This document shows, piece by piece, positions 1-64,000 of a DNA stretch of 64,000 nucleotides. This DNA is from Saccharothrix deserti (GTDB taxonomy: Bacteria > Actinomycetota > Actinomycetes > Mycobacteriales > Pseudonocardiaceae). The first letter of the stretch is position 1. Each line of letters starts with the position of its first letter. The stretch covers positions 176,732 to 240,731 of the forward strand of contig NZ_ML775960.1 of assembly GCF_009769385.1 (NCBI RefSeq). Reading direction: 5' to 3'. Both the position numbers and the translations under genes were made by a program. Below the pieces are notes generated by a model. The model was not told where the DNA came from and did not search any database. It saw only the letters and a list, made by a program, of their open reading frames with translations.

Positions 1-273
1 GAGCACCTGGTCACGCCGAACGACTGGGCCGCGATGGGCCTGGCCGCCGGCACGCCGTTCTCGGCCGCGCACACGTTCGCCCAGACCGGCCCGTTCCGGC
101 CGCGCAACCTGGTGCTGGACAACGCCGTGCTGGCCGGCTGCGGCACCACGCCGGGTGTGGGCGTGCCGCCGGTGCTGATCTCGGGCAGGCTCGCCGCCCA
201 GCGGATCACGGGGTCCGTCGGCGCAAGGTCGCGGCGCCCAGCAGCAAGGCCAACAGCGCACACCCGGCGATGA
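1..273 (+). CDS. Phytoene desaturase-like FAD oxidoreductase (C-terminal part only)
   Basis: The frame is open from base 1 and stops at TGA 271-273, so only the last 90 codons are present. The stretch SAAHTFAQTGPFRPRNLVL followed by TTPGVGVPPVLISGRLAA resembles the C-terminal FAD/substrate region of CrtI-type carotenoid desaturases (usual length about 490-510 residues). The final 22 or so residues are Arg/Ala-rich and overlap the 3' end of the opposite-strand permease gene by 68 bp. A phytoene/squalene-synthase gene lies 3 kb downstream, which fits a carotenoid role, but other members of the flavin desaturase/isomerase family cannot be excluded from this fragment. Confidence 0.7.
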   Translation, partial: EHLVTPNDWAAMGLAAGTPFSAAHTFAQTGPFRPRNLVLDNAVLAGCGTTPGVGVPPVLISGRLAAQRITGSVGARSRRPAARPTAHTRR

Positions 274-931
274 CCAGCAGGTTCCGGATCAGCGTTCCGT
301 CCACTTCGGAGGACGTCGTGACCTGGGTCAGCGCGTCGACCGCGTAGGACAGCGGCAGCACGTCGGAGATCCAGTTCAGCACCGTCGCCATCTGGTCGCG
401 CGGCACGAACAGCCCGCACAGCAGCACCTGGGGCATCACGATCGCGGGCATGAACTGCACGGCCTGGAACTCGGTGCGGGCGAACGCGCTGGCGAACAGG
501 CCCAACGCCATGCCGAGCAGCGCGTCCAGCACCGCGATGACCAGCAACAGCCACACCGAGCCGCTGATCTCCAACCCCAGCCAGGTCAACGCGACCGTGG
601 CCGCCAACGCGACCTGCACCACCGCCACCAGGCCGAACGCCACCGCGTAGCCGAGCAGCAGGTCGACCTTGCCGATCGGCATCGTCATCAGCCGCTCCAA
701 CGTGGCGGTGAGCCGTTCCCGCAGGGTGGTGATCGACGTGACGATGAACATGATCGTGAACGGGAAGACGCCGAGCAGCGCGGGCGCCGCCCTGTTGAAC
801 ATCTGCTCCGAGTCGAACACGTACCGGAGCAGGACGAGCAGCAACGACGGCATGAGCACCATCAGCGCCACGGTGCGGTGGTCGTGCCGGAGCTGGGTGA
901 GGATCCGCTTCGCGGTGGCCAGGGTGTTCAT
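206..931 (-). CDS. ABC-2 type exporter, membrane subunit
   Basis: A 241-residue integral membrane protein with about six hydrophobic segments (near residues 21-38, 52-68, 92-112, 124-146, 160-178 and 218-236) and no large soluble domain, the layout of ABC-2 permeases. A region after the second helix (TLRERLTATLERLMTMPIG) matches the loop seen in DrrB/YhhJ-like exporter subunits. It lies 30 bp downstream of the ATPase gene on the same strand and should form the exporter with it. The ATG at 931 is preceded by AAGGGG with 8-nt spacing. The substrate is unknown; lipid or drug export is typical of the family. Its 3' end overlaps the convergent desaturase-like gene. Confidence 0.88.
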   Translation of the reverse strand: MNTLATAKRILTQLRHDHRTVALMVLMPSLLLVLLRYVFDSEQMFNRAAPALLGVFPFTIMFIVTSITTLRERLTATLERLMTMPIGKVDLLLGYAVAFGLVAVVQVALAATVALTWLGLEISGSVWLLLVIAVLDALLGMALGLFASAFARTEFQAVQFMPAIVMPQVLLCGLFVPRDQMATVLNWISDVLPLSYAVDALTQVTTSSEVDGTLIRNLLVIAGCALLALLLGAATLRRRTP

Positions 932-961
932 CGCCGCAACCCCTTCATCGCCGTCACCCCT

Positions 962-1666
962 TCATTGCCGTACCAGCGCCAGGAAGGCCTGCTCCAGGTC
1001 CTGAGTCCCGGTCTGCGCGCGCAACGCGTCCGGGGTGTCGTCGGCGAGCAGCGCGCCGTCCCGCATCAGCAGCAGCCGGTCGCACCGGGCCGCCTCGTCC
1101 ATCACGTGGCTGGACACCAGCAGCGCCGCGCCCGCGTCGGCGAGCCGGTGGAACAGCAGCCACAGGTCCTCGCGCAGCACCGGGTCCAGGCCGACGGTCG
1201 GCTCGTCCAGCACGATCACCTCGGGCTTGCCCAGCAACGCCACCGCGAGGCTCGCCCGGCCCCTCTCGCCACCGGACAGCGTGGTCACGAGCTGGTCGGC
1301 GTTGCCCTTCAGGCCGACCTCTTCGAGCACCCGGTCCACGTCGCCGCGCGGTGCGCGGAGGATCGACGCGAAGTAGGCGAGGTTCTCCGCCACGGTCAGG
1401 TCCGCGTACACCGACGGGCTCTGCGTCGAGTAGCCGATCCGGTCGCGCAGCACCGCGCTGCCCGCCGGGTGGCCGAGCACGGTCACCCGGCCCGACGCCA
1501 CCACCTGGACACCGACCACGGCGCGCAGCAACGTCGTCTTGCCGCACCCGCTCGGCCCGAGGAGCCCGGTGACCGAGCCGCGCGGCACGTCGAACCCGAC
1601 ACCGCGCACGACCTCACGACCGCCGCGCACCACGCGCAGGCGATCGACGCCGACCGCATTGGACAT
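962..1666 (-). CDS. ABC-2 type exporter, ATP-binding subunit
   Basis: A 234-residue ABC ATPase. Walker [10 protein letters not shown] lies near residues 37-45, the signature LSGGE near 135, Walker [14 protein letters not shown] after it, and the H-loop as SSHVMDEA. The start is placed at ATG 1666 because similarity to ABC domains begins there. Two further in-frame starts exist at 1687 and 1759 and would add 7 or 31 residues with no recognisable domain content. With the downstream permease it forms a two-gene exporter that uses ATP to move an unidentified substrate across the cytoplasmic membrane. Confidence 0.88.
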
Positions 1667-1870
1667 GCGTTGAATTATGGCCCTCATCGGGCGATCCGCC
1701 AGACCTCCGCGCAGGTGGAACCGATCCCGATCCGCACACCGAATACTCCATGTGGTCACTCCCCCGAGTGACCCGCCCGTGCGAGGATCCCTCCGGGTGT
1801 TACGAGCCTGTCACCAGACTGCGCCATCACGTGCCGGACCTCGCAGCCGTTGTGCGACGATGTTGCCGCG

Positions 1871-3409
1871 ATGGCCGCGACCCCGTCCTTTCCACGATCG
1901 AGCGCCGCACCTGTCGAGCCGGTGCGGTCGTCGGCTACCCAGGTTCCGGACCGCGCGGGCTCGGACCGACCCGATCCGGGCGGCATCCCCATCCGCACGA
2001 TCCTGCTCGGCGTCGGCGGCGTCATGCTGCTCGCCCTGGGCGGCACCGGCGCGGGCGCGATCCTCAAGCACGACCCGCTGCTCGCCGACACCTCGCTGAG
2101 CTGGATCCGGTACGGCCACGGCCACGACCTCGCCACCGCGGTCCTCTACGTCGGCCTCGGCATGGTGATCTGGTCGTGGGTCAGGCTGGGCCGGATGGTG
2201 CGCAACGGGCACGTCGGCAGCGCCGCGGTGCTCACCGCGATCGTGGCCTGGACGCTGCCGCTGCTGTTCGCGCCGCCGCTGTTCAGCAAGGACATCTACA
2301 GCTACCTGGCACAGGGCCAGCTCGCGCTCAACGGCCTCGACCCCTACTCGGTCGGCCCGGCGGTGCTGCAGAGCCCGCTGTCGGACAACGTGAGCTGGGT
2401 CTGGCAGAACACCCCGGCGCCGTACGGGCCGCTGTTCCTCATGCTCGCCCAGGGCGTGGTGTGGGCGACCGGCGGCAGCGTCATCGGCGGCGTGGTGATC
2501 ATGCGGATGGTGCTCGCGATCGGCCTGGTGCTGCTGTGCTGGGCGCTGCCCGGCCTCACCCGCCACCTCGGCGGACGGCCCGCGATCGCGCTGTGGGTGG
2601 CCGCCGCGAACCCGTTGATGCTGGTGCACCTCATCGGCGGCGCGCACAACGACCTGCTGATGGTCGGCCTGCTGGCCGCCGGCGTGCTGCTGGTGCTGGA
2701 CCGCAGGCACGTGCTGGGCATCGCGGTGGTGACGCTGGCGTTCGCGGTGAAGGCCACCGCCGTGGTCGCGCTGCCGTTCCTGGTGCTGGTGTGGGCACGA
2801 CGGCTGGACGGCACGCGGGCGGCGCAGCTCGGCAAGGCCATCGCGGGCGGTGTGGTCACGTTCGTCGCGGTGTTCGCCGCGGCCACCGTCGTGTCCGGGC
2901 TGGACCTGGGCTGGATCCCGGCGCTCAGCTCGTCGTCCACGATCGTGAACTGGCTGTCGCTGCCCAGCGCGGTCGGCGATTTCGCGCACACCGTGGTCAG
3001 CGGGTTCGTCCGGGTCGAGCCGGGCTGGTTCATGACCATCGCCCGCGGCCTCGGCTCCGTGCTGCTGATCTACATCGCGTGGCGGCAGTGGCGGGCCGCG
3101 CAGGACGGCGGGCCCGAGGCGGTGCGCCGCGCCGCGATCACCATGCTGGCCGTGGCCCTGCTCTCCCCCGCCACGCTGCCCTGGTACTTCAGCTGGCCGC
3201 TGGTGATGGCGGCGGCGCTGCCGTGGACCACGACGGGGCTGAAGGCGGCGGCGTTCTTCTCCACCTGGCTGCTGCTGGTGACCTTCCCCAACGGCGACAC
3301 GGCGCTGTACTCGTGGGTCTACCTGGCGATGGTCGCGGTGGTGTCCGCGCTGGCCTGCGTGTCGCTGACCAAGCCCGACCCGTTGAAGCTGTCCGGCAGG
3401 TACGCGTGA
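1871..3409 (+). CDS. mptA: GT-C alpha-(1->6)-mannopyranosyltransferase, MptA/MptB type
   Basis: A 512-residue polytopic membrane protein with about a dozen hydrophobic segments after a 40-residue Pro/Ala/Arg-rich N-terminal tail. The conserved loop [14 protein letters not shown] (Asp near residue 138) and later [10 protein letters not shown] are typical of polyprenyl-phosphomannose-dependent alpha-1,6-mannosyltransferases that elongate lipomannan. By position next to the Rv2175c-like gene and pknL it corresponds to M. tuberculosis Rv2174 (MptA); distinguishing MptA from MptB needs phylogeny. ATG 1871 is preferred over a TTG at 1850; neither has a clear ribosome binding site. The stop overlaps the GTG of the next gene (GTGA), so the two are translationally coupled. 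Confidence 0.8.
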
Positions 3410-4293
3410 CGGATCTGGCCGCGGCGTACGCCCGTTGCCGCGAGCTGAACGCCCGGCACGGCCGCACGTTCTTCCTGGCCACGCGGATGCTCAGCGCGTC
3501 ACAGCGCCCCGCCGTACACGCCCTGTACGGGTTCGCGCGATGGGCCGACGAGATCGTGGACAGCGGCGAGTCGGCCGACCCGGCGGCCGAGCTGAAGCTG
3601 TTGGACGCGCAGCTGGCCGACGAGCTGACGGGTCGCCCCACCGGCCACCCGGTGCTCGCCGCTCTGGCGGACACCGCGCACCGGTACTCGATCGACACCT
3701 CGCTGTTCAGCGACTTCCTGGCGTCGATGCGGATGGACCTGACCGTCACGTCGTACCCGGACTTCCCGGCGCTGGAGCGGTACATGCACGGGTCGGCGGC
3801 GGTGATCGGGTTGCAACTGCTGCCCGTGTTCGGGACGGTCGTGCCTCGTGCGGAAGCCGAACCGTCCGCCGCCGCGCTCGGCCGCGCGTTCCAGTTGACG
3901 AACTTCCTGCGCGACGTCGGCGAAGACCTCGACCGGGGCCGGCTCTACCTGCCGGAGGACGTGCTGACGGCCTACGGCGTCGACCGCGAGCTGCTGGTGC
4001 GGTGCCGGCGGACCGGCGAGTCGGACCAGCGGGTGCGGCGGGTGTTCCGGCACCTCGTCGCGCACACGCTGGCCGTGTACCGGGAGGCCGAGGTGGGCGT
4101 GCCGATGCTGAAGCCCGTGTCCCGGCCGTGCGTGCGGACCGCGCTGACGCTGTACCGGGGGATCCTGGACGAGATCGCGGCGGCCGACTACCAGGTGCTG
4201 GACCGGCGCGTGGTGGTGCCGAACTCGCGGCGGCTGGCGGTCGCCGTGCCCGGTTTCGCGCGGGCGCTGGTGGCTCGGGTCACCGGTCGCTGA
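3406..4293 (+). CDS. Phytoene/squalene synthase family protein
   Basis: A 295-residue trans-isoprenyl diphosphate synthase of the head-to-head class. It has both Asp-rich motifs: DEIVD at residues 48-52 and the second motif in [20 protein letters not shown] near 165-184. Such enzymes join two prenyl diphosphates (two GGPP to phytoene, or two FPP toward squalene). The GTG at 3406 overlaps the mannosyltransferase stop. A desaturase-like gene fragment at the start of the window points to carotenoid synthesis, but substrate chain length cannot be read from the sequence. M. tuberculosis has a different prenyl synthase (idsA2) at the equivalent position. Confidence 0.85.
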
Positions 4294-4305
4294 GGCGGCG
4301 GAACA

Positions 4306-4327
4306 GGGCCGTCCAACGGAACGGCCC
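4306..4327. terminator. Hairpin after the phytoene synthase gene
   Basis: GGGCCGT (4306-4312) pairs with ACGGCCC (4321-4327) across an 8-nt loop. It begins 12 bp after the TGA at 4291-4293. There is no T-run, as is usual in high-GC actinomycetes. Confidence 0.5.
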
Positions 4328-4383
4328 GTCGCGCGATTCCCCCGTCACAGGCGGAAAACCCGGGTGGCCACACCCCGGAAACG

Positions 4384-4427
4384 CGACGTCCGGACGACTC
4401 CCGGTGAAGGGAGCCGCCCGGACGTCG
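4384..4427. terminator. Nested hairpin between convergent genes
   Basis: A 10-bp perfect outer stem (4384-4393 with 4418-4427) encloses a second stem CTCCC/GGGAG (4398-4402 with 4409-4413). It lies between the convergent phytoene synthase and Rv2175c-like genes and could terminate either transcript. Confidence 0.5.
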
Positions 4428-4453
4428 TAGGTCGTCGGGGTGGTGCGGGTCGG

Positions 4454-4828
4454 TCAGAAACCCAGGGCCTGTGCCCGCCGCTTCACCTCACGGCCTCGGT
4501 CGCCGCGCAACGCCTCGATCGGCGTGCCGGGCAGGGTGTCGTCCTCGGTGAACAGCCACCGGAGGATCTCATCGGTTGAAAAGCCGGAATCGCGCAGCAC
4601 CGTGATGGTGCCGGGCAGCCCCTTGACCACGCCTCCGGCGGCGAGGAACTCGGCGGGGACGACGAGGACACCGTTCCGGCGCTCCGCGAGCAGTTGACCG
4701 TCGCGCAGCAACTGGTGGACACGGTTGATCGGTAGGGCAAGACGCTCGGCGACCTCGGGGAGGGGCAGGACCTCCAGGTCGGGAGCCAGCACATCCGCAG
4801 CGGCAGGAATCGCACTCACGTGCGTCAC
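4454..4828 (-). CDS. Rv2175c-like winged-helix DNA-binding protein
   Basis: A 124-residue protein with an N-terminal helix-turn-helix region (LPLPEVAERLALPINRVHQL) and the C-terminal pattern GLPGTITVLRDSGFS..EILRWLFT, which corresponds closely to my memory of M. tuberculosis Rv2175c. Rv2175c binds DNA and is a phosphorylation substrate of PknL (established for the mycobacterial pair). Here the gene is divergent from a pknL homologue, as in mycobacteria, supporting the same kinase-substrate relation. The start is placed at GTG 4828; GTG 4819 is an alternative, and an upstream start at 4882 would add an Arg-rich tail absent from the family. No strong ribosome binding site precedes it. Confidence 0.8.
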   Translation of the reverse strand: MTHVSAIPAAADVLAPDLEVLPLPEVAERLALPINRVHQLLRDGQLLAERRNGVLVVPAEFLAAGGVVKGLPGTITVLRDSGFSTDEILRWLFTEDDTLPGTPIEALRGDRGREVKRRAQALGF

Positions 4829-4990
4829 GATGCCACAACGGCGGGAACGACGCCCTGCGCCAACCGGGTGGTGGCGGTACACCCAGGGGTTGGCTTGGGG
4901 ACACCCCCTGTTTCGCCCGAGTTTGACGCGGATCCCACACGCGCGCGTGGGATGCTCGAGCGCACAGCATCGGTCGGCATCACCCCACCG

Positions 4991-4996
4991 TACGAT
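4991..4996 (+). promoter_or_regulatory. Candidate -10 box for a leaderless pknL transcript
   Basis: TACGAT at 4991-4996 lies 8 nt before GTG 5005. No ribosome binding site precedes that codon, so transcription probably starts at or next to it. No convincing -35 box was identified; a TTGACG at 4922-4927 is too distant. Confidence 0.35.
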
Positions 4997-5004
4997 CCAC
5001 GGCT

Positions 5005-7077
5005 GTGGAAAGGTCGGCGACGAACGTGATCGGCGGGCTGCTCGAACAACGCTACCGGGTAGGCACCCTGGTGGCGCGGGGCGGCATGTCCACCGTGTAC
5101 CGCGGTGTGGACACGCGCCTGGAGCGCACAGTGGCCATCAAGGTCATGGACCCGAGGTTCTCGGCCGACCCGCAGTTCGTGGCGCGGTTCGAGCGCGAGG
5201 CGCGGGCCGCGGCGAAACTGCACCACCCCGGCGTGGTGCAGGTCCACGACCAGGGCGTGGACGAGGACCGGGTCTACCTGGTGATGGAGCTGGTCGAGGG
5301 CGGCACGCTGCGCGACCTGCTCAACGCGCGCGGCAAGCTGGACGTGCCGCTGGCGCTCACGGTGATCGAGAAGGTCCTCTCACCGCTGGCCGCCGCGCAC
5401 CGGGCCGACCTCGTGCACCGGGACGTGAAGCCGGAGAACGTGCTCATCGGTCGGGGCGGCACGGTCAAGGTGGCCGATTTCGGCCTCGTCCGGGCGGTGT
5501 CCACGGTGGGTGTGACCAGCGACACGATGATCCTGGGCACAGTCGCCTACCTCTCGCCCGAGCAGGTCACCACGGGCACCACGGACGCGCGCAGCGACGT
5601 GTACTCGGCGGGCGTGCTGCTCTACGAGATGCTGACCGGCACGCCGCCGTACGTGGGCGACAACGCCATCTCGGTGGCCTACCGGCACGTGAACGACGAG
5701 GTGCCCGCGGTGCCGGACGTGCCCGCCGAGGTGGCCGAGCTGGTGCGCCGGGCGACCCGCAAGGAGGCGTTCCTGCGGCCCGCGGACGCCGAGTCGTTCC
5801 TGTCCGAGGTGGAGACGGCGCGGGCGAAGCTCGGCATCGCGAGCGTTGACGTGCCGGTGCCCGTGGCGGCGGCGGTGGAGCAGGCGACGCAGCACGTGCC
5901 CGCGCCGCCGAGCCCGGCCGAGCAGACGTTGCGCGTGGAACCGGTGCGGGTGGGCGCGGGCGCGCCGTTCGCCGACCCGACCGTGCCGGTGCACCGGCCG
6001 AACCCGCTCACGCCGGCGTCGTCCGGCCCCCAGGGCACCAGGGCGATCCCGCGGGCGGACTTCCTGCCGCCGGCCAACCCGAACGCCGCCAACCCGAACG
6101 CCGCCGCGCCGCAGCCCGCGCCGGCCCGTGTGCGCCCCAAGAGACCGCCGAAGAAGAAGACGCCCGAGCAGCAGTACGAGGAGATGCGGGCGCGCAGCAA
6201 GAGGCAGTTCATCACGTGGCTCAGCGTCGTGGTGGTGGCCGCGGTCCTCATCGGCGTCACCAGCTGGTGGCTGGCGATCGGCCGGACCACCACCGTGCCG
6301 AGCCTGGTCGGCCAGGACGAGGCCGCGGCCATCGCGATGGTCGAGGAAGCCTCGCTCAAGCAGACGGTGCGGACCGAGAACAGCGACACCGTGCCCAAGG
6401 GTCAGGTGCTCAGCACCGACCCGCCGGCGGGGTCCAAGGCCACCCAGGGCGACCTGGTGCGGATCGTGGTGTCCGCGGGCAAGCCGGTGGTGCCGCAGAT
6501 CAGCCCCGGTGTCGAGATCCCGGTGGCCGAGCGGGAGATCACGTCGGTCGGGTTGAAGTCCCAGTTGAACCCCGCCGAGGACGCGTTCAGCGACCGCGTG
6601 CCCAAGGGCAAGGTGGTGACGCTGAAGCCCTCGCCCGGCACGGAGGTGCCGATCGGCTCGACCGTGACGATCGTGCTGAGCAAGGGCGCGCAGCCCAAGC
6701 CGGTGCCGAGCGTGATCGGCAAGTCGAAGGACGAGGCGTTCGCCGAGCTCAGCGCGGCCGGGTTCGAACCGGTCGAGGGCCCGGAGGAGTTCTCCGACAA
6801 GGTCGATGGGGGCAAGGTGATCCGCACCGACCCGCCGGCGGGCACGAACCTGCCCCCGAACAACCGCCGGGTGACCGTCATCGTGTCGGCGGACTCGGTG
6901 ACCGTGCCCCAGGTCGAGGGCAAGCGGGTCAAGGAGGCGAAGGAGATCCTGGAGGACGCGGGCCTCAAGGTCGACGTCCAGTTCAACGACCGCGACCAGG
7001 CCCGCGTGGTCAACCAGTCCGTGCGGGCCGGGGAGCGCGTGCCGAAGGACACCAGGATCACGCTGATCGCCCTGTGA
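5005..7077 (+). CDS. pknL: Serine/threonine protein kinase PknL with four PASTA domains
   Basis: A 690-residue receptor-type Hanks kinase. The kinase domain spans about residues 16-275 with ARGGMSTVYRG, the ATP-binding Lys46 in VAIKVMD, HRDVKPEN near 137 and DFG near 157. A Pro/Ala-rich juxtamembrane linker follows, then one transmembrane helix (about 402-424) and four extracellular PASTA repeats (about 430-497, 498-565, 567-635 and 636-690). It is inferred to sense muropeptides or lipid II and signal to cell-wall and division targets, including the divergently encoded Rv2175c-like protein. M. tuberculosis PknL is about 400 residues and, from memory, lacks PASTA repeats, so this is the long form. 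The GTG start has no ribosome binding site. Confidence 0.92.
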   Translation: MERSATNVIGGLLEQRYRVGTLVARGGMSTVYRGVDTRLERTVAIKVMDPRFSADPQFVARFEREARAAAKLHHPGVVQVHDQGVDEDRVYLVMELVEGGTLRDLLNARGKLDVPLALTVIEKVLSPLAAAHRADLVHRDVKPENVLIGRGGTVKVADFGLVRAVSTVGVTSDTMILGTVAYLSPEQVTTGTTDARSDVYSAGVLLYEMLTGTPPYVGDNAISVAYRHVNDEVPAVPDVPAEVAELVRRATRKEAFLRPADAESFLSEVETARAKLGIASVDVPVPVAAAVEQATQHVPAPPSPAEQTLRVEPVRVGAGAPFADPTVPVHRPNPLTPASSGPQGTRAIPRADFLPPANPNAANPNAAAPQPAPARVRPKRPPKKKTPEQQYEEMRARSKRQFITWLSVVVVAAVLIGVTSWWLAIGRTTTVPSLVGQDEAAAIAMVEEASLKQTVRTENSDTVPKGQVLSTDPPAGSKATQGDLVRIVVSAGKPVVPQISPGVEIPVAEREITSVGLKSQLNPAEDAFSDRVPKGKVVTLKPSPGTEVPIGSTVTIVLSKGAQPKPVPSVIGKSKDEAFAELSAAGFEPVEGPEEFSDKVDGGKVIRTDPPAGTNLPPNNRRVTVIVSADSVTVPQVEGKRVKEAKEILEDAGLKVDVQFNDRDQARVVNQSVRAGERVPKDTRITLIAL

Positions 7078-7104
7078 CCGGGGCTGAAACGCGCTGAGAA
7101 CGAC

Positions 7105-7136
7105 GGTGGCCCCGACTCCGCGGAGTCGGGGCCACC
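7105..7136. terminator. Perfect palindrome between convergent pknL and aroG
   Basis: The 32-bp stretch is a perfect inverted repeat (7105-7120 with 7121-7136), able to fold from either strand. It lies 28 bp after the pknL stop and 21 bp from the aroG stop, so it should end both transcripts. Confidence 0.8.
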
Positions 7137-7156
7137 GGCCTGTCAGGGGCGTGCGG

Positions 7157-8548
<1,392 letters not shown>

Positions 8549-8620
8549 TTAAAGATAGCCGTCCACATAGAGAGACGGGCGCGGGTCCGGCTGTGCATGA
8601 TCCTGTGCATGATGTCCGCC

Positions 8621-9640
8621 ATGTCCGATACCCGAATGGATGACAACACGACGGCCAGGCTGCTGTCGACGGCGGTGGAGAACGTCCAGCGGGACTACCC
8701 GGTGCACTGGTCGCACGTGATCGCCGGTGACGCCGACCTGGTGCCGCAGCGGACCCTGCACCCGATCTTCGCCGGGTCGTTCGACTGGCACTCGTGCGTG
8801 CATCAGACCTGGTTGGCGGTCCGCCTGCTGCGGTCGCGGCCGGAGGTCGAGGGCGCGGCGGAGGCCCGTCGGGTGCTGGATTCGTTGATCACCGAGGAGA
8901 ACGCGGAGACCGAGGCGGCGTTCTTCGACGGCCCCGGCGGCGGGTTCTGGGAGCGTCCCTACGGGTGGGCGTGGCTGTTGGTGCTGGACGCGGAACTGCG
9001 CACCTGGGAGTCGCCGTGGGCGCAGGCGCTGCGGCCGTTGAGCGCGGTCCTGCGTGACCGGTATCTCGCCAAGGTGGCCGGCGCGCGGCTGCCGGTCCGG
9101 ACCGGCACGCACGGCAACACGTCGTTCGCGACCGGGCTGGTGCTCGACGCGGCGCGTGCCGTGGGTGACGAGGAGTTGGCCGCCGCGTGCGCGGGGGCGG
9201 CGCTGCGGTGGCACCGGGAGGACGTCGGGTACGGCGGGTTCGAGCCGGACGCGGCGGACTTCCTGTCACCCGCGCTGACCGAGGCGGACCTGGTGCGGCG
9301 GGTGCTGCCGGCCGACGAGTTCACCGCGTGGTTCGAGGCGTTCCTGCCGAACCTGGAGGACGCGCGCTGGAAGGTGCTGCGCGAGCCGGTGCCGGTGGAC
9401 GACCCGGGCGACGCGTACGGCTCGCACCTGGTCGGCCTGGCGCTGTCGCGGGCGTGGCAGTGGCGGTCCATCGCCGACGCGCTGCCCGAGGGGCACCGGT
9501 ACACCGACCTCGCCCGCACGGCAGCCGAGGAGCACCGGGAGACCGGCCTGCGGTACGTGTTCGGCCACGGCTACTACGCCGAGCACTGGCTGGGCACGTT
9601 CGCCGCCTACCTGCACCTCGGCGCGTTCTCGGCGGTCTGA
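8621..9640 (+). CDS. DUF2891 family protein
   Basis: A 339-residue soluble protein. The phrases HPIFAGSFDWHSCVH near the N-terminus, RPYGWAWLL in the middle and GHGYYAEHWLGTFAAYL at the C-terminus identify the DUF2891 family, which resembles an alpha/alpha-toroid fold; its activity is not established. Several in-frame ATGs precede the conserved region (8597, 8609, 8612, 8621, 8636). ATG 8621 is chosen arbitrarily among them because none has a clear ribosome binding site. The stop codon lies in the first copy of a 13-bp tandem repeat. There is no obvious link to the neighbouring aroG. Confidence 0.8.
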   Translation: MSDTRMDDNTTARLLSTAVENVQRDYPVHWSHVIAGDADLVPQRTLHPIFAGSFDWHSCVHQTWLAVRLLRSRPEVEGAAEARRVLDSLITEENAETEAAFFDGPGGGFWERPYGWAWLLVLDAELRTWESPWAQALRPLSAVLRDRYLAKVAGARLPVRTGTHGNTSFATGLVLDAARAVGDEELAAACAGAALRWHREDVGYGGFEPDAADFLSPALTEADLVRRVLPADEFTAWFEAFLPNLEDARWKVLREPVPVDDPGDAYGSHLVGLALSRAWQWRSIADALPEGHRYTDLARTAAEEHRETGLRYVFGHGYYAEHWLGTFAAYLHLGAFSAV

Positions 9641-9683
9641 GGCGGGCGGTCTGAGGCGGCGGTCCGAGGCGGCGGTCCGAGGC
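9631..9683. repeat. 13-bp tandem repeat at the end of the DUF2891 gene
   Basis: Four copies of GGCGGTCYGAGGC lie at 9631-9643, 9645-9657, 9658-9670 and 9671-9683, with one extra base after the first. Copies 1 and 2 carry T, and copies 3 and 4 carry C, at the variable base. The first copy contains the TGA stop of the DUF2891 gene. Confidence 0.85.
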
Positions 9684-9689
9684 GCACGC

Positions 9690-11396
9690 CTAACAGGCGG
9701 CAGCGGCGGCGCGGCACCTGCTCTCCTCGATCGGCCGGCGCATCGCCGCGAACAGCTCGGCCGCCTCCAGGAACAGCGCCGCCGCCTGGGCGCGCTGGCC
9801 TTCGGCGCGCCGCACCTCCGCGCGCACCTCCCACAACGCGGCCGACCACGGGCCGCCCTGCCACAGCCCGCTGATCCGCTCCGCCTCCGCCACGTGCAGC
9901 CGGGCGCGGCTCGGGTTGCCCGCGCCGGCGCACGACGTCGCCGCCGCGATCCGGAAACCCATGGAGCACGGATCGCACACGTGCGGCGCCTCGGTGAGCC
10001 AGCGTTCCGCCTCCCGGATCGCGCTGAGCGCCCCACCGAGGCTGTCCGCGGCGAGCACGCGGACACCGTGGACGCGGATCACCAGGTGCGACGGGATGCC
10101 CGACGACCGGGCCAGCGGCAGCGCGCGGTCGAGGTCGGCGCGGGCGGCGGCACGGTCGCCGCGCCGGGTCTCGGCCTCGGCCCGGCGTTCCAGCGCCAGG
10201 GACTGCGCCGAGACGCACCCGGCGCGCTCGGCCTCGCGCAGCGACTTCTCCAGGGTGCTGACCGCGTTGTCGAGGTGCCCGGACAGCAACGCGAACTCGC
10301 CCAGCAGCAGGTACGCCAGCGCACGCCCCGAGGCCGACCCCGCCCGTGACGCGATGTCCAGCAGGTCCCGGCCGAACGACTCGGCGCCGTCGTGGCCCTC
10401 CGGTCCGTACAGGTAGAACTCCTGGAAGCACAGGTGGGCGTCGTAGACCTCCGGCCGCGTCTGGTGCCGCACGGACTCCGCGAACTCCTCCCGGAACAGC
10501 TCGTGCCAGGTGCCCCGCGCGTGCGCGACGAGGGCGAGCAGGGTCGACGCCTCCCCCAGTTCGTGCCCGAGGTCCGCGTCCAGCGCCAGCACCCGCACCT
10601 GCCGCGCCAACCGCTCGGCTTCGGCGAGGTTGCGCCGCCCGAACGCGACCAGACCGTTGGCCAGCGCCACCGCCGCCCGCTGTGACGGCGACGGCGGCTC
10701 GGCCGCGTCCACGGCCAGCGCCGACTCGTACAGCGCGATGGTCTCCGCGTCGGGCCCGACGCCGATCCGCTCCCGCAGCGCGTGGCGCAGTCGTTCGAAC
10801 TGGCGCAGCGCCTCACGGCGGTTGCCGGCGGCCAGGTGCCGCCGCATCACCGCGCGGTGCGCCTCCTCGTCGGTCTCGTCGAGTTCGAGCAACCGCGTCC
10901 AGTCGCCGGCGGCCCGCAGCAGTGCGACGTAACGGCCCTTGGCCTTCTCGTGCGGCTCGGCCACCCAGCACTCGTAGCGGTCGTCGGCGAGCAGGTCCCC
11001 GTGGTAGTCGGCGGCGGCGAGCGCGCACCGCGTGGCGTCACCCGAGGCCAACGCGGCGTCGGCGGCCCGCTCGAACCGGTCCAGGTCCACGTCGAGGACC
11101 CCGGACGGCCACAGCGTCAGCATCCGCCCCTCGCACCGGACCGCGTCGGCGCACCCGAGCGCCCGCCGTGCGTAGTACAGCGCCTTGCGCAGGTTCGCCC
11201 CCGCCGCCTCCACGGGCAGATCGGGCCACAGCCGGTCCATCACCTGCTCGCGGTGCAACCGGTGGTCGGGTTCCACGGCCAGCAGCTTCACCACGTCGGC
11301 CGCCCGCCGGTTCCGCCACACGTTGCCGGGGACGGGTCTGCCGTCGACCGCGACGGAAAACCTGCCCAGAACGCACACCCGGCAGGTGGCTGGCAT
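9690..11396 (-). CDS. BTAD-type transcriptional regulator with TPR-like C-terminus
   Basis: A 568-residue regulator. Residues 1-95 form an OmpR/SARP-like winged helix (VCVLGRFSVAVDGRPVP, HREQVMDRLWPDL); about 96-235 form a bacterial transcriptional activator domain ending FERLRHALRERIGVGPD; the remainder is Ala/Arg/Leu-rich helical repeat of TPR type. It lacks the NB-ARC ATPase of AfsR-like proteins. It is divergent from the small nickel-binding-type and cupin genes (118 bp between starts) and may control them; this is inference from position. ATG 11396 is chosen because the conserved domain starts immediately after it; an alternative start at 11423 adds 9 residues. Confidence 0.82.
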   Translation of the reverse strand: MPATCRVCVLGRFSVAVDGRPVPGNVWRNRRAADVVKLLAVEPDHRLHREQVMDRLWPDLPVEAAGANLRKALYYARRALGCADAVRCEGRMLTLWPSGVLDVDLDRFERAADAALASGDATRCALAAADYHGDLLADDRYECWVAEPHEKAKGRYVALLRAAGDWTRLLELDETDEEAHRAVMRRHLAAGNRREALRQFERLRHALRERIGVGPDAETIALYESALAVDAAEPPSPSQRAAVALANGLVAFGRRNLAEAERLARQVRVLALDADLGHELGEASTLLALVAHARGTWHELFREEFAESVRHQTRPEVYDAHLCFQEFYLYGPEGHDGAESFGRDLLDIASRAGSASGRALAYLLLGEFALLSGHLDNAVSTLEKSLREAERAGCVSAQSLALERRAEAETRRGDRAAARADLDRALPLARSSGIPSHLVIRVHGVRVLAADSLGGALSAIREAERWLTEAPHVCDPCSMGFRIAAATSCAGAGNPSRARLHVAEAERISGLWQGGPWSAALWEVRAEVRRAEGQRAQAAALFLEAAELFAAMRRPIEESRCRAAAAAC

Positions 11397-11514
11397 GGCG
11401 GAACCATACGTCCGGCGCGACAAGAACGCTGGTGGGAACGCTGTGGGAACGGTTTGGGAACGCCCCGCCGGCTACCGTCCGCCCCTACCCCTCCCCGAGT
11501 TCCAGGAGGACGCC

Positions 11515-11763
11515 ATGTTGTTCATGGACGTGCACAACAGCCTCCCCGAGGGCGCCGGCGTCAAGGACGTCGCCGACGCCCACGCCGCCGATCTCCGGAC
11601 CCAGGAGCAGTACGGCGTCCACTACCTCAACTACTGGGTCGACGAGAAGGACGGGAAGGTCTTCTGCCTGGTCGACGCGCCGGACGCGGAGACGGCGCAC
11701 CGGGTGCACCGCGAGGCGCACGGCCTCGTGGCCGACGAGATCTACCCCGTCGTGCAGGGCTGA
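11515..11763 (+). CDS. DUF4242-type (SCO4226-like nickel-binding) small protein
   Basis: An 82-residue ferredoxin-like alpha/beta protein. MDVHNSLPEGAGVKDVADAH, VHYLNYWVDEKDGKVFCLVDAP and EAHGLVADEIYPV match the family whose Streptomyces member SCO4226 binds nickel; His-rich positions HNS, VHY and HREAHG are candidate ligands. A strong ribosome binding site AGGAGG sits 6 nt before ATG 11515, which fixes the start. The cupin gene follows 22 bp later and is probably co-transcribed. The divergent BTAD regulator is a candidate controller. The physiological role is not known. Confidence 0.78.
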   Translation: MLFMDVHNSLPEGAGVKDVADAHAADLRTQEQYGVHYLNYWVDEKDGKVFCLVDAPDAETAHRVHREAHGLVADEIYPVVQG

Positions 11764-11785
11764 CAACACCTAGAAGGGGATGACG

Positions 11786-12142
11786 ATGTCTGTACTCGAA
11801 GCGAAGAGCTTCACCGATCCGGACGAGGTGCGGCAGTTCCCGCACGGTCACGTCGATCTGGTCACCGTCGGTGACACCACGGTGGGCAGGGCGGAGTTCG
11901 AGCCCGGCTGGCGGTGGTCGCAGGACGTGAAGCCGATCGCGGGCACCGAGTCCTGCCAGGCGGCCCACACCGGCTACGTCCTGTCCGGCCGGATGCACGT
12001 CGTCATGGACGACGGCAGCGAAGCCGACGCCGGGCCGGGCGACGCGGTCATGATCGAACCGGGCCACGACGCCTGGATCGTCGGCAACGAGACGTGCGTG
12101 ATGGTCGACTTCACCGGCCTGCGCGACTACGCCAAGAAGTAA
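11786..12142 (+). CDS. Cupin domain protein
   Basis: A 118-residue single-cupin protein. The first cupin motif is partial (FEPGWRWSQDVKPIAGTESCQAAH); the second is GDAVMIEPGHDAWIVGNE, and a GYVLSGRMHVVMDDG strand lies between them. Metal binding through the His residues is likely, but the reaction is unknown. ATG 11786 is favoured because AAGGGG lies 6 nt before it; the in-frame ATG at 11780 directly abuts that site. It probably forms an operon with the upstream small protein. Its TAA is followed within 2 bp by the first module of an intergenic repeat array. Confidence 0.78.
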   Translation: MSVLEAKSFTDPDEVRQFPHGHVDLVTVGDTTVGRAEFEPGWRWSQDVKPIAGTESCQAAHTGYVLSGRMHVVMDDGSEADAGPGDAVMIEPGHDAWIVGNETCVMVDFTGLRDYAKK

Positions 12143-12144
12143 CC

Positions 12145-12210
12145 GCGAGAGTCCTACGTTCAGAACGCGTGTGTCCTACGTTCAGAACACCCGAGTTCAA
12201 CGTTCAGCAC
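12145..12210 (+). repeat. Repeat array A: three 22-bp modules
   Basis: Three consecutive 22-bp modules at 12145-12166, 12167-12188 and 12189-12210. The first reads GCGAGAGTCCTACGTTCAG.., the second replaces GAGAGT by GTGTGT, and the third is a GAGTTCAACGTTCAG variant. The array starts 2 bp after the cupin TAA and lies between convergent genes. Related arrays occur near 15.4, 26.2 and 55.0 kb. Confidence 0.85.
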
Positions 12211-12226
12211 ACCCCGGCCAACGCAA

Positions 12227-12257
12227 AGGCGCCCCGAACGCAGCGTTCGGGGCGCCT
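12227..12257. terminator. Strong hairpin between cupin and phosphofructokinase genes
   Basis: A 14-bp perfect stem (12227-12240 with 12244-12257) with a 3-nt loop, placed between convergent genes directly after repeat array A. Confidence 0.8.
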
Positions 12258-12274
12258 GAACGGACAGGTGTCGA

Positions 12275-13300
12275 TCAGCCGAAGAAGACCTCGGCCTCGG
12301 CGTAGCGCTCCATCGGAACGGTCTTCAGCTCCGCGGTCGCCTCGGCCAGCTTCACCCGGACGATATCGGTGCCGCGCAGCGCGACCATGACGCCGAAGTC
12401 GCCCTCGGCGACCGCGTCCACCGCGTGCAGGCCGAAACGGGTGGCGAGCACCCGGTCGTAGGCGGTCGGGATGCCGCCGCGCTGGACGTGGCCCAGCACG
12501 ACCGCGCGGGACTCCTTGCCGGTCCGCTCCGCGATCTCCTCGGCCAGCCAGGTGCCGATGCCGCCCAGCCGCACGTGGCCGAACGCGTCCTTCTCACCGG
12601 AGTGCAGCACCTCGGCGCCGCCCTCGGGCATCGCGCCCTCGGCGACCACGATGATCGGGGCGAACTGGCGCTCGAAGCGCCGCTCCACCCACTCGACCAC
12701 CTTGTCGACGCTGAACTGCCGCTCGGGCACCAGGATCACGTTCGCACCGCCGGCCAGGCCCGAGTGCAGCGCGATCCAGCCCGCGTGCCGGCCCATGACC
12801 TCGACGACCAGCGCCCGGTGGTGCGACTCGGCCGTCGTGCGCAGCCGGTCGATCGCCTCGGTGGCGATGTGCACGGCGGTGTCGAAGCCGAACGTGTAGT
12901 CGGTCGCGCCCAGGTCGTTGTCGATGGTCTTCGGCACGCCCACGACGCCGATGCCGTCGTCGGTCAGCCGCTTGGCCACACCGAGGGTGTCTTCGCCGCC
13001 GATCGCGATCAGCGCGTCGACCTTGTTCGCGGCGAGGTTCTCGCGGATCCGGTCGACACCGCCCTCGACCTTGTACGGGTTGGTGCGCGACGAGCCGAGG
13101 ATGGTGCCGCCCCTGGTGAGGATGTCCTCGACTTCACCGAGCCCGACCGGCTTGGTCAGGTTCTCGATCGGCCCCTGCCATCCGTTCCGGAACCCCACGA
13201 TCTCCCAGCCGTGGGCCTCGATGCCCTTGCGGACCACAGCGCGGATGACCGCGTTGAGGCCGGGGCAGTCGCCACCGCCGGTGAGCACACCAATGCGCAT
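12275..13300 (-). CDS. 6-phosphofructokinase with pyrophosphate-type active-site residues
   Basis: A 341-residue phosphofructokinase catalysing phosphorylation of fructose 6-phosphate. GGGDCPGLNAVIR near residue 8, GGED at 101-104, PKTIDND at 123-129 and MGRHAGW mark the family; Asp127 is the catalytic base by alignment. Asp104 and Lys124 occupy the positions where ATP-dependent enzymes usually have Gly, and they are the residues associated with pyrophosphate dependence in the Amycolatopsis methanolica group III enzyme. The start at ATG 13300 puts MRIGVLTGGG at the N-terminus, as in homologues; an upstream extension to 13381 lacks family similarity. Its 3' end faces the cupin gene across a strong hairpin. 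Confidence 0.93.
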   Translation of the reverse strand: MRIGVLTGGGDCPGLNAVIRAVVRKGIEAHGWEIVGFRNGWQGPIENLTKPVGLGEVEDILTRGGTILGSSRTNPYKVEGGVDRIRENLAANKVDALIAIGGEDTLGVAKRLTDDGIGVVGVPKTIDNDLGATDYTFGFDTAVHIATEAIDRLRTTAESHHRALVVEVMGRHAGWIALHSGLAGGANVILVPERQFSVDKVVEWVERRFERQFAPIIVVAEGAMPEGGAEVLHSGEKDAFGHVRLGGIGTWLAEEIAERTGKESRAVVLGHVQRGGIPTAYDRVLATRFGLHAVDAVAEGDFGVMVALRGTDIVRVKLAEATAELKTVPMERYAEAEVFFG

Positions 13301-13392
13301 TTGCTTAGCCAATCTCTTCTCGTGGCGTGGGTCACCCAAGACTGACACGCCCTGGATCGGTGCAGCAAGCGAGGGGTCCAATTACCGGACTG

Positions 13393-13905
13393 TTACCGGA
13401 GTGCGAAACCTTTGCGCAGCCGTTCCGTCTCGATCACCTTCCACCGGGCCAGGTTGTGCCGGGCGTCCGCCAATGCATCATGCGCGTCCGCCGGGGCCTG
13501 CGGCAACCGGGGTTTGCCCACGTCCTCCCAGCGTTGCCGCAGGTCACGGGTGAACCGGGGCAGGCAGCGCGGCAGGGCCGGCATCGGGCCCCAGAGCTGC
13601 GCCAGCGCCACGTGGTCGTAGGCCGCGAACCAGGCCCACAGCTCGATGTCGTCCCGGTTGGCCTTGGGGCCGCCGAGGAAGTCGAGGAGGTCCTTCCGGA
13701 TCCGCTCCCGGCTGCGCCACGCCTGGCTGGCGGGCGACGGCAGCTGGTTGAGCACGTTCGCGCGCACCCACGGACCGGCCTTGGCCGGGTCGAACTCGGT
13801 GGACACGGCGTAGAACTCGCGGCCTTCCTCGTCGACCACTCCGATGGAGACGAGGTCGATCGTCACCCCGTCTTCGATGAACTCACAGTCGTAGAAGAAC
13901 CGCAC
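13393..13905 (-). CDS. Rv2179c-like 3'-5' exoribonuclease (RNase AS)
   Basis: A 170-residue DEDD-type exonuclease. YDCEF gives Asp6 and Glu8 of motif I; AAYDHVAL supplies the motif II Asp; DAHDALADARHN near 142-153 supplies the last His and Asp. Size and motifs match mycobacterial Rv2179c (RNase AS), reported to act on adenylate-containing single-stranded RNA ends. It sits 22 bp upstream of no other gene on its strand except the acyltransferase, whose stop is at 13928, so the two are probably co-transcribed with acyltransferase first. The family is conserved across actinobacteria in this neighbourhood. Confidence 0.85.
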   Translation of the reverse strand: MRFFYDCEFIEDGVTIDLVSIGVVDEEGREFYAVSTEFDPAKAGPWVRANVLNQLPSPASQAWRSRERIRKDLLDFLGGPKANRDDIELWAWFAAYDHVALAQLWGPMPALPRCLPRFTRDLRQRWEDVGKPRLPQAPADAHDALADARHNLARWKVIETERLRKGFALR

Positions 13906-13927
13906 ACCACCACCCTAGGGGTGGCGT

Positions 13928-14659
13928 TCAGCCCGCCTTCGTCTCGGGCAGCCGATCGACCGCTTTCGCGGGCTGCGGGGCGGCCTGCGCCTCCTTGGCC
14001 TTGGCCGCGTAGACGTCCACGTACTCCTGACCGGACAGCTCCATCAGGGCGTACATGATCTCGTCGGTGATGGACCGCAGCACGAACCGGTCGCCGGACA
14101 GGCCCTCGTAGCGGGAGAAGTCCAACGGCTTGCCGATCTTGATCCGGATCGGGTACGGCTTCCACATCCTCGAGCCGATGGGGTTGGCCTTGTCCGTGCC
14201 GAACATCGCGACCGGGATGACCGGCGCGCCGGACTCCAGCGCGATCCAGGCGACGCCGACCTTGCCCTTGTAGAGGCGGCCGTCGGGCGACCGGGTGCCC
14301 TCGGGGTAGATGCCCAGCAGCTTGCCCTCGCGCACGATCCGCACGCCGGTGTCGAGCGCGCCCTGGGCGGCCGACGCGCTGGACCGGTCGATCGGGACCT
14401 GGCCGACGCCGAAGAAGAACCAGCGCTGCAAGGCGCCCTTGAGGCCCTTGCCGGTGAAGTACTCGATCTTGGCCGGGAAGGTGACCCGGCGGGACAGCTT
14501 CAGCGGGAGGAAGAACGAGTCGGAGACCGCGAGGTGGTTGCTCGCCAGGATGGCGCCGCCCTCCTTGGGGATGTTCTCCGCGCCCTCGATGATCCGGGGT
14601 CGGAAGAACAGCTTCAGGAGCGGCCCGAGAAAGATGTGTTTCATCAACCAGTAGAGCAC
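13928..14659 (-). CDS. 1-acyl-sn-glycerol-3-phosphate acyltransferase (PlsC family, Rv2182c-like)
   Basis: A 243-residue PlsC-family acyltransferase of phospholipid synthesis. The catalytic NHLAVSD motif (His42, Asp47) and the substrate motif YPEGTRSPDGRLYKG are present. GTG 14659 is chosen because AGGAGG lies 11 nt upstream and the N-terminus LYWLMKHIFLGPLLKLF then matches family starts; the frame is open further upstream to 14761. The C-terminal tail after LSGQEYVDVYAA is Ala/Pro/Lys-rich. A second, shorter paralogue lies at 40.9 kb. Known role of the family: transfer of acyl chains to lysophosphatidate at the membrane. Confidence 0.9.
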   Translation of the reverse strand: MLYWLMKHIFLGPLLKLFFRPRIIEGAENIPKEGGAILASNHLAVSDSFFLPLKLSRRVTFPAKIEYFTGKGLKGALQRWFFFGVGQVPIDRSSASAAQGALDTGVRIVREGKLLGIYPEGTRSPDGRLYKGKVGVAWIALESGAPVIPVAMFGTDKANPIGSRMWKPYPIRIKIGKPLDFSRYEGLSGDRFVLRSITDEIMYALMELSGQEYVDVYAAKAKEAQAAPQPAKAVDRLPETKAG

Positions 14660-14861
14660 CGCTGGGAGCGCCTCCTCGACGAGCTTGATCCCCGCCGCCA
14701 GCCTACGGAGCCGACGGCACAAGACACAACGAAGACCCGCGCGAAGGCGGTACGGTCCCAAGGTCCACCGGCTGCCGTAATCCGCAACACAACGGGCTCG
14801 TGGGACGATGAACCCTGGCAGAAGGATTGGCCTTCACGACTCGGAGGGCTGGAGCACGCCC

Positions 14862-15347
14862 ATGAACTCCCGACGCGATTCGACCGACGGCCCGGAGGAC
14901 GTCGACGCGACGTTCGCCGAGATCGTGGCGGGCCTGGAACGCGAAGGCGTGGGCAGGCAGGCCTGGTCGGACGACGACGAACCGGACGAGGACGACGAGG
15001 CGGAGCCCGTGCGGCCGGTGCGGCCCGAGGGGCAGCCCGCCGTCGCGACCGTCGAGGACGGGCCCGACGACGATGACGCGGATCCGGACTCGGACGACCC
15101 GAACGACCACTACGTGCCGCCGGAGCCGCCGCCGTTGCCCGCGTTGCGGCCGGGGACGATCGCCGCGTTGCTGGTGATCGTGCTGGGTGTCGTGCTGCTG
15201 GTCGCGCCGGGCCTGTTCGGCCTGACCGGCGCGATCGGGACGCCGCTGGCGCTGATCGTGATGTGCTCGGGTGCCGGCTGGCTGATCCTCCGCATGCGCA
15301 GCGGCCCCCCACCGGACTCCGGCTGGGACGACGGCGCAGTCCTGTGA
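14862..15347 (+). CDS. Acidic membrane protein (DUF308-like, Rv2183c position)
   Basis: A 161-residue protein of two parts: a highly acidic, presumably disordered cytoplasmic region (residues 1-95, with runs of Asp/Glu and a helix DVDATFAEIVAGLER), then a Pro-rich hinge and two transmembrane helices (about 108-128 and 134-153). ATG 14862 is chosen over the upstream 14808 because GGAG lies 9 nt before it and homologues begin with the acidic DATFAEIV block. The function is unknown. It is convergent with the MEDS-domain gene and followed by repeat array B. Confidence 0.7.
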   Translation: MNSRRDSTDGPEDVDATFAEIVAGLEREGVGRQAWSDDDEPDEDDEAEPVRPVRPEGQPAVATVEDGPDDDDADPDSDDPNDHYVPPEPPPLPALRPGTIAALLVIVLGVVLLVAPGLFGLTGAIGTPLALIVMCSGAGWLILRMRSGPPPDSGWDDGAVL

Positions 15348-15354
15348 CCCACCC

Positions 15355-15566
15355 CCGCCGAACGTAGAACTCGCCGCACCCGAACGTTCGACACACCCAA
15401 CGCGAACGTTCGACTCACGCGAGAGTCGAACCTCCAGGTCCCGAGAGTCGAACGCTCAGGGGGCCCGAGTTCAACACTCACGTCGGCCAGCGGGGTACCT
15501 GAGCGTTGAATTCAGGGGACCTGGAGGTTCGACTCTCGGGGCCTGGGTGTTCGACTCACGCGCGGG
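15355..15566. repeat. Repeat array B: about nine modules with nested inverted repeats
   Basis: About nine copies of the 22-bp-type module fill the space between two convergent genes. Three read on the minus strand at 15358-15420, three on the plus strand at about 15419-15482, and three on the minus strand at 15496-15566. Variants include GAGAGTCGAACCTCC, GAGAGTCGAACGCTC, GTGTGTCGAACGTTC and GAATTCAACGCTC. A 23-bp perfect inverted repeat joins 15420-15442 to 15516-15538, enclosing a 10-bp one joining 15451-15460 to 15498-15507. The last module abuts the TGA of the MEDS-domain gene. Confidence 0.85.
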
Positions 15567-16499
15567 TCAGGGGCCGACGGTCAGGCGGATGGTGTAGCCG
15601 TCCCGGTCTCGGGTCATGGTGACGTCGCGGCACGTGCGGTGGGTGAGCCAGAGGCCCACGCCGGCCGTGGCGGAGCGGTCGGTCGGCACGAGGCCCGCCA
15701 GGGGTGACGTTGGGCCGTTGCCGCGGTCCGTCACGGCGACCAGCACGTGCGCCCGGCCGGCCCACGCGCGCAGCGTCACCGGCGGTTTGCCGTGGTACTG
15801 CGCGTTGGTGACGGCCTCGCTGGCGGCGTACACGATGTCGTCCACCTCGTCGCGGCTCAGGCGGACGGCGGAGCACGCCGTCGTCACCGCACGCCGCGCC
15901 TCGGCGGGCGAAGGGTCGGTCAGCTCGACCAGGGGCGGTTCGGACTCGAGCGACGTGGGCTCGGCGGGCGGCAACGCCCAGGACGACGTGTAGTGCGGGT
16001 TCCGCACGTGTGCCCCGTCCGCCCCGATCACGTGCGGATGGGTGCGCAGGACGTCCGCCAGCACGGGGGCAGGCGTGGTGCGCAGGTCGTACGGGCACAG
16101 CCCCCACAGCGGGACCTCGGCGAAGACCTCGTTCACCGCCGCCTCGTACCGCGACCACCAGTCCCACGACCCGCCGATGCCGGGGTGCGGCACCTCGCCC
16201 ACCACCCGGATCTGCGCCGCCCCCGCGTACTCGGCGAACAGCTTCCGGTACGTCAGGATCGCCTCGGTCGGCCGGTCGTACTGGTCACCGGCGGGCAGGA
16301 AGACGATGCCGGAGGCGTCCGCCACCGAATCCCGGATCAGCCGCTCGTTGGCCGACCGGCACGCCACCAGCACGGGCTCGCGGGCCGACACACCGCCGTC
16401 CAGGAACGGCACGACGATCGACCGGTAGTCGTCGTCGCTGCCGTAGAACGCCGTCTCGTGGAAGTGGCCGATGTGCCCGCGCGCCGCGCCCGTCCTCAT
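15567..16499 (-). CDS. MEDS-domain sensor fused to an anti-sigma-type HATPase
   Basis: A 310-residue protein. Residues about 8-165 form a MEDS (DcmR-type sensory) domain, starting GHIGHFHETAFYGSDDDYRSIV. Residues about 180-308 form a RsbW/SpoIIAB-like GHKL ATPase with the N-box DDIVYAASEAVTNAQYHG and the G-box region TDRGNGPTSPLAGLVP. Such fusions are known in actinobacteria as candidate anti-sigma or partner-switch kinases; no sigma factor or anti-sigma antagonist is adjacent, so its partner must be elsewhere. It is separated from the upstream ROK gene by 182 bp containing a hexamer repeat. Its stop adjoins repeat array B. Confidence 0.8.
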   Translation of the reverse strand: MRTGAARGHIGHFHETAFYGSDDDYRSIVVPFLDGGVSAREPVLVACRSANERLIRDSVADASGIVFLPAGDQYDRPTEAILTYRKLFAEYAGAAQIRVVGEVPHPGIGGSWDWWSRYEAAVNEVFAEVPLWGLCPYDLRTTPAPVLADVLRTHPHVIGADGAHVRNPHYTSSWALPPAEPTSLESEPPLVELTDPSPAEARRAVTTACSAVRLSRDEVDDIVYAASEAVTNAQYHGKPPVTLRAWAGRAHVLVAVTDRGNGPTSPLAGLVPTDRSATAGVGLWLTHRTCRDVTMTRDRDGYTIRLTVGP

Positions 16500-16637
16500 C
16501 CGGACACCGCCGGATCCGCGCAGGGCCCGCGGACGTCGTGGTCGCGCGGCCCCGGTCTCCGGATGTCGGCTACGGCGCCGGAGGTCCGCATTCCGCGATG
16601 CTACGCGCGACCGGCGGCCAGTGCCGGTGCCCGCTGG

Positions 16638-16673
16638 CCAGTGCCAGTGCCAGTGCCAGTGCCGGTGCGGGTG
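16638..16673. repeat. Hexamer tandem repeat (CCAGTG)n
   Basis: Four perfect CCAGTG units at 16638-16661 are followed by two degenerate units to 16673, with looser copies on both sides (16618-16637 and 16681-16688). It lies between the ROK stop and the MEDS gene start. Slippage of this tract could vary the promoter or leader spacing of the MEDS gene. Confidence 0.85.
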
Positions 16674-16681
16674 CCCGTCGG

Positions 16682-17653
16682 TCAGTGCCGTCGCCCGTTG
16701 CGGGCCGTCTTCGCGGCCAGGTCGCGCGCCAGCGTGGCCACGCCGACGATCCCCGCGTCGTCACCGAGCTGCGCGGTCCGGATGCGCGCCAACGGCCGGT
16801 GCCCGGCCCCCGTCACCACGGCCGCGTAACGCTCACGGGCGTCGTCCAGGAACAACGGCGCGGACTCCGACACGCCACCGCCGATCACCACGACCTCGGG
16901 GTCGTACACGTCGGCGACCAGCGCCAACCCGTCCCCCAGCCACCGGGCCAGGTCCGCCATCGCGCGCTGCGCCAACGGGTCGCCATCGCGCGCCGCGCCC
17001 GCCACCCGCCGCCCGGTCACCGCCCGCGAGTCGCCCAACGCCTCACGCGCCAGCACCGTCGACAGACCGGGGTACCGGGCCAGCAGCTCGACCGCCGTGG
17101 TGCTCAACGCCGTGCCGCTGCAGTACCGCTCCCAGCACCCGTTCTTGCCGCACGGGCACGGCCGCCCGTCCGGCACCAGCCGCAGGTGCCCCAGTTCGGG
17201 CGCCACGCCGTACCCGCCGCGGAACACGTGGCCGTCGATCAGCAACGCCCCGCCGATCCCGGTGCCGATCGCGATCAGCGCGGCGATCTTCGCGCCACGC
17301 GCCGCGCCGAACCGGTGCTCGGCCAGCGCGGCGGCGTTCGCGTCGTGCTCCAGCACCACCGGCATACCGACGCGCTTCGAGATCCGGTCCGCGACGGGCG
17401 CCTGCCGCCACGCCAGGTGCGGCGCGAACCGCACGGTCCGCCGGTCCGAGTCCACGAACCCGGCCACGGCCAGGCCGACCGCCGACACCGGGTGCCGGGA
17501 CGCCAGCTCGGCGACGGCCGCGCAGAGCGCTTCCTCCAACGCCTCTTCACCGCTCGGCGTGGCCGCACGTGCCGTGTCGAGCACGGCGCCGTCACCGTCG
17601 ACCACACCCGCACGCACGCTCGTCCCGCCGACGTCGACGCCGACAGTCAGCAC
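16682..17653 (-). CDS. ROK-family sugar kinase (glucokinase-like)
   Basis: A 323-residue ROK kinase. DVGGTSVRAGVVD at residue 7 is the phosphate-binding loop; EHDANAAALAEHRFGAARG and IGTGIGGALLIDG are the conserved sugar and ATP regions with the catalytic Asp; PELGHLRLVPDGRPCPCGKNGCWE carries the zinc-binding His/Cys signature of ROK proteins. Glucose phosphorylation is most likely, but N-acetylmannosamine or other hexoses cannot be excluded. GTG 17653 overlaps the 3' end of the preceding gene, so translation is coupled. It is the last gene of a minus-strand operon starting near 20892. Confidence 0.88.
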   Translation of the reverse strand: MLTVGVDVGGTSVRAGVVDGDGAVLDTARAATPSGEEALEEALCAAVAELASRHPVSAVGLAVAGFVDSDRRTVRFAPHLAWRQAPVADRISKRVGMPVVLEHDANAAALAEHRFGAARGAKIAALIAIGTGIGGALLIDGHVFRGGYGVAPELGHLRLVPDGRPCPCGKNGCWERYCSGTALSTTAVELLARYPGLSTVLAREALGDSRAVTGRRVAGAARDGDPLAQRAMADLARWLGDGLALVADVYDPEVVVIGGGVSESAPLFLDDARERYAAVVTGAGHRPLARIRTAQLGDDAGIVGVATLARDLAAKTARNGRRH

Positions 17654-18024
17654 TGCGACCGCCGCACCACCGGGATGTGCTGGACGCGCGGCTTCTCCGG
17701 CCGCGCCGGCTCTTCACCCGAGTCCCCCAGGTCACCCGGGTCATCCGAGGCGGGCGGCGGCGCGGGCTCGGCCAACGCCGCGCGCAGCACCGCGATCAGG
17801 CCGGCCACGTGCTCGGCGGCCTTGGCCGCCAGTTCCGACCGGTCACCGCGGCCCAACGCCACCGCGTTGCACAACGGGCACCAGCCGCACGTTCTCGTGT
17901 CGTGCTCGCCCTCGGCGGCCATCCGGTGCAGCCAGGGCTGCGCCCGCTCGGCGGCGGCGTCGAGCAGCAGGCGCAGCTCCTCGACGAGCTTCGAGTCGGC
18001 AAGCTTCGAGTCCACGTGCCTCAC
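17647..18024 (-). CDS. Small protein with a CGWCPLC cysteine motif
   Basis: A 125-residue protein. An N-terminal helix (KLVEELRLLLDAAAERAQPWLHRMAAEG) is followed by HDTRTCGWCPLCNAVALGRGDRSELAAKAAEHVAGLIAVLRAAL in part, giving two CxxC-like pairs suited to zinc or Fe-S binding, then a Pro/Asp/Glu-rich tail. Similar small proteins are found beside ArsA-like genes in other actinomycetes (from memory). GTG 18024 overlaps the ATPase stop (GTGA); GTG 18015 is an alternative. It overlaps the ROK start, so it lies within a coupled operon. No function can be assigned. Confidence 0.7.
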   Translation of the reverse strand: MRHVDSKLADSKLVEELRLLLDAAAERAQPWLHRMAAEGEHDTRTCGWCPLCNAVALGRGDRSELAAKAAEHVAGLIAVLRAALAEPAPPPASDDPGDLGDSGEEPARPEKPRVQHIPVVRRSQC

Positions 18025-19232
18025 CGCATCCACAGATCGGGGTCGGGTGCGAACCGCACCGCCAACCCGGTGTCGTCCAGCTCGGCGCCGGTCACGAGGC
18101 AGCGCTTGAGCAGCGACGGCAGCGCGACGAGCCGGCGCCTGCCGTCCACGGTGACGGCCAGGTCGTCACCGACCCGGGCCAGGTCCAGCTCGGAATCGCC
18201 GACCGGGAACGCCATGCGCAACGTGTACTCCAGCTCGCCGGATCGCACGACTTCGAGCAGCGGACCGTCGGCGGCGGCGGAACCCTCCAACGGGTCACGC
18301 CCCTGGTAGAGACCGTCGGCGACCTCCAGCAACGCGGTCGTGCCGACGGGTTCGGCGGCCCGGTGCTCCACCGTGCGCACCGACCCGAGGTCGGCCAGTT
18401 CGGCGAGCACCGCGTCCTGCTCGGCCCGCCGGGTGCGCAGCCACGCGGCGGCCGGCCCGCGGCCCGCGCCGGGGTGCGGCACCACCCGGTTGGCCACCAC
18501 GCCGTCGACCCGGATGCCCTGCAGCGCCAGCGCCGTCACGGTCCGCCTGGTCTCCGCCGCAACCACCCGTTCGGGGGTCAACACCAGCCGCACGCTGGTC
18601 GTCGGCGAGGTCAGCAGACCGCGCAGCCGCTCCAGGTTCGCCGCCAGCCTGCCCAACGCGTCGGCGGTGGCGTCCCACTTCTCCACCGTGCTGTTGCCGG
18701 CGACACCGGCCAGCAACCCGCGCACCACCCGCCGGTGGGTCGGGAACAGCCGTTCCAGGTAGGACGCGAACGCCTCGGGCAGCGCCAGCAGGCGCAACGT
18801 CTCGGCGGTCGGACCGCAGTCCACGACCACCACTTCCCAGGGCCCGCAGCTCGCCAGCCGCTGCACCTCGGACAGCGCCAGCAGCTCCTCGACGCCGGGC
18901 AGGACGGTCAGCTCCTCGGCGTCCAGCTCGTCGACGCCCGCGCCCGCGAGCACGGTCCGCAGGTGTCCGCGCAGGTCGCGCCACGCGTCGTCGACCAACG
19001 CGCGGGGGTCGATCTGGGCGGCGTGCAGTGCCGTGAACGACCCGCCACCGTCGACCTCGGTGACGTGCCCGGACAGCGACACGCCCAACGCGTCGCCCAG
19101 CGAGTGCGCCGGATCGGTGGACACGACCAGCGCCTTGCGGCCACCGGCGGCGAGCGCGGCGGCGGTGGCGGCGGCCAAGGTCGTCTTGCCGACCCCGCCC
19201 TTACCGGTGAACAGCAGCAGGCGGGCGCTCAT
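18021..19232 (-). CDS. ArsA-like anion-transporting ATPase family protein (Rv2184c-like)
   Basis: A 403-residue P-loop ATPase of the ArsA/GET3 group. Deviant Walker A GKGGVGKTT lies at residues 10-18, STDPAHSLGDALG forms switch I, and VVVDCGPTAETLRLLALP is the switch II/Walker B region. No arsenite-binding Cys triad is obvious, so an arsenic role is unlikely; it may act in protein or lipid targeting. It overlaps the SRPBCC gene upstream by 4 bp (ATGA) and the Cys-motif gene downstream. The pairing with an SRPBCC protein is the same as Rv2184c-Rv2185c in mycobacteria. Confidence 0.85.
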   Translation of the reverse strand: MSARLLLFTGKGGVGKTTLAAATAAALAAGGRKALVVSTDPAHSLGDALGVSLSGHVTEVDGGGSFTALHAAQIDPRALVDDAWRDLRGHLRTVLAGAGVDELDAEELTVLPGVEELLALSEVQRLASCGPWEVVVVDCGPTAETLRLLALPEAFASYLERLFPTHRRVVRGLLAGVAGNSTVEKWDATADALGRLAANLERLRGLLTSPTTSVRLVLTPERVVAAETRRTVTALALQGIRVDGVVANRVVPHPGAGRGPAAAWLRTRRAEQDAVLAELADLGSVRTVEHRAAEPVGTTALLEVADGLYQGRDPLEGSAAADGPLLEVVRSGELEYTLRMAFPVGDSELDLARVGDDLAVTVDGRRRLVALPSLLKRCLVTGAELDDTGLAVRFAPDPDLWMR

Positions 19233-19666
19233 CCAGCGTTTTCCACCCGCCGCTTGAGCTCCTTGAGCGCGGTGTCCATGATCATCTTCTCGGCTTTGCG
19301 GCGGAACAGGCCGATCATCGGCACGACCAGCTGCACCGACAGCGTGTAGGTGACCTCGGTCGAGCCGTCCTTGGGGGTCAGCGCGTAGCTGCCCTCCTGC
19401 GACTTCTGCATCTGGCCCTTGACCAGGTGCCAGGAGATCCGCTCGGTGGACCACTGGTCGTACGCGAGCACGTACTCGTCCTTGATCGGGCCCTGGTCGA
19501 TGTTGAACTTGACCTGGGCCGCGCGGCCGTCCGACCCGGCCTCCAGCACCTCCGTCCGCTTCACGCCGTTGGCCCACTCGGGGTAGGCGTCGAAGTCGGC
19601 GATGACCGCCACGATCTCCTCGGGCGTCGCCTCGATGACGATGGACTGGGTGGACTCGTCGGCCAT
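19229..19666 (-). CDS. SRPBCC (START-like) protein, Rv2185c-like
   Basis: A 145-residue protein of the polyketide cyclase/START-like superfamily. It opens with QSIVIEATPEEIVAVIADFDAYPEWANGVK, the usual first strand and helix, and ends in a long amphipathic helix AEKMIMDTALKELKRRVENAG. These proteins form a hydrophobic cavity that binds lipids or aromatic ligands. The ligand is unknown. Its stop overlaps the ArsA-like gene start, indicating co-translation; in mycobacteria the equivalent pair is also adjacent. A second SRPBCC-like gene begins the same operon at 20892. Confidence 0.85.
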   Translation of the reverse strand: MADESTQSIVIEATPEEIVAVIADFDAYPEWANGVKRTEVLEAGSDGRAAQVKFNIDQGPIKDEYVLAYDQWSTERISWHLVKGQMQKSQEGSYALTPKDGSTEVTYTLSVQLVVPMIGLFRRKAEKMIMDTALKELKRRVENAG

Positions 19667-19693
19667 GTCGGGGAGGCTACCCGGTAGTTCAGC

Positions 19694-20482
19694 TCACCAA
19701 TGCAGCACGTGGGGCGTGCCGCTGCGCTGGAAGTGACCGACGTTGACGCACTCGGTCCAGCCGACCCGCACCCGCCGCGCCATCGGCTGGTGCACGTGCC
19801 CGAACACCGACCACCGGGGCCGGTCGCGCTCGATCACCTTCAGCAACGACGAGGAGCCCAGCTCCGGCCGGCGGGCCACCACGTCGTAGGTCAGCTCGGC
19901 CACCGCGGGCGGCACGTGGGTGCACAGCACGTCCACCTCGCCCAGGCCCGCCAGTGCCGCGCCGAACTCCTCCTCGGTGCGCAGGTAGGGCCGCCACGGA
20001 CCGCGCCTGCTCGGCACGAAACCGGGGTGCAGCAGCGCGCCGCCCGCGAAGCCGAACCTCAGCCCGCCGATCTCGGCGACCTGCCCGTCCAGGACGTGCA
20101 CGCCGTCGCGGGCGAACATCGGCCACAGCTCGGGGCTGTCCACGTTGCCCGGCGTGGCGTAGGTGGGCGCGGTCATCGCGCCGAACAGCGCGGTGTACTG
20201 CTCGATGATCGCCTCTTGGACGACGTCGGCGGCGTTGTCCAGGCTCTCCCAGAGCGATCGCATGTAGCGGACCGTCTCCGCGCCGAGCCTGCCGCGCCGC
20301 AGCCGGGCGAACACCTCGACCTTCTCCGCGCCGAACACCCGGCCGAGGATGCCCTTGCCGTGGTCGTAGTAGTCGACGAAGTCGACCAGGTCACCGAGCA
20401 CCACCAGGGCGTCGGCGCCGTCGCCGGCGCGGGCCAGGGCCTCCGCGTTGCCATGGACATCCGAGACGACGTGAACCCGCAC
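19694..20482 (-). CDS. Calcineurin-like metallophosphoesterase
   Basis: A 262-residue phosphoesterase with all metal-binding blocks: SDVHGNAEAL at the N-terminus, GDLVDFVD, GNVDSPE, THVPP and GHVHQPM near the C-terminus. The fold hydrolyses phosphomonoesters or diesters with two metal ions; the substrate is unknown. GTG 20482 is chosen because it places the first strand VRVHVVSDVHG at the N-terminus; the frame stays open upstream but without similarity. It sits between two SRPBCC-type genes, 27 bp from the downstream one, in the same operon. Confidence 0.85.
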   Translation of the reverse strand: MRVHVVSDVHGNAEALARAGDGADALVVLGDLVDFVDYYDHGKGILGRVFGAEKVEVFARLRRGRLGAETVRYMRSLWESLDNAADVVQEAIIEQYTALFGAMTAPTYATPGNVDSPELWPMFARDGVHVLDGQVAEIGGLRFGFAGGALLHPGFVPSRRGPWRPYLRTEEEFGAALAGLGEVDVLCTHVPPAVAELTYDVVARRPELGSSSLLKVIERDRPRWSVFGHVHQPMARRVRVGWTECVNVGHFQRSGTPHVLHW

Positions 20483-20493
20483 GGGACCCAAAT

Positions 20494-20892
20494 CTACGGC
20501 AGGACGGGCGCGATCCCGGGCGGCCGGCCGTCTTCCAAGGTCGACTTGAGACCGAGCGAGACCTCTTTGGCGGCCAGTTGGCGGCGGCGGACCTCCCGCC
20601 GGACCCGCTTGTCGGAGGCGTCGCCGGGCAGGTCGGCGCGCAGGAAGTAGTGCAGCAGGGTGCCGTCCAGGACGGGTTCCAGCCACACCTCCATCGTTCC
20701 GGTCAGCGCACCCGCTACCGTCCAGCGCAACCCCTGAGTGCCCCGATCGGCGTAGACGTCGAGGGTCAGGTCGGGCCAGAATTCGGCCCAGGCCGAGGGT
20801 GGGGCGAAGGCGGCGGCGACCACCGCCGGAGGCACTGCGAGGAACGTCTCGTCCACGACGTCGACACTGGGCACGGGTGGGAAGAGTGCCAC
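20494..20892 (-). CDS. SRPBCC-like conserved protein (Rv2186c position)
   Basis: A 132-residue protein. PSVDVVDETFLAVPPAVVAAAFAPPSAWAEFWPDL in part, TMEVWLEPVLDGTLLHYFLRADL and a basic C-terminal helix KRVRREVRRRQLAAKEV indicate a START-like lipid-binding fold. The arrangement matches Rv2186c beside fadD15 in mycobacteria (from memory). It is the first gene of a minus-strand operon (20892 to 16682) and is divergent from fadD15, with 94 bp between starts. A lipid-handling role is plausible by context but unproven. Confidence 0.72.
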   Translation of the reverse strand: MALFPPVPSVDVVDETFLAVPPAVVAAAFAPPSAWAEFWPDLTLDVYADRGTQGLRWTVAGALTGTMEVWLEPVLDGTLLHYFLRADLPGDASDKRVRREVRRRQLAAKEVSLGLKSTLEDGRPPGIAPVLP

Positions 20893-20986
20893 GACACGAT
20901 TACGGAACTACCCACCAGCCTGGTGTATCGCCGGAATCACAGGCTAAGTTTCCCCACCGGTAACAAACAAACGTCCGGAGGTCGAC

Positions 20987-22795
20987 GTGCGCGAGTTCAG
21001 CGTCCCCGCCACCGCCACTGTGGCTGCCGAGGAGAACCTCACCGACATGGTGTGGGCGAACGCGGAGCGCTTCGGCAACGCCGTCAGCTTCCGCCGCCGC
21101 GTGGACGGGACATGGGTTGACGTCACCGCCCGTGATTTCGCCGCCCAGGTTCTCGCGGTGGCGAAGGGCCTGGTCGCGGCGGGTATCCAGCCCGGCGAGC
21201 GGGTGGGTCTGATGTCCAAGACCCGCTACGAGTGGACCCTCCTCGACTTCGCCATCTGGCACGCCGGCGGCGTCGTGGTCCCGATCTACGAGACCTCCTC
21301 GGCCGAGCAGGTCGAGTGGATCCTGTCCGACTCCTCGGCCAAGGCCGTGTTCGTGGAGACCTCCGACCACCGCGCGACGGTGGACTCGGTGGTGGCGGGC
21401 CTGCCCGAGGTGCGGCACGTGTGGCAGATCGACGGCCCCTCCGGTGACGCGGCGGGCGCGATCGACGAGCTGACCGCGCTGGGCGCCTCGGTGTCCGACG
21501 ACGACGCGCGGGCCCGGCGCAAGGAGGTCGGCGCGGACGACACCGCGACCATCGTCTACACCTCCGGCACCACCGGCCGTCCGAAGGGCTGCGAGCTGAC
21601 CCACCGCAACCTGCTGTCCGAGATCCGCGGGGCGAACGTCGCGTTCCCGCAGCTCATGCAGGCGGGCAACACGCTGCTGGTGTTCCTGCCGCTGGCGCAC
21701 ATCCTGGCCCGCGCTCTCGCGGTGTGCGGTGTGTACAACCGGGTCACCATGGGCCACACGTCCGACGTGAAGAACCTGGTGCAGGACCTGCAGTCGTTCC
21801 GGCCCACGTTCGTGGTCGCCGTGCCGCGCGTGTTCGAGAAGGTCTACAACGGCGCGAAGCAGAAGGCGCACGCGGCGGGCAAGGGCAAGATCTTCGACGC
21901 CGCCGAGGCGACCGCGGTGGCCTACAGCCAGTCGCTGGACGCGGGCGGCGCGGGCATCGGGCTCAAGGTCAAGCACGCGGTGTTCGCCAAGCTCGTCTAC
22001 AGCAAGCTCCAGGCGGCGCTCGGCGGCCGGTGCATCGCGGCGGTGTCCGGCGGCGCGCCGCTCGGCGAACGGCTGGCGCACTTCTTCCGCGGCGTCGGCG
22101 TGCCGGTGCTGGAGGGCTACGGCCTGACCGAGACCAGCGCGGCGGCGTGCGTGAACACCGAGGCGGCGTTCCGGGTCGGCACGGTGGGCCGTCCGGTGAT
22201 CGGCACCTCGGTGCGCATCGCGGAGGACGGCGAGATCCTGATCAAGGGCGACATCGTGTTCCGCAGCTACTGGAACAACGGCCCGGCGACGGCGGAGGCG
22301 CTGGAGGACGGCTGGTTCCACAGCGGCGACATCGGAGAGCTGGACGACGACGGCTTCCTGAAGATCACCGGCCGCAAGAAGGAGATCATCGTCACCGCCG
22401 GCGGCAAGAACGTCTCGCCCGCCGTGCTGGAGGACCGCCTCCGGGCCCACCCGCTGATCAGCCAGTGCATGGTGGTCGGTGACGCGCAGCCGTTCATCGG
22501 CGCGCTGATCACGATCGACCCGGAGTTCTTCCCGGCGTGGAAGGAGCAGAACGGCAAGCCGGCGTCGGCGACCGTGGCCGAGATGGTGGACGACGAGACG
22601 CTGCGCGGCGAGATCCAGGCGGCGGTGGACGAGGCCAACCGGTCGGTGTCCAAAGCGGAGGCGATCAAGAAGTTCCGCATCCTGCCGGTGGACTTCACCG
22701 AGGCGGGCGGCGAGATGACGCCGAGCCTCAAGCTGCGCCGGGCCGTCGTGGCCACTACCTACAAGCAGGACATCGAAGCCATCTACAGTGTTTGA
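20987..22795 (+). CDS. fadD15: Long-chain fatty-acid-CoA ligase
   Basis: A 602-residue adenylate-forming enzyme. The P-loop-like motif YTSGTTGRPKG lies near residues 190-200, GYGLTETSAAA is the second core motif, and GWFHSGDIGELDDDGFLKITGRKKE carries the hinge Asp and C-terminal domain start; the C-terminal catalytic Lys is in the SLKLRR region. It activates long-chain fatty acids to acyl-CoA via acyl-AMP. By size and neighbours it corresponds to FadD15 (Rv2187). GTG 20987 has GGAGG 6 nt upstream. The last codons AGT GTT TGA coincide with the left end of a truncated repeat element, so the C-terminus may have been altered by that insertion. Confidence 0.93.
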   Translation: MREFSVPATATVAAEENLTDMVWANAERFGNAVSFRRRVDGTWVDVTARDFAAQVLAVAKGLVAAGIQPGERVGLMSKTRYEWTLLDFAIWHAGGVVVPIYETSSAEQVEWILSDSSAKAVFVETSDHRATVDSVVAGLPEVRHVWQIDGPSGDAAGAIDELTALGASVSDDDARARRKEVGADDTATIVYTSGTTGRPKGCELTHRNLLSEIRGANVAFPQLMQAGNTLLVFLPLAHILARALAVCGVYNRVTMGHTSDVKNLVQDLQSFRPTFVVAVPRVFEKVYNGAKQKAHAAGKGKIFDAAEATAVAYSQSLDAGGAGIGLKVKHAVFAKLVYSKLQAALGGRCIAAVSGGAPLGERLAHFFRGVGVPVLEGYGLTETSAAACVNTEAAFRVGTVGRPVIGTSVRIAEDGEILIKGDIVFRSYWNNGPATAEALEDGWFHSGDIGELDDDGFLKITGRKKEIIVTAGGKNVSPAVLEDRLRAHPLISQCMVVGDAQPFIGALITIDPEFFPAWKEQNGKPASATVAEMVDDETLRGEIQAAVDEANRSVSKAEAIKKFRILPVDFTEAGGEMTPSLKLRRAVVATTYKQDIEAIYSV

Positions 22796-22929
22796 TTGCG
22801 CCGCCTCCGGCGTCGCGGGCGAGGTCGCCTGGAAGTCGACCGCTCGCGCCTGATTTCCCGACGATCGAAAAGCGTGATCGCCGGGAAATGAGTCGCGAAC
22901 GATCGACGCGACCTCGCGGGGTGGTCCGG
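22787..22929 (+). repeat. Truncated copy of a 207-bp TIR element
   Basis: About 142 bp match 31492-31634, with one 1-bp length difference near the left end. The 22824-22929 part differs at only about four positions. The left end GTGTTTGATTG is present and overlaps the fadD15 stop codon, but the right terminal repeat seen at 31669-31698 is missing. The centre forms a stem (22853-22860 with 22882-22889) around an inner CGATC/GATCG hairpin. Confidence 0.85.
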
Positions 22930-22941
22930 CCCGTAAACAGA

Positions 22942-22975
22942 CGGGTGGCCCACACCTTGCGGTGTGGGCCACCCG
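22942..22975 (+). terminator. Hairpin downstream of fadD15
   Basis: A 15-bp perfect stem (22942-22956 with 22961-22975) and a TTGC loop, placed 146 bp after the fadD15 stop beyond the repeat element. Confidence 0.75.
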
Positions 22976-23158
22976 ACCCCCAGTGATCGCGTATCCGCTG
23001 ACGCGGACCCGAGAAGTTGTGTTGTCCCGGTCCCCCAACCGGGACGAGTCAAAGAGTGCCCGAACGCGCTGTCGTATCGCTGACGCGGCGATGACTCGGG
23101 CCGTCAGCGCCCGTCCTAGGCTGTGCCGCGGGGAGGCTGAACGAGGGGACGCAGGCGG
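22976..23158. other. Leader region of the SARP gene
   Basis: No gene is seen here. Two similar 16-17-bp stretches, CGTATCCGCTGACGCGG (from 22990) and CGTATCGCTGACGCGG (from 23075), are about 85 bp apart and could be regulator sites. TAGGCT near 23117 resembles a -10 box about 40 bp before the start of the regulator gene. Confidence 0.4.
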
Positions 23159-26143
23159 ATGGGCGCTGGGCCGTGGTTCGGCCTTCTCGGCCCGCTTGAA
23201 GTGCGCATACAGGGTCGACCGGTGTCGGTTCGGGCGGGTAAGCACCGTGCGCTGCTGGCCGCGTTGTCACTGCGCGCCGGCCGGGTCGTCTCAATTGGCG
23301 AATTGGTCTCGTTCCTGTGGGGCGACGACCCGCCCGCCCGCACTCGCGGCACGTTGCAGACCTACGTCATGCGGCTTCGGCAACTCCTGGGCGACCCGTC
23401 GCTGATCCGGACCACTTCGGACGGCTACCGGTTGGTGGTGCCGCCGGAGCACGTGGACGTGCACCGGTTCACCACCACGGCGGGCCTCGCCCGGCAGGCC
23501 GCGCAGTCCGGGCACCTGGTGGACGCGGCCGAGCTGTACGCGGAGGCGTTGAACCTGTGGCGCGGTCCGGCGCTGTCGGACGTGCCGTCGGAGGCGTTGC
23601 GCGACGACGAGGTGCCGAGGCTGGCCGAACGGCTGCTGGTGGTGCACGAGGAGCGCAACGACGTCGAGCTCGCGTTGGGCAACCACGAGCGGCTGGTGCC
23701 GCTGCTGCGGTCGTTGACCGCGGACCACCCGCTGCGGGAGCGGTTCTGGGCGCAGCTGATGGTGGCGCTGTACCGGGCCAGCAGGCAGGCCGAGGCGCTG
23801 GAGGCGTTCCGGCTGGTCGACCGGATGCTGGACGAGCAGCTGGGCATCGAGCCGGGCGCGGCGCTGCGCCGGCTGCACCAGGCGATCCTGGTCGGCGACC
23901 CGAGCCTGGCCGCGCCCGCCGAACGGGCCGACCCCGACGTGCCGGACCAGCTGCCGCCGGACGTGCCGGAGTTCGTCGGGCGGGTCGAGCTGGTGGACCG
24001 GATCTCGCGGCTGATCGCGCCGGACGAGCCGCGCACCGCCGTGCCGATCGTGGCGCTGACGGGCGTGCCGGGTGTGGGCAAGACGGCGTTGGCGGTGCAC
24101 GTGGCGCACCGGCTGCGGGACCGGTTCCCGGACGGTCGGCTGTACGTGGACCTGCGCGGGTACGCGCCCGGACCGGCGACGCCGGTGGTGGAGGTGCTGA
24201 CCCGGTTCCTGCGGGCGCTCGGCGTGCCACCGGAGCAGATCCCGGTGGACGTGGACGAGCAGAGCACCCTGTTCCGGTCGTTGCTGACCGGTCGGCGGAT
24301 GCTGCTGGTGCTGGACAACGCCGCCGCGCCGGACCAGGTGCGGCCGCTGCTGCCGGGTGCGGCGAGCTGTCCGGTGCTGGTGACCAGCCGGGACGACCTG
24401 CGCGGGCTGATCGCCGTCGACGGCGCCCGCCGGGTCGGGCTGGACGTGTTCGAGCCGCACGAGTCGCTGGCCCTGCTGCGGCGGTCCGGGCAGGCGGCGG
24501 AGGAGTTGGCGCGGCGTTGCGGGCACCTGCCGTTGACGTTGGACATCGTGGCGGCGTCGGTGGGCGGCGGGTCGGTGGCGCGGTACCTGAACCGGTTGGG
24601 CGGGCGCCATCCGCTGGACCTCGCGCACGCCGCGCTGACGCCGGGCGCGCGGCGGCTGTTCGGGTTGCTGAGCGTGGTGCCGGGGCCGGACTTCACCACC
24701 GAGGCGGCGGCGAACGCGGCCGACCTGCCGGTGCCGGAGGCCGCCGCGCTGCTCGACCAGCTGACCAGGGCGCGGCTGGTGCGCTCCGGGGCGGGGCGGT
24801 TCGCGTTCCACGACGAGCTGGCGCGGTTCGCCGCGTCGGTCGCGGACGCGGCGCCGGCCGACGAGGTGGGTGCGGCGCGCGTGCGGCTGCTGGAGTTCTA
24901 CGTGCGTGCGGTGGACCACTGCGCCGAGCTGTTGTACCCGGACCTGATGCGGTTGCCCGCGCCGGCCGGGCGGGCGGTGCGGCTGCCGCAAATCGAGACG
25001 GCGGCGCAGGCGCGGGCGTGGCTGGACGCGGAGCGGGCGAACCTGACCGCGGCGATCCGTTCGGCGGCCGAGCGCGGGCCGGCCGCGGTGTCGTGGCGGC
25101 TGGCCGACGCGCTGCGCGGGTACCTGTGGATCGGCAAGCACGTCACCGAGTGGCTGTCGACCGCGCAGTACGGGTTGGACGCGGCGCACGAGCAGCGTGA
25201 CGTCGCGGGTGAGGCGGCGATGCACCAGAACCTGGGCACGCTGCACTGGCGGCTCGGCGACTTCGAGACGTCGATCGCGCACTACACGCGGGCCGTCGAG
25301 CTGCACCGGATGTCCGGTGACCTGGAGTCCGAGGCGGGGGTGCGGGAGAACCTCGGTGTGGTGCGGCTGGAGTCCGGTGACCTGGCGTCGGCGCGGAACG
25401 ACCTGGAGACGTGCCTGGCGTTGAAGCGCGAGTCCGGCGGGCCGCGGTCGGGTGAGACGGGTGTGCTGACCGGGTTGGGCGTGCTGGCGATCGAGACCGG
25501 TGAGCTGGCCGAGGCGGTGGACCTGCTGGGTGAGGCGCTGGCGATCAGCGTGGAGCACGGGTTGCGCGGCAGTGAGATCACCGCGTTGACGTTGTTGGGC
25601 GTGGCGTCACAGCTCATGAGTGAGCCGCAGCGCGCGCTGTCCCACCTGTCCGAAGCGTTGCGCCTGTCGACCGAGGCGGGGTTCCACGAGGCCGCCGCAC
25701 GGGCCTTGGAGAGCATCGCGTCCGTGCGCCTGGACCTCGGTGAACACGCCGAGGCGCTGGCGCTGGCCGACCGGGCGTTGGCCGAACTGCGCGAGGACGG
25801 CGACCAGCGGATCACCACGAACGTCCTGGTGGTGATGGCCTCCGCGAACCGCGGCCTCGGCTCCCTCCGCACCGCCGACGAGCAGTTCCAGCAGGCCCTC
25901 ACCAAGGCCCGCCGAATCGGCTACCTCCCCGGCGAGGCTCGCGCCCTGGTGGGATTGGCGACCGTCCGCAGACTCCTGGGCCAACTCACCGAGGCGAAAA
26001 CCCTCGCCACCCAAGCCGTGACCCTCACCGCGACCCTGGGCCTCCGCGTGACCGAACGCTCCGCCCGCACCGAACTGGCCGCCGTCCACCTGGCCTTGGG
26101 TGATGATCACCCCGCCGCACCCGGCCCGACCTCCCGAACGTAG
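23159..26143 (+). CDS. AfsR-like SARP regulator (winged helix, BTAD, NB-ARC, TPR)
   Basis: A 994-residue multidomain regulator. Residues 1-95 are an OmpR-type DNA-binding domain (FGLLGPLEVRIQGRPVSV); about 98-245 the BTAD domain ending RMLDEQLGIEPGAALRRLH; about 270-560 an NB-ARC ATPase with P-loop GVPGVGKTAL near 302-311 and the Walker B region RMLLVLDNAA; about 660-960 several TPR-type helical repeats. Such proteins activate secondary-metabolite genes in response to nucleotide-coupled signals. No biosynthetic cluster is adjacent, so its targets are probably elsewhere. ATG 23159 follows GGGGACGCAGGCGG. Its TAG stop lies inside a repeat module of array C. Confidence 0.9.
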   Translation: MGAGPWFGLLGPLEVRIQGRPVSVRAGKHRALLAALSLRAGRVVSIGELVSFLWGDDPPARTRGTLQTYVMRLRQLLGDPSLIRTTSDGYRLVVPPEHVDVHRFTTTAGLARQAAQSGHLVDAAELYAEALNLWRGPALSDVPSEALRDDEVPRLAERLLVVHEERNDVELALGNHERLVPLLRSLTADHPLRERFWAQLMVALYRASRQAEALEAFRLVDRMLDEQLGIEPGAALRRLHQAILVGDPSLAAPAERADPDVPDQLPPDVPEFVGRVELVDRISRLIAPDEPRTAVPIVALTGVPGVGKTALAVHVAHRLRDRFPDGRLYVDLRGYAPGPATPVVEVLTRFLRALGVPPEQIPVDVDEQSTLFRSLLTGRRMLLVLDNAAAPDQVRPLLPGAASCPVLVTSRDDLRGLIAVDGARRVGLDVFEPHESLALLRRSGQAAEELARRCGHLPLTLDIVAASVGGGSVARYLNRLGGRHPLDLAHAALTPGARRLFGLLSVVPGPDFTTEAAANAADLPVPEAAALLDQLTRARLVRSGAGRFAFHDELARFAASVADAAPADEVGAARVRLLEFYVRAVDHCAELLYPDLMRLPAPAGRAVRLPQIETAAQARAWLDAERANLTAAIRSAAERGPAAVSWRLADALRGYLWIGKHVTEWLSTAQYGLDAAHEQRDVAGEAAMHQNLGTLHWRLGDFETSIAHYTRAVELHRMSGDLESEAGVRENLGVVRLESGDLASARNDLETCLALKRESGGPRSGETGVLTGLGVLAIETGELAEAVDLLGEALAISVEHGLRGSEITALTLLGVASQLMSEPQRALSHLSEALRLSTEAGFHEAAARALESIASVRLDLGEHAEALALADRALAELREDGDQRITTNVLVVMASANRGLGSLRTADEQFQQALTKARRIGYLPGEARALVGLATVRRLLGQLTEAKTLATQAVTLTATLGLRVTERSARTELAAVHLALGDDHPAAPGPTSRT

Positions 26144-26300
26144 GACACACCCCTCCGGAACGGAGGACACACCCAACGCGAACGTAGGACATACGCGAGA
26201 GTCGAACACTCAGGTCGGGTGTGTCCTACGTTCAGAACCGGTGTGTCCTACGTTCGCGGGCGGTGTGTCCTACGTTCGCGGGCGGTGTGTTGAACGTTCA
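26131..26300. repeat. Repeat array C: about eight modules, including stop codons of both flanking genes
   Basis: Three modules read on the minus strand (about 26131-26200) and five on the plus strand (about 26195-26300). Two plus-strand modules are identical 22-bp direct repeats (26239-26260 and 26261-26282). The first minus module contains the TAG stop of the SARP gene (26141-26143), and the last plus module contains the TGA stop of pimB (26298-26300). Confidence 0.88.
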
Positions 26301-27428
26301 GGTGTTGATCAAGGTGGCCAGGCGGTCGGCCAGGGCGTCCCAGCGCCAGTTGGCGGTGACCCATTCGCGGCCGGCGGCGCCCATCTTGGCGGCGGTGCCC
26401 GGGTCGGCCAGGAGGGTGGCGATGGTGGTGGCGACCTCCGTGACCTCACGGCCGTCGACCACGCGCCCGGTCACGCCGTCGCGCACCGTCTCCGGTGCGC
26501 CCCCGGAGCGGCCCGCCACGACCGGCAGGCCGGTGGCCGACGCCTCCAGGTACACGATGCCGAGGCCCTCGACGTCCAGCCCACGCCCCCGCGTCCGGCA
26601 CGGCATGGCGAACACGTCACCCGCGTTGTAGTGCGCGGGCAGCTCCTCCCACGGCACGGACCCGGTCAGCACGACGTGATCCGACACCCCGACCGAAGCG
26701 GCCAGCCGTTCCAACGTCTTCCGGTACGGCCCACCGCCCACCAGCAGCAACGCCGCGTCGGGCACCTGCCGCCGGATCTCCGGCAACGCCCGCACCAGCA
26801 CGTCCTGCCCCTTCCGCGGCACGAGCCGCGACACGCACACCACCACCGGCCGGTCACCCAACCCGTACCGCGCCCGCACCGCCTCACGCTCGGCTGGAGA
26901 AGGCGCGAAAACCGACGTGTCCACACCGGACGGCAGGTGTTCCAAAGCCGCCAAAGGCCCGAACGCCGCCGCGAACCGCGACCGCGTGTACCGGCTCACG
27001 AACGTCACCACATCCACGTCCGACCCGATGCGCCGCAACGCCTGCCGCGCCCCCGGCAGCATCGACCACCCGACCTCGTGCCCGTGCGTGGAAGCCACCA
27101 CCCGCGAAGCACCAGCGGCCCGCAACCGGGACGTCATCAACGCCAACGGCGCCGCCGCCCCGAACCACACGGCCTCACAGCGCGCTCCACGCAGGATGTC
27201 CGACGCACGCCGCACCACGTCCGGTGTGGGCAGCATCAACGTCCCCGGATGCCGCACCACCTCGAACGGCTGGGCCGCGTCGAACGACGGGTGCGAGCCC
27301 GCGGCCGATTCCCACGACGGCGCGTACACCACCAACTCGGGCAGCCGCACGGCCAACGCGTGCAGGTAGGCCTGGATACCGCCGGGCCGTGGCGGGAAGT
27401 CATTGGTCACCAACAGGGTCCGACGCAC
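26298..27428 (-). CDS. pimB: Phosphatidylinositol monomannoside mannosyltransferase, GT4 family
   Basis: A 376-residue GT-B glycosyltransferase of family GT4. It starts LVTNDFPPRPGGIQAYLHAL; SRLVPRKGQDVLVRALPEI and VGGGPYRKTLERLA form the nucleotide-binding domain; EGLGIVYLEASATGLPVVAG contains the E-x7-E motif of retaining GT4 enzymes. By size, motifs and place after fadD15 it matches PimB (Rv2188c), which adds the second mannose from GDP-mannose to PIM1 on the cytoplasmic face. The GTG start at 27428 lies 25 bp after the stop of the secreted protein gene on the same strand, so co-transcription is likely. Its stop codon is embedded in a repeat module. Confidence 0.9.
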   Translation of the reverse strand: MRRTLLVTNDFPPRPGGIQAYLHALAVRLPELVVYAPSWESAAGSHPSFDAAQPFEVVRHPGTLMLPTPDVVRRASDILRGARCEAVWFGAAAPLALMTSRLRAAGASRVVASTHGHEVGWSMLPGARQALRRIGSDVDVVTFVSRYTRSRFAAAFGPLAALEHLPSGVDTSVFAPSPAEREAVRARYGLGDRPVVVCVSRLVPRKGQDVLVRALPEIRRQVPDAALLLVGGGPYRKTLERLAASVGVSDHVVLTGSVPWEELPAHYNAGDVFAMPCRTRGRGLDVEGLGIVYLEASATGLPVVAGRSGGAPETVRDGVTGRVVDGREVTEVATTIATLLADPGTAAKMGAAGREWVTANWRWDALADRLATLINT

Positions 27429-27453
27429 GCACCCACGTTACGGGACCGCGAAG

Positions 27454-28719
27454 TCAGGGAAACGCCTGCCGCAGGAAGTCCTGCCAGCCCCGCACCAACG
27501 CCGCCGTGTCGTCACCGGTGACCTCCACCAGCACGCCGTCCACTTCGGACGCCCGAACCCGCGCCAGCCGCCGGTACAGCTGCACCAACCCCGGCTCCCC
27601 CAACGACGACGCGAGGTACAGGTTCAGCGACCACGACTGCTGGTACGCCAACTCCATCGCGGCGCCGCGGAAGTCTCCGTCCGCCGGCAGAGCGGTCGGC
27701 AACCCCTGCCGCACCTGCGCGGCCAGCAACGGCGCGGCCTTGCGCGGCGGCACGTCACTGCGCCGGTAGCCCACGTAGTCGGCGAACCCCTCCAGCACCC
27801 ACATGGGCGCCCCGTCCACCGTCTCCCCGCGCGCCGCGATGTGCGTGATCTCGTGCCGCAGCAGCACCCGCAACGACAACGGCGACAACACACCCGCGCT
27901 GTCCGGGTTCAGCACCACCCGTTGACCGCGAGCGGTGTGCGTGTCGGGGTCGATCCGGTCGGCCACCGCGACACCCGCGATCGACCCGGTGGCGAAGCCG
28001 GGTCCGACCAGCGCGACCATCTCCTCCGCGCTCGCCGGGATCAGCACGGCCACCTGACGCGACCACGCCGCGCCCCACACCTCGGTCACCGCGGTCACCG
28101 CGCCGTCCAACTCCGCCAGCACCCGCGCGGCCAGCACCTCGCCGCCGGGGTGGCTCAGCACGAACCCGCCGGTGCCGGTGAGCACGTGGCACGGCCCGAA
28201 GTCCCACGGCCCGCGCCAGGTCCGCTTGCCGATCGGCTCCAGCGCGGTGTCGGAGTTGAGGTACCACTGGTCGCCGCGCCGGGTGAACAGGTACGCCATG
28301 CCCTGGCTGCTCGGCTCCACGTCCACGCCGCTGAGCCGGTAGGACAGCCGCACGTCCGGCGCCCACCACTCGTCGCCGGCGGGCAGGTCGAGCGCGGAGA
28401 GATCCGTCTCGCCCTCCAGTCGGTACTCCCACTCGGCCAGCGGCACGGCGGCGAGGTTGCGGAACAGGTCGCGCTGCCGTTGCCGGAAACCGGGGTCGGC
28501 CTGCGGGTCGAGGTCCGCGGTGAACGCCGTCTCGTCGCGCTCCAGCAACGCCCGCGCCCGCCGTTCGAGCAGCGACCGGATCGCGTCCGCGCGCGGTGAG
28601 GAGACGGTGTCGGCGGACGCCGAGGGCATGGACGGGCTCACCGGGACCACGGCCACGCCCAGTCCGGTGAGGAAGGTCACGGCCACCAACGCGGCCAACA
28701 GGACCCGAAAGCGGCTCAC
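27454..28719 (-). CDS. Secreted zinc-metalloprotease-like protein (HExxH)
   Basis: A 421-residue protein. The N-terminus MSRFRVLLAALVAVTFLTG is a signal peptide or signal anchor followed by a Ser/Pro-rich stretch. LLRHEITHIAARG near residue 290 is an HExxH zinc motif, with a candidate third ligand Glu in VLEGFADYVGY downstream, the arrangement of gluzincin-type (peptidase MA-like) proteases. No lipobox is seen. GGAGG 4 nt before GTG 28719 supports the start. It lies between pimB and an NlpC/P60 gene on the same strand, at the Rv2189c position; an envelope processing role is plausible but the substrate is unknown. Confidence 0.75.
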   Translation of the reverse strand: MSRFRVLLAALVAVTFLTGLGVAVVPVSPSMPSASADTVSSPRADAIRSLLERRARALLERDETAFTADLDPQADPGFRQRQRDLFRNLAAVPLAEWEYRLEGETDLSALDLPAGDEWWAPDVRLSYRLSGVDVEPSSQGMAYLFTRRGDQWYLNSDTALEPIGKRTWRGPWDFGPCHVLTGTGGFVLSHPGGEVLAARVLAELDGAVTAVTEVWGAAWSRQVAVLIPASAEEMVALVGPGFATGSIAGVAVADRIDPDTHTARGQRVVLNPDSAGVLSPLSLRVLLRHEITHIAARGETVDGAPMWVLEGFADYVGYRRSDVPPRKAAPLLAAQVRQGLPTALPADGDFRGAAMELAYQQSWSLNLYLASSLGEPGLVQLYRRLARVRASEVDGVLVEVTGDDTAALVRGWQDFLRQAFP

Positions 28720-28735
28720 GAGCCTCCAAAGTCAT

Positions 28736-28769
28736 CAGCAGGGCCACCCCGTTCAGGATGGCCCTGCTG
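28736..28769 (-). terminator. Hairpin after the NlpC/P60 gene
   Basis: CAGCAGGGCCA (28736-28746) pairs perfectly with TGGCCCTGCTG (28759-28769). It lies 11 bp past the NlpC/P60 stop on the minus strand and overlaps the leader of the following protease-like gene. Confidence 0.6.
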
Positions 28770-28780
28770 GACGACGGCTG

Positions 28781-29821
28781 TCAGCCCTCGATGCGACGCA
28801 TGGCGTAGATGCTGCCCGGGGACTCCAGCGACACGACCTTGACCGGAACACCGTCGGTGGACGCGTGCACGACCCGCCCGTTGTCCACCGCCATGCCCAC
28901 GTGGTTGCCGCCGTTGTAGATGATCAGGTCGCCCGCCTTGACCTCGGCACGGGTCACCGGCCGCCCGGCGCCCGCCTGGCCACCGGAAGTGCGCGGGATG
29001 GTCACACCCGCCGCCGCGTAGGCCTTCGACGTCAGGCCGGAGCAGTCCCAGCGGTCCGGGCCGGTCGCGCCGTACAGGTACATGTCGCCCTGCTGGTCCA
29101 AGGCGAACTGCAGGGCGGTACCCGCCGCGCCCGCGGGCACGTTGACGTTGACCTTCACGCCGACGCTGCCCAGCGTGTTCTTCTCCTGGGCGGTCAGCCG
29201 GTTGAGCTGGTTCTTGACCTCGGTGATCTGGCCCTGCAGCTCGGACTGCCGCTTCTTGATGTCGTCGGCGATCCGGTTCGCCTCGTCGGTCGCGGCCTGT
29301 GCGGCGCCCTGGGCGGCAGCCGCCTTCTGGCGTGCGTCCTCGGCCGCGTTGACGGCGCCGGAGAGCAGGCCGAGGGCTTCGTTGTTGTCCGACGCGAGCA
29401 CGCCGAGCGCGGACATGCGGTTGAGGAAGTCCTGCTGGGAGTCGGACACCAGCAACGCCGACAGCTGGTTGAACCGGGCGCCCTCGAACGACGCCTCGGT
29501 GAGCTTGTCGACCTGGACCCGGAAGGTCTCCTCGTCGGTCTTCGCCTGTTCGCCGGCCTGGGTCGCCTGCGCGAGGGCCGCGTTCGCCTCGTCCAGCTTC
29601 GCCTGGTTGGCGGTGCGCTGTTCCTCGGCGCGCAGAACCTCTTCGTTGAGCTTCGTGGCCTGTTCGGCCAGCTCGTTGTACTTCTTCAGCGCCTCGGAGG
29701 CGTTCGCGGGGGTGTTCGGCTGAGCTCCGGCGGGTACGGGCATGACGCCCACCGCGGCAGCGGCCACCGCCGTGGCCGCCATCGCCCCGCGCAGGCCGCG
29801 CTTGAGTCGTTGCGACGCCAC
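28781..29821 (-). CDS. Secreted NlpC/P60 peptidoglycan endopeptidase (Rv2190c-like)
   Basis: A 346-residue cell-wall hydrolase. It has a signal peptide (residues 1-33, ending AGA), a coiled-coil region rich in Ala/Glu/Gln (about 40-215), and a C-terminal NlpC/P60 domain with the catalytic Cys in WDCSGL near 259 and His in NHVGM near 305. Coiled-coil NlpC enzymes (RipA/RipC types) cleave D-Glu-mDAP links in stem peptides during division. GTG 29821 has AAGGAG 12 nt upstream. The 5' leader resembles a ydaO-type riboswitch, which commonly precedes such hydrolases in actinobacteria. Confidence 0.92.
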   Translation of the reverse strand: MASQRLKRGLRGAMAATAVAAAAVGVMPVPAGAQPNTPANASEALKKYNELAEQATKLNEEVLRAEEQRTANQAKLDEANAALAQATQAGEQAKTDEETFRVQVDKLTEASFEGARFNQLSALLVSDSQQDFLNRMSALGVLASDNNEALGLLSGAVNAAEDARQKAAAAQGAAQAATDEANRIADDIKKRQSELQGQITEVKNQLNRLTAQEKNTLGSVGVKVNVNVPAGAAGTALQFALDQQGDMYLYGATGPDRWDCSGLTSKAYAAAGVTIPRTSGGQAGAGRPVTRAEVKAGDLIIYNGGNHVGMAVDNGRVVHASTDGVPVKVVSLESPGSIYAMRRIEG

Positions 29822-29844
29822 AGTCGCGTGTGTCTCCTTCGTGT

Positions 29845-29940
29845 GAACCGCCTACCGGCCGGGCGCATGACGCAGCCCGGCAGTCCTCTGGTTCGAGTGT
29901 CCGGCTCGGCTCCCCGACAGGCCGATACGGCGGTGAACTC
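29845..29940 (-). promoter_or_regulatory. Candidate ydaO/yuaA (c-di-AMP) riboswitch in the NlpC/P60 leader
   Basis: Reading the minus strand from 29940, the leader has TTCACCGCCGTATCGG, then GTCGGGGAGCCGAGCC, then GCGTCATGCGCCCGG and CCGGTAGGCGG, ending about 25 nt before the GTG. ACCGCCG near the 5' end, GGGGAGCCG inside and GGTAGGCG at the 3' end are sequence blocks I associate with actinobacterial ydaO motifs, and CCGCC/GGCGG could close the P1 stem. The core is shorter and less canonical than textbook examples, so a covariance-model search is needed to decide. Confidence 0.42.
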
Positions 29941-30117
29941 GCGTCGCCGTCCAGGATGGACCGCTGCCCGCCGCGAGATCTCGGCTAGGTTACGAAAAGT
30001 GAGTCCCGCCGTCCACTAGCGGGGGGACGAAAACCGCTCCGGCCGCCTCAGGTTCTCGAACGGCCTAGCTGTGACCTGGTCGTGTGACCGCCGGTGGTGT
30101 TAAAAAAACGATTTGGG
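29941..30117. other. Intergenic region upstream of the NlpC/P60 leader
   Basis: No gene is seen. On the minus strand this holds the likely promoter of the NlpC/P60 gene and the 3' flank of the NYN gene. A local hairpin-forming stretch AGCGGGGGG..CCGCT lies at 30018-30037, and a 7-A run occurs at 30102-30108. Confidence 0.4.
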
Positions 30118-31476
30118 TCACACCCGGCCCAAGCGGGCCAACAGCACCGCGGACGGCACCGGATGCGCGCCCCGCCGCCGGACGGAATCGGCCACCGCCC
30201 GATCGGACGTCACCACGACCACCGGACGGCCTTCCGGCTCGGCCGTCACCAAAGCCCTGATCACGTCGTCCGCCAGCACACCGGGATCGCTGAACAGGAC
30301 CCGGACCCCGCGCGGCGCGGACGTCGGCACGGCCACCACGCCCGCGCCGTCGAACACCAACGTCACCTCCGCACCGGTGCGCGCCGCCAACACGGCCAAC
30401 TGGTGCACCAGGCGGTCCCGCTGATCGGACAGCGACAGCTCGGGGTAGCCGGTCTTGGTGACGTTGTAGCCGTCCACGATCAAGTGAACGGCGGGCAGCG
30501 CCAACAGCCGGTCCAACGCCGCCGGGTCCTCCACCCGCCCGACCGCGCCCTGCGCCGCGCTCGCGCCCCTGACCAGGTCCGCGGGCCGGGGCCCCGCCCC
30601 GCCCAGGGCCAGTTCCCGGCGCAGGCCGTTCACCGCGCCGTCCAGGGTGTCCACGAGCAGGGCCAACCGCACCTCGTCGGCCTGGCGGGCCTCCTTGGCC
30701 GACTGGCGCGCCACCTCGGCGTCCGCCACGGCCCGCCGCGCCTTGGCGCGTTCGTGCTCGGCGCGTTCACGCTCGCGGTCCCGTTCCGCGGTCAACCGGC
30801 GCAACTCGGCCTCGGCCTCCGCTCGGACCCGCTCCACCTCGGCCGCCGCCGACTCGGCCCGGTCCTTGGCCTCGCGCAGCCGCACGCCCTGCTCCCGCAA
30901 CCGTTTGCGCAGCCGTTCCAGCTCGACCTCGGCCTCTTCGCGGATCTTGTCCGCGGCACCGCCCACCTCGGCCCGTTCCGCCTTGAGCCGCTCCAACTCG
31001 ACCTCGAGCCGTTCCGCGCGCTGCGCCGCCAGGTCACGCTCGGAGCGCAGGGAGGCGTCCGCCACGCGCCTGCCGACGAGTTCGATGAAGTGGGCCGCGA
31101 CCTCCTCGCCCTGGAGGATCGCCGCCGCGCCCGCCGCCACCGGGTCCGGCGACGTCACCTCCAGCGCGGCCGGCCGGTTGCGCTGCAGCCACTCGACGAC
31201 CGCGGCGCGGAAGTTCGCCGACGCCTTCAGCCCGCCGAGCAACGCGGGCGCCCCCAGCCGCGCGCGTTTGGTGGGCGCGAACCGCGCCACCGCGCGCAGG
31301 GACTGGGGGATGTCGACTTTCGCCAACTCCCCCAACGCATCCGCGCACAACTCCGCGAGCCGCACCCGCAGCGGTTCGGGCAGGGCGGACCAGTCCACAG
31401 TGGACTCGACGGCCTGGTCGGGCTCCTCGGCCACCAGGTCGTCCGCCTCGTCCGCGGGCACGATCGGCTCCTGCAC
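30118..31476 (-). CDS. NYN (YacP-like) domain protein with long coiled coil
   Basis: A 452-residue protein. The N-terminal 140 residues are acidic then helical; about 145-275 is a long charged coiled coil rich in Glu/Arg/Ala; the C-terminal domain (about 305-450) begins LPAVHLIVDGYNVTKTGYPEL and contains VTLVFDGAG and VVVVTSDRAVADSV, the acidic-residue pattern of NYN/PIN-like ribonucleases. YacP relatives act in rRNA or mRNA decay. It is divergent from the exonuclease gene at 31730, with a 207-bp TIR element inserted 15 bp upstream of its GTG start, so that element may carry or displace its promoter. Confidence 0.85.
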   Translation of the reverse strand: MQEPIVPADEADDLVAEEPDQAVESTVDWSALPEPLRVRLAELCADALGELAKVDIPQSLRAVARFAPTKRARLGAPALLGGLKASANFRAAVVEWLQRNRPAALEVTSPDPVAAGAAAILQGEEVAAHFIELVGRRVADASLRSERDLAAQRAERLEVELERLKAERAEVGGAADKIREEAEVELERLRKRLREQGVRLREAKDRAESAAAEVERVRAEAEAELRRLTAERDRERERAEHERAKARRAVADAEVARQSAKEARQADEVRLALLVDTLDGAVNGLRRELALGGAGPRPADLVRGASAAQGAVGRVEDPAALDRLLALPAVHLIVDGYNVTKTGYPELSLSDQRDRLVHQLAVLAARTGAEVTLVFDGAGVVAVPTSAPRGVRVLFSDPGVLADDVIRALVTAEPEGRPVVVVTSDRAVADSVRRRGAHPVPSAVLLARLGRV

Positions 31477-31491
31477 CCCAATAGGCTAGCT

Positions 31492-31698
31492 GTGTTTGAT
31501 TGCCGCTCCTCCGGAGACGGCGGGCTCGGTCGCCTGGAAGTCGACCGCTCGCGTCTGATTTTCCGACGATCGAAAAGCGTGATCGCCGGAAAATGAGTCG
31601 CGAACGATCGACGCGACCTCGCGTGGTGGTCCGGTTGGGGCGAAAAGTCGCAGGTGGTGGCCTCGTCCGCCGGCTGCGGAGCAGCGGCAATCCAACAC
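31492..31698. repeat. 207-bp non-coding element with 30-bp terminal inverted repeats
   Basis: The ends 31492-31521 and 31669-31698 are inverted repeats matching at 26 of 30 positions. The interior is largely palindromic: AGGTCGC-type outer arms, and a central stem 31558-31565 with 31587-31594. No open frame of note is present. It fills most of the 253-bp divergent space between the NYN gene and the exonuclease gene. A copy lacking the right end lies at 22787-22929. The size, terminal repeats and absence of coding content are like those of a MITE. Confidence 0.85.
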
Positions 31699-31729
31699 TG
31701 TCGGTGGGGGCACGTACCCTGCCCGGCTG

Positions 31730-33433
31730 ATGACTACTCAGCTCACGTTCGACGAACTGGGCACCCCGCTGCGCGAGACCACGTTCGTCGTGTTCGACCT
31801 GGAGACCACGGGTGGCCGGGCCGACGAGGACTCGATCACCGAGATCGGTGCGGTGAAGGTGCGCGGCGGGCGGGTGATCGGCGAGTTCGCGACGCTCGTC
31901 GACCCCGAGCGCGGCATCCCGCCGCAGGTCGTGGCGCTGACCGGGATCACGCAGCTGATGGTGACCGGCGCGCCTCGGCTGGACACGGTGCTGCCCGCGT
32001 TCCTGGAGTTCGCCGCCGGTGCGGTGCTGGTGGCGCACAACTCCGGCTTCGACGTGGGCTTCATCAAGGCCGCCTGCGCCCGCCACGGCTACTCGTGGCC
32101 CAAGCCGACCGTGGTCTGCACGGTGAAGCTGGCCCGCCGGGTGCTGAGCCGTGACGAGGCGCCGAGCTGCCGGCTGTCCGCGTTGGCGGACCTGTTCGGC
32201 GTGTCCGTGCCGCCGAACCACCGCGCCCTGATCGACGCGCGCGCGACCGTCGAGGTGCTGCACCACCTGCTGGAGCGGGTCGGGTCGGTCGGGGTGCACT
32301 CGCTGGAGGAGCTGGTCGCCTACCTGCCCGAGGTGACGCCGGCGCAGCGGCGGAAGCGGACGCTCGCCGCGCACCTGCCGTCCACCCCCGGTGTCTACAT
32401 GTTCCGGGGGCCGTCGGAGGAGGTGCTGTACGTCGGCACGGCGTCCGATCTGCGTCGGCGGGTGCGGCAGTACTTCACCGCGAGCGAGGGACGGCGGCGG
32501 TTGCGGGAGATGGTCTCGCTGGCCGTTCGGGTGGACGCGGTGGAGTGCGCGCACTCGTTGGAGGCGGAAGTGCGGGAGCTGCGGCTGCTGACCGCGCACA
32601 AGCCCGCCTACAACCGGCGTTCCAAGAACCAGGGGCAGGCGTGGTGGCTCGTGCTGACGGACGAGGCGTTTCCGCGCCTCTCCGTGGTCCGCACGCCTCG
32701 GGACGGTGCGTTCGGCCCGTTCCGGTCCCGGAGGCTCGCCGAAGCGGCTCTGGAGGCGGTGCTGGAGGCCGTGCCGCTGCGGGCGTGCTCCATCCGGATC
32801 TCGGCGCGCAACGCGTCCGCCACGCCGTGCGCGCTGTTCGAGTTGGGCCGGTGCAAGGCGCCGTGCGCGGGACGGCAGTCGGTGGACGAGTACTCGCCGG
32901 CCGCCGACGCGTTCCGGCAGTTGGTCGCCGGGACGGACGTGGCGCCGTTGCACGGCCTCACCGCGCAGATCGACGCATTCGCCTCCGACCACCGCTTCGA
33001 GGACGCCGCCACCCGCCGTGACCGCATGTCGTCGTTGGTGCGCTCACTGGACCGTGCGCAGCGGCTCGCGGGGCTGGCCGCGTTGCCCGAGGTGGTGGCA
33101 GCGCGTCCGGACGGCTCCGGTGGGTGGGAGTTCGCCGTGGTCCGGCACGGGCGCTTGGCGTCGGCAGGGGTGGCGCGGCGGGGTGCGCGACCGATGCCGG
33201 TGGTCGACGCGCTGGTGGCGTCGGCGGAGACGGTGATCCCGGGTGAGGGGCCGCTGTTCGGCGCGCCGGCGGAGGAGGTCGGCGTGGTGCTGCGGTGGAT
33301 CGACCAGCCGGGCACGCGGCTCGTGCACTGCGACGTGCCGTGGACGTCGCCCGCGTCCGCCGCCGGCGCGTGGCGGGAGTGGGTGGCACGCGCCGAGGCC
33401 GGTCGCGACCAGTACCGGATGGCGGGCCACTAG
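31730..33433 (+). CDS. DEDDh exonuclease fused to UvrC-like GIY-YIG nuclease (Rv2191-like)
   Basis: A 567-residue fusion. Residues about 15-185 form a DnaQ-type 3'-5' exonuclease with FDLETTG, VAHNSGFDVGF and NHRALIDARAT (DEDDh residues). Residues about 205-290 form a GIY-YIG domain (PGVYMFRG..EEVLYVGTASDLRRRVRQYF). A UvrC-type Cys cluster CALFELGRCKAPCAG and a UVR-like region (IDAFASDHRFEDAATRRDRM) follow. It lacks the C-terminal RNase H and HhH domains of UvrC. The same fusion is known as Rv2191 in M. tuberculosis. ATG 31730 starts MTTQLTFDELG. The product probably acts in DNA repair. Confidence 0.9.
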   Translation: MTTQLTFDELGTPLRETTFVVFDLETTGGRADEDSITEIGAVKVRGGRVIGEFATLVDPERGIPPQVVALTGITQLMVTGAPRLDTVLPAFLEFAAGAVLVAHNSGFDVGFIKAACARHGYSWPKPTVVCTVKLARRVLSRDEAPSCRLSALADLFGVSVPPNHRALIDARATVEVLHHLLERVGSVGVHSLEELVAYLPEVTPAQRRKRTLAAHLPSTPGVYMFRGPSEEVLYVGTASDLRRRVRQYFTASEGRRRLREMVSLAVRVDAVECAHSLEAEVRELRLLTAHKPAYNRRSKNQGQAWWLVLTDEAFPRLSVVRTPRDGAFGPFRSRRLAEAALEAVLEAVPLRACSIRISARNASATPCALFELGRCKAPCAGRQSVDEYSPAADAFRQLVAGTDVAPLHGLTAQIDAFASDHRFEDAATRRDRMSSLVRSLDRAQRLAGLAALPEVVAARPDGSGGWEFAVVRHGRLASAGVARRGARPMPVVDALVASAETVIPGEGPLFGAPAEEVGVVLRWIDQPGTRLVHCDVPWTSPASAAGAWREWVARAEAGRDQYRMAGH

Positions 33434-33475
33434 CATGTGGTCGGTCGATACCCCGACGATTTGTGGAGGACCGCT

Positions 33476-33760
33476 GTGATCACCGCGATCGTGCTGATCC
33501 AGGCCGCCGCCGAGAGCATTCCGGACGCGGCGCAGGCGATCGCCGACATCGAGGGCGTCACCGAGGTCTACTCGTGCGCCGGTGACGTCGACCTGATCGC
33601 CCTGGTCAAGGTCGCCCGGCACGAAGACCTGGCCGACCTGGTGCCCGGCCACATCTCCAAGGTGCCCGGCGTGCTGAACACGGACACCCACATCTCGTTC
33701 CGGTCGTACTCGAAGCGCGACACGGACGCGGCGTTCGCCATCGGCCTCGAAGACGCCTGA
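33476..33760 (+). CDS. Stand-alone Lrp/AsnC ligand-binding (RAM) domain protein
   Basis: A 94-residue protein consisting only of the alpha/beta effector domain of Lrp/AsnC regulators (ITAIVLIQAAAESIPDAAQAI, GVTEVYSCAGDVDLIALVKV, VLNTDTHISF), with no helix-turn-helix. Stand-alone versions form oligomeric amino-acid-binding rings. GTG 33476 has GGAGG 8 nt upstream, so the frame open to 33437 is not used. It follows the exonuclease gene by 42 bp. The closeness to respiratory and tryptophan genes is conserved in many actinomycetes, but no ligand can be inferred. Confidence 0.82.
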   Translation: MITAIVLIQAAAESIPDAAQAIADIEGVTEVYSCAGDVDLIALVKVARHEDLADLVPGHISKVPGVLNTDTHISFRSYSKRDTDAAFAIGLEDA

Positions 33761-34148
33761 CCGGCCACCGGCCAACCGGGGTTCCGCCGCGCCCACTGCC
33801 GCTTCCTGCCGAGCCGTCGCACGCCTGCCAATGCCGCCGTGCGCCGGCTCGCCGGCGTTCACCCTCCGGCCGCCCTCCGGACGGCTCGGGGCGACTACCG
33901 ACCGACCGGTCACGAACCTCGTCTGACCTGCTGATTCTCCGAAATTGTCGGACCCCGCCGGCAGAATGAAAAACAGGGATCCCCTGGGCGGGGACCCCTG
34001 CGGGGCATTGCTCGCACGCGTTGTGGTCGCGTCCGGCTCGGCTCGCCTGCGTCGAACCCGGTGAAGTCGACCCGGCGAAGTCGAACCAACCGAAGGCGAA
34101 CCAGGCGAATCCGGCATCGGGCGGGCCGAGCGCCGCCCTCCCGACACG
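33761..34148. other. Intergenic region with a duplicated terminator cassette
   Basis: No gene is supported across this stretch. It contains the R3a cassette at 33959-34019 and an imperfect tandem of GCGAAGTCGAAC-like units at 34062-34112. The first 190 bp are GC-rich and featureless, with small dyads such as GCCGGCTCGCCGGC at 33844-33857. Confidence 0.5.
33959..34019 (-). terminator. Terminator cassette R3a, second terminator of the qcr operon
   Basis: Read on the minus strand, the stem formed by 33992-34000 and 33974-33982 (one A-C mismatch) is followed by TTTTT (complement of 33969-33973) and CATTCTGCC. About 60 bp including both flanks match 40483-40544 in inverted orientation. Confidence 0.7.
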
Positions 34149-34191
34149 CGAAAGGGCCCCGCACCATCAGACGAGGTGCGGGGCCCTTTCG
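34149..34191. terminator. Strong hairpin after qcrB
   Basis: A 17-bp perfect stem (34149-34165 with 34175-34191) with a 9-nt loop, 9 bp from the qcrB stop. It can serve both the minus-strand qcr operon and the plus-strand Lrp-domain gene. Confidence 0.85.
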
Positions 34192-34199
34192 GTGAACGG

Positions 34200-35870
34200 T
34201 CAGTCCTCGGGCTGAGCCGGCTTCCCGGCCAGTTCGCCCGCGGGCTTGTTCTCGGCGCTCAGGGAGTCCGCCGCGACACCGCGCTCGGCCCGCGCACGGG
34301 CCAGGGCTGCGGTCTCCTCCGGCGAGTCCGGCGTCAGGAAGCTGCCCGGCACCGGGTGCCCGGCCGAACCCAGCTTGTTCATCTTCTTCGGCACCGACGC
34401 GCCCTGGTAGGCCAGGGGCAGGGGGTGGCCGTGCTCGTCCACCGGACCCAGCGGCTGGTGGACCTCGATGAACTCGCCGTGCGGCAGGCGCTTGATGATG
34501 CCCGTCTCCACACCGTGCTCCAGCACCTCGCGGTCCGCGCGCTGGAGACCGATGCAGATGCGGTACGTGATGAAGTACGCCAGCGGCGGCACGAGGAGCA
34601 TGCCGATGCGGCCCATCCACGTCATCGCGTTCAGCGAGATGTCGAACTTCATCGCGATGATGTCGTTGCCGCCCGAGAGCAGCAGCACCATGAAGTACGA
34701 GATCGCCATGGCACCCAGCGACGTCCGAACGGGCACGTCACGCGGGCGCTGGAGCAGGTTGTGGTGCGCGTAGTCCTTGGTCATCTTGCGCTCGATCCAC
34801 GGGTACACCGCCGCGAGACCGGTCAGCAGCGGCAGGCCCAGGAGGAACGGCAGGAACGGCGCGGGCACCGTGTAGTTGCCCAGGTACAGCTCCCACGCGG
34901 GCCACAGGCGGATCAAACCGTCGGTCCAGCCCATGTACCAGTCGGGCTGCACGCCCGCCGACACCTGCGACGCGTTGTACGGGCCGAAGTTCCAGATCGG
35001 GTTGATCTGGAAGATGCCGCCCATGATCGCCGTGACCGCCGTGACCACGGCGAAGAACCCGCCGCCCTTGGCCGCGAACACCGGCATGATGCGCACGCCG
35101 ACGACGTTGGTCTCCTTGCGGCCCACCCCCGGGAACTGGGTGTGCTTCTGGTACCAGACCAGGCCGACGTGCACCGCGATCAGCGCCAGGATGATGCCCG
35201 GGATCACCAGGATGTGCAGCGTGTACAGCCGCGGGATGATCTCCGTGCCGGGGAACTCCCCGCCGAACGCCAGCCAGTTGATCCACGTGCCGACCACCGG
35301 GAACGAGATCAGCAGCGCCGCCATCACCCGCAGGCCCGTGCCGGACAGCAGGTCGTCGGGCAGCGAGTAGCCGAGGAAGCCCTCGATCGCGCCGAGCATG
35401 AACAGCACGATGCCGATGACCCAGTTGATCTCACGCGGACGCCGGAAGGCACCGGTGAAGAACACCCGGAACATGTGCACGACGATCGCGCCCATGAACA
35501 GCAGCGCGGCCCAGTGGTGGACCTGGCGCACGAACAGACCGCCGCGCACCTCGAACGAGATGTGCAGGGTCGACTCGAACGCCCGGGACATCTCGATGCC
35601 CTGGAGGTTCACGAAGCTGCCGTTGTAGACGACCTCCTCCATGGAGGGGTCGAAGAACAACGCCAGGTACGTGCCGGACAGCAGCAGGATGATGAAGCTG
35701 TACAGCGCGATCTCGCCGAGCAGGAACGACCAGTGCGTCGGGAACACCTTGTTCAGCTGTTTCCGCATGCCACCGGCCATGTGGTACCGGTCGTCAGCCC
35801 ACTTCGCGGCGCCACCCGCCGCGCGGGCGGCGGCACCCTGCCGCTTTGTCGGCGTGGTGATGCCGCTCAT
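34200..35870 (-). CDS. qcrB: Cytochrome bcc complex, cytochrome b subunit QcrB
   Basis: A 556-residue membrane protein of the cytochrome b family. [34 protein letters not shown] in part contains the paired His ligands for the low- and high-potential hemes, repeated near [16 protein letters not shown] and HILVIPG; eight or more helices are evident. The C-terminal extension (after about residue 500) is hydrophilic, as in actinobacterial QcrB. It oxidises menaquinol and passes electrons to QcrA and the diheme QcrC within the bcc-aa3 supercomplex. Its start overlaps the qcrA stop (4 bp). It is the last gene of the ctaE-qcrC-qcrA-qcrB operon. Confidence 0.96.
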
Positions 35871-36991
35871 GACTTACGCTCCCAGAACGCCGGACCCACA
35901 GCCTCGATGAAGTCGCTGCGGGCAATCAAGTATCCGTCCTCGTCCACCGTGATCGGAAGCTGCGGCAGGGCGCGGGTCGCCGGGCCGAACCGGGGCTTGC
36001 CGTAGTGGAAGACGTCGAACTGCGACTGGTGGCAGGGGCACAGGAGCAAGCCGGTCTGCTGCTCGTACAGCGAAGTCGGGCACCCGAGGTGGGTGCAGAT
36101 CTTCGAGTACGCGTAGAAGTCGCCGTAGTTGAAGTCCTCCTGGCCGGCCCGCTTGGTCACCGCCTGGCCGGGGCGCAGGCGGATGAGCATGACCGGGCTG
36201 TCCGCCCGCTTCAACGCGTGGACCAGGGCTTCTTCGTCGTCGCGCTCCGACTCGCGGAACGGGAACACCGTTTCGAAACCACCGGCGTCCAGGTCCTCCG
36301 GACGCACCAGCGCGATCTCGTGGAAGTCGCCCGTGTGCCGGCGCAGGTAGACCTTCTCGCCGTTCTCGGCCTTCCACGCGGTGTGCCACAGGGAGTCCTT
36401 CGACTCGCTGTCCGCCCACGGGTTCTTGATCAGACCGCCGAGCGGCACGGCCAGCACGCCGAGGCCGAACACGCCGGCGCCGAGGCCCGCGGTGCGCTTG
36501 ATGAGCGACCGGCGGCCGATCGTGGAGCTCACGCCCGCGTCGGCCAGTTCGGCGATGACCGTGGCCTTGTCGACCTCGGGCGATCCGCCGTCGTGGCGCT
36601 GCTGGACGGCCAGCTCCTCCGGGATGAACTTCTTCGTGTACAGCAGCGCGCCGACGCCCAGGCCCAGGATGGCCACGCCGAGCGTGAGGCCGATGATCGG
36701 CGTGTACAGGCTGTACAGGATGTGTTCCGTGCCGTGCGGGGCCTCGTACTTCCACGGCCACCAGATGAACGCCACGAGGAACGCGATGCCCGCGAGCGCG
36801 GCGATGGTGAACCACAGGGCGACGAGGCGCTCGGCGCGCTTCTCCGCGCGCGTGCCCTTGACCGGCCAGCGCTCCTCGTAGTGGACGAGCTCGACGCCGT
36901 CCATGCTGGTCCCGAGCTTGACCAGCTCTTCCCGGCTCATCCCGGCGAGTTCCGCCTCGTCGGGCAGCTCGTTCGGCTTCACGCCGCTCAT
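35867..36991 (-). CDS. qcrA: Cytochrome bcc complex, Rieske iron-sulfur subunit QcrA
   Basis: A 374-residue subunit with three predicted N-terminal transmembrane helices (about 58-80, 95-115 and 165-185), as in the actinobacterial form. The C-terminal Rieske domain has the [2Fe-2S] ligands in CTHLGCP and CPCHQSQF near residues 307-330. It relays electrons from menaquinol to QcrC. ATG 36991 overlaps the qcrC stop by 4 bp (ATGA), and the stop overlaps qcrB, so the three are translationally coupled. A frame open upstream to 37306 is an artefact of overlap with qcrC. Confidence 0.96.
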
Positions 36992-37797
36992 GCCTTGGCT
37001 CCGATCCAGAGGGCCACGCCGATCAGACCGGCGATACCCACGATGAACGCGATCAGACCCTCCGATACCGGCCCTAGGCCGCCGAGGGGGGCACCGCCGG
37101 GGTTGTTGTTCCCGTCGGTCACCGACTTGATGTAAGCGATGATGTCTTCCTTCTCCTCCGGCGTGAGCTGCCGGTCGGAGAACTTCGGCATGTTCTGCGG
37201 GCCCGTGAGCATCGCGGTGTACAGCTGCTCTTCGGTCACGCCGTCCAGCTCGGGTGCGAACTTGCCGGACGACAGCGCCCCGCCGCGGCCGGTGAAGTTG
37301 TGGCACGCCGAGCAGTTGAGCCGGAACAGCTCGCCGCCGCGGGCCGGGTCCTCGCCGCGCAGCGCCTCGCCGCGCTCCTCGGGAGTCTGCGGGCCGCCGC
37401 CGCGGGACTGGATGAACGCGCCGAGCGCGTCCACCTCCTCCGGCGTGAACTTGGTGGGCTTGCGCTGTGCCTGCGCCTCCTGGCGGGCCATCGGCATGCG
37501 GCCCGAGGACACCTGGAAGTACACGGCCGCCTCGCCCACGCCGATCAGGCTGGGGCCGCGGTCCTGGACGCCGTCCAGGTTCTTGCCGTGACAGGTGATG
37601 CAGGTGTTGTTGTAGAGCTGCTCGCCCAGTCGCACCTGCGCCGGGTCGTCCTGCGCCGTCGCGGTCTGCGGCTGCGGCGCGAGGGCGGTGAACGTGAAGC
37701 CCGCGGCCAGCAGCGCGAAGCCCAGCGCGAGCAGGCCCGAGATCCGCCTGCGCAGCTTCGTGCTGCGCTTCCGGGCCCGTGTGGTGTTGGTGGTCAT
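36988..37797 (-). CDS. qcrC: Cytochrome bcc complex, diheme cytochrome c subunit QcrC
   Basis: A 269-residue membrane-anchored diheme cytochrome. It has an N-terminal helix (about 19-41) serving as signal anchor, two CxxCH heme motifs (CITCH near 67 and CSACH near 167), and a C-terminal transmembrane helix (about 243-265). The fused diheme cytochrome c, in place of separate soluble cytochrome c, is characteristic of actinobacterial bcc-aa3 supercomplexes. It follows ctaE by 44 bp and overlaps qcrA. The periplasmic domain transfers electrons to CuA of CtaC. Confidence 0.96.
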   Translation of the reverse strand: MTTNTTRARKRSTKLRRRISGLLALGFALLAAGFTFTALAPQPQTATAQDDPAQVRLGEQLYNNTCITCHGKNLDGVQDRGPSLIGVGEAAVYFQVSSGRMPMARQEAQAQRKPTKFTPEEVDALGAFIQSRGGGPQTPEERGEALRGEDPARGGELFRLNCSACHNFTGRGGALSSGKFAPELDGVTEEQLYTAMLTGPQNMPKFSDRQLTPEEKEDIIAYIKSVTDGNNNPGGAPLGGLGPVSEGLIAFIVGIAGLIGVALWIGAKA

Positions 37798-37841
37798 GTG
37801 TGCGGCAACCCTTGTTGGTGTGAGTTCGGGGTTCGAGCTGG

Positions 37842-38450
37842 TCAGGGCACGATGTAGATGACGGCGAACAAGCCGATCCAGACGATGTCGACGAAGTGCC
37901 AGTAGTACGACACGACGATCGCGGAGGTCGCCTGCGCGGGCGTGAACTTGCTCAGCTTCGTGCGGATCAGCAGGTAGCCGAACGCGATCAGACCACCGAT
38001 CACGTGCAGGCCGTGGAAGCCGGTCGTCAGGTAGAAGACGGTGCCGTACGCCGAGCCGGGGATCGTGGTGCCCTCGTGCACGAGGTTGATGTACTCACCG
38101 GCCTGACCGGCGACGAAGATCGCGCCCATGATCAGCGTCACGACGTACCAGCGACGCAGGCCGAACACGTCACCACGCTCGGCGGCGAACACGCCCCACT
38201 GGCACGTGAACGAGGAGGCCACCAGGATGATCGTGAAGAACAGTGCGTACGGCACGTTCAGGTGGGTCGGCTCTGGTGGCCAGTGCCCTTCGTTCTGGGC
38301 CTTCACCGTGAAGAACATGGCGAAGAGCCCGGCGAAGAACATGAGCTCACTGGACAGCCAGACGATCGTGCCGACGCTGACCATGTTCGGTCGGTTCAGC
38401 GAGTGCACGCGCTGGCCGATTGAGGGCGCTGCCGTTGTCACACGACGCAT
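37842..38450 (-). CDS. ctaE: Cytochrome c oxidase subunit III
   Basis: A 202-residue protein with five hydrophobic helices. [42 protein letters not shown] and [21 protein letters not shown] in part are the signature blocks of heme-copper oxidase subunit III. It heads the ctaE-qcrC-qcrA-qcrB operon, the standard actinobacterial arrangement; ctaC and ctaF lie 4 kb away and ctaD is not in the window. The ATG at 38450 is divergent from the small ORF at 38534, with 83 bp between. Confidence 0.95.
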
Positions 38451-38533
38451 TATTGCTTGCAGGTTTTCCGTCCGCCCATCGGGTCCTGGGCGGGTCCGCA
38501 GGTCATCTGGGTCACACGCGCGGTGAGGACGTC

Positions 38534-38926
38534 ATGGGGTTGTTGAGCCGGTTGCGTGATCGACGCGCGCGGCGGGGTGTACCCGCACTGGAGATCGATT
38601 CACCGGGGCTGTCGGTGGTGGTGGAGGCGTTCGACATCGCCGAGGCCGACTCGGCCGTGCTGGCCAGGTCGCCGCGGTGGCAGCCCGACGAGCCCGCGGT
38701 GCTGCGGCACCACCTCGTGCTGCCGGCTGACCAGGTAGAACGCGCGCGTGAACTGCTCGCGCCGGACGGCTGGGAGCTGCGTTTCGACGGGCGCTGGCAC
38801 GCGTTGCGGGTGCAGCAGCTGGACGCGTTGCACTGCGCTCAGGAGCGGGCCCGGATGGCGAGCCTGGCCCAGCGGCTGGGCGGCGACTGGATCGGGTGGG
38901 ACGCACTGCAAGTCGCGGGACGTTAG
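38534..38926 (+). CDS. Small conserved hypothetical protein
   Basis: A 130-residue protein with a basic N-terminus (MGLLSRLRDRRARRG) followed by an alpha/beta region: LSVVVEAFDIAEADS, RHHLVLPADQVERARELLAPDGWELR and MASLAQRLGGDWIGWDAL. The middle section faintly recalls the RraB (ribonuclease E inhibitor) fold, but I cannot assign it. ATG 38534 follows GGTGAGG; the frame open to 38420 runs into the ctaE leader. It precedes the receiver-like gene by 51 bp and lies between ctaE and trpD. Confidence 0.6.
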   Translation: MGLLSRLRDRRARRGVPALEIDSPGLSVVVEAFDIAEADSAVLARSPRWQPDEPAVLRHHLVLPADQVERARELLAPDGWELRFDGRWHALRVQQLDALHCAQERARMASLAQRLGGDWIGWDALQVAGR

Positions 38927-38977
38927 CCGGATAACATCTGCGTCACCTGGCACCCGACCCGCCGGAGGATCGCGCAG

Positions 38978-39388
38978 ATGAGCACGCACACGACCAGGAT
39001 CCTGGTGTTCAGCCACCGCCCCGAGGTGCGTGAGACGATCATCACTGCGGTGGGGCGCCGTCCCGCGCCCGACCTGGGGCGCGTCGAGTACGTCGAGGTG
39101 GGTTCGGTCGCCGATGTCCTGTACGAGATGGACAACGGCGGCGTCGACCTGGCGATCCTCGACGGCGAGGCGCAGCCGACCGGTGGCATGGGCCTGTCCC
39201 GGCAGCTGAAGAACGAGATCACCGACTGCCCGCCGATCGTCGTCGCGGTGCGCCGCAAGGACGACCGGTGGCTGGCGACGTGGTCGCAGGCGGACGCGGT
39301 GCTGGTGCACCCGCTCGACCCGCTGGCCGCCGCCGAGACCGTGGCCGAGGTGCTGCGGTCGACGGCCCTGCCCGTCGTCCGGGGCTGA
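38978..39388 (+). CDS. CheY-like pseudo-receiver protein
   Basis: A 136-residue protein with a receiver fold: ILVFSHRPEVRETIITAVG, the phospho-acceptor strand VDLAILDGEAQPTGGMGLSRQL in part, PIVVAVRRKDDRWLATWSQADAVLVHPLDPLAAAETV in part. The acidic pair after strand beta-1 of true receivers is replaced (SHRPE) and the conserved Lys before the last helix is replaced by HP, so phosphorylation may not occur. It has no output domain. It sits 7 bp upstream of trpD and is probably co-transcribed. GGAGG lies 9 nt before the ATG. Confidence 0.75.
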   Translation: MSTHTTRILVFSHRPEVRETIITAVGRRPAPDLGRVEYVEVGSVADVLYEMDNGGVDLAILDGEAQPTGGMGLSRQLKNEITDCPPIVVAVRRKDDRWLATWSQADAVLVHPLDPLAAAETVAEVLRSTALPVVRG

Positions 39389-39395
39389 TGACCCG

Positions 39396-40457
39396 ATGAC
39401 GACCGTGGACCGCACCTGGCCGTCACTGCTGAACCAGCTCATCGACCGCGTCGACCTGACCCAGGACGACACGGGTTGGGCCATGGACCAGGTGATGTCC
39501 GGCGCCGCCACCCCGGCGCAGATCGCCGCGTTCGCGGTGGCGCTGCGGGCGAAGGGCGAGACGCCGGAGGAAGTCGACGGCATCGCCACGATGATGCTCC
39601 GGCACGCCCGCCGGTTCACGGTGGAAGGGCGTGCGGCGGACATCGTCGGCACGGGCGGCGACGGCTCCGGGTCGGTGAACATCTCGACCATGGCGGCGAT
39701 CGTGACCGCCGCCGCCGGCGTGCCGGTGGTGAAGCACGGCAACCGCGCGGCGTCGTCGAAGTGCGGCACGGCGGACGTGCTGGAGGCGTTGGGCGTGGCC
39801 ATCGACCTGCCGCCGTTGGGCGTGCAGCAGACGGTCGAGGAACTGGGGATCGGGTTCTGCTTCGCCCCGGTGTTCCACCCCGGTTTCCGGCACGCGGGCG
39901 CGCCCCGGCGGGAGATCGGCATCCCGACGTCGTTCAACCTGTTGGGGCCGTTGACCAACCCGGCGCAGCCGAAGGTGGGTCTGATCGGGTGTGCCCGTGC
40001 GTCGGCGGCACCGTTGATCGCGGGTGTTTTCGCACGTCGGGGCAACACGATGCTGGTCGTGCGCGGTGACGACGGGTTGGACGAGATCACCACGACCACC
40101 ACGACGTCGGTGTGGGTGGCCGACGGCGGTGCGGTGAGGGCGGACCGGATCGACCCGTCGGTGCTGGGTGTCGCGGCGGCGTTGCCGGAGGACCTCAGGG
40201 GCGGTGACGCGTCGTTCAACGCGGAGGTCGTGCGCGACCTGGTGGCCGGGAAGCCGGGTGCGGTGCGGGACGCGGTGCTGCTCAACGCGGCCGGCGCGCT
40301 GGCGGCGCACGCCGGGCTGTCGGGTGACCTGCACGCGGACATCGCGGACGCGATGGGCCGGGCCGCCGAGGCGGTCGACTCCGGCGCGGCGGCGGACCTG
40401 CTGCGGCGGTGGGCGGCGCGCTCGACCGAGCTGAAGACGGCCCTCGCCGACGCCTGA
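39396..40457 (+). CDS. trpD: Anthranilate phosphoribosyltransferase
   Basis: A 353-residue TrpD enzyme that joins anthranilate with PRPP in tryptophan synthesis. The PRPP loop GTGGDGSGSVNIST lies near residue 85, KHGNRAASSKCGTADVLEALG follows with the anthranilate tunnel residues, and FAPVFHPGFRHAGAPRREIG supplies the second substrate region. The length is standard. It follows the receiver-like gene closely and ends 45 bp before a terminator with a T-run. No other trp genes are nearby, as in mycobacteria, where trpD (Rv2192c) also sits beside the respiratory genes but in the opposite orientation (from memory). Confidence 0.96.
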   Translation: MTTVDRTWPSLLNQLIDRVDLTQDDTGWAMDQVMSGAATPAQIAAFAVALRAKGETPEEVDGIATMMLRHARRFTVEGRAADIVGTGGDGSGSVNISTMAAIVTAAAGVPVVKHGNRAASSKCGTADVLEALGVAIDLPPLGVQQTVEELGIGFCFAPVFHPGFRHAGAPRREIGIPTSFNLLGPLTNPAQPKVGLIGCARASAAPLIAGVFARRGNTMLVVRGDDGLDEITTTTTTSVWVADGGAVRADRIDPSVLGVAAALPEDLRGGDASFNAEVVRDLVAGKPGAVRDAVLLNAAGALAAHAGLSGDLHADIADAMGRAAEAVDSGAAADLLRRWAARSTELKTALADA

Positions 40458-40482
40458 CCGGGACCGCTGTCCGTTCCGCCGC

Positions 40483-40544
40483 GAGCGCAAGCCATGCTTC
40501 GCAGGGGTCGCCTCCAGGGGACCCCTGTTTTTATTCTGCCCGGT
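40483..40544 (+). terminator. Terminator cassette R3b after trpD
   Basis: CAGGGGTC (40502-40509) pairs with GACCCCTG (40520-40527), followed by TTTTT (40528-40532), a Rho-independent terminator. Flanks of about 20 bp on each side (CAAGCCATGCTTCG before, ATTCTGCCCGG after) are shared with the inverted copy at 33959-34019. Confidence 0.8.
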
Positions 40545-40900
40545 AGGACCGACGGTGTGCCGGTTCAGGACGCCCGCCTGTGGATAACCGCCGGCACACG
40601 ATGGATAACTGCCCGCGCATCCGGCGACCGGCTCACCGCCACACGCCCTCGCGCCGCATGCCCACACGCCACCCGCTGGCCGCCCACCACCCCGCCGCAC
40701 GCCCACCCGTGCACGCCGTGCCGCCGCACGCCCTTCCGCGGCAGGCCCCAGCGCCGTAAGCCCCTGCCGCCGCACGCCATTGGGGCCACGCACGCCTCGG
40801 ACCACGTCCTCTAACCCATCCGGCTGCACCCCTACACCCAGGCCGGAGACGACTGCCACCTTTTCACCGCCGGGTAACAGCGGCCGGTCATGCTGTGAGC
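40545..40900. other. Low-complexity C-rich intergenic region
   Basis: No gene is supported. From about 40620 to 40790 the strand is rich in repeated GCACGCC / CCGCCGCACGCC words (for example 40690-40701, 40720-40731 and 40766-40777). A GGATAAC duplication lies at 40580 and 40602. The promoter for the acyltransferase gene at 40901 should lie in the last 60 bp. Confidence 0.5.
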
Positions 40901-41566
40901 ATGCTCTACACGGTGATGAAGCGAGTGGTGGCGCCCACGGCGCGGCTGGTCTACCGGCCGACCGTCGAGGGGCTGGAGAACGTGCCCACCGACGGTCCGG
41001 TGATCCTCGCGCCGAACCACTTGTCGTTCATCGACAGCATCGTCATCCCGATGGTGGTGCCGCGCCGCGTCGCGTTCCTGGCCAAGGCCGAGTACTTCGA
41101 GGGCAAGGGCGTCAAGGGAGCCCTCTCCCGCTACTTCTTCGGCTCCCTGGGCCACGTCCCCGTCCACCGCGGCCTCGGCAGGGCCGCCAGGGCCTCGCTG
41201 GACACCGCCAAGGCGATCCTGGCCGACGACGGCGCGTTCGCCATCTACCCGGAGGGCACGCGCTCGCTGGACGGCCGCCTCCACCGCGGCCGCACGGGCG
41301 TGGCGCGGATGGCGCTGGAGTCCGGCGCACCGGTCGTCCCGGTCGGTCTCATCGGCACGGACAAGGTGCAGCCGGTCGACCGCAAGCTGCCCCGCATCCG
41401 CCCGGTCACCATCCGGTTCGGCAAGCCGCTGCGCTTCGACCGCTACGCGGGCATGCACGAGTCGCTGCCGGTGCTCCGCTCGGTCACCGACGAGATCGTC
41501 TACCGCATCCTGGAACTGTCCGAACAGGAATACGTGGACAGCTACCAGAACTCGAACGCGGCCTGA
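40901..41566 (+). CDS. 1-acyl-sn-glycerol-3-phosphate acyltransferase (PlsC family)
   Basis: A 221-residue PlsC-type acyltransferase. NHLSFID gives the catalytic H-x4-D pair near residues 38-43; the acceptor motif YPEGTRSLDGRLHRGR and a C-terminal ELSEQEYVDSYQ end are very similar to the 13.9-kb paralogue. The two share RVAFLAKAEYF/RVTFPAKIEYF and GALSRYFFG-type blocks, indicating duplication. The ATG at 40901 is preferred to the in-frame GTG at 40895, 6 nt upstream; neither has a clear ribosome binding site. It is convergent with ctaF across a strong terminator. Confidence 0.88.
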   Translation: MLYTVMKRVVAPTARLVYRPTVEGLENVPTDGPVILAPNHLSFIDSIVIPMVVPRRVAFLAKAEYFEGKGVKGALSRYFFGSLGHVPVHRGLGRAARASLDTAKAILADDGAFAIYPEGTRSLDGRLHRGRTGVARMALESGAPVVPVGLIGTDKVQPVDRKLPRIRPVTIRFGKPLRFDRYAGMHESLPVLRSVTDEIVYRILELSEQEYVDSYQNSNAA

Positions 41567-41594
41567 AGGCCGGAAGCCCCACGAGCACGAAAAA

Positions 41595-41619
41595 GGGGGC
41601 CACCCGAAAGGTGGCCCCC
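41595..41619 (-). terminator. Intrinsic terminator of the ctaC-ctaF operon
   Basis: A 10-bp perfect stem (41595-41604 with 41610-41619) is followed on the minus strand by TTTTT (complement of 41590-41594). It lies 13 bp past the ctaF stop and can also act for the convergent acyltransferase gene. Confidence 0.88.
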
Positions 41620-41631
41620 GAAAAGCCCAGG

Positions 41632-42048
41632 TCAGTCGTGGCTCGGACCGGTGTGGTACTCGAACACGAGACCGCCGACGGCGATCAGCACCAGCACGAC
41701 CGCGATCACCAGCAGCCAGACGTGCCAGAACGCCAACGCCACCCCGCCCGTCGCGGCAGCCGCCGCCAGAGCGATCGGCCAGTAGCTGCCGGGGCTGAAG
41801 AAGCCCAGCTCACCGGCACCGTCGCTGATCTCGGCGTCCGCGTTGTCCTCGGGCCGCACCTCGATGCGCCGGGCGACGAACCGGAAGTACGTGCCGACGA
41901 TGAGCGCCAACCCGCCGGTCAGCGCGAGCGCCACCGTCCCGGTCGGCTCGACCGCGCCGGTGTCCGCCCAAGTCCAGTAGCCGTACACGACGGCCATCAG
42001 GAACGAGAACGCCATCACCAAGTCAAAAATGCGTGCTTCGACCTTCAT
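41632..42048 (-). CDS. ctaF: Cytochrome c oxidase subunit IV, actinobacterial type
   Basis: A 138-residue membrane protein with four hydrophobic helices (about 6-27, 35-56, 88-105 and 109-130). The N-terminus MKVEARIFDLVMAFSFLMA, DTGAVEPTGTVALALTG and the SPGSYWPIALA block are typical of CtaF, an actinobacteria-specific subunit of the aa3 oxidase. It lies 12 bp downstream of ctaC and is co-transcribed with it, as Rv2200c-Rv2199c in mycobacteria. It has no catalytic residues of its own and stabilises the complex. Confidence 0.92.
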   Translation of the reverse strand: MKVEARIFDLVMAFSFLMAVVYGYWTWADTGAVEPTGTVALALTGGLALIVGTYFRFVARRIEVRPEDNADAEISDGAGELGFFSPGSYWPIALAAAAATGGVALAFWHVWLLVIAVVLVLIAVGGLVFEYHTGPSHD

Positions 42049-42060
42049 CGCAGCGTCCTC

Positions 42061-42993
42061 CTACTTCCCGCCGCCGGACGCCTCGCGGACAGTCCGGTCG
42101 GTGTCGAAGGGCTTGGTCGTCACGGCGTGCGGCGTGCACAGCTCGCCGCAGTCCATCTCGGTCAGCGCCTCGGCGGCCGTGTACGGCTGGCCGGTGGCCC
42201 GGTTGGTGGACTGCCGCAGGTACATGTACCGGTCGAAGTCACCCGGCGACAGCGCCCTGACCTCGAAGTTCATCACCGCGTGGTAGACGCCGCACAGCTC
42301 GGCACACCGCCCGACGAACGACCCGGTCCGGTCGATCTGGTCGATCTGGAACGAGTTGTCCTGGTTGTTCTTCTCCGGCTCGGGGAAGACGTCCCGCTTG
42401 AAGTGGAACTCGGGCACGTAGAACGAGTGGATGACGTCGGTCGACCGCAGGTTGAAGCGGATCGACCGGCCCTGCGGCACGACCAGCAGCGGGATCTCGC
42501 CGGACGAGCCGACGGTGCTCACCGGCAGCCGGGCGTCGTTGGTCTTGAACCCGGGGTACTGGAACTCCCAGTTCCACTGGAACGCGATCACGTCGACCGT
42601 CACGTCGGGGTCTTTGCTCTTGTCCGTGACGTAGTTCTGCGTCACGGCGGTGAAGTAGAACAAGACCGCCACGATGATCGTCGGCACGACCAGCAGCACG
42701 AGTTCCAACGGCAGGTTGTAGGCGACCTGGCGGGGCAGTTCCTCGCTCTTCTTGCGGTGGAACGCGACCGACCAGAGGATCAGACCCCACACGATCACAC
42801 CGACCGCGAGTGCCGCGACGACCGACCAGGTCCACAGCTCGCGCATCGCCTCGGCCTGCGGCGTCACGGCCACCGGCCAACCGAAGCGCAGCACCTCTTC
42901 CGTGGAGCAACCCGTGGCCCCGACGCCGACCAGGCCGACCAGCCCGCCGACCTTCGCCAGCCGGGCTGCCCTGGTGCCCTCCTTCAGGCCCAC
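42061..42993 (-). CDS. ctaC: Cytochrome c oxidase subunit II, lipoprotein
   Basis: A 310-residue subunit. GTG 42993 has AGGAGG 9 nt upstream. The signal region LVGLVGVGATGCS carries a lipobox with the acylated Cys near residue 29. Two transmembrane helices (about 52-75 and 95-118) are followed by a cupredoxin domain whose CuA ligands are in CAELCGVYHAVM near 240-251, with an upstream His in DVIHSFYVPEFHFKRDVFP in part. It accepts electrons from QcrC and passes them to heme a of CtaD. A frame open to 43182 is not used. Confidence 0.95.
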   Translation of the reverse strand: MGLKEGTRAARLAKVGGLVGLVGVGATGCSTEEVLRFGWPVAVTPQAEAMRELWTWSVVAALAVGVIVWGLILWSVAFHRKKSEELPRQVAYNLPLELVLLVVPTIIVAVLFYFTAVTQNYVTDKSKDPDVTVDVIAFQWNWEFQYPGFKTNDARLPVSTVGSSGEIPLLVVPQGRSIRFNLRSTDVIHSFYVPEFHFKRDVFPEPEKNNQDNSFQIDQIDRTGSFVGRCAELCGVYHAVMNFEVRALSPGDFDRYMYLRQSTNRATGQPYTAAEALTEMDCGELCTPHAVTTKPFDTDRTVREASGGGK

Positions 42994-43202
42994 TGCTCGC
43001 CGCCTCCTCAGTTGCCTTCGACCGCTACTCAAATCTCGCAGGCAGGAGCGCGATTGCACCCCATGCCGGATCATGCGGGAGCGTAGCCCAGCGCATGGCG
43101 CGTCACCCGTCGGGGGCCGCACCCGTGCGGTGCAGTTTCGGTCACACACAGGCCCCCCGGCATACTGGACTCTTCTCCACACGACTCGAAAGGTGTTACG
43201 GC

Positions 43203-45131
43203 GTGTGCGGCCTGGTAGGACTGGTTTGCCCTGGCGAGAACGACGCCGAGCGGGCTCGCTCGGCGGTGGCGGGGGCTCTGCGCTGCCAGCGGCACCGCGG
43301 CCCCGACGAGAGTGGCACCTGGCAGGGCGGTGAGGTCGTCTTCGGCTTCAACCGCCTGTCCATCATCGACATCGAGCACTCGCACCAACCCCTGCACTGG
43401 GGTCCGCACGACCAGCAGGGTCGGTACGCGATCCTGTTCAACGGCGAGATCTACAACTACGTGGAGCTGCGCGCGGAGCTGACCAAGCAGTTCGGCGCGG
43501 TGTTCGCCACGGACGGCGACACCGAGACGATCGTGGCGGCCTACCACTACTGGGGGCCGGCCGCGGTGGCGAAGCTGCGCGGCATGTTCGCGTTCCTGAT
43601 CTGGGACAAGGCGCGCCGGGTGGTGTTCGGCGCGCGCGACCCGTTCGGCATCAAGCCGCTGTACTACGCGGCCGGTCCGGGCGGTGTGGCGTTCTCCAGC
43701 GAGAAGAAGTCGGTGCTGGAGCTGGCGCCCACGATCGGCATCACGCCGAAGGTGGACCAGAAGGCGCTCCAGCACTACCTGATCCTGCAGTACGTGCCGG
43801 AGCCGGAGTCGCTGCAGAGCGAGATCCACCGCATCGAGTCCGGCACGTCGTTCACGCTCACGCCGGGCGGCAAGCCGGTGGTCGAGCGGTACTTCCCGGC
43901 CACGTTCCGGCCGCGCGCGGTGCACGGCGAGGCGGACGCGAACCGGCTGTACGACGAGATCACCGAGGCGTTGCGGGACTCGGTGGCCAAGCACATGCGG
44001 GCGGACGTGACGGTCGGCTCGTTCCTGTCCGGCGGCATCGACTCGACGGTGGTCGCGGCGCTGGCCAAGGAGCACAACCCGGACCTGATCACGTTCACCA
44101 CCGGGTTCGAGCGGCAGGGCTACTCGGAGATCGACGTGGCCGCCGAGTCGGCCGCCGCGATCGGGGTGAAGCACGTGGTCCGGGCGGTGACGGCGCAGGA
44201 GATGATGGACGCCCTGCCGCTGATCACGTGGTACCTGGACGACCCGGTGGCGGACCCGGCGCTGGTGCCGTTGTGGTTCATCGCCCGCGAGGCGCGGGAG
44301 CACGTGAAGGTCGTGCTGTCGGGTGAGGGCGCGGACGAGTTGTTCGGCGGCTACACGATCTACCGCGAGCCGTTGTCGCTGGCGCCGTTCGAGAAGGTGC
44401 CGGGCGCGTTGCGCAAGGCCATGGGCAAGGTGTCCACGAAGATCCCGCAGGGCGTGCGCGGCAAGGACCTGCTGCGGCGGGGCGCGCTCACGCTGGAGGA
44501 GCGCTACTACGGCAACGCGCGGATCTTCATGGACGACCAGCTGCGGCAGGTGCTGCGCACGTACGACCCGAACGTGTCGCACAAGGACGTGACCGCGCAC
44601 GTGTACCGGGAGTCGGAGGGCTGGGACCCGGTGACGCGGATGCAGCACGTGGACCTGTTCACGTGGTTGCGCGGCGACATCCTGGTCAAGGCCGACAAGA
44701 TGACCATGGCGAACTCGCTGGAGCTGCGGGTGCCGTTCCTGGACCCGGAGGTGTTCCGGATCGCGTCGCAGGTGCCGTCGGAGCTGAAGCTGACCCGGGA
44801 GACCACCAAGCACGCGTTGCGCCGGGCGATCCGCGACATCGTGCCCGCGCACGTGCTCAACCGGCGCAAGCTGGGCTTCCCGGTGCCGATCCGGCACTGG
44901 CTGAAGGACGAGATGCACGACTGGGCGGTGGAGAACGTGCGCCAGTCGCAGACCGACCAGTACATCGACAAGGGCGCGGTGCTGCGGGTCATCGAGGAGC
45001 ACCGGTCCGGCGTCGCGGACCACAGCCGGCGGATCTGGGCGCTGCTGGTGTTCATGATCTGGCACGGGATCTTCGTGGAGGGCCGGATCCGCCCGGTCAT
45101 CCCGGAGCCGCACTACCCGGTCAAGCTCTAA
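43203..45131 (+). CDS. asnB: Glutamine-hydrolysing asparagine synthetase
   Basis: A 642-residue class B asparagine synthetase. After removal of the initiator, Cys2 (VCGLVGL start, GTG codon at 43203) becomes the N-terminal nucleophile of the glutaminase domain; RHRGPDESG, FNGEIYNY and the DGDTET block follow. The synthetase domain has the PP-loop SGGIDST near residue 278 and GEGADELFGGY near 376. It makes Asn from Asp, ATP and glutamine; some actinobacterial homologues instead amidate peptidoglycan or peptides, and Rv2201 is the positional equivalent. It lies divergent from ctaC. A GAAAGG ribosome binding site and a CATACT -10-like box at 43161-43166 precede it. Confidence 0.95.
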   Translation: MCGLVGLVCPGENDAERARSAVAGALRCQRHRGPDESGTWQGGEVVFGFNRLSIIDIEHSHQPLHWGPHDQQGRYAILFNGEIYNYVELRAELTKQFGAVFATDGDTETIVAAYHYWGPAAVAKLRGMFAFLIWDKARRVVFGARDPFGIKPLYYAAGPGGVAFSSEKKSVLELAPTIGITPKVDQKALQHYLILQYVPEPESLQSEIHRIESGTSFTLTPGGKPVVERYFPATFRPRAVHGEADANRLYDEITEALRDSVAKHMRADVTVGSFLSGGIDSTVVAALAKEHNPDLITFTTGFERQGYSEIDVAAESAAAIGVKHVVRAVTAQEMMDALPLITWYLDDPVADPALVPLWFIAREAREHVKVVLSGEGADELFGGYTIYREPLSLAPFEKVPGALRKAMGKVSTKIPQGVRGKDLLRRGALTLEERYYGNARIFMDDQLRQVLRTYDPNVSHKDVTAHVYRESEGWDPVTRMQHVDLFTWLRGDILVKADKMTMANSLELRVPFLDPEVFRIASQVPSELKLTRETTKHALRRAIRDIVPAHVLNRRKLGFPVPIRHWLKDEMHDWAVENVRQSQTDQYIDKGAVLRVIEEHRSGVADHSRRIWALLVFMIWHGIFVEGRIRPVIPEPHYPVKL

Positions 45132-45134
45132 GCC

Positions 45135-45178
45135 CACGACGAAGGCCCCCGGCGTGCGTGCCGGGGGCCTTCGTCGTG
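45135..45178. terminator. Perfect 19-bp hairpin between asnB and the MerR gene
   Basis: 45135-45153 pairs without mismatch with 45160-45178 across a 6-nt loop. It begins 4 bp after the asnB stop and lies between convergent genes. Confidence 0.9.
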
Positions 45179-45208
45179 CGCGGGTCGTGCTCGGGGGTGG
45201 CGTGTGGC

Positions 45209-45691
45209 TCAGCCCGCTTTCTCGACGCGTTCGGCCTGTTCAGCCCGTTCGGCCTGTCCGGCGCGGCGGCGTGCGTCGACCGCGCTCCGGCACTCGGCGA
45301 CGGCCTCCGTGCCGATCTTGTCCTCCAGGATGCGGGTCACGTCATCGACCAATTTGGACAGGTGGGCCTTGCTGCGGGTCAGCTGCTCGATGCGGGCGTC
45401 GATGGACGTCAGCTCCTCGTTCAGCATCTCCAGCAGCGGCACGCAGGCCGCCTCGTCCTCGGGCAGCGGGATGTCCTGGTCGAACGCGTGCGCGAGCACG
45501 AGCCGCGCGAGCCGCACGTTCAGGCCGGAGTTGATGAGGCAGCGGACGCTGCGCACCCGTTCCACATCGGACTCGTCGTAGACGCGATAACGGCTGTCCG
45601 TGCGCGGCGGGGTCAGCAGTCCCTGCTGGTCGTAGTAGCGCAGCATGCGCACCGTGGCGCCGGTCTTCTCCGCGAGCTCACCGATCAGCAC
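45209..45691 (-). CDS. MerR-family transcriptional regulator
   Basis: A 160-residue regulator: an N-terminal MerR winged helix (LIGELAEKTGATVRMLRYYDQQGLL, then RYRVYDESDVERVRSV), followed by a long dimerisation helix (TSIDARIEQLTRSKAHLSKLVDDV in part) and an Ala/Glu/Arg-rich tail with a repeated AERAEQAE unit. No Cys pair typical of metal sensors is seen, so a drug or redox ligand is more likely. GTG 45691 is chosen because the domain starts there; 45727 is an alternative. It is divergent from the MFS exporter gene and shares the palindromic operator at 45735-45754. Confidence 0.88.
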   Translation of the reverse strand: MLIGELAEKTGATVRMLRYYDQQGLLTPPRTDSRYRVYDESDVERVRSVRCLINSGLNVRLARLVLAHAFDQDIPLPEDEAACVPLLEMLNEELTSIDARIEQLTRSKAHLSKLVDDVTRILEDKIGTEAVAECRSAVDARRRAGQAERAEQAERVEKAG

Positions 45692-45734
45692 GTATTCCCA
45701 CTCCCGTCGAAAAGAGCGCTCGATCACGCAACCT

Positions 45735-45754
45735 TGACCCTGACGTCAGTGTCA
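45735..45754. promoter_or_regulatory. Palindromic operator between MerR and MFS genes
   Basis: TGACCCTGACGTCAGTGTCA is a 20-bp dyad (18 of 20 symmetric) centred on CTGACGTCAG. It overlaps TTGACC (45734-45739) and lies 18 bp before TTTACC, an elongated spacing typical of MerR-activated promoters. It is the likely site of autoregulation and MFS control. Confidence 0.7.
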
Positions 45755-45772
45755 CACTTTACCGTCGGTTCC

Positions 45773-46951
45773 GTGATCGCCTTCATCCTGATGCTCAGCG
45801 CTTTCGCTGTGGGGACATCCGAGTTCATCATCGTCGGCGTGCTCCCCGAGGTCGCCGCCGACCTCGGTGTGGACGTGCCGACCGCAGGCCTGCTGGTGAC
45901 CGCTTACGCCGTTTCGGTGGCCCTGGGCGGCCCCGTGCTCACCGTGTTCACCGGGCGCATCTCGCGCCGCAAGCTCCTGATCTCCGTCATGGCGTTGGCC
46001 CTGCTCGCCTCGCTGGGCAGCGCCCTGGCCGACGACTACACCCTGCTCATGGTGGCGCGCATGGTCGCCGCGCTGGCCCAGGGCCTGTTCTTCGCGGTGG
46101 CCTCCCAGGTCGCCATCTCCGCCGTGCCGCCGGAGAAGCAGACCGCGGCCATCGCCAAGGTCGTCAACGGTGTCGCGCTGTCCACCATCCTGGGCATCCC
46201 GCTCGGCACGCTGATCGGCCAGAACTACGGCTGGCGGGCGTCGTTCGTGCTGGTCAGCGCGTTGACCGCGATCGGGCTGATCGGGGTCGTCCTCGGCACG
46301 CCGAAGGTCGCGCACGAGCCGGACCCCGGTGTGCGGGCCAGCCTGTTCGCGTTCGGCCGGCGGACCGTGCTACTCGGTCTGGCCACCACGATCCTGTCGT
46401 TCACCGGTCTGATCACCGCGTTCACGTACGTGGCGCCCGCGTTGCGGGACGTGAGCGGGTTCGAGCCGGGTTGGGTGACCGGCGTGCTGCTCGTGTACGG
46501 CCTGGGCACGCTCGTCGGCAGCACGCTGGCGGGCAGGGTGCCCACGCACAACATCGCCCGCGTCCTGCCGATCCCGCTTGGCGTGCTCGGCGTGGGGCTG
46601 CTCGCCCAGGGGCTGATGCTGGAGAGCAAGGTGGCCGCCGTGGTGAGCGTGTTCGTGCTGGGCGCCAGCGCGTTCACCGCCGGTCCGCTGATCCACACCT
46701 ACCTGATGGGTCAGGCGGGTTCGGCGGCCGGGCTGGTCGCCTCCGTGAACATCTCCGCGTTCAACGTGGCCGCGGCGCTGGGCCCGATGCTCGGCGGCGT
46801 GGTGCTGACCAGCGGACTCGGCCTGCAGTGGGTCGGGACCGTCGGCGGCGTGTCGACCATCCTCGGCGTGGGGGTGGCTCTGGTGGTCGGCAGGGTGACC
46901 GCGCGGTCGGCGGCTCCGGCGGCGCCCGCGCCACTGGTCGCGCACGTGTGA
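45773..46951 (+). CDS. MFS transporter, DHA1-type exporter
   Basis: A 392-residue protein with 12 hydrophobic segments. FAVGTSEFIIVGVLPEVAADL at the N-terminus, the helix 2-3 loop FTGRISRRKLLISV and helix 5 motif GIPLGTLIGQNYGWR are typical of the DHA1 group (AraJ/Cmr-like drug or sugar exporters). The frame is open far upstream through asnB, but GTG 45773 lies right after the MerR-type operator and places the first helix at the N-terminus. Control by the divergent MerR protein is inferred. A strong hairpin follows the stop. The substrate is unknown. Confidence 0.86.
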   Translation: MIAFILMLSAFAVGTSEFIIVGVLPEVAADLGVDVPTAGLLVTAYAVSVALGGPVLTVFTGRISRRKLLISVMALALLASLGSALADDYTLLMVARMVAALAQGLFFAVASQVAISAVPPEKQTAAIAKVVNGVALSTILGIPLGTLIGQNYGWRASFVLVSALTAIGLIGVVLGTPKVAHEPDPGVRASLFAFGRRTVLLGLATTILSFTGLITAFTYVAPALRDVSGFEPGWVTGVLLVYGLGTLVGSTLAGRVPTHNIARVLPIPLGVLGVGLLAQGLMLESKVAAVVSVFVLGASAFTAGPLIHTYLMGQAGSAAGLVASVNISAFNVAAALGPMLGGVVLTSGLGLQWVGTVGGVSTILGVGVALVVGRVTARSAAPAAPAPLVAHV

Positions 46952-46957
46952 GATGAG

Positions 46958-46990
46958 GCCCTACCGGGCGGAACTACCGCCCGGTAGGGC
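46958..46990 (+). terminator. Terminator after the MFS gene
   Basis: A 14-bp perfect stem (46958-46971 with 46977-46990) followed by TTT, beginning 7 bp after the MFS stop. Confidence 0.85.
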
Positions 46991-47026
46991 TTTGGTCAAG
47001 GCATTTGCGCGCATACGGTCGCGGAT

Positions 47027-47197
47027 GTGAGGAACATCGAGGCGGACACGCTGGACGAGCTGATCGAGGACTGCACCGAGCTGCCGCAGGAGCTGCGGGC
47101 CGCGGGCAAGACCCTCCAGGAACCGCGGGCCGCGGTGCCGTGGCAGGTGGACGACGCCAACTACGCCCAGGTCGCGGACCTGGACGCCTACGTCTGA
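47027..47197 (+). CDS. Small acidic protein, 56 residues, function unknown
   Basis: A short frame from GTG 47027 to TGA 47195-47197. The product is acidic: an N-terminal helix NIEADTLDELIEDCTELPQE, then LRAAGKTLQEPRAAVPW, then QVDDANYAQVADLDAYV. It contains one Cys and one Trp and has no signal peptide or membrane segment. It is bounded by a terminator upstream (46958-46990) and its own terminator downstream (47211-47236), so it is a separate transcription unit. An ATG at 47025 overlaps out of frame. GTG 47027 lacks a ribosome binding site and may be leaderless. Third-position GC is high, as in neighbouring genes. I do not recognise the family. Confidence 0.6.
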   Translation: MRNIEADTLDELIEDCTELPQELRAAGKTLQEPRAAVPWQVDDANYAQVADLDAYV

Positions 47198-47210
47198 GTC
47201 CGATCCCTGG

Positions 47211-47236
47211 AAGCCCCCGCCCCGGCGGGGGCTTTT
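47211..47236 (+). terminator. Intrinsic terminator after the 56-residue ORF
   Basis: AAGCCCCCGCC (47211-47221) pairs with GGCGGGGGCTT (47224-47234), followed by TT. It begins 14 bp after the stop codon. Confidence 0.85.
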
Positions 47237-47313
47237 GACTGGGCGTGATCGGCGGTGGTCAGGCGAGGAGGGCTTCACGCTGACCGCCGTCCTCCCCCTT
47301 GCCGCCGCCCTCC

Positions 47314-47343
47314 TTGACAGGCAAGTGGTGACTTGCCTATAAC
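47314..47343 (+). promoter_or_regulatory. ArsR-gene promoter with internal operator
   Basis: TTGACA (47314-47319) and TATAAC (47338-47343) are spaced by 18 bp. The spacer is a perfect dyad AGGCAAGT-GGTG-ACTTGCCT (47319-47338), a typical ArsR-family operator position. The -10 box ends 7 nt before GTG 47351, so the transcript should be leaderless. Confidence 0.82.
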
Positions 47344-47350
47344 TGTGCCC

Positions 47351-47647
47351 GTGGACGCAGACCCCGACCTGTTCAAGGCCATCGGCGACGCGACGCGACG
47401 CACCATCCTGGACGAGCTGACCGACAAGGACGGTCAGACGCTGTTCGAGATCTGCGGCCGACTGACCATGAAGCACGGCCTGGCCTCCTCGCGCCAGGCC
47501 ATCTCGCAGCACCTCGCGGTGCTCGAACAGGCCGGCTTGGTGCACACCCGGCGGCAGGGCCGGTACAAGTTCCACCACATCGACACGAGCCCGCTGCGCT
47601 CGATCCTCGAGCGGTGGCCCATCGAGCGAGAGGGACCGAACCCGTGA
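47351..47647 (+). CDS. ArsR-family transcriptional repressor
   Basis: A 98-residue winged-helix repressor: PDLFKAIGDATRRTILDELTD, SSRQAISQHLAVLEQAGLV (recognition helix) and HTRRQGRYKFHHIDTSPLRSI in part. No metal-binding Cys pair is visible, so it belongs to the non-metal (SdpR/YdhC-like) branch that often pairs with VOC or SRPBCC genes. The start is fixed by the promoter 7 nt upstream at GTG 47351; the frame is open to 47333. It is translationally coupled to the VOC gene by a GTGA overlap, and a perfect operator lies in its promoter, pointing to autorepression of the two-gene operon. Confidence 0.88.
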   Translation: MDADPDLFKAIGDATRRTILDELTDKDGQTLFEICGRLTMKHGLASSRQAISQHLAVLEQAGLVHTRRQGRYKFHHIDTSPLRSILERWPIEREGPNP

Positions 47648-48033
47648 TCCGCATCAACATCACCAGCGTGTTCGTCGACGACCAGGCCAAGGCGCTGGCC
47701 TTCTACACCGAGAAGCTGGGGTTCATCAAGAAGACCGACGTGCCCGCCGGCGAGGCCCGCTGGCTCACCGTGGTCTCCCCCGCCGACCCGGACGGCGTCG
47801 AGCTCCTGCTGGAGCCGGACGGCCACCCGGCGGCGGGCCCGTTCAAGAAGGCCCTGGTCACCGACGGCATCCCGTTCACCCAGTTCGCCGTCGACGACGT
47901 GTACGCCGAGGTCGAGCGGCTCAAGGGGCTGGGCGTCGAGTTCACCCAGGACGCGACCGACATGGGGCCGGTCGTCACCGCCGTCTTCGACGACACCTGC
48001 GGCAACCTGATCCAGATCGCCGCCATGAAGTAG
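47644..48033 (+). CDS. VOC-family (glyoxalase/bleomycin-resistance-like) protein
   Basis: A 129-residue vicinal-oxygen-chelate protein: ITSVFVDDQAKALAFYTEKLGF, a central strand set with VSPADPDGVELLLEP, and a C-terminal DDTCGNLIQIAAMK. Two beta-alpha-beta-beta-beta units are visible. The metal-ligand Glu is likely in GVELLLEP, and a second in the last strand is absent (Gln in LIQIA), so catalysis is uncertain. GTG 47644 overlaps the ArsR stop. ArsR-VOC pairs are common in actinomycetes, but their substrates are mostly unknown. Confidence 0.86.
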   Translation: MIRINITSVFVDDQAKALAFYTEKLGFIKKTDVPAGEARWLTVVSPADPDGVELLLEPDGHPAAGPFKKALVTDGIPFTQFAVDDVYAEVERLKGLGVEFTQDATDMGPVVTAVFDDTCGNLIQIAAMK

Positions 48034-48097
48034 TCGCCCACCCCCGCCGGCAGAAGTCCCGCCGGCCGCACCTCAGGCGCAACGGCGCAAGCGCAAA

Positions 48098-48136
48098 ACG
48101 GGAAGGGCCTCGCCGTGCGGCGGAGGCCCTTCCCGT
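48098..48136. terminator. Hairpin between the VOC gene and erpA
   Basis: ACGGGAAGGGCCT (48098-48110) pairs with AGGCCCTTCCCGT (48124-48136), with further pairing toward the loop after a 1-nt bulge. It lies between convergent genes. Confidence 0.8.
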
Positions 48137-48161
48137 GGTTACTGCGGTTCCAGCGGGTCGA

Positions 48162-48536
48162 TCAGTGGAACGAGTCGCCGCAGGCGCACGAGCCGCCGGC
48201 GTTCGGGTTGTCGATGGTGAAACCCTGCTTCTCGATCGTGTCCACGAAGTCGATCACGGCACCCTCGACGTACGGGGCGCTCATGCGGTCGACGGCGACC
48301 TTCATGCCGCCGAAGTCGCGCAGGGCGTCACCGTCGAGCGTGCGCTCGTCGAAGAACAGCTGGTAGCGCAACCCCGCGCAACCACCGGGCTGGACGGCGA
48401 TGCGCAGGTGCATGTCGTCGCGCCCCTCCTGGTCGAGCAGCGCCTTGGCCTTCGAGGCCGCCGCGTCGGTCAGCGTCACGCCATGGGTGGGCGGGGCGTC
48501 AGGAGTCGAGGTGACTGCGTCCTGAGCGGTCGTCAT
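48162..48536 (-). CDS. erpA: Iron-sulfur cluster insertion protein, HesB/ErpA type
   Basis: A 124-residue A-type carrier protein. VTLTDAAASKAKALLDQEG starts the domain; the three cluster-ligand cysteines are in GGCAGLRYQL and in SCACGDSF near the C-terminus, and ALRDFGGMKVAVD is the usual middle block. It accepts and delivers [Fe-S] clusters to apoproteins, fitting the nearby Rieske protein. It matches Rv2204c in position beside the glycerate kinase gene. A GGGAG site precedes ATG 48536. The first 20 residues are a variable Thr/Pro-rich extension. Confidence 0.92.
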   Translation of the reverse strand: MTTAQDAVTSTPDAPPTHGVTLTDAAASKAKALLDQEGRDDMHLRIAVQPGGCAGLRYQLFFDERTLDGDALRDFGGMKVAVDRMSAPYVEGAVIDFVDTIEKQGFTIDNPNAGGSCACGDSFH

Positions 48537-48625
48537 GGCTCTCCCTCAGAGGTCCTTTGCGGGCATCTATTCCGAGCAACACGGGTAGTACCCGCTTTGT
48601 TCCTGTCCCCATGGTCGCACAGCCG

Positions 48626-49639
48626 TCAGGTGCGGGGGTGTGACCACTGCCTCGCCACCTCCGCGGCGAGATCGGCCAGCGTGCCCGCCGGGTCGGCCAT
48701 GCTCCGCTCCACCGACCCGGCGTGCTCGGCCACCGCGTACGACTCCTGCACGCCCGCCGCCGCGGCCTCACGCCTACCCACCGTGACCTGGCCCGCGAGC
48801 ACCACGCACGGCAGGCCGCGTTCCGCCGAACCACCGGCCACGGCGGTCACCAGCTTGCCGCGCAGCGACTGCCAGTCGAAGCTGCCCTCACCGGTGACGG
48901 CCAGGTCGGCGTGGTCCAGCGCGTCGTCCAGCCTGGTCAGCTCGCGGACCATCCCGGCACCGGACGCGACGGTCGCGCCGAGAGCCATCAGTGCAGCTCC
49001 GAGGCCTCCGGCGGCACCCGCGCCGGGCAGGTCGCGGACGTCGGCCAACTCGTCCATCGCGGCCAGCCGCGCCTCCAGGCGTTCCACCGCTTCGGGTGAC
49101 GCGCCCTTCTGCGGGCCGAACGTGCGCGCGGCACCGTGCGGGCCGAGGAGGGGGTTCTCCACGTCCGCGGCGGCGACGAGGCGGGCCGTGACGGGCTGGA
49201 CGGTCTCCCGCAGGCCCTCACCGCCGTCGGTGGTGCCCGAGCCGCCCAGGCCGACCACGATCGTGTGGGCGTGCCGGGCGGCGTTGATCAATTCGCCGAC
49301 GCCCCTGGTGGTGGCGGTCTCGGCGGTCCGCGCGCGCTGGTCGGACGGGATCAGGTGCAGGCCACAGGCCTGGGCGGACTCGATGTACGCGCACCCGTCG
49401 TGCTCCAGCCAGCGCGCCTCCACGGGCGTGCCCAGCGGGCCGGTGACGGTCGTCGTGTGCAGGGTGCCGCCCAGGGCGGCGTGCAGGACGTCCACGAAAC
49501 CCGGGCCGCCGTCGGCCAGCGGGCGGAGGTGGAGCTCGTCGTCGGGAGCGGTGCGCCGCCAGCCCGCGGCCACGGCCTCGGCGACTTCCCGCGCGGTCAG
49601 GGTTCCGCCGAAGCAGTCCGGCGCAATAACAACTCGCAC
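48626..49639 (-). CDS. Glycerate kinase, GlxK/GarK family
   Basis: A 337-residue type I glycerate kinase. VVIAPDCFGGTLTAREVAEAVAAGW in part is the N-terminal signature (usually PDSFKG), ADGGPGFVDVL is the substrate loop, VGLGGSGTTDGGEGL is the glycine-rich loop, and TGEGSFDWQSLRGK is the C-terminal signature. The usual PDSFKG is changed to PDCFGG, so the first-loop Lys is missing here, as in some actinobacterial members. GTG 49639 is chosen since it starts the first beta-strand; the frame is open through to 50386. It is divergent from the DUF3043 gene with overlapping promoters. Confidence 0.86.
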   Translation of the reverse strand: MRVVIAPDCFGGTLTAREVAEAVAAGWRRTAPDDELHLRPLADGGPGFVDVLHAALGGTLHTTTVTGPLGTPVEARWLEHDGCAYIESAQACGLHLIPSDQRARTAETATTRGVGELINAARHAHTIVVGLGGSGTTDGGEGLRETVQPVTARLVAAADVENPLLGPHGAARTFGPQKGASPEAVERLEARLAAMDELADVRDLPGAGAAGGLGAALMALGATVASGAGMVRELTRLDDALDHADLAVTGEGSFDWQSLRGKLVTAVAGGSAERGLPCVVLAGQVTVGRREAAAAGVQESYAVAEHAGSVERSMADPAGTLADLAAEVARQWSHPRT

Positions 49640-49669
49640 CTCGCGAACAGTACTTATCGGGGCATCTCC

Positions 49670-49675
49670 TACTCT
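49670..49675 (+). promoter_or_regulatory. Candidate -10 box for a leaderless DUF3043 gene
   Basis: TACTCT at 49670-49675 lies 6 nt before GTG 49682, which has no ribosome binding site. This is consistent with a leaderless transcript. The 42-bp divergent space leaves little room for a longer leader. Confidence 0.4.
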
Positions 49676-49681
49676 GGTGTG

Positions 49682-50314
49682 GTGAGGTTCCTGCGCCGCA
49701 ACGCCGACGAAGCCGCTGACACCACCGCCGAGGACATGCCGGCGGAGGTGAACCCGGCCGATCCGTCGCGCACGCCCGCCAAGGGCCGGCCCACGCCGAA
49801 GCGACGTGAGGCGGAGGGCAAGCGGCGCGGCCCCGTGCCGCCGCCGCCGAGGACGCAGCGCGAGGCGTTGAAGCGGGCGCGCGGGAACAAGGTGTCCAAG
49901 GAAGAGCGCCGTGCGGCGGCGGTCGAGCGGCGGCAGCGGATGATGGCCGGCGAGGACAAGTACCTCCTGCCGCGCGACCGCGGGCCGGTGAAGGCCTACA
50001 TCCGCGACGTGGTCGACTCGCGGCGCAACCTCATGGGCCTGTTCATGCCGCTGGCCATCCTGGTGTTCGTGGCGCTGCTCGTGCCCATGCCCGCGGTCCA
50101 GCAGTACGCGACGCTGGTGACCACGTTCATGCTGCTGGCGATGATCCTGGAGGGCTTCGTGCTCGGCCGGCTGGTCGTCAAGCGGGTGCGGCTGAAGTTC
50201 CCGGACGACACCAGCCGCGGCCTGTCCATCGGCTGGTACTCGTTCATCCGCGCCAGCCAGCTGCGCCGCCTGCGCGTCCCCAAGCCGCGGGTCTCCCCCG
50301 GCGACAAGGTCTGA
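49682..50314 (+). CDS. DUF3043 membrane protein (Rv2206-like)
   Basis: A 210-residue protein. A long basic/Pro-rich cytoplasmic part (residues 1-110, with KKERR-type clusters such as SKEERRAAAVERRQRMM) is followed by the conserved RDVVDSRRNLMGLFMPLAILVF and two transmembrane helices (about 112-132 and 138-160), then WYSFIRASQLRRLRVPKPRV. These blocks define the DUF3043 family of actinobacteria, located beside cobT and the glycerate kinase in mycobacteria. Its role is unknown. The start at GTG 49682 gives VRFLRRNADEA. Confidence 0.85.
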   Translation: MRFLRRNADEAADTTAEDMPAEVNPADPSRTPAKGRPTPKRREAEGKRRGPVPPPPRTQREALKRARGNKVSKEERRAAAVERRQRMMAGEDKYLLPRDRGPVKAYIRDVVDSRRNLMGLFMPLAILVFVALLVPMPAVQQYATLVTTFMLLAMILEGFVLGRLVVKRVRLKFPDDTSRGLSIGWYSFIRASQLRRLRVPKPRVSPGDKV

Positions 50315-50327
50315 CGGACCACGCGGG

Positions 50328-51098
50328 CTACACCGGCCGTAGCGGGACGTCCTCCACGGACAGCGAGTCGGGTCCGTGCAACGCACCGAACACGGTGGTG
50401 AACGTGACCGTGACGCTGGTCGCGGAATCGGGCAGCGGCTCGCCGAACGTGATCGTCCCGGTCCTCGACTGCCCCGGCGGCACGGTGTCGGGCCACCTGC
50501 TGCGGAACGGCTCGCCCTCGACCGTGACGGCCCCGCTGGTGAGCTGCGAGTAGCCGAAGACCGGCAACGTGACCGAGGTGTCGTAGTCGTTCCGGACGGT
50601 CATCGTGACCTTGGTGAAGTGCGAGGTCACCTCGACCCCGTCCACCGTGAGCGCCAACGCGCCCGCGCTCGCCGACCTCGACTCGGCCAGCCGCTCGACG
50701 CCGGTCTCGTTCCCGGTGATCCAGCCGTAGGCGAACCGGGCGCCCGGCACGACGATCGCGACCACCACGGCGCACACCGCGAGACCGATCAACGCCGCCC
50801 GCCCCCGGCCGGACGACCGCTGCCGGGGCTGGTTCGGCGGCGGCCACCCGGAGGCCCGGTTCGGCGCCCCGAAAGGCGCCCCGGTCGGTGGCCCGGCGTG
50901 CCGTGGAGACGGGGTGTCGGTCGCGGTGGTCGCGGTCAGGACCGCGGCGACCACCGTGAGCCCGCCGACGACCAGCCAGAGCGTCACGCTGTCCGGCACG
51001 GCGGTGGCGAAGTTGATCGCGACGGCGACGGCGGTGCCGATCACCGGGGTGAGGACCGCGACGACCGCGGACCTGAACGCGGGGCTTCCACCGGACAT
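50328..51098 (-). CDS. Membrane protein with extracytoplasmic beta-rich domain
   Basis: A 256-residue protein. Two N-terminal hydrophobic helices (about 12-30 and 38-55) are followed by a Pro/Gly/Arg linker, a third helix (about 97-117), and a C-terminal domain of alternating strands (LALTVDGVEVTSHFTKVTMTV, TLPVFGYSQL, SVTVTFTTVFG) that resembles DUF4352-like immunoglobulin-type domains. The topology suggests the last 135 residues are outside the cell. I do not recognise a specific family. It is convergent with the DUF3043 gene, 13 bp apart. ATG 51098 is chosen over 51113. Confidence 0.6.
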   Translation of the reverse strand: MSGGSPAFRSAVVAVLTPVIGTAVAVAINFATAVPDSVTLWLVVGGLTVVAAVLTATTATDTPSPRHAGPPTGAPFGAPNRASGWPPPNQPRQRSSGRGRAALIGLAVCAVVVAIVVPGARFAYGWITGNETGVERLAESRSASAGALALTVDGVEVTSHFTKVTMTVRNDYDTSVTLPVFGYSQLTSGAVTVEGEPFRSRWPDTVPPGQSRTGTITFGEPLPDSATSVTVTFTTVFGALHGPDSLSVEDVPLRPV

Positions 51099-51245
51099 GG
51101 CGACTCCAAACACAGGCCCCGCCGGACCGGTCGTGGTGGCGGCGGTCTCATCGGAGTAATCGCGCTCGGCGAGTGGCCGTTAGCTCGCGCCCGGTTACCC
51201 GCAGTTCATTAGCTTGCCGAACGAGTCGTCACTAGACTCCGCGAC

Positions 51246-52235
51246 ATGGAGTTCCGACGCCTCGGCCGCAGTGGCCTCAACATCAGCGAGATCTCGTACG
51301 GCAACTGGATCACCCACGGGTCCCAGGTCGAGGAGGACCAGGCGACGGCCTGCGTCCACGCGGCGCTCGACGCCGGGATCACGACGTTCGACACCGCCGA
51401 CGTTTACGCCAACACCAAGGCCGAGTCCGTGCTGGGCCGGGCCCTGGCCGGTCAGCGCCGCGAGTCGCTGGAGATCTTCACCAAGGTCTTCTGGCCGACC
51501 GGCCCCGGCGGCCCGAACGACAAGGGCCTCGGCCGCAAGCACATCATGGAGTCGATCAACGGCTCGCTCAAGCGCCTCCAGACCGACTACGTCGACCTCT
51601 ACCAGGCGCACCGGTTCGACAAGTCGGTGCCGCTGGAGGAGACGATGCTCGCCTTCGCCGACCTCGTGCGGCAGGGCAAGGTGCTCTACATCGGCGTCTC
51701 CGAGTGGAACTCCGACCAGATCGCCCGCGGCGCGGCGCTCGCGCGTGAGCTGAACGTGCCGTTCATCTCCAACCAGCCGCAGTACTCGATGCTGTGGCGC
51801 GTGATCGAGTCGCAGGTCGTGCCGACCTCGGAGCGCGAGGGCATCAGCCAGATCGTCTGGTCCCCCATCGCGCAGGGCGTGCTGACCGGCAAGTACCTGC
51901 CGGGTCAGCCGGTGCCGGAGGGCTCGCGGGCGACCGACGAGAACGGCGGCGCGAAGTTCATCCAGCGCTTCCTGCGCGACGACGTGCTGGAGAAGGTCCA
52001 GCGGCTCAAGCCGCTGGCGGACGAGGCCGGTCTGTCGCTCGCGCAGCTCGCGGTCGCGTGGACGCTGCAGAACCCGAACGTGGCGAGCGCGATCATCGGC
52101 GCGTCCCGCCCCGAGCAGGTGCACGAGAACGCGAAGGCCGCCGGCGTGACGCTGGACGCGGACCTGATGAAGAAGATCGACGACGTGCTCGAGGGCGTCG
52201 TGGAGACCGACCCGCGCTTGACCGTCACCCCGTGA
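51246..52235 (+). CDS. Aldo/keto reductase, potassium-channel beta-subunit-like
   Basis: A 329-residue NADPH-dependent AKR. The catalytic tetrad is visible: Asp and Tyr in FDTADVYANTKAE near residues 50-55, Lys in FTKVFW near 81, and His in YQAHRFD near 120. SNQPQYSMLWR and SPIAQGVLTGKYLPG are typical of the AKR6/7 type that resembles Shaker-beta. It reduces aldehydes or ketones; the substrate is unknown. AGACTCCGCGAC precedes ATG 51246 with only a weak ribosome binding site. It ends in a terminator shared with the small convergent gene. Confidence 0.9.
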   Translation: MEFRRLGRSGLNISEISYGNWITHGSQVEEDQATACVHAALDAGITTFDTADVYANTKAESVLGRALAGQRRESLEIFTKVFWPTGPGGPNDKGLGRKHIMESINGSLKRLQTDYVDLYQAHRFDKSVPLEETMLAFADLVRQGKVLYIGVSEWNSDQIARGAALARELNVPFISNQPQYSMLWRVIESQVVPTSEREGISQIVWSPIAQGVLTGKYLPGQPVPEGSRATDENGGAKFIQRFLRDDVLEKVQRLKPLADEAGLSLAQLAVAWTLQNPNVASAIIGASRPEQVHENAKAAGVTLDADLMKKIDDVLEGVVETDPRLTVTP

Positions 52236-52242
52236 CGGCGTG

Positions 52243-52273
52243 CCTCGCCCCGGTCTACTCGGCCGGGGCGAGG
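52243..52273. terminator. Hairpin between the aldo/keto reductase and the 66-residue ORF
   Basis: CCTCGCCCCGG (52243-52253) pairs perfectly with CCGGGGCGAGG (52263-52273) across a 9-nt loop. The right arm lies within the last codons of the convergent small gene. Confidence 0.8.
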
Positions 52274-52455
52274 GACATCGGGCCGTAGACCTCGGATTCG
52301 CTGCGCAGCAGCGTCACCTGCGCGACACCCGCCTCCCGCAGCTCGACCCACGCCGAACCGAACCAGTCCTCGGCCGCGGTCTGGTCGTCGAACGCGATGC
52401 GCGGGCCGTCGACCTCTCGGCCCTGCTCGTCCTGGTAGCGCCACCGGTACTCCAT
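52255..52455 (-). CDS. Small conserved actinobacterial protein, 66 residues
   Basis: A 66-residue protein starting MEYRWRYQDEQGREVDGP, with a central acidic helix (FDDQTAAEDWFGSAWVELREAG) and a strand VAQVTLLRSESEVYGPM. GAGGAGG lies 7 nt before ATG 52455, which decides the start; the longer frame to 52548 is not needed. Proteins of this style are common hypothetical genes in actinomycetes (from memory). It is divergent from cobU by 77 bp. The function is unknown. Confidence 0.75.
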   Translation of the reverse strand: MEYRWRYQDEQGREVDGPRIAFDDQTAAEDWFGSAWVELREAGVAQVTLLRSESEVYGPMSLAPAE

Positions 52456-52532
52456 GGCGACCTCCTCACGACGTGTCCGCCGGGTAACGTTCCCGGTCAG
52501 GCTATGTCCTCCCGGAACAGATGGAGTGCGGT

Positions 52533-53090
52533 GTGACGCGTCGGACACTGGTGCTGGGCGGCGCGCGTTCGGGCAAGTCGGCGCACGCCGAGGGGTTGCT
52601 CGCGGACGACGTCGTGACCTACGTCGCCACCGCCAGGCGCTACCCGGACGACGCGGACTGGGAGCTGCGGATCGCCCAGCACGTGGCCCGTCGTCCCAGC
52701 ACGTGGACCACGGTCGAGGCGCCCGCGCCGAACGACCTGATCTCCCTGCTCACCAAGAGCCGCGAGACCGACCCGCCGATCCTGGTGGACGACGTGGCCA
52801 CCTGGCTCAACGGCGTGTTGGACGACGCCGGCGCGTGGGAGGGCCACGGCATCGGGCAGGTCGAGGACGAGTGCGCGTTGCTGGTCCGGGCGGTCGCGCG
52901 GACGCGCAGCCGGCTGGTCCTGGTGTCGGCGGAGGTCGGCCTCGGCGTCGTGCCCAGCACCCACTCTGGCAGGCTCTTCCGCGATCACCTCGGTTCGCTC
53001 AACGCGCGGCTGGCCGAGGTGTGCGACGAAGTGCTGCTGGTCGTCGCCGGAATCCCACTGCGATTGCGCGAACCCGGAGGTAGTCGGTGA
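52533..53090 (+). CDS. cobU: Adenosylcobinamide kinase / adenosylcobinamide-phosphate guanylyltransferase
   Basis: A 185-residue bifunctional enzyme. The P-loop GGARSGKS lies near residues 8-15; YVATAR and the downstream [13 protein letters not shown] region are typical; [27 protein letters not shown] in part is the strongly conserved C-terminal block with the guanylated His region upstream. It phosphorylates adenosylcobinamide and transfers GMP, forming AdoCbi-GDP. GTG 52533 has GGAG 6 nt upstream; ATG 52521 is an alternative. It starts the cobU-cobT-cobS operon; its stop overlaps cobT (GTGA). Confidence 0.93.
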
Positions 53091-54124
53091 CGATCGAGTT
53101 CCCGTCCGTCGAGCCGCCCGATGAGGACGTGCGCGGCCAGGCGATCGCCCGGCACGGCGTGCTCACCAAGCCCGCGGGATCGCTGGGCAAGCTGGAGGAG
53201 CTCGGTGTCTGGGTGGCGGCGTGCCAGGGCCAGTGCCCGCCCCGGCCGTTCACCCGGCCCCGCGTGGTGGTGTTCGCGGGTGACCACGGGGTGGCGCAGC
53301 ACGGCGTGTCGGCGTACCCGAGCGAGGTCACCGGCCAGATGGTGGCGAACTTCCTCGCGGGCGGCGCGGCGGTGAACGTGCTGGCGAACGTGGCCGGCGC
53401 GACCGTGCGCGTGGTCGACCTGGCGGTCGACTCCGAGACCTCGGTCGGCGATTTCAAGGTGCGGCGCGGTTCCGGGTCCATCGACCGCGAGGACGCGTTG
53501 ACGCTCGAAGAGACCGAGAAGGCGATCGGGATCGGCCGCAAGCTGGTGGACGACGAGGTCGACGGCGGCGCGGACCTGCTCATCGCCGGCGACATGGGCA
53601 TCGGCAACACGACGCCGGCGGCGGTGCTGATCGCCGCGTTGACGGGTTCCGAGCCGGTCGCCGTGGTCGGCCGCGGCACGGGTATCGACGACCAGGGCTG
53701 GATGCGCAAGACCGCCGCGATCCGGGACGCGTTGCGCCGTGCCCGGCCGGTGATCAACGACCCGGTGGCGTTGCTGGCCTCCGCGTCCGGTGCGGACATC
53801 GCCGCGATGGCCGGGTTCCTGGCGCAGGCGGCGGTGCGCAAGACGCCGGTGATCCTGGACGGCGTGGTGGTCGGCGCGGCGGCCGTGGTGGCCGAGGAGT
53901 TGGCGCCGGGCGCGCGTGAGTGGTGGGTGGCCGGGCACCGGTCCGTGGAGCCCGCGCACTCGTTGGCGCTGGGTCACCTGAGCCTGGAACCGTTGCTGGA
54001 GTTCGACATGCGGCTCGGTGAGGGTTCCGGCGCGGTGGCGGCGCTGCCGCTGGTGGTGATGGCGACCCGGATCCTGGCCGAGATGGCGACCTTCGACAGC
54101 GCGGGCGTTTCCGGACCCGCCTGA
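53087..54124 (+). CDS. cobT: Nicotinate-nucleotide-dimethylbenzimidazole phosphoribosyltransferase
   Basis: A 345-residue Cob[15 protein letters not shown] near residues 26-39, [24 protein letters not shown] in part, [12 protein letters not shown] and the catalytic Glu region [29 protein letters not shown] in part are characteristic. It makes alpha-ribazole phosphate, the lower-ligand precursor of cobalamin. Coupled to cobU upstream and overlapping the cobS start (TGATG) downstream. Its position next to cobS matches Rv2207-Rv2208; cobU is here directly in front, which from memory is not the case in M. tuberculosis. Confidence 0.95.
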
Positions 54125-54861
54125 TGCGGTTGGCGTTGTCGTGGCTGACGGTGCTGCCCGTCCGCGTCGGTTCCGGCGAGGTCGACGCGCGGGCGGCACG
54201 GCGGGCCATCGCGTTCGCGCCATTGGTGGGGTTGTTGCTGGGCGGGGCGGTCGTCGGGCTGCTGGCGCTGTTGAGCCTGCCGGACGTGACACCGCCGGAT
54301 CTGGCCCCGCCCGATCTTCTGGCGGGGTTCCTGGTCGTCGGGTTCCTGGCGTTGGCGACGCGCGGGATGCACCTGGACGGCTTGGCCGACACCGCCGACG
54401 GCTTGGGGTGCTACGGGCCTCCGGAGCGTGCGCTGGCCGTCATGAAGGACGGTGGCGCGGGGCCGTTCGCGGTGGTGGCGCTGATCGTGGTGCTGGGCGC
54501 GGAGGCCGCCGCGTTCCCGACCGTCCACTGGGGAGCGGTGCTGCTGGCGCTGACGGCCGGGCGGGCCGCGTTCGTGTTGTGCTGCGTGGAAGGCGTGCCC
54601 GCCGCACGTCCCGAGGGGTTGGGCGCGTTGGTGGCGGGCAGCCAGCCGGTGTGGGTGGCGGCGTTGTGGTGGGTGGGCCTCGCCGTGGCGGGGTTCTTCG
54701 TGCACCCGTGGCACGGCCCGCTCGCGGTCCTGCTCGCGGCGGGCTTGGTGCTGCTGCTGATCCGGCACACGCGCAAGCGGTTCGGCGGGATCACCGGCGA
54801 CGTGCTGGGCGCGGCCTGCGAAACCGCCACCCTCACCGTCCTCGCGATCTGCGCCCTCTAA
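54124..54861 (+). CDS. cobS: Adenosylcobinamide-GDP ribazoletransferase (cobalamin synthase)
   Basis: A 245-residue membrane protein with about six helices. GMHLDGLADTADGLG near residues 80-94 is the CobS signature with Mg-binding acidic residues, and KRFGGITGDVLGAACE near the C-terminus is the second. It joins adenosylcobinamide-GDP with alpha-ribazole in the membrane, the last step of the nucleotide-loop pathway. ATG 54124 overlaps the cobT stop. The TAA is followed immediately by array D of the intergenic repeat. Confidence 0.94.
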   Translation: MRLALSWLTVLPVRVGSGEVDARAARRAIAFAPLVGLLLGGAVVGLLALLSLPDVTPPDLAPPDLLAGFLVVGFLALATRGMHLDGLADTADGLGCYGPPERALAVMKDGGAGPFAVVALIVVLGAEAAAFPTVHWGAVLLALTAGRAAFVLCCVEGVPAARPEGLGALVAGSQPVWVAALWWVGLAVAGFFVHPWHGPLAVLLAAGLVLLLIRHTRKRFGGITGDVLGAACETATLTVLAICAL

Positions 54862-54863
54862 CC

Positions 54864-55115
54864 GCGAGAGTCGAACCCCCAGCGCTCGAGAGTCCTACGT
54901 TCGCGTAGCGAGAGTCCTACGTTCGCGTAGCGAGAGTCCTACGTTCGCGTAGCGAGAGTCCTACGTTCAGAACACCTGAATTCAACGCTCAGAACAGGCC
55001 TGGCCGTCCTGAGCGTTGAATTCGGGGTACGCGAACGTAGGACTCTCGAGCTCTGAATGTAGGACTCTCGCGTCCTGAACGTAGGACTCTCGGGCTCTGA
55101 ACGTAGGACTCTCGG
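54864..55115. repeat. Repeat array D: about eleven modules in two facing blocks
   Basis: Six plus-strand modules (54864-54995) face five minus-strand modules (55008-55115). Three consecutive plus modules are identical 22-bp repeats (54887-54908, 54909-54930 and 54931-54952). The module at 55028-55048 is the exact reverse complement of 54931-54951. The centre has a 15-bp perfect inverted repeat (54978-54992 with 55009-55023). The array fills the space between convergent cobS and ilvE, 2 bp from each stop codon. Confidence 0.92.
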
Positions 55116-55116
55116 G

Positions 55117-56217
55117 TTAGTTGATCTTGGTCATCCAGTTGTGCGGGTCCTCGACCAGGCCCTGTTGGATGCTCGTGAGGTGGTTGCGCAGCTTCATCGT
55201 CACGTCGCCCGTGCGGCCGCCGGAGACGCTGAACTCGCCGCCCGCGTGCTTCACGTGCCCGACCGGCGTGATCACCGCGGCCGTGCCGCAGGCGAACACC
55301 TCGGTCAGCTCGCCGGACTCGGCCTTCTTCTCCCACTCCTCGGTGGAGATCCGGCGCTCCTCGACCGCGTAGCCGAAGTCCGACGCCAGCCGCAGCAGCG
55401 AGTCGCGGGTGATGCCCGGCAGCAGCGCGCCGGACAGCTCCGGCGTCACCACGCGCGCGTCGTCACCGGAGCCGAGGACGAAGAACAGGTTCATCCCGCC
55501 CATCTCCTCGACCCACCGGCGCTCCACCGCGTCCAGCCACACGACCTGGTCGCAGCCCTCGTCGGCGGCCTGCGCCTGCGCCACCAGGGACGCCGCGTAG
55601 TTGCCCGCGAACTTCGCCGCACCCGTGCCGCCGGGCGCCGCGCGCACGTACTCCGTCGACAGCCACACCGTCACCGGCTTCAACCCGCCGGAGAAGTACG
55701 ACCCGGCGGGCGAGGCGATGAGCACGTACACGTACTCCTTCGCCGGCCGCACGCCCAGGCCCTTCTCGGTGGCGTACATGAACGGCCGCAGGTACAGCGA
55801 CTCCTCGGGGATCGACGGCACCCACCGCTCGTCGACGGCCAGCAGTTCCCGGATCGAACCCAGGAACAGCTCGTCGGGCAGTTCGGGCATCGCGATGCGG
55901 CGGGCCGACGCGCGGAAGCGCTCGGCGTTCGCCTCGGGGCGGAAGGACGCGATCGCGCCGTCGGGCTGGCGGTACGCCTTGAGCCCTTCGAAGATCGCCT
56001 GGCCGTAGTGCAGCACCATGGCCGCCGGGTCCAGCTCCAGCGAGTGGTAGGGCTCGACAACGGCGTCGTGCCAGCCCTGTTCCTGGTTCCAGCGGATCGT
56101 CACCATGTGGTCGGTGAAGTGCTGCCCGAAGCCCGGCTTGGCGAGTACCTCCGCAACGCGCTCCGGGGTCGCCGGCTGCGGGTTGGGGGTCCGGGTGAAA
56201 GGCAACGCTGTCGTCAT
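55117..56217 (-). CDS. ilvE: Branched-chain amino acid aminotransferase
   Basis: A 366-residue class IV PLP aminotransferase. The PLP-binding Lys lies in [12 protein letters not shown] near residue 205; [24 protein letters not shown] and the phosphate-binding [10 protein letters not shown] are typical of the long actinobacterial/eukaryotic form. It interconverts Leu, Ile and Val with their keto acids. ATG 56217 is preferred to the open extension to 56283 because the conserved [10 protein letters not shown] begins shortly after. It is downstream of the APC permease on the same strand but separated by a hairpin. Its TAA adjoins repeat array D. Confidence 0.95.
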
Positions 56218-56262
56218 GGCAGCACGATAGCCGCCACTGGGACGTCGGAAAATCGTTGTCCC

Positions 56263-56284
56263 GATGCTCGGACATCCGAGCATC
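56263..56284 (-). terminator. Hairpin after the APC permease gene
   Basis: GATGCTCGGA (56263-56272) pairs perfectly with TCCGAGCATC (56275-56284). It lies 9 bp past the permease stop on the minus strand, upstream of ilvE. Confidence 0.6.
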
Positions 56285-56292
56285 CCGTCGCG

Positions 56293-57498
56293 CTATCCGA
56301 CGGCCTGCCGCACTCGACCCAGCGCGAGCAGCCCGGTACCCAGCGCGAGCGCGACACCGGTGATCACCAGGGCGTCCGCGGGGGCACTCATGGCCAGCAG
56401 GATCGACAGGCCCAGCCCCAGGCACGCGGTCCGCATCGGCCACGTCCGGTCCTCTTGCAGCAGAACGCGCGCCGAGGCGTTCGTGAAGCCGTAGTAGAAC
56501 GCCGTGCCGCACGCGCCCACCGCGAGCGCGGTCGACGGCGGCAGCGCCACCGCGCCGAGGACGGCCAGCGCCGCGCTCACCACCTCCAGCGGCCAGCCCG
56601 CGCGGATCGCCGGGAGGTCGCCGGTCTCGGTCATGCCGACGAGCGTGCGCCGGGCCGACGCCAGCACGAAGAACAGCGACGACACCGCCGCCACCGCCGC
56701 GCCGAACCCGAGCACGGGCAGCAGCCAGCGGCCGTCGGCGACGATCAGCGCGTCCCGCAGCGGCGCGGGCGAGAGCGCCAGGCGGGCCGAGCCGAGCTGA
56801 CGCAGCAACGCCGCGCCGACCCCGAGGCACACCAGCAGCACGACACCGATCACCACGGGCACCGCGAAGTGCAGCACCCTGGCGGAGAACACCTGGTCAC
56901 CGCGTTGCGGCGCGGTGACCCGTTCGAAGCCGACGAACGCGACGAACAACAGCAGGGACGCACCCATCACGCCGTCGAAACCCGGCCCGTCGCCTACCAC
57001 GATCGGGTTGTCCGGTGGCGCGACCGAGAAACACACCAGCACGACCAACGCGAGTACGCCCAACACCACGGCCGTAGCCGCGACACTCATTCGGGTGTTC
57101 CACCTGACGCCCGCCGCACCGAGCGCCGCCGTCACCACGATCAGGCCCAACGCCGCCGCCACCCGGTGTTCGGGGACCACGTACGCGCCGAACATCCCGG
57201 CCAGCGCGGCGGCCACGCCCGCTCTGCCGACCAGGTGGGCGCTCGCGCCGATGCGCGCGGGCCACGGGCCGAGCTGGTTGCGGATGTAGGCGTAGCCGCC
57301 GGGGGCGTCGGGGTAGGCGCGGTGCTGGTCGGCGGTGGAGAACGCGCAGCACAACGCGGTCACCGCGGCCAAGGCGAGCCCGGGGAGGAACCAGGGGCCC
57401 GCGACGGCGGCGGCGGGGGCGAAGCCGGTGAACACACCGGCGCCCAACGTCGCGCCGAGGGCGAGCACCACGGCCCCGACACGGGACGTGACTATCAC
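56293..57498 (-). CDS. APC-family amino acid permease
   Basis: A 401-residue transporter with 11-12 helices. The first helix has the conserved GATLGAGVFTGFAPAAAVAG segment, and helix 3 region PDAPGGYAYIRNQLGPWPA matches the APC superfamily. It lies upstream of ilvE on the same strand and may bring in branched-chain or other amino acids, but a hairpin at 56263-56284 separates the two units. The GTG start at 57498 has no strong ribosome binding site. The C-terminus is short and basic. Confidence 0.84.
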   Translation of the reverse strand: MIVTSRVGAVVLALGATLGAGVFTGFAPAAAVAGPWFLPGLALAAVTALCCAFSTADQHRAYPDAPGGYAYIRNQLGPWPARIGASAHLVGRAGVAAALAGMFGAYVVPEHRVAAALGLIVVTAALGAAGVRWNTRMSVAATAVVLGVLALVVLVCFSVAPPDNPIVVGDGPGFDGVMGASLLLFVAFVGFERVTAPQRGDQVFSARVLHFAVPVVIGVVLLVCLGVGAALLRQLGSARLALSPAPLRDALIVADGRWLLPVLGFGAAVAAVSSLFFVLASARRTLVGMTETGDLPAIRAGWPLEVVSAALAVLGAVALPPSTALAVGACGTAFYYGFTNASARVLLQEDRTWPMRTACLGLGLSILLAMSAPADALVITGVALALGTGLLALGRVRQAVG

Positions 57499-57693
57499 CG
57501 GTACAGACTCGCATATCGACTGGGTGAATCCGAGCGTGCGGGCGGTCGACCCCCGTTCGTGTTAATTGTTACTCATTGCAATCGAAGGTGCGGCCGTCCT
57601 GTGTGTGAACGGCACCTTTAGCATTCGTCACGATCCACCCCGATCCCGCCGCAAGACCAGGAAGCGCCGGGAGGACCACGTCAAGGAGCCGCA

Positions 57694-59190
57694 GTGACCG
57701 CGCCGAAACTGGCCATCACCGACAGTGACCTGAGCAGCACCGCCGCCGACGCCGTGGTGGTGGGCACACTCCAGGGCCCGGACGGCCTCGCCCTCGCCGG
57801 CACGTCCGAAGCGGTGAACGCCGCGTTCGACGGCGCGCTGCTGGACGTCCTCGAAGCCGTCGGCGCGACCGGCAAGGCCGAAGAGGTCGTCACCGTGCCC
57901 ACGTTGGGCAAGCTGGGCGCGCGCGTCGTGCTCGCCGTCGGCCTCGGCAAGCCCGCCGACGACGGCACCGTCACCGAGGACCAGGTGCGCCGCGCGTCCG
58001 GCGCCGCAGCCCGCGCGCTGGGCGGCAAGAAGCGCGCCGTCAGCACGCTGTCCGCGCTGCACCTCGGCCCGGCCGTCGAGGGCACCGTGCTGGGCGCGTA
58101 CTCGTTCACCGAGTACAAGTCGGACAAGGGCAACGGCCCGGTCGCGCGCGTCGACCTCGTCGCGCCGGCCGAGGGCAACGTCCGGGCGCACCGGGCGACG
58201 CTCAAGGCGTCCACCGCGATCGCCGAGGCCGTCACCGCGACCCGCGACTTCGTCAACACCCCGCCGAACGACCTGTTCCCGGCGTCGTTCGCGGACCGCG
58301 CCGCCGCCCTGGCCAAGGCCGAAGGGCTCGAGGTCGAGGTGCTGGACGAGAAGGCGCTGCGCAAGCAGGGCTTCGGCGGCATCCTCGGCGTCGGCGGCGG
58401 CTCCAGCCGTCCCCCGCGCCTGGTCCGCATCACCTACCGCGGCCCGAAGGCGGGCAAGAAGATCGCGCTGATCGGCAAGGGCATCACCTTCGACACCGGC
58501 GGCATCTCCATCAAGCCCGCCGCCGGCATGGACGAGATGACCTCGGACATGAGCGGCGCGGCGGCCGTGATCGCCACCGTCGTGCTGGCCGCGAAGCTGA
58601 AGTACCCGCTGGAGGTGACCGCGTGGGCGCCGATGGCGGAGAACATGCCGTCCGGCACCGCCTACCGGCCCGGTGACGTGCTCACCATGTACGGCGGCAA
58701 GACCGTCGAGGTGCTCAACACCGACGCCGAGGGCAGGCTGATCCTGTCCGACGTGATCGCGCGGGCCTGCGAGGACCAGCCGGACTACCTGATCGAGACG
58801 TCCACGCTGACCGGCGCGCAGGTCGTGTCGCTCGGCAAGCGGACCGCCGGTGTCATGGGCACCGAGGAGTTCCGCGACCGCGTCGCCGCGCTGGGGCGTG
58901 CGGTGGGCGAGCAGGCGTGGGCCATGCCGTTGCCGGAGGAGCTGCGCGGCGACCTGGACTCGCGGGTGGCCGACATCGCGAACGTGGCCGGGCACCGGTT
59001 CGGCGGGATGCTCGCCGCGGGCTTGTTCCTGCGCGAGTTCGTGGCCGAGGGCCAGACCTGGGCGCACATCGACATCGCCGGGCCGTCGTTCCACACCGGC
59101 GCCCCGTACGGGTACACGTCCAAGGGTGGCACCGGTGTCCCGGTGCGCACTCTCGCGGCGGTGCTGGCCGACATCGCGGCCAACGGCTAG
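57694..59190 (+). CDS. pepB: Leucyl aminopeptidase (M17)
   Basis: A 498-residue M17 aminopeptidase. The C-terminal catalytic domain has [30 protein letters not shown] in part near residue 260, with metal-binding Lys and Asp, and [12 protein letters not shown] near 342 with Asp, Glu and the catalytic Arg. It removes N-terminal residues from peptides and, as a hexamer, may also act on Cys-Gly. AAGGAG lies 6 nt before GTG 57694. It corresponds to Rv2213. A hairpin GAAGGTGC..GCACCTTT in the leader (57585-57620) is visible, with an AT-rich upstream region. Confidence 0.94.
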
Positions 59191-59203
59191 TCGGGACGCC
59201 GTG

Positions 59204-59241
59204 ACCGTAGTGGTTGGTGAGCGTTCACCAACCACTACGGT
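59204..59241. promoter_or_regulatory. 38-bp palindromic TetR operator
   Basis: 17-bp perfect arms (59204-59220 with 59225-59241) are separated by GCGT. The sequence contains GGTTGGTGA / TCACCAACC and lies 6 bp before the TetR start and 13 bp after the pepB stop. It is almost certainly the TetR autoregulatory site and may also fold as a pepB terminator. Confidence 0.85.
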
Positions 59242-59247
59242 CGCCAC

Positions 59248-59811
59248 ATGACCACGCGTGACCGCATGCTCGACGCGGCGGCCCACGTCATGCGCACCAG
59301 AGGGCTCGCCCGCGCGACCACCAAGGAGATCGCCAAGGCGGCGGGCTTCTCGGAAGCGGCGCTGTACAAGCACTTCGCGGACAAGACCGACCTGTTCCTG
59401 GCCGTGCTGAAGGAACGCGCGCCGAGCGATCTGCGGAACCTGTTGGACGAGCTGGAAGCCGGGCGCGGTGACGTGCGCGAGACGTTGGTCGGGATCGTGC
59501 GCGCCGCGACGGCGTTCTACCGCGAGACGTTCCCGATCGCCGCGTCGATCTTCTCCGAACCGGCGTTGCTGGCCGCCCACCGCGAGGCGCTGAAAGCGCA
59601 CGAAACCGGGCCGCAGGTCGTGCCGCAGACGCTCGCGCGGTACCTGGAGGCGGAGCGGGCGCTGGGCCGGCTACCGGCCGGCGTCGACGCGCGGTCGGCC
59701 GCGGACCTGCTCCTGGGCGCGTGCCACTACCACGCGTTCCTCGGCTTCTTCACCGACTCGCGGACCGATCCGGAAGCCCTGGTCGCGACGCTGTGGAACG
59801 GGCTCGGCTAG
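59248..59811 (+). CDS. TetR-family transcriptional repressor
   Basis: A 187-residue regulator. The N-terminal helix-turn-helix reads RDRMLDAAAHVMRTRGLARATTKEIAKAAGFSEAALYKHFADK in part; residues 50-187 form the ligand-binding helical domain without a recognisable signature (HETGPQVVPQTLARYLEAERALG, SRTDPEALVATLWNGLG). The 38-bp operator directly upstream supports autoregulation. The gene has no divergent partner, and the only co-directional neighbour upstream is pepB, so its other targets must be elsewhere. The stop overlaps the convergent 105-residue gene by 4 bp. Confidence 0.9.
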   Translation: MTTRDRMLDAAAHVMRTRGLARATTKEIAKAAGFSEAALYKHFADKTDLFLAVLKERAPSDLRNLLDELEAGRGDVRETLVGIVRAATAFYRETFPIAASIFSEPALLAAHREALKAHETGPQVVPQTLARYLEAERALGRLPAGVDARSAADLLLGACHYHAFLGFFTDSRTDPEALVATLWNGLG

Positions 59812-60125
59812 GCCTGGTTCTTGCGGCGGGAGTACTCGCGCATCCGCTTCGGGTAGCCGACGATGCCCGCGTCGTAGATCGGGATCGCCAGCTTCTTCGC
59901 CAGCCGCTTCGCGCCGTCCGTGCCGTCGATCCGGCGGCGCGTCCACTCACCGTCGTGCGCGACGAGCACGACCGTGGTCTCGGTCACGGTCGTCTTCGGC
60001 TCGACGTACGCCTCCACACCCCGACGGGCGGCGGCCCACTGCTCCAGGTGGCCGGTGTCCGTGGACGAGGCCGAACGCAGCACGCCGGGGCGCTGCTTCC
60101 TGCGAAAACGGTCGAACAGGCCCAC
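59808..60125 (-). CDS. Small basic conserved protein
   Basis: A 105-residue protein: a basic N-terminus (GLFDRFRRKQRPG), HLEQWAAARRGVEAYVEPKTTVTETTVVLVAHDGEWTRRRI in part, and DGAKRLAKKLAIPIYDAGIVGYPKRMREYSRRKNQ in part. The basic C-terminal and central blocks are conserved in actinobacterial genes placed upstream of dihydrolipoamide dehydrogenase (from memory). Databases may label such proteins as oxidoreductase without evidence. AGGAGG 7 nt before GTG 60125 decides the start; the frame to 60239 is not needed. It is divergent from lpdA. Confidence 0.75.
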   Translation of the reverse strand: MGLFDRFRRKQRPGVLRSASSTDTGHLEQWAAARRGVEAYVEPKTTVTETTVVLVAHDGEWTRRRIDGTDGAKRLAKKLAIPIYDAGIVGYPKRMREYSRRKNQA

Positions 60126-60298
60126 CGGGCCACCTCCTGCCGGGACAACTGCCGACCATGGTGCCGGCGCGGGTGTGAAGGCGGGGCCAAATCCTCCCAA
60201 CAGGACACCGCGTCGCCGCCGTTCGCGCGGTAGTGACAAGATGGCAACTACGCGCGCACCCGCGCGGAGTAAGGCATCAAGCTCTCCAGGGAGATTCC

Positions 60299-61672
60299 GT
60301 GACCGACACCTCCGCCGACCTTGTGATCCTCGGTGGCGGCTCGGGCGGCTACGCCTGCGCGTTCCGCGCGGCCGAGCTCGGCCTGTCCGTCATCCTGGTC
60401 GAGAAGGACAAGCTGGGGGGCACCTGCCTGCACCGCGGCTGCATCCCCACCAAGGCGCTGCTGCACGCGGCGGAGGTCGCGGACAACGCTCGCGAGGGTG
60501 ACCAGTTCGGCGTGAAGTCCTCGCTGGAGGGCATCGACATCGCGGGCGTCAACTCCTACAAGGACGGCATCGTCAGCCGTCTCTACAAGGGCCTCCAGGG
60601 CTTGGTCAAGGCCAACAAGGTAACCCTGGTGGAGGGCACGGGCACGTTCGTCGGCCCGAACACCGTCGAGGTGGACGGTCAGCGGTACACCGGCAAGAAC
60701 GTCGTCCTGGCCACCGGTTCGTACGCCCGCAGCCTGCCCGGCCTGGAGATCGGCGGCCGGATCATCACCAGCGACCAGGCGCTCAGCCTGGACTTCATCC
60801 CGGAGAAGGTCGTCGTGCTCGGCGGCGGCGTCATCGGCGTCGAGTTCGCCAGCGTGTGGGCCTCCTTCGGCGCGGACGTGACCATCGTGGAGGCGCTGCC
60901 CCGCCTGGTCCCCGCCGAGGACGAGTACGCGTCCAAGCAGCTGGAGCGCGCGTTCCGCCGGCGCGGCATCAAGTTCAAGACCGGCGTGAAGTTCACCGGC
61001 GCCACCCAGAGCGGGACCGGCGTGTCGGTCACCCTGGAGTCCGGCGACGTGCTCGACGCCGACCTGCTGCTGGTGGCCGTCGGCCGCGGCCCCAACACCT
61101 CGGGCCACGGCTACGAGCAGGCCGGCGTCAAGATCGACCGCGGCTTCGTCATCACCGACGAGCGGCTGCGCACCAACCTCCCGAACGTGTACGCCGTCGG
61201 CGACATCGTGCCCGGCCTCCAGCTCGCGCACCGCGGCTTCCAGCAGGGCATCTTCGTCGCCGAGGACATCGCCGGGCAGAACCCGAAGGTCATCGACGAG
61301 GCGGGCATCCCGCGCGTCACCTACTGCAAGCCCGAGGTCGCCTCGGTCGGCCTGTCCGAGGCAGCGGCCAAGGAGAAGTACGGCTCCGCCGTGGAGACGT
61401 TCGTCTACGACCTCGCGGGCAACGGCAAGAGCCAGATCCTGAAGACCGCCGGCGGTGTGAAGCTCGTCAAGGCGCCCGACGGCCCGGTGGTCGGTGTCAC
61501 CATGGTCGGCGAGCGGGTCGGCGAGCTGATCGGTGAGGCACAGCTCATCTACAGCTGGGAGGCGTACCCCGAGGACGTGGCTCCGCTGATCCACGCCCAC
61601 CCGACCCAGACAGAAGCCCTCGGCGAGGCTTTCCTCGCCTTGGCCGGCAAGCCGCTGCACGTGCACGGCTGA
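60299..61672 (+). CDS. lpdA: Dihydrolipoyl dehydrogenase (E3)
   Basis: A 457-residue flavoprotein disulfide reductase. FAD-binding GGGSGGY lies at residues 12-18, the redox pair is CLHRGC (Cys43, Cys48), the NAD-binding GGGVIGVEFASVWASFG is near 180, and the C-terminal HAHPTQTEALGEAF contains the active-site His-x4-Glu. It reoxidises lipoyl groups of the pyruvate and 2-oxoglutarate dehydrogenase complexes. GGGAG lies before GTG 60299. It is followed after 54 bp by the E2 gene, so the two form an E3-E2 operon. Confidence 0.95.
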   Translation: MTDTSADLVILGGGSGGYACAFRAAELGLSVILVEKDKLGGTCLHRGCIPTKALLHAAEVADNAREGDQFGVKSSLEGIDIAGVNSYKDGIVSRLYKGLQGLVKANKVTLVEGTGTFVGPNTVEVDGQRYTGKNVVLATGSYARSLPGLEIGGRIITSDQALSLDFIPEKVVVLGGGVIGVEFASVWASFGADVTIVEALPRLVPAEDEYASKQLERAFRRRGIKFKTGVKFTGATQSGTGVSVTLESGDVLDADLLLVAVGRGPNTSGHGYEQAGVKIDRGFVITDERLRTNLPNVYAVGDIVPGLQLAHRGFQQGIFVAEDIAGQNPKVIDEAGIPRVTYCKPEVASVGLSEAAAKEKYGSAVETFVYDLAGNGKSQILKTAGGVKLVKAPDGPVVGVTMVGERVGELIGEAQLIYSWEAYPEDVAPLIHAHPTQTEALGEAFLALAGKPLHVHG

Positions 61673-61726
61673 CCGTCGCACCCCAGTCAGCCGATCCCCG
61701 ACCCACGCACGAGGAGTCAGCGAACG

Positions 61727-63457
61727 ATGGCCTTCTCCGTCCAAATGCCCGCACTCGGCGAGAGCGTCACCGAGGGCACGGTCACCCGCTGGTTGAAGCA
61801 GGAGGGTGACCGCGTCGAGGTCGACGAGCCCTTGCTGGAGGTCTCCACCGACAAGGTCGACACCGAGATCCCGTCCCCCGCGGCGGGTGTGCTCCAGAAG
61901 ATCGTCGCCCAGGAGGACGAGACCGTCGAGGTCGGCGCCGAGCTGGCCGTCATCGGCGACGGCTCGGACTCCGGGGCCTCCGACTCGGCTCCGGTCCAGG
62001 AGTCGGCGCCCGCGCCGACGCCCGAGGCCGCGCCCGAACCGGCCGCTGCCCCTGCCCCGCAGGCCGAGGCCGCTCCGGCCGAGGCCCCGGCCCCGTCCGG
62101 TGGTCCGGCCGAGGGCACCCCGGTGACCATGCCCGCGTTGGGCGAGAGCGTCACCGAGGGCACCGTGACCCGCTGGCTCAAGGCCGTCGGCGACTCGGTC
62201 GAGGTCGACGAGCCGCTGCTGGAGGTGTCCACCGACAAGGTCGACACCGAGATCCCGTCGCCGGTGGCCGGCACCCTGCTGGAGATCAGCGCGGGTGAGG
62301 ACGAGACCGTCGAGGTCGGCGGTCAGCTCGCGGTGATCGGCTCGGGTTCGCCCGCGCCCGCCGCGCAGGAGGCCCCCAAGCCCGCGCCCGCCCCGGCTCC
62401 CGCCGCTCCGGCCCCCGCCGCTCCCACGCCTGCTCCGGCCGCCGCGCCTGCTCCGGCTCCGGCTGCCCCGAAGCAGGAAGCGCCGAAGCAGGAGGCCCCG
62501 GCCGAGGAGTCGGCCAACGGCGCGCCGTACGTGACGCCGCTGGTGCGCAAGCTGGCGTCGGAGAACGGCATCGACCTGGCCACGTTGAAGGGCACCGGCG
62601 TCGGTGGCCGGATCCGCAAGCAGGACGTGATGGCCGCGGTCGAGGCGGCCAAGGCCCCGAAGCCGGAGGCGCCCAAGCCGGCCGCCGCGTCCGCGCCCGC
62701 CCAGCGGGTCGCCGCACCGGCCGCGGACACCAGCGGCAAGCGCGGCACGGTGCAGAAGCTGCCCCGGCTGCGGCAGATCGTCGCCCAGCGCACGCGTGAG
62801 TCGTTGCAGGTCTCGGCGCAGCTGACCCAGGTGTTCGAGGTGGACGTCACCAAGATCGCCCGGCTGCGGGCCAAGGCCAAGACGGCGTTCGAGCAGCGCG
62901 AGGGCACGAAGCTGACGTTCCTGCCGTTCTTCGCCAAGGCGGCGGTCGAGGCGCTCAAGCAGCACCCGGTGCTGAACGCGTCGATCGACGAGGAGAAGAA
63001 GGAGGTCGTGTACCACGGTGCCGAGCACCTGGGTATCGCGATCGACACCGAGCGGGGCCTGCTGAACGCGGTCATCGCGAACGCGGGCGACCTGAACCTG
63101 GCCGGCCTGTCGCACAAGATCGGCGACCTGGCGGCGCGGGCGCGGGCCAACAAGCTCACGCCCGACGAGCTGACCGGCGGCACGTTCTCGCTGACCAACC
63201 TGGGCAGCAACGGCGCGCTGTTCGACACGCCGATCATCCAGCAGCCGCAGGTCGGCATCCTGGGTGTGGGCGTGGTCAAGAAGCGCCCGGTGGTGATCAC
63301 GGACGAGAACGGCGACACCATCGCCATCCGGTCCATGGCCTACCTGGCGCTGACCTACGACCACCGACTGGTGGACGGCGCCGACGCGGGCCGTTTCCTC
63401 ACCACCGTCAAGAACCGCCTGGAAGAGGGCGCGTTCGAGGCCGACCTGGGTCTCTGA
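61727..63457 (+). CDS. sucB: Dihydrolipoamide acyltransferase (E2) of 2-oxoacid dehydrogenase complexes
   Basis: A 576-residue E2 with two lipoyl domains (about 1-76 and 128-205; lipoylated Lys43 and Lys near 172, each in a TDKVDTE context), linked by Pro/Ala-rich segments, a peripheral-subunit-binding domain ([22 protein letters not shown] in part, about 262-300), and a catalytic CAT domain with [15 protein letters not shown] near 545. It transfers succinyl or acetyl groups to CoA. It is the equivalent of DlaT/SucB (Rv2215), shared in actinobacteria by the pyruvate and oxoglutarate complexes and antioxidant defence. The two lipoyl domains are nearly identical, from internal duplication. Confidence 0.96.
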
Positions 63458-63473
63458 CGTTTCGAGTTCGTCC

Positions 63474-63517
63474 CGCCGAAGGCCGCTCCCCGGTTCGCCA
63501 GGGGGCGGCCTTCGGCG
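63474..63517 (+). terminator. Hairpin after the E2 gene
   Basis: CGCCGAAGGCCGCTCCC (63474-63490) pairs with GGGGGCGGCCTTCGGCG (63501-63517) with one mismatch near the loop. It begins 17 bp after the stop. Confidence 0.82.
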
Positions 63518-63661
63518 TCCGCGCCTCAAGCGGCGGTGCACGTGAGCAGCCCGGAAGGGCTGACCGTCCGGGTCCGCTCCCTCGATCGGTCGCGCGCTGG
63601 GTGGCGATGGTGACACCTCGACCGCTGTGCAACAGGCCCCCTGCTGCGAGACGATCAACCC

Positions 63662-64000
63662 ATGCGGGTTGTGATCGCGGGATCATCGGGCTTCATCGGC
63701 ACCAGTCTGGTCGCCGCGTTGCGCGGTGCCGAGCACGAGGTTCTGCGGTTGGTCCGGCGACGGCCGAGTGCGCCGGACGAGCGCGGCTGGGACCCGCCTG
63801 CCGGGCGGATCGACGCGGGCGCGTTGGACGGCGTGGACGTGGTGGTCAACCTCTGCGGCACGGGTATCGCCGACAAGCGGTGGAGCGACGCGCGCAAGCA
63901 GGTGCTGCTGGACAGCCGCACGGTGCCGACCGAGGTGCTGGCCGCGGCCGTCGCCGAGCACGGCGTCCCGGTGCTGGTCAACGCGAGCGCCATCGGCTAC
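63662..64000 (+). CDS. TIGR01777-type NAD-dependent epimerase/dehydratase (N-terminal part)
   Basis: The frame starts at ATG 63662 and runs off the window end after 113 codons. [14 protein letters not shown] at residue 7 is the Rossmann dinucleotide motif; [44 protein letters not shown] in part is the hallmark of the TIGR01777 (YfcH/SulA-like) subfamily. Full proteins have about 300 residues. It occupies the Rv2216 position after dlaT. The activity is not known. The start has no strong ribosome binding site. Confidence 0.85.

Follow-up and report, generated by a model that had tools for sequence, protein, structure and literature searches.

BIMEs are described as elements with more than 100 copies per genome, whose units are evenly spaced and alternate in orientation (PMC2817692), and REPs as located behind genes, between codirectional or convergent ones (PMC3733652). 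In E. coli, gyrase cleavage sites were found over-represented in BIME-2 elements (PMC6379681). The DNA uptake sequences of Neisseriaceae consist of a short motif with species dialects, often present as terminator-associated inverted pairs (PMC3630211). BldC, an actinobacterial factor, forms head-to-tail multimers on direct repeats; its sites of 9 bp, with the consensus AATTxxxx(C), are described at promoters (PMC5859096). These statements, and the comparisons drawn from them below, follow the available excerpts of the cited papers.

A 64-kb stretch of DNA from Saccharothrix deserti, denoted here as the window, harbors four arrays of short tandem modules, for which a search of the open-licence literature, six literal module strings included, yielded no prior description among the matches listed, as far as the excerpts of these matches go. 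The arrays resemble BIMEs and REPs in their many copies, in regularly spaced units of alternating orientation, and in occupying spacers behind genes. They differ in being often single-directional and unfolded, whereas a REP unit, an imperfect palindrome, folds on its own, in consisting of tandem modules of 21/22 bp that close with an ordered last one, and in lacking both a constant GTAG or CGTC tag and an association with Y1 transposases. GTAG is present in 249/487 and CGTC in 18/487 of the S. deserti 16-mers, and in 1/22 and 4/22, respectively, of the consensus units from other genera; the GTAG-containing half is simply the CCTA dialect. Y1 transposases (PF01797) were found in 5/25 genus genomes, 3/14 of those with strict module matches and 2/11 of those without, and the 3-kb loci around all seven PF01797 matches contain no module. 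As these transposases do not track the arrays, a RAYT-driven mobile REP is ruled out.

With DNA uptake sequences, the arrays share a short motif with dialects and inverted pairs; uptake sequences, however, also occur singly and inside genes, whereas the modules are tandem, with no strong solitary copy in 1.09 Mb. Like BldC operators, they are direct repeats on which an actinobacterial factor could line up. Their modules, however, measure 21-22 bp, lie behind genes and are without AATTxxxx(C) (AATT is present in some last modules only), and site size and sequence, as excerpted, rule out a BldC operator. Iteron arrays of plasmid origins also consist of ~22-bp direct repeats with inverted copies, yet are confined to one origin, whereas the module arrays are dispersed over the chromosome.

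Arrays and module order

The four arrays (Table 1) lie where the preliminary description had placed them, and the 31 modules (3 + 9 + 8 + 11) equal its count. The 22-bp period that it had noted is exact within runs of the window arrays. As it had also reported, arrays are restricted to convergent junctions within the window (4/14 convergent, 0/34 codirectional, and 0/15 divergent), the other 10/14 convergent junctions being without one. The right half CCTACGTTC has 14 matches in the window, compared with 0.18 expected from shuffles, and all 14 are inside arrays. A known RNA family is ruled out for the window, which as a whole yielded no Rfam match at gathering score.

Table 1. Module arrays of the window and an adjacent inverted repeat.
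Feature	Position	Strand	Modules and context
Array 1	12146-12205	+	Three modules: GAGAGTCCTACGTTC, GTGTGTCCTACGTTC, last CGAGTTCAACGTTC; begins 4 positions past the last position of gene 11780-12142 (cupin domain, Pfam)
Inverted repeat	12228-12256		Perfect, GC-rich; behind single-direction array 1; read directly from the sequence
Array 2	15360-15560		Nine modules
Array 2, run a	15360-15419	-	Three modules, behind gene 14862-15347 (+)
Array 2, run b	15420-15479	+	Three modules, head-to-head with run a, 16-bp offset
Array 2, run c	15501-15560	-	Three modules, tail-to-tail with run b, 37-bp offset; behind gene 15567-16499 (-)
Array 3	26136-26299		Eight modules
Array 3, run a	26136-26195	-	Three modules; gene 23222-26143 (+) has its stop codon, TAG, within GAACGTAGGAC
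Array 3, run b	26196-26299	+	Five modules; the last contains the start of the stop codon of the glycosyltransferase gene 26298-27428 (-) (Pfam)
Array 4	54865-55114		Eleven modules
Array 4, run a	54865-54990	+	Six modules (last, TGAATTCAACGCTC), behind the CobS gene 54124-54861 (+) (Pfam)
Array 4, run b	55011-55114	-	Five modules, tail-to-tail with run a, 36-bp offset; the aminotransferase gene 55117-56217 (-) (Pfam) lies 3 positions further on

The modules had been described as looking like combinations of interchangeable halves. Free recombination of the halves is ruled out by their strongly non-random pairing (chi-square p ~1e-10, 238 strict modules). In a set of 239 strict modules, the left half GTGTGT is paired with CCTACGTTC in 98/102 cases, and the right half CGAACGxTC with GAGAGT or GTGAGT in 38/39. 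Modules are moreover ordered within runs and end with a special last module: the code TCAA marks the last module in 72/111 runs of at least three modules, the first in 1/111, and middle modules in 2/233. In the S. deserti genome, runs that meet head-to-head do so with an offset of 16 in 28/28 cases, with two further two-module pairs at 34 and 50. The other genus genomes show this offset in 9/18 cases only (four junctions counted twice), which rules out a fixed offset as a general rule.

Placement at gene 3' ends

A genome-wide module scan of S. deserti gave 595 matches, compared with six for the reversed pattern. Junctions were classified with gene calls of the analysis's own script in 1.09 of 10.83 Mb (the window and loci L089-L148). 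Since this sample was drawn around module matches, except for nine 20-kb stretches from module-poor contigs, its fractions compare junction classes and do not represent genome-wide rates: arrays were present at 36/182 convergent, 34/628 codirectional, and 2/182 divergent junctions, both divergent cases being confirmed by inspection. Of the 73 arrays, a single one (L118, 1071-1136), which consists of two weak modules within a gene, belongs to no junction. The preference for convergent junctions is also seen when only gaps of at least 50 bp are considered (35/102, 34/283, and 2/170, respectively). Beyond the window, the element thus retains its proposed character of a gene 3'-end element avoiding divergent spacers, but not its exclusivity to convergent junctions, with 34/72 array junctions being codirectional. 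Gene 3' ends, not convergence, are the placement rule in the sampled genome. Codirectional arrays are separated by a median of 8 nt from the upstream stop codon vs 90 nt from the next start, are nearer to the former in 31/34 cases, and were matched in this closeness by 0/10,000 random placements. In convergent spacers, arrays extend over almost the whole distance between the two stop codons, with median remainders of 12 and 9.5 nt, so that little space is left for a second terminator.

Solitary modules of score >=16 were absent from the 1.09-Mb sample, which holds a few single matches of score 14-17 within genes. The lack of strong solitary modules, together with the near-absence of divergent placement, rules out an ordinary operator. 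On the two chromosomes surveyed (with a single pattern for each genome and a single position for each cluster; the length of G172 was rounded to 9.2 Mb), arrays are unevenly distributed and sparse in origin-distal DNA.

The element had been regarded as lineage-specific, which is too narrow. Related arrays, with a period of 21 or 22 and the frame G-G-GT-N4-CG-TC with varying N4, were found in numerous genera belonging to one family, probably Pseudonocardiaceae to judge from named relatives, and hardly elsewhere (13 candidates were scored per genome; absences are weak). The 36 array loci include two duplicate sites (L216/L251 and L230/L237). Their period is 21 or 22 in 33/36, with 18-25 allowed. 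Consensus units match 8/8 frame positions in 21/36 and >=7 in 32/36, compared with 0.13% and 4% of shuffled units. Ascertainment accounts for part of this conservation, since it was a profile of the S. deserti arrays that led to the other genera. The shuffled comparison was restricted to 22/36 units; excluded were duplicates, additional units from genomes already represented, and five units (L220, L221, L240, L242, and L245) that were poor or lay off the array and had 5-7/8 matches. Placement in other genera, counted at 22/23 loci in ten genomes, comprises 22 convergent (18 junctions), 9 codirectional, and no divergent arrays. Tandem repeats of other kinds are also located at convergent junctions of related genera, and the convergent tandem-repeat excess thus does not all stem from the module family.

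Candidate roles of the arrays

Actinobacteria possess few U-tract terminators with which to separate convergent transcripts. Tentatively, the arrays are best explained as BIME-like 3'-end boundary elements of Pseudonocardiaceae transcription units, bound by a putative factor. Of the three roles first proposed, a binding site for such a factor fits best, and that of a bidirectional terminator is plausible. Each module, the frame plus a free linker, would be the recognition site of a sequence-specific factor, and tandem sites every 21-22 bp (approximately two helix turns) would align its copies on one side of the DNA; in mirrored runs, two such lines would meet. An occupied array behind stop codons could stop RNA polymerase and shield a convergent or downstream neighbour from read-through, with mirrored arrays contributing an additional RNA hairpin. 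An array could keep its position when species diverge, with exchange among the arrays of a genome drawing the modules towards that genome's own dialect. In favour of this reading are the placement behind stop codons here and in other genera, the lack of strong solitary modules, the common period and frame, the nearly filled convergent spacers, the single-direction arrays that do not fold, and the plain hairpins or other inverted repeat that, by eye, take the place of the array at one orthologous junction. Several observations count against this boundary reading. A 3'-end bias is also expected from selection against promoter insertion. The varying head-to-head offset in the genus shows that it is no fixed protein contact and lowered confidence. 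Most convergent junctions of the window (10/14) lack an array, the 54.9-kb junction carries one in only 3/25 genus genomes by the scan used, and frame conservation is in part ascertainment. Single-direction codirectional arrays lean towards the sense direction (12/17 here and 4/6 elsewhere, p 0.09), which action at the DNA level does not require.

A stricter version appears somewhat doubtful. It proposes a boundary code of phased 21/22-bp sites with a constant frame and a four-base dialect, homogenised by exchange and read by a putative dedicated DNA-binding protein, which would make the arrays terminators or insulators of the roadblock type. If true, termination or insulation would proceed unlike hairpin or Rho termination. 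Within a single genome, the element comprises hundreds of modules; its place is fixed, its grammar can be read, and it has dialects. If the factor exists, protein-based termination or insulation would be added at chromosome scale; if not, the arrays would offer a clean natural case of how dispersed repeat arrays evolve in bacteria.

A neutral or selfish repeat that grows by slippage, is copied by recombination, and collects at gene 3' ends since it is harmless only there is likewise considered a doubtful explanation. In its favour, placement resembles that excerpted for REPs (PMC3733652), and, at one orthologous junction, modules are slightly closer to the other arrays of their own genome than to the orthologous array in 7/7 genomes, a small difference (0.799 vs 0.786 overall). 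Copy number and direction of modules differ between species at one junction, and the array at the 54.9-kb junction seems dispensable, being present in 3/25 genus genomes. These junction scans used the S. deserti matrix and can miss other dialects, and the two panels behind the comparison of copy number and direction are not independent, as six genomes are shared (L011=G127, L012=G292, L013=G159, L014=G215, L015=G274, and L029=G296). Unexpected for such a repeat are the persistence of frame and 21/22-bp period across genera while N4 and linkers vary (with the above ascertainment caveat), the retention of an array or remnant at one junction by the window's 11 closest genomes, the scarcity in origin-distal DNA instead of an even spread, and the lack of any link to Y1 transposases, including the seven module-free loci.

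An RNA element is unlikely. Transcribed mirrored arrays would form very long hairpins that act as bidirectional terminators or mRNA 3'-end protectors, as proposed for REPs and BIMEs. Indeed, all 42 mirrored arrays (42/70) fold with z < -2 (group means -10.2 to -12.0), compared with a mean z of -3.1 for array-free convergent gaps (n=66). At convergent junctions, a hairpin of <= -15 outside the array accompanies 7/26 mirrored and 5/10 single-direction arrays vs 59/73 array-free gaps, a weak measure, given that this value is likewise attained by 83% of coding stretches taken at random (n=200). However, the 28/70 single-direction arrays fold no better than shuffles as a group (mean z -0.72; 3/28 below -2), and mRNA 3' structure, one of the roles first suggested, cannot therefore be general. 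TTTT/AAAA runs within 20 nt are scarce (2/70 arrays vs 13/66 array-free convergent gaps, p 0.002), indicating that no U-tract is present. The cores of mirrored modules are more identical in register (0.81) than off register (0.73), which is explained by their common order, and the freely varying linkers show no in-register complementarity (0.471 vs 0.475). A selected RNA stem is thereby weakened, and the unfolded single-direction arrays together with the non-pairing linkers speak for DNA. That gyrase or a nucleoid protein acts at the arrays on positive supercoils behind genes, mostly between convergent ones, is improbable: the order convergent > codirectional > divergent follows that expected for positive supercoiling, BIME-2 elements are enriched in E. 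coli gyrase cleavage sites according to the excerpt (PMC6379681), and placement on the two chromosomes is uneven, but the kept frame and fixed period look more like a dedicated binding site, and few arrays lie in origin-distal DNA.

The inverted repeat behind array 1, located before the phosphofructokinase gene (12275-13300, minus strand; Pfam), is a candidate for a terminator of the ordinary kind, and the strongest hairpin to the right of this array reaches -30.0 kcal/mol. At one orthologous junction in other genomes, plain hairpins or a different inverted repeat, as judged by eye, replace the array.

Sequence grammar of the module arrays

The four arrays of the preliminary description, with their 31 modules, were confirmed in the window. 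The genome is Saccharothrix-like: one of the window's proteins finds its best matches, at 89-92% identity, on Saccharothrix contigs. The modules recur with a 22-bp period and share the frame G-G-GT-N4-CG-TC, followed by a free linker. In the window, CCTACGTTC on its own occurs 14 times, against 0.18 expected. Across the whole genome of the strain (10.83 Mb, 162 contigs), GWGWGTYSWACGYTC yields 595 matches with at most one mismatch and 384 with none, compared with 6 and 0 for the pattern read backward. A position weight matrix applied to 1.09 Mb of this genome delineated 73 arrays of at least two modules each, comprising 487 modules in total, and no solitary module with a score of at least 16 was found there.

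In the strain's genome, modules of the same direction are spaced by 22 bp with few exceptions. In its arrays of at least three modules, the head-to-head offset is 16 bp in all 28 pairs and the tail-to-tail offset is 37 bp in 13 and 36 bp in 3 of 25 pairs, the rest ranging from 17 to 70. Other genomes of the genus are less uniform, with a head-to-head offset of 16 in only 9/18 and a tail-to-tail offset of 36 or 37 in 8/18 cases (some junctions counted twice). The order of modules is also structured: the N4 code is CCTA (54/111) or CGAA (52/111) at the first position, CCTA (162/233) or CGAA (54/233) in the middle, and TCAA (72/111) at the last. Left and right module halves are statistically associated, so that the free interchangeability originally proposed was not borne out.

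Coordinates of the arrays and neighbouring elements
Feature	Locus	Coordinates	Remark
Array 1	window	12146-12205	single-direction
Inverted repeat	window	12228-12256	outside array 1
Array 2	window	15360-15560	
Array 3	window	26136-26299	26.1-kb junction
Array 4	window	54865-55114	54.9-kb junction
Two modules	L013, Saccharothrix carnea (G159)	2586-2623	full arrays in close relatives
One module	L013, Saccharothrix carnea (G159)	12948-12963	full arrays in close relatives
21-bp tandem GTGTGTCCGGAGGGGCATCAC	L069, Amycolatopsis sp. MtRt-6	15790-15857	convergent junction, directly behind stop
Unrelated tandem array	L188	2631-2714	54.9-kb junction
Unrelated tandem array	L191	1367-1433	54.9-kb junction
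Unrelated tandem array	L193	1373-1447	54.9-kb junction

Placement at gene ends and proposed mode of recognition

The arrays had been described as confined to convergent gene ends, and no codirectional junction of the window harbors one. In the sample of the strain's genome the preference held and the exclusivity did not: arrays occupy 36/182 convergent, 34/628 codirectional, and 2/182 divergent junctions (35/102, 34/283, and 2/170 for gaps of at least 50 bp). Codirectional arrays lie closer to the upstream stop than to the next start in 31/34 cases (median 8 nt vs 90 nt), a closeness matched by none of 10,000 random placements. What the array sites have in common is therefore a position behind a gene, and convergent junctions are favored. 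That the arrays are a neutral repeat is a less likely alternative. The stop codon overlaps the outermost module in 11/70 convergent and codirectional cases (negative distances), and at array 3 stop codons reach into it at both ends. Because of this place and the little room left for another terminator, we infer a boundary role, in which the arrays would stop or insulate transcription.

An action as RNA hairpins, which the mirrored arrays (running in both directions, n=42) would suit with group mean folding z-scores of -10.2 to -12.0 (array-free convergent gaps, n=66: -3.1), is less likely, as single-direction arrays (n=28) do not fold as a group (mean z -0.72; z < -2 in 3/28). In mirrored modules, linkers show no higher complementarity in register than out of register. 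Runs of T or A are scarce (2/70 arrays vs 13/66 array-free gaps, p 0.002). A strong hairpin outside the array accompanies 5/10 convergent single-direction vs 7/26 mirrored arrays, no more than a hint; array 1 is one such single-direction case with an inverted repeat beside it. Since frame and period are kept while linkers are free, and single-direction arrays lack a fold, the evidence points to recognition of the modules as DNA by a putative sequence-specific factor.

Most likely, the window's family possesses in these arrays a mosaic element of gene 3' ends. They resemble BIMEs in place and architecture and differ from them in the defining features, i.e. a self-palindromic unit, a constant tag, and the RAYT transposase. 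REPs have been reported from the spacers of unidirectional as well as convergent genes (PMC3733652), BIME-2 elements show an excess of gyrase cleavage sites (PMC6379681), and uptake-sequence dialects form terminator-associated inverted pairs (PMC3630211). A topology element, as the gyrase sites of BIME-2 might suggest, is improbable here. The titles and abstract openings retrieved in a literature search contained no description of these arrays.

Distribution across genomes and chromosomes

Strict matches occur in 14/25 genomes of the genus (9 to 446 each) and are absent from 11/25. A wider search with a 66-position array profile matched 19/397 genomes of the order (12/85 genera), 18 of them (11 genera) from the window's family, of which further members gave no match. 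In the class, 2/394 genomes matched, namely the source genome of the window and one more with a weak match. At 22/23 loci of other genera (ten genomes), 22 arrays are convergent (18 junctions) and 9 codirectional, whereas divergent ones are absent; depending on the genome, the period is 21 or 22. Measured independently of the frame, this period applies to 33/36 loci. All eight frame positions are matched by 21/36 consensus units and at least seven by 32/36 (shuffled units: 0.13% and 4%). Among 16 genomes or named loci, 13 to 16 share the same base at each frame position, while position 8 takes four different bases; this conservation is subject to ascertainment, as other-genera loci were found via the array profile. 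The Amycolatopsis tandem is possibly a further dialect or a separate family.

The arrays of two complete genomes (G088, G172) are shifted toward the origin relative to expectation, with medians at 0.38 and 0.27 of the half-chromosome (KS p 0.001 and 4e-5). Beyond 0.6 of the half-chromosome only 2/28 and 4/41 arrays are located, and in G088 the tenth closest to dnaA is array-free.

History of two junctions

The 26.1-kb junction carries an array or remnant in all 11 genomes closest to the window (at least 92% identity in the adjoining protein), with varying module number and direction. All 11 belong to the 14 genomes of the genus that have strict matches; the others (G143, G268, G224) have no array there. 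One of the 11 genus genomes without strict matches, G206, nevertheless possesses a diverged array, and a zero count can therefore conceal another dialect. Six of these genomes were also compared under record names, together with four outgroups, which are array-free (gap 3 to 69 nt). Remnants comprise two hybrid modules in G261 and one in G159; as the latter has 243 strict matches elsewhere, its remnant reflects either local loss or local assembly collapse. Modules at this junction resemble other modules of their own genome more than orthologous arrays in 7/7 genomes with data (sign test 0.008), with overall means differing little (0.799 vs 0.786) and narrow margins in G000, G292, and G127.

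Six array-free orthologous spacers (L267, L268, L276, L277, L278, L279) share, as judged by eye, GCGATACGACAG and GATCACTGGGGGTCGG, followed by a terminator-like hairpin. This is a candidate small RNA; an Rfam search returned no credible match.

At the 54.9-kb junction, a scan detected arrays in only 3/25 genus genomes (G000, G274, G240), the others having plain hairpins, a long inverted repeat of another kind, or nearly no spacer. Unrelated tandem arrays of 16 and 20 bp are present at L188, L191, and L193, the orthologous junctions of genomes G110, G232, and G288. Orthologues from six genus genomes (L177, L178, L182, L184, L185, L186) contain another inverted-repeat element at this junction, GGCTCGATTTGACATGG ... 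CCATGTCAAATCGAGCC or a variant of it, in some cases enclosing a further hairpin; only in L186 does it stand alongside a module array.
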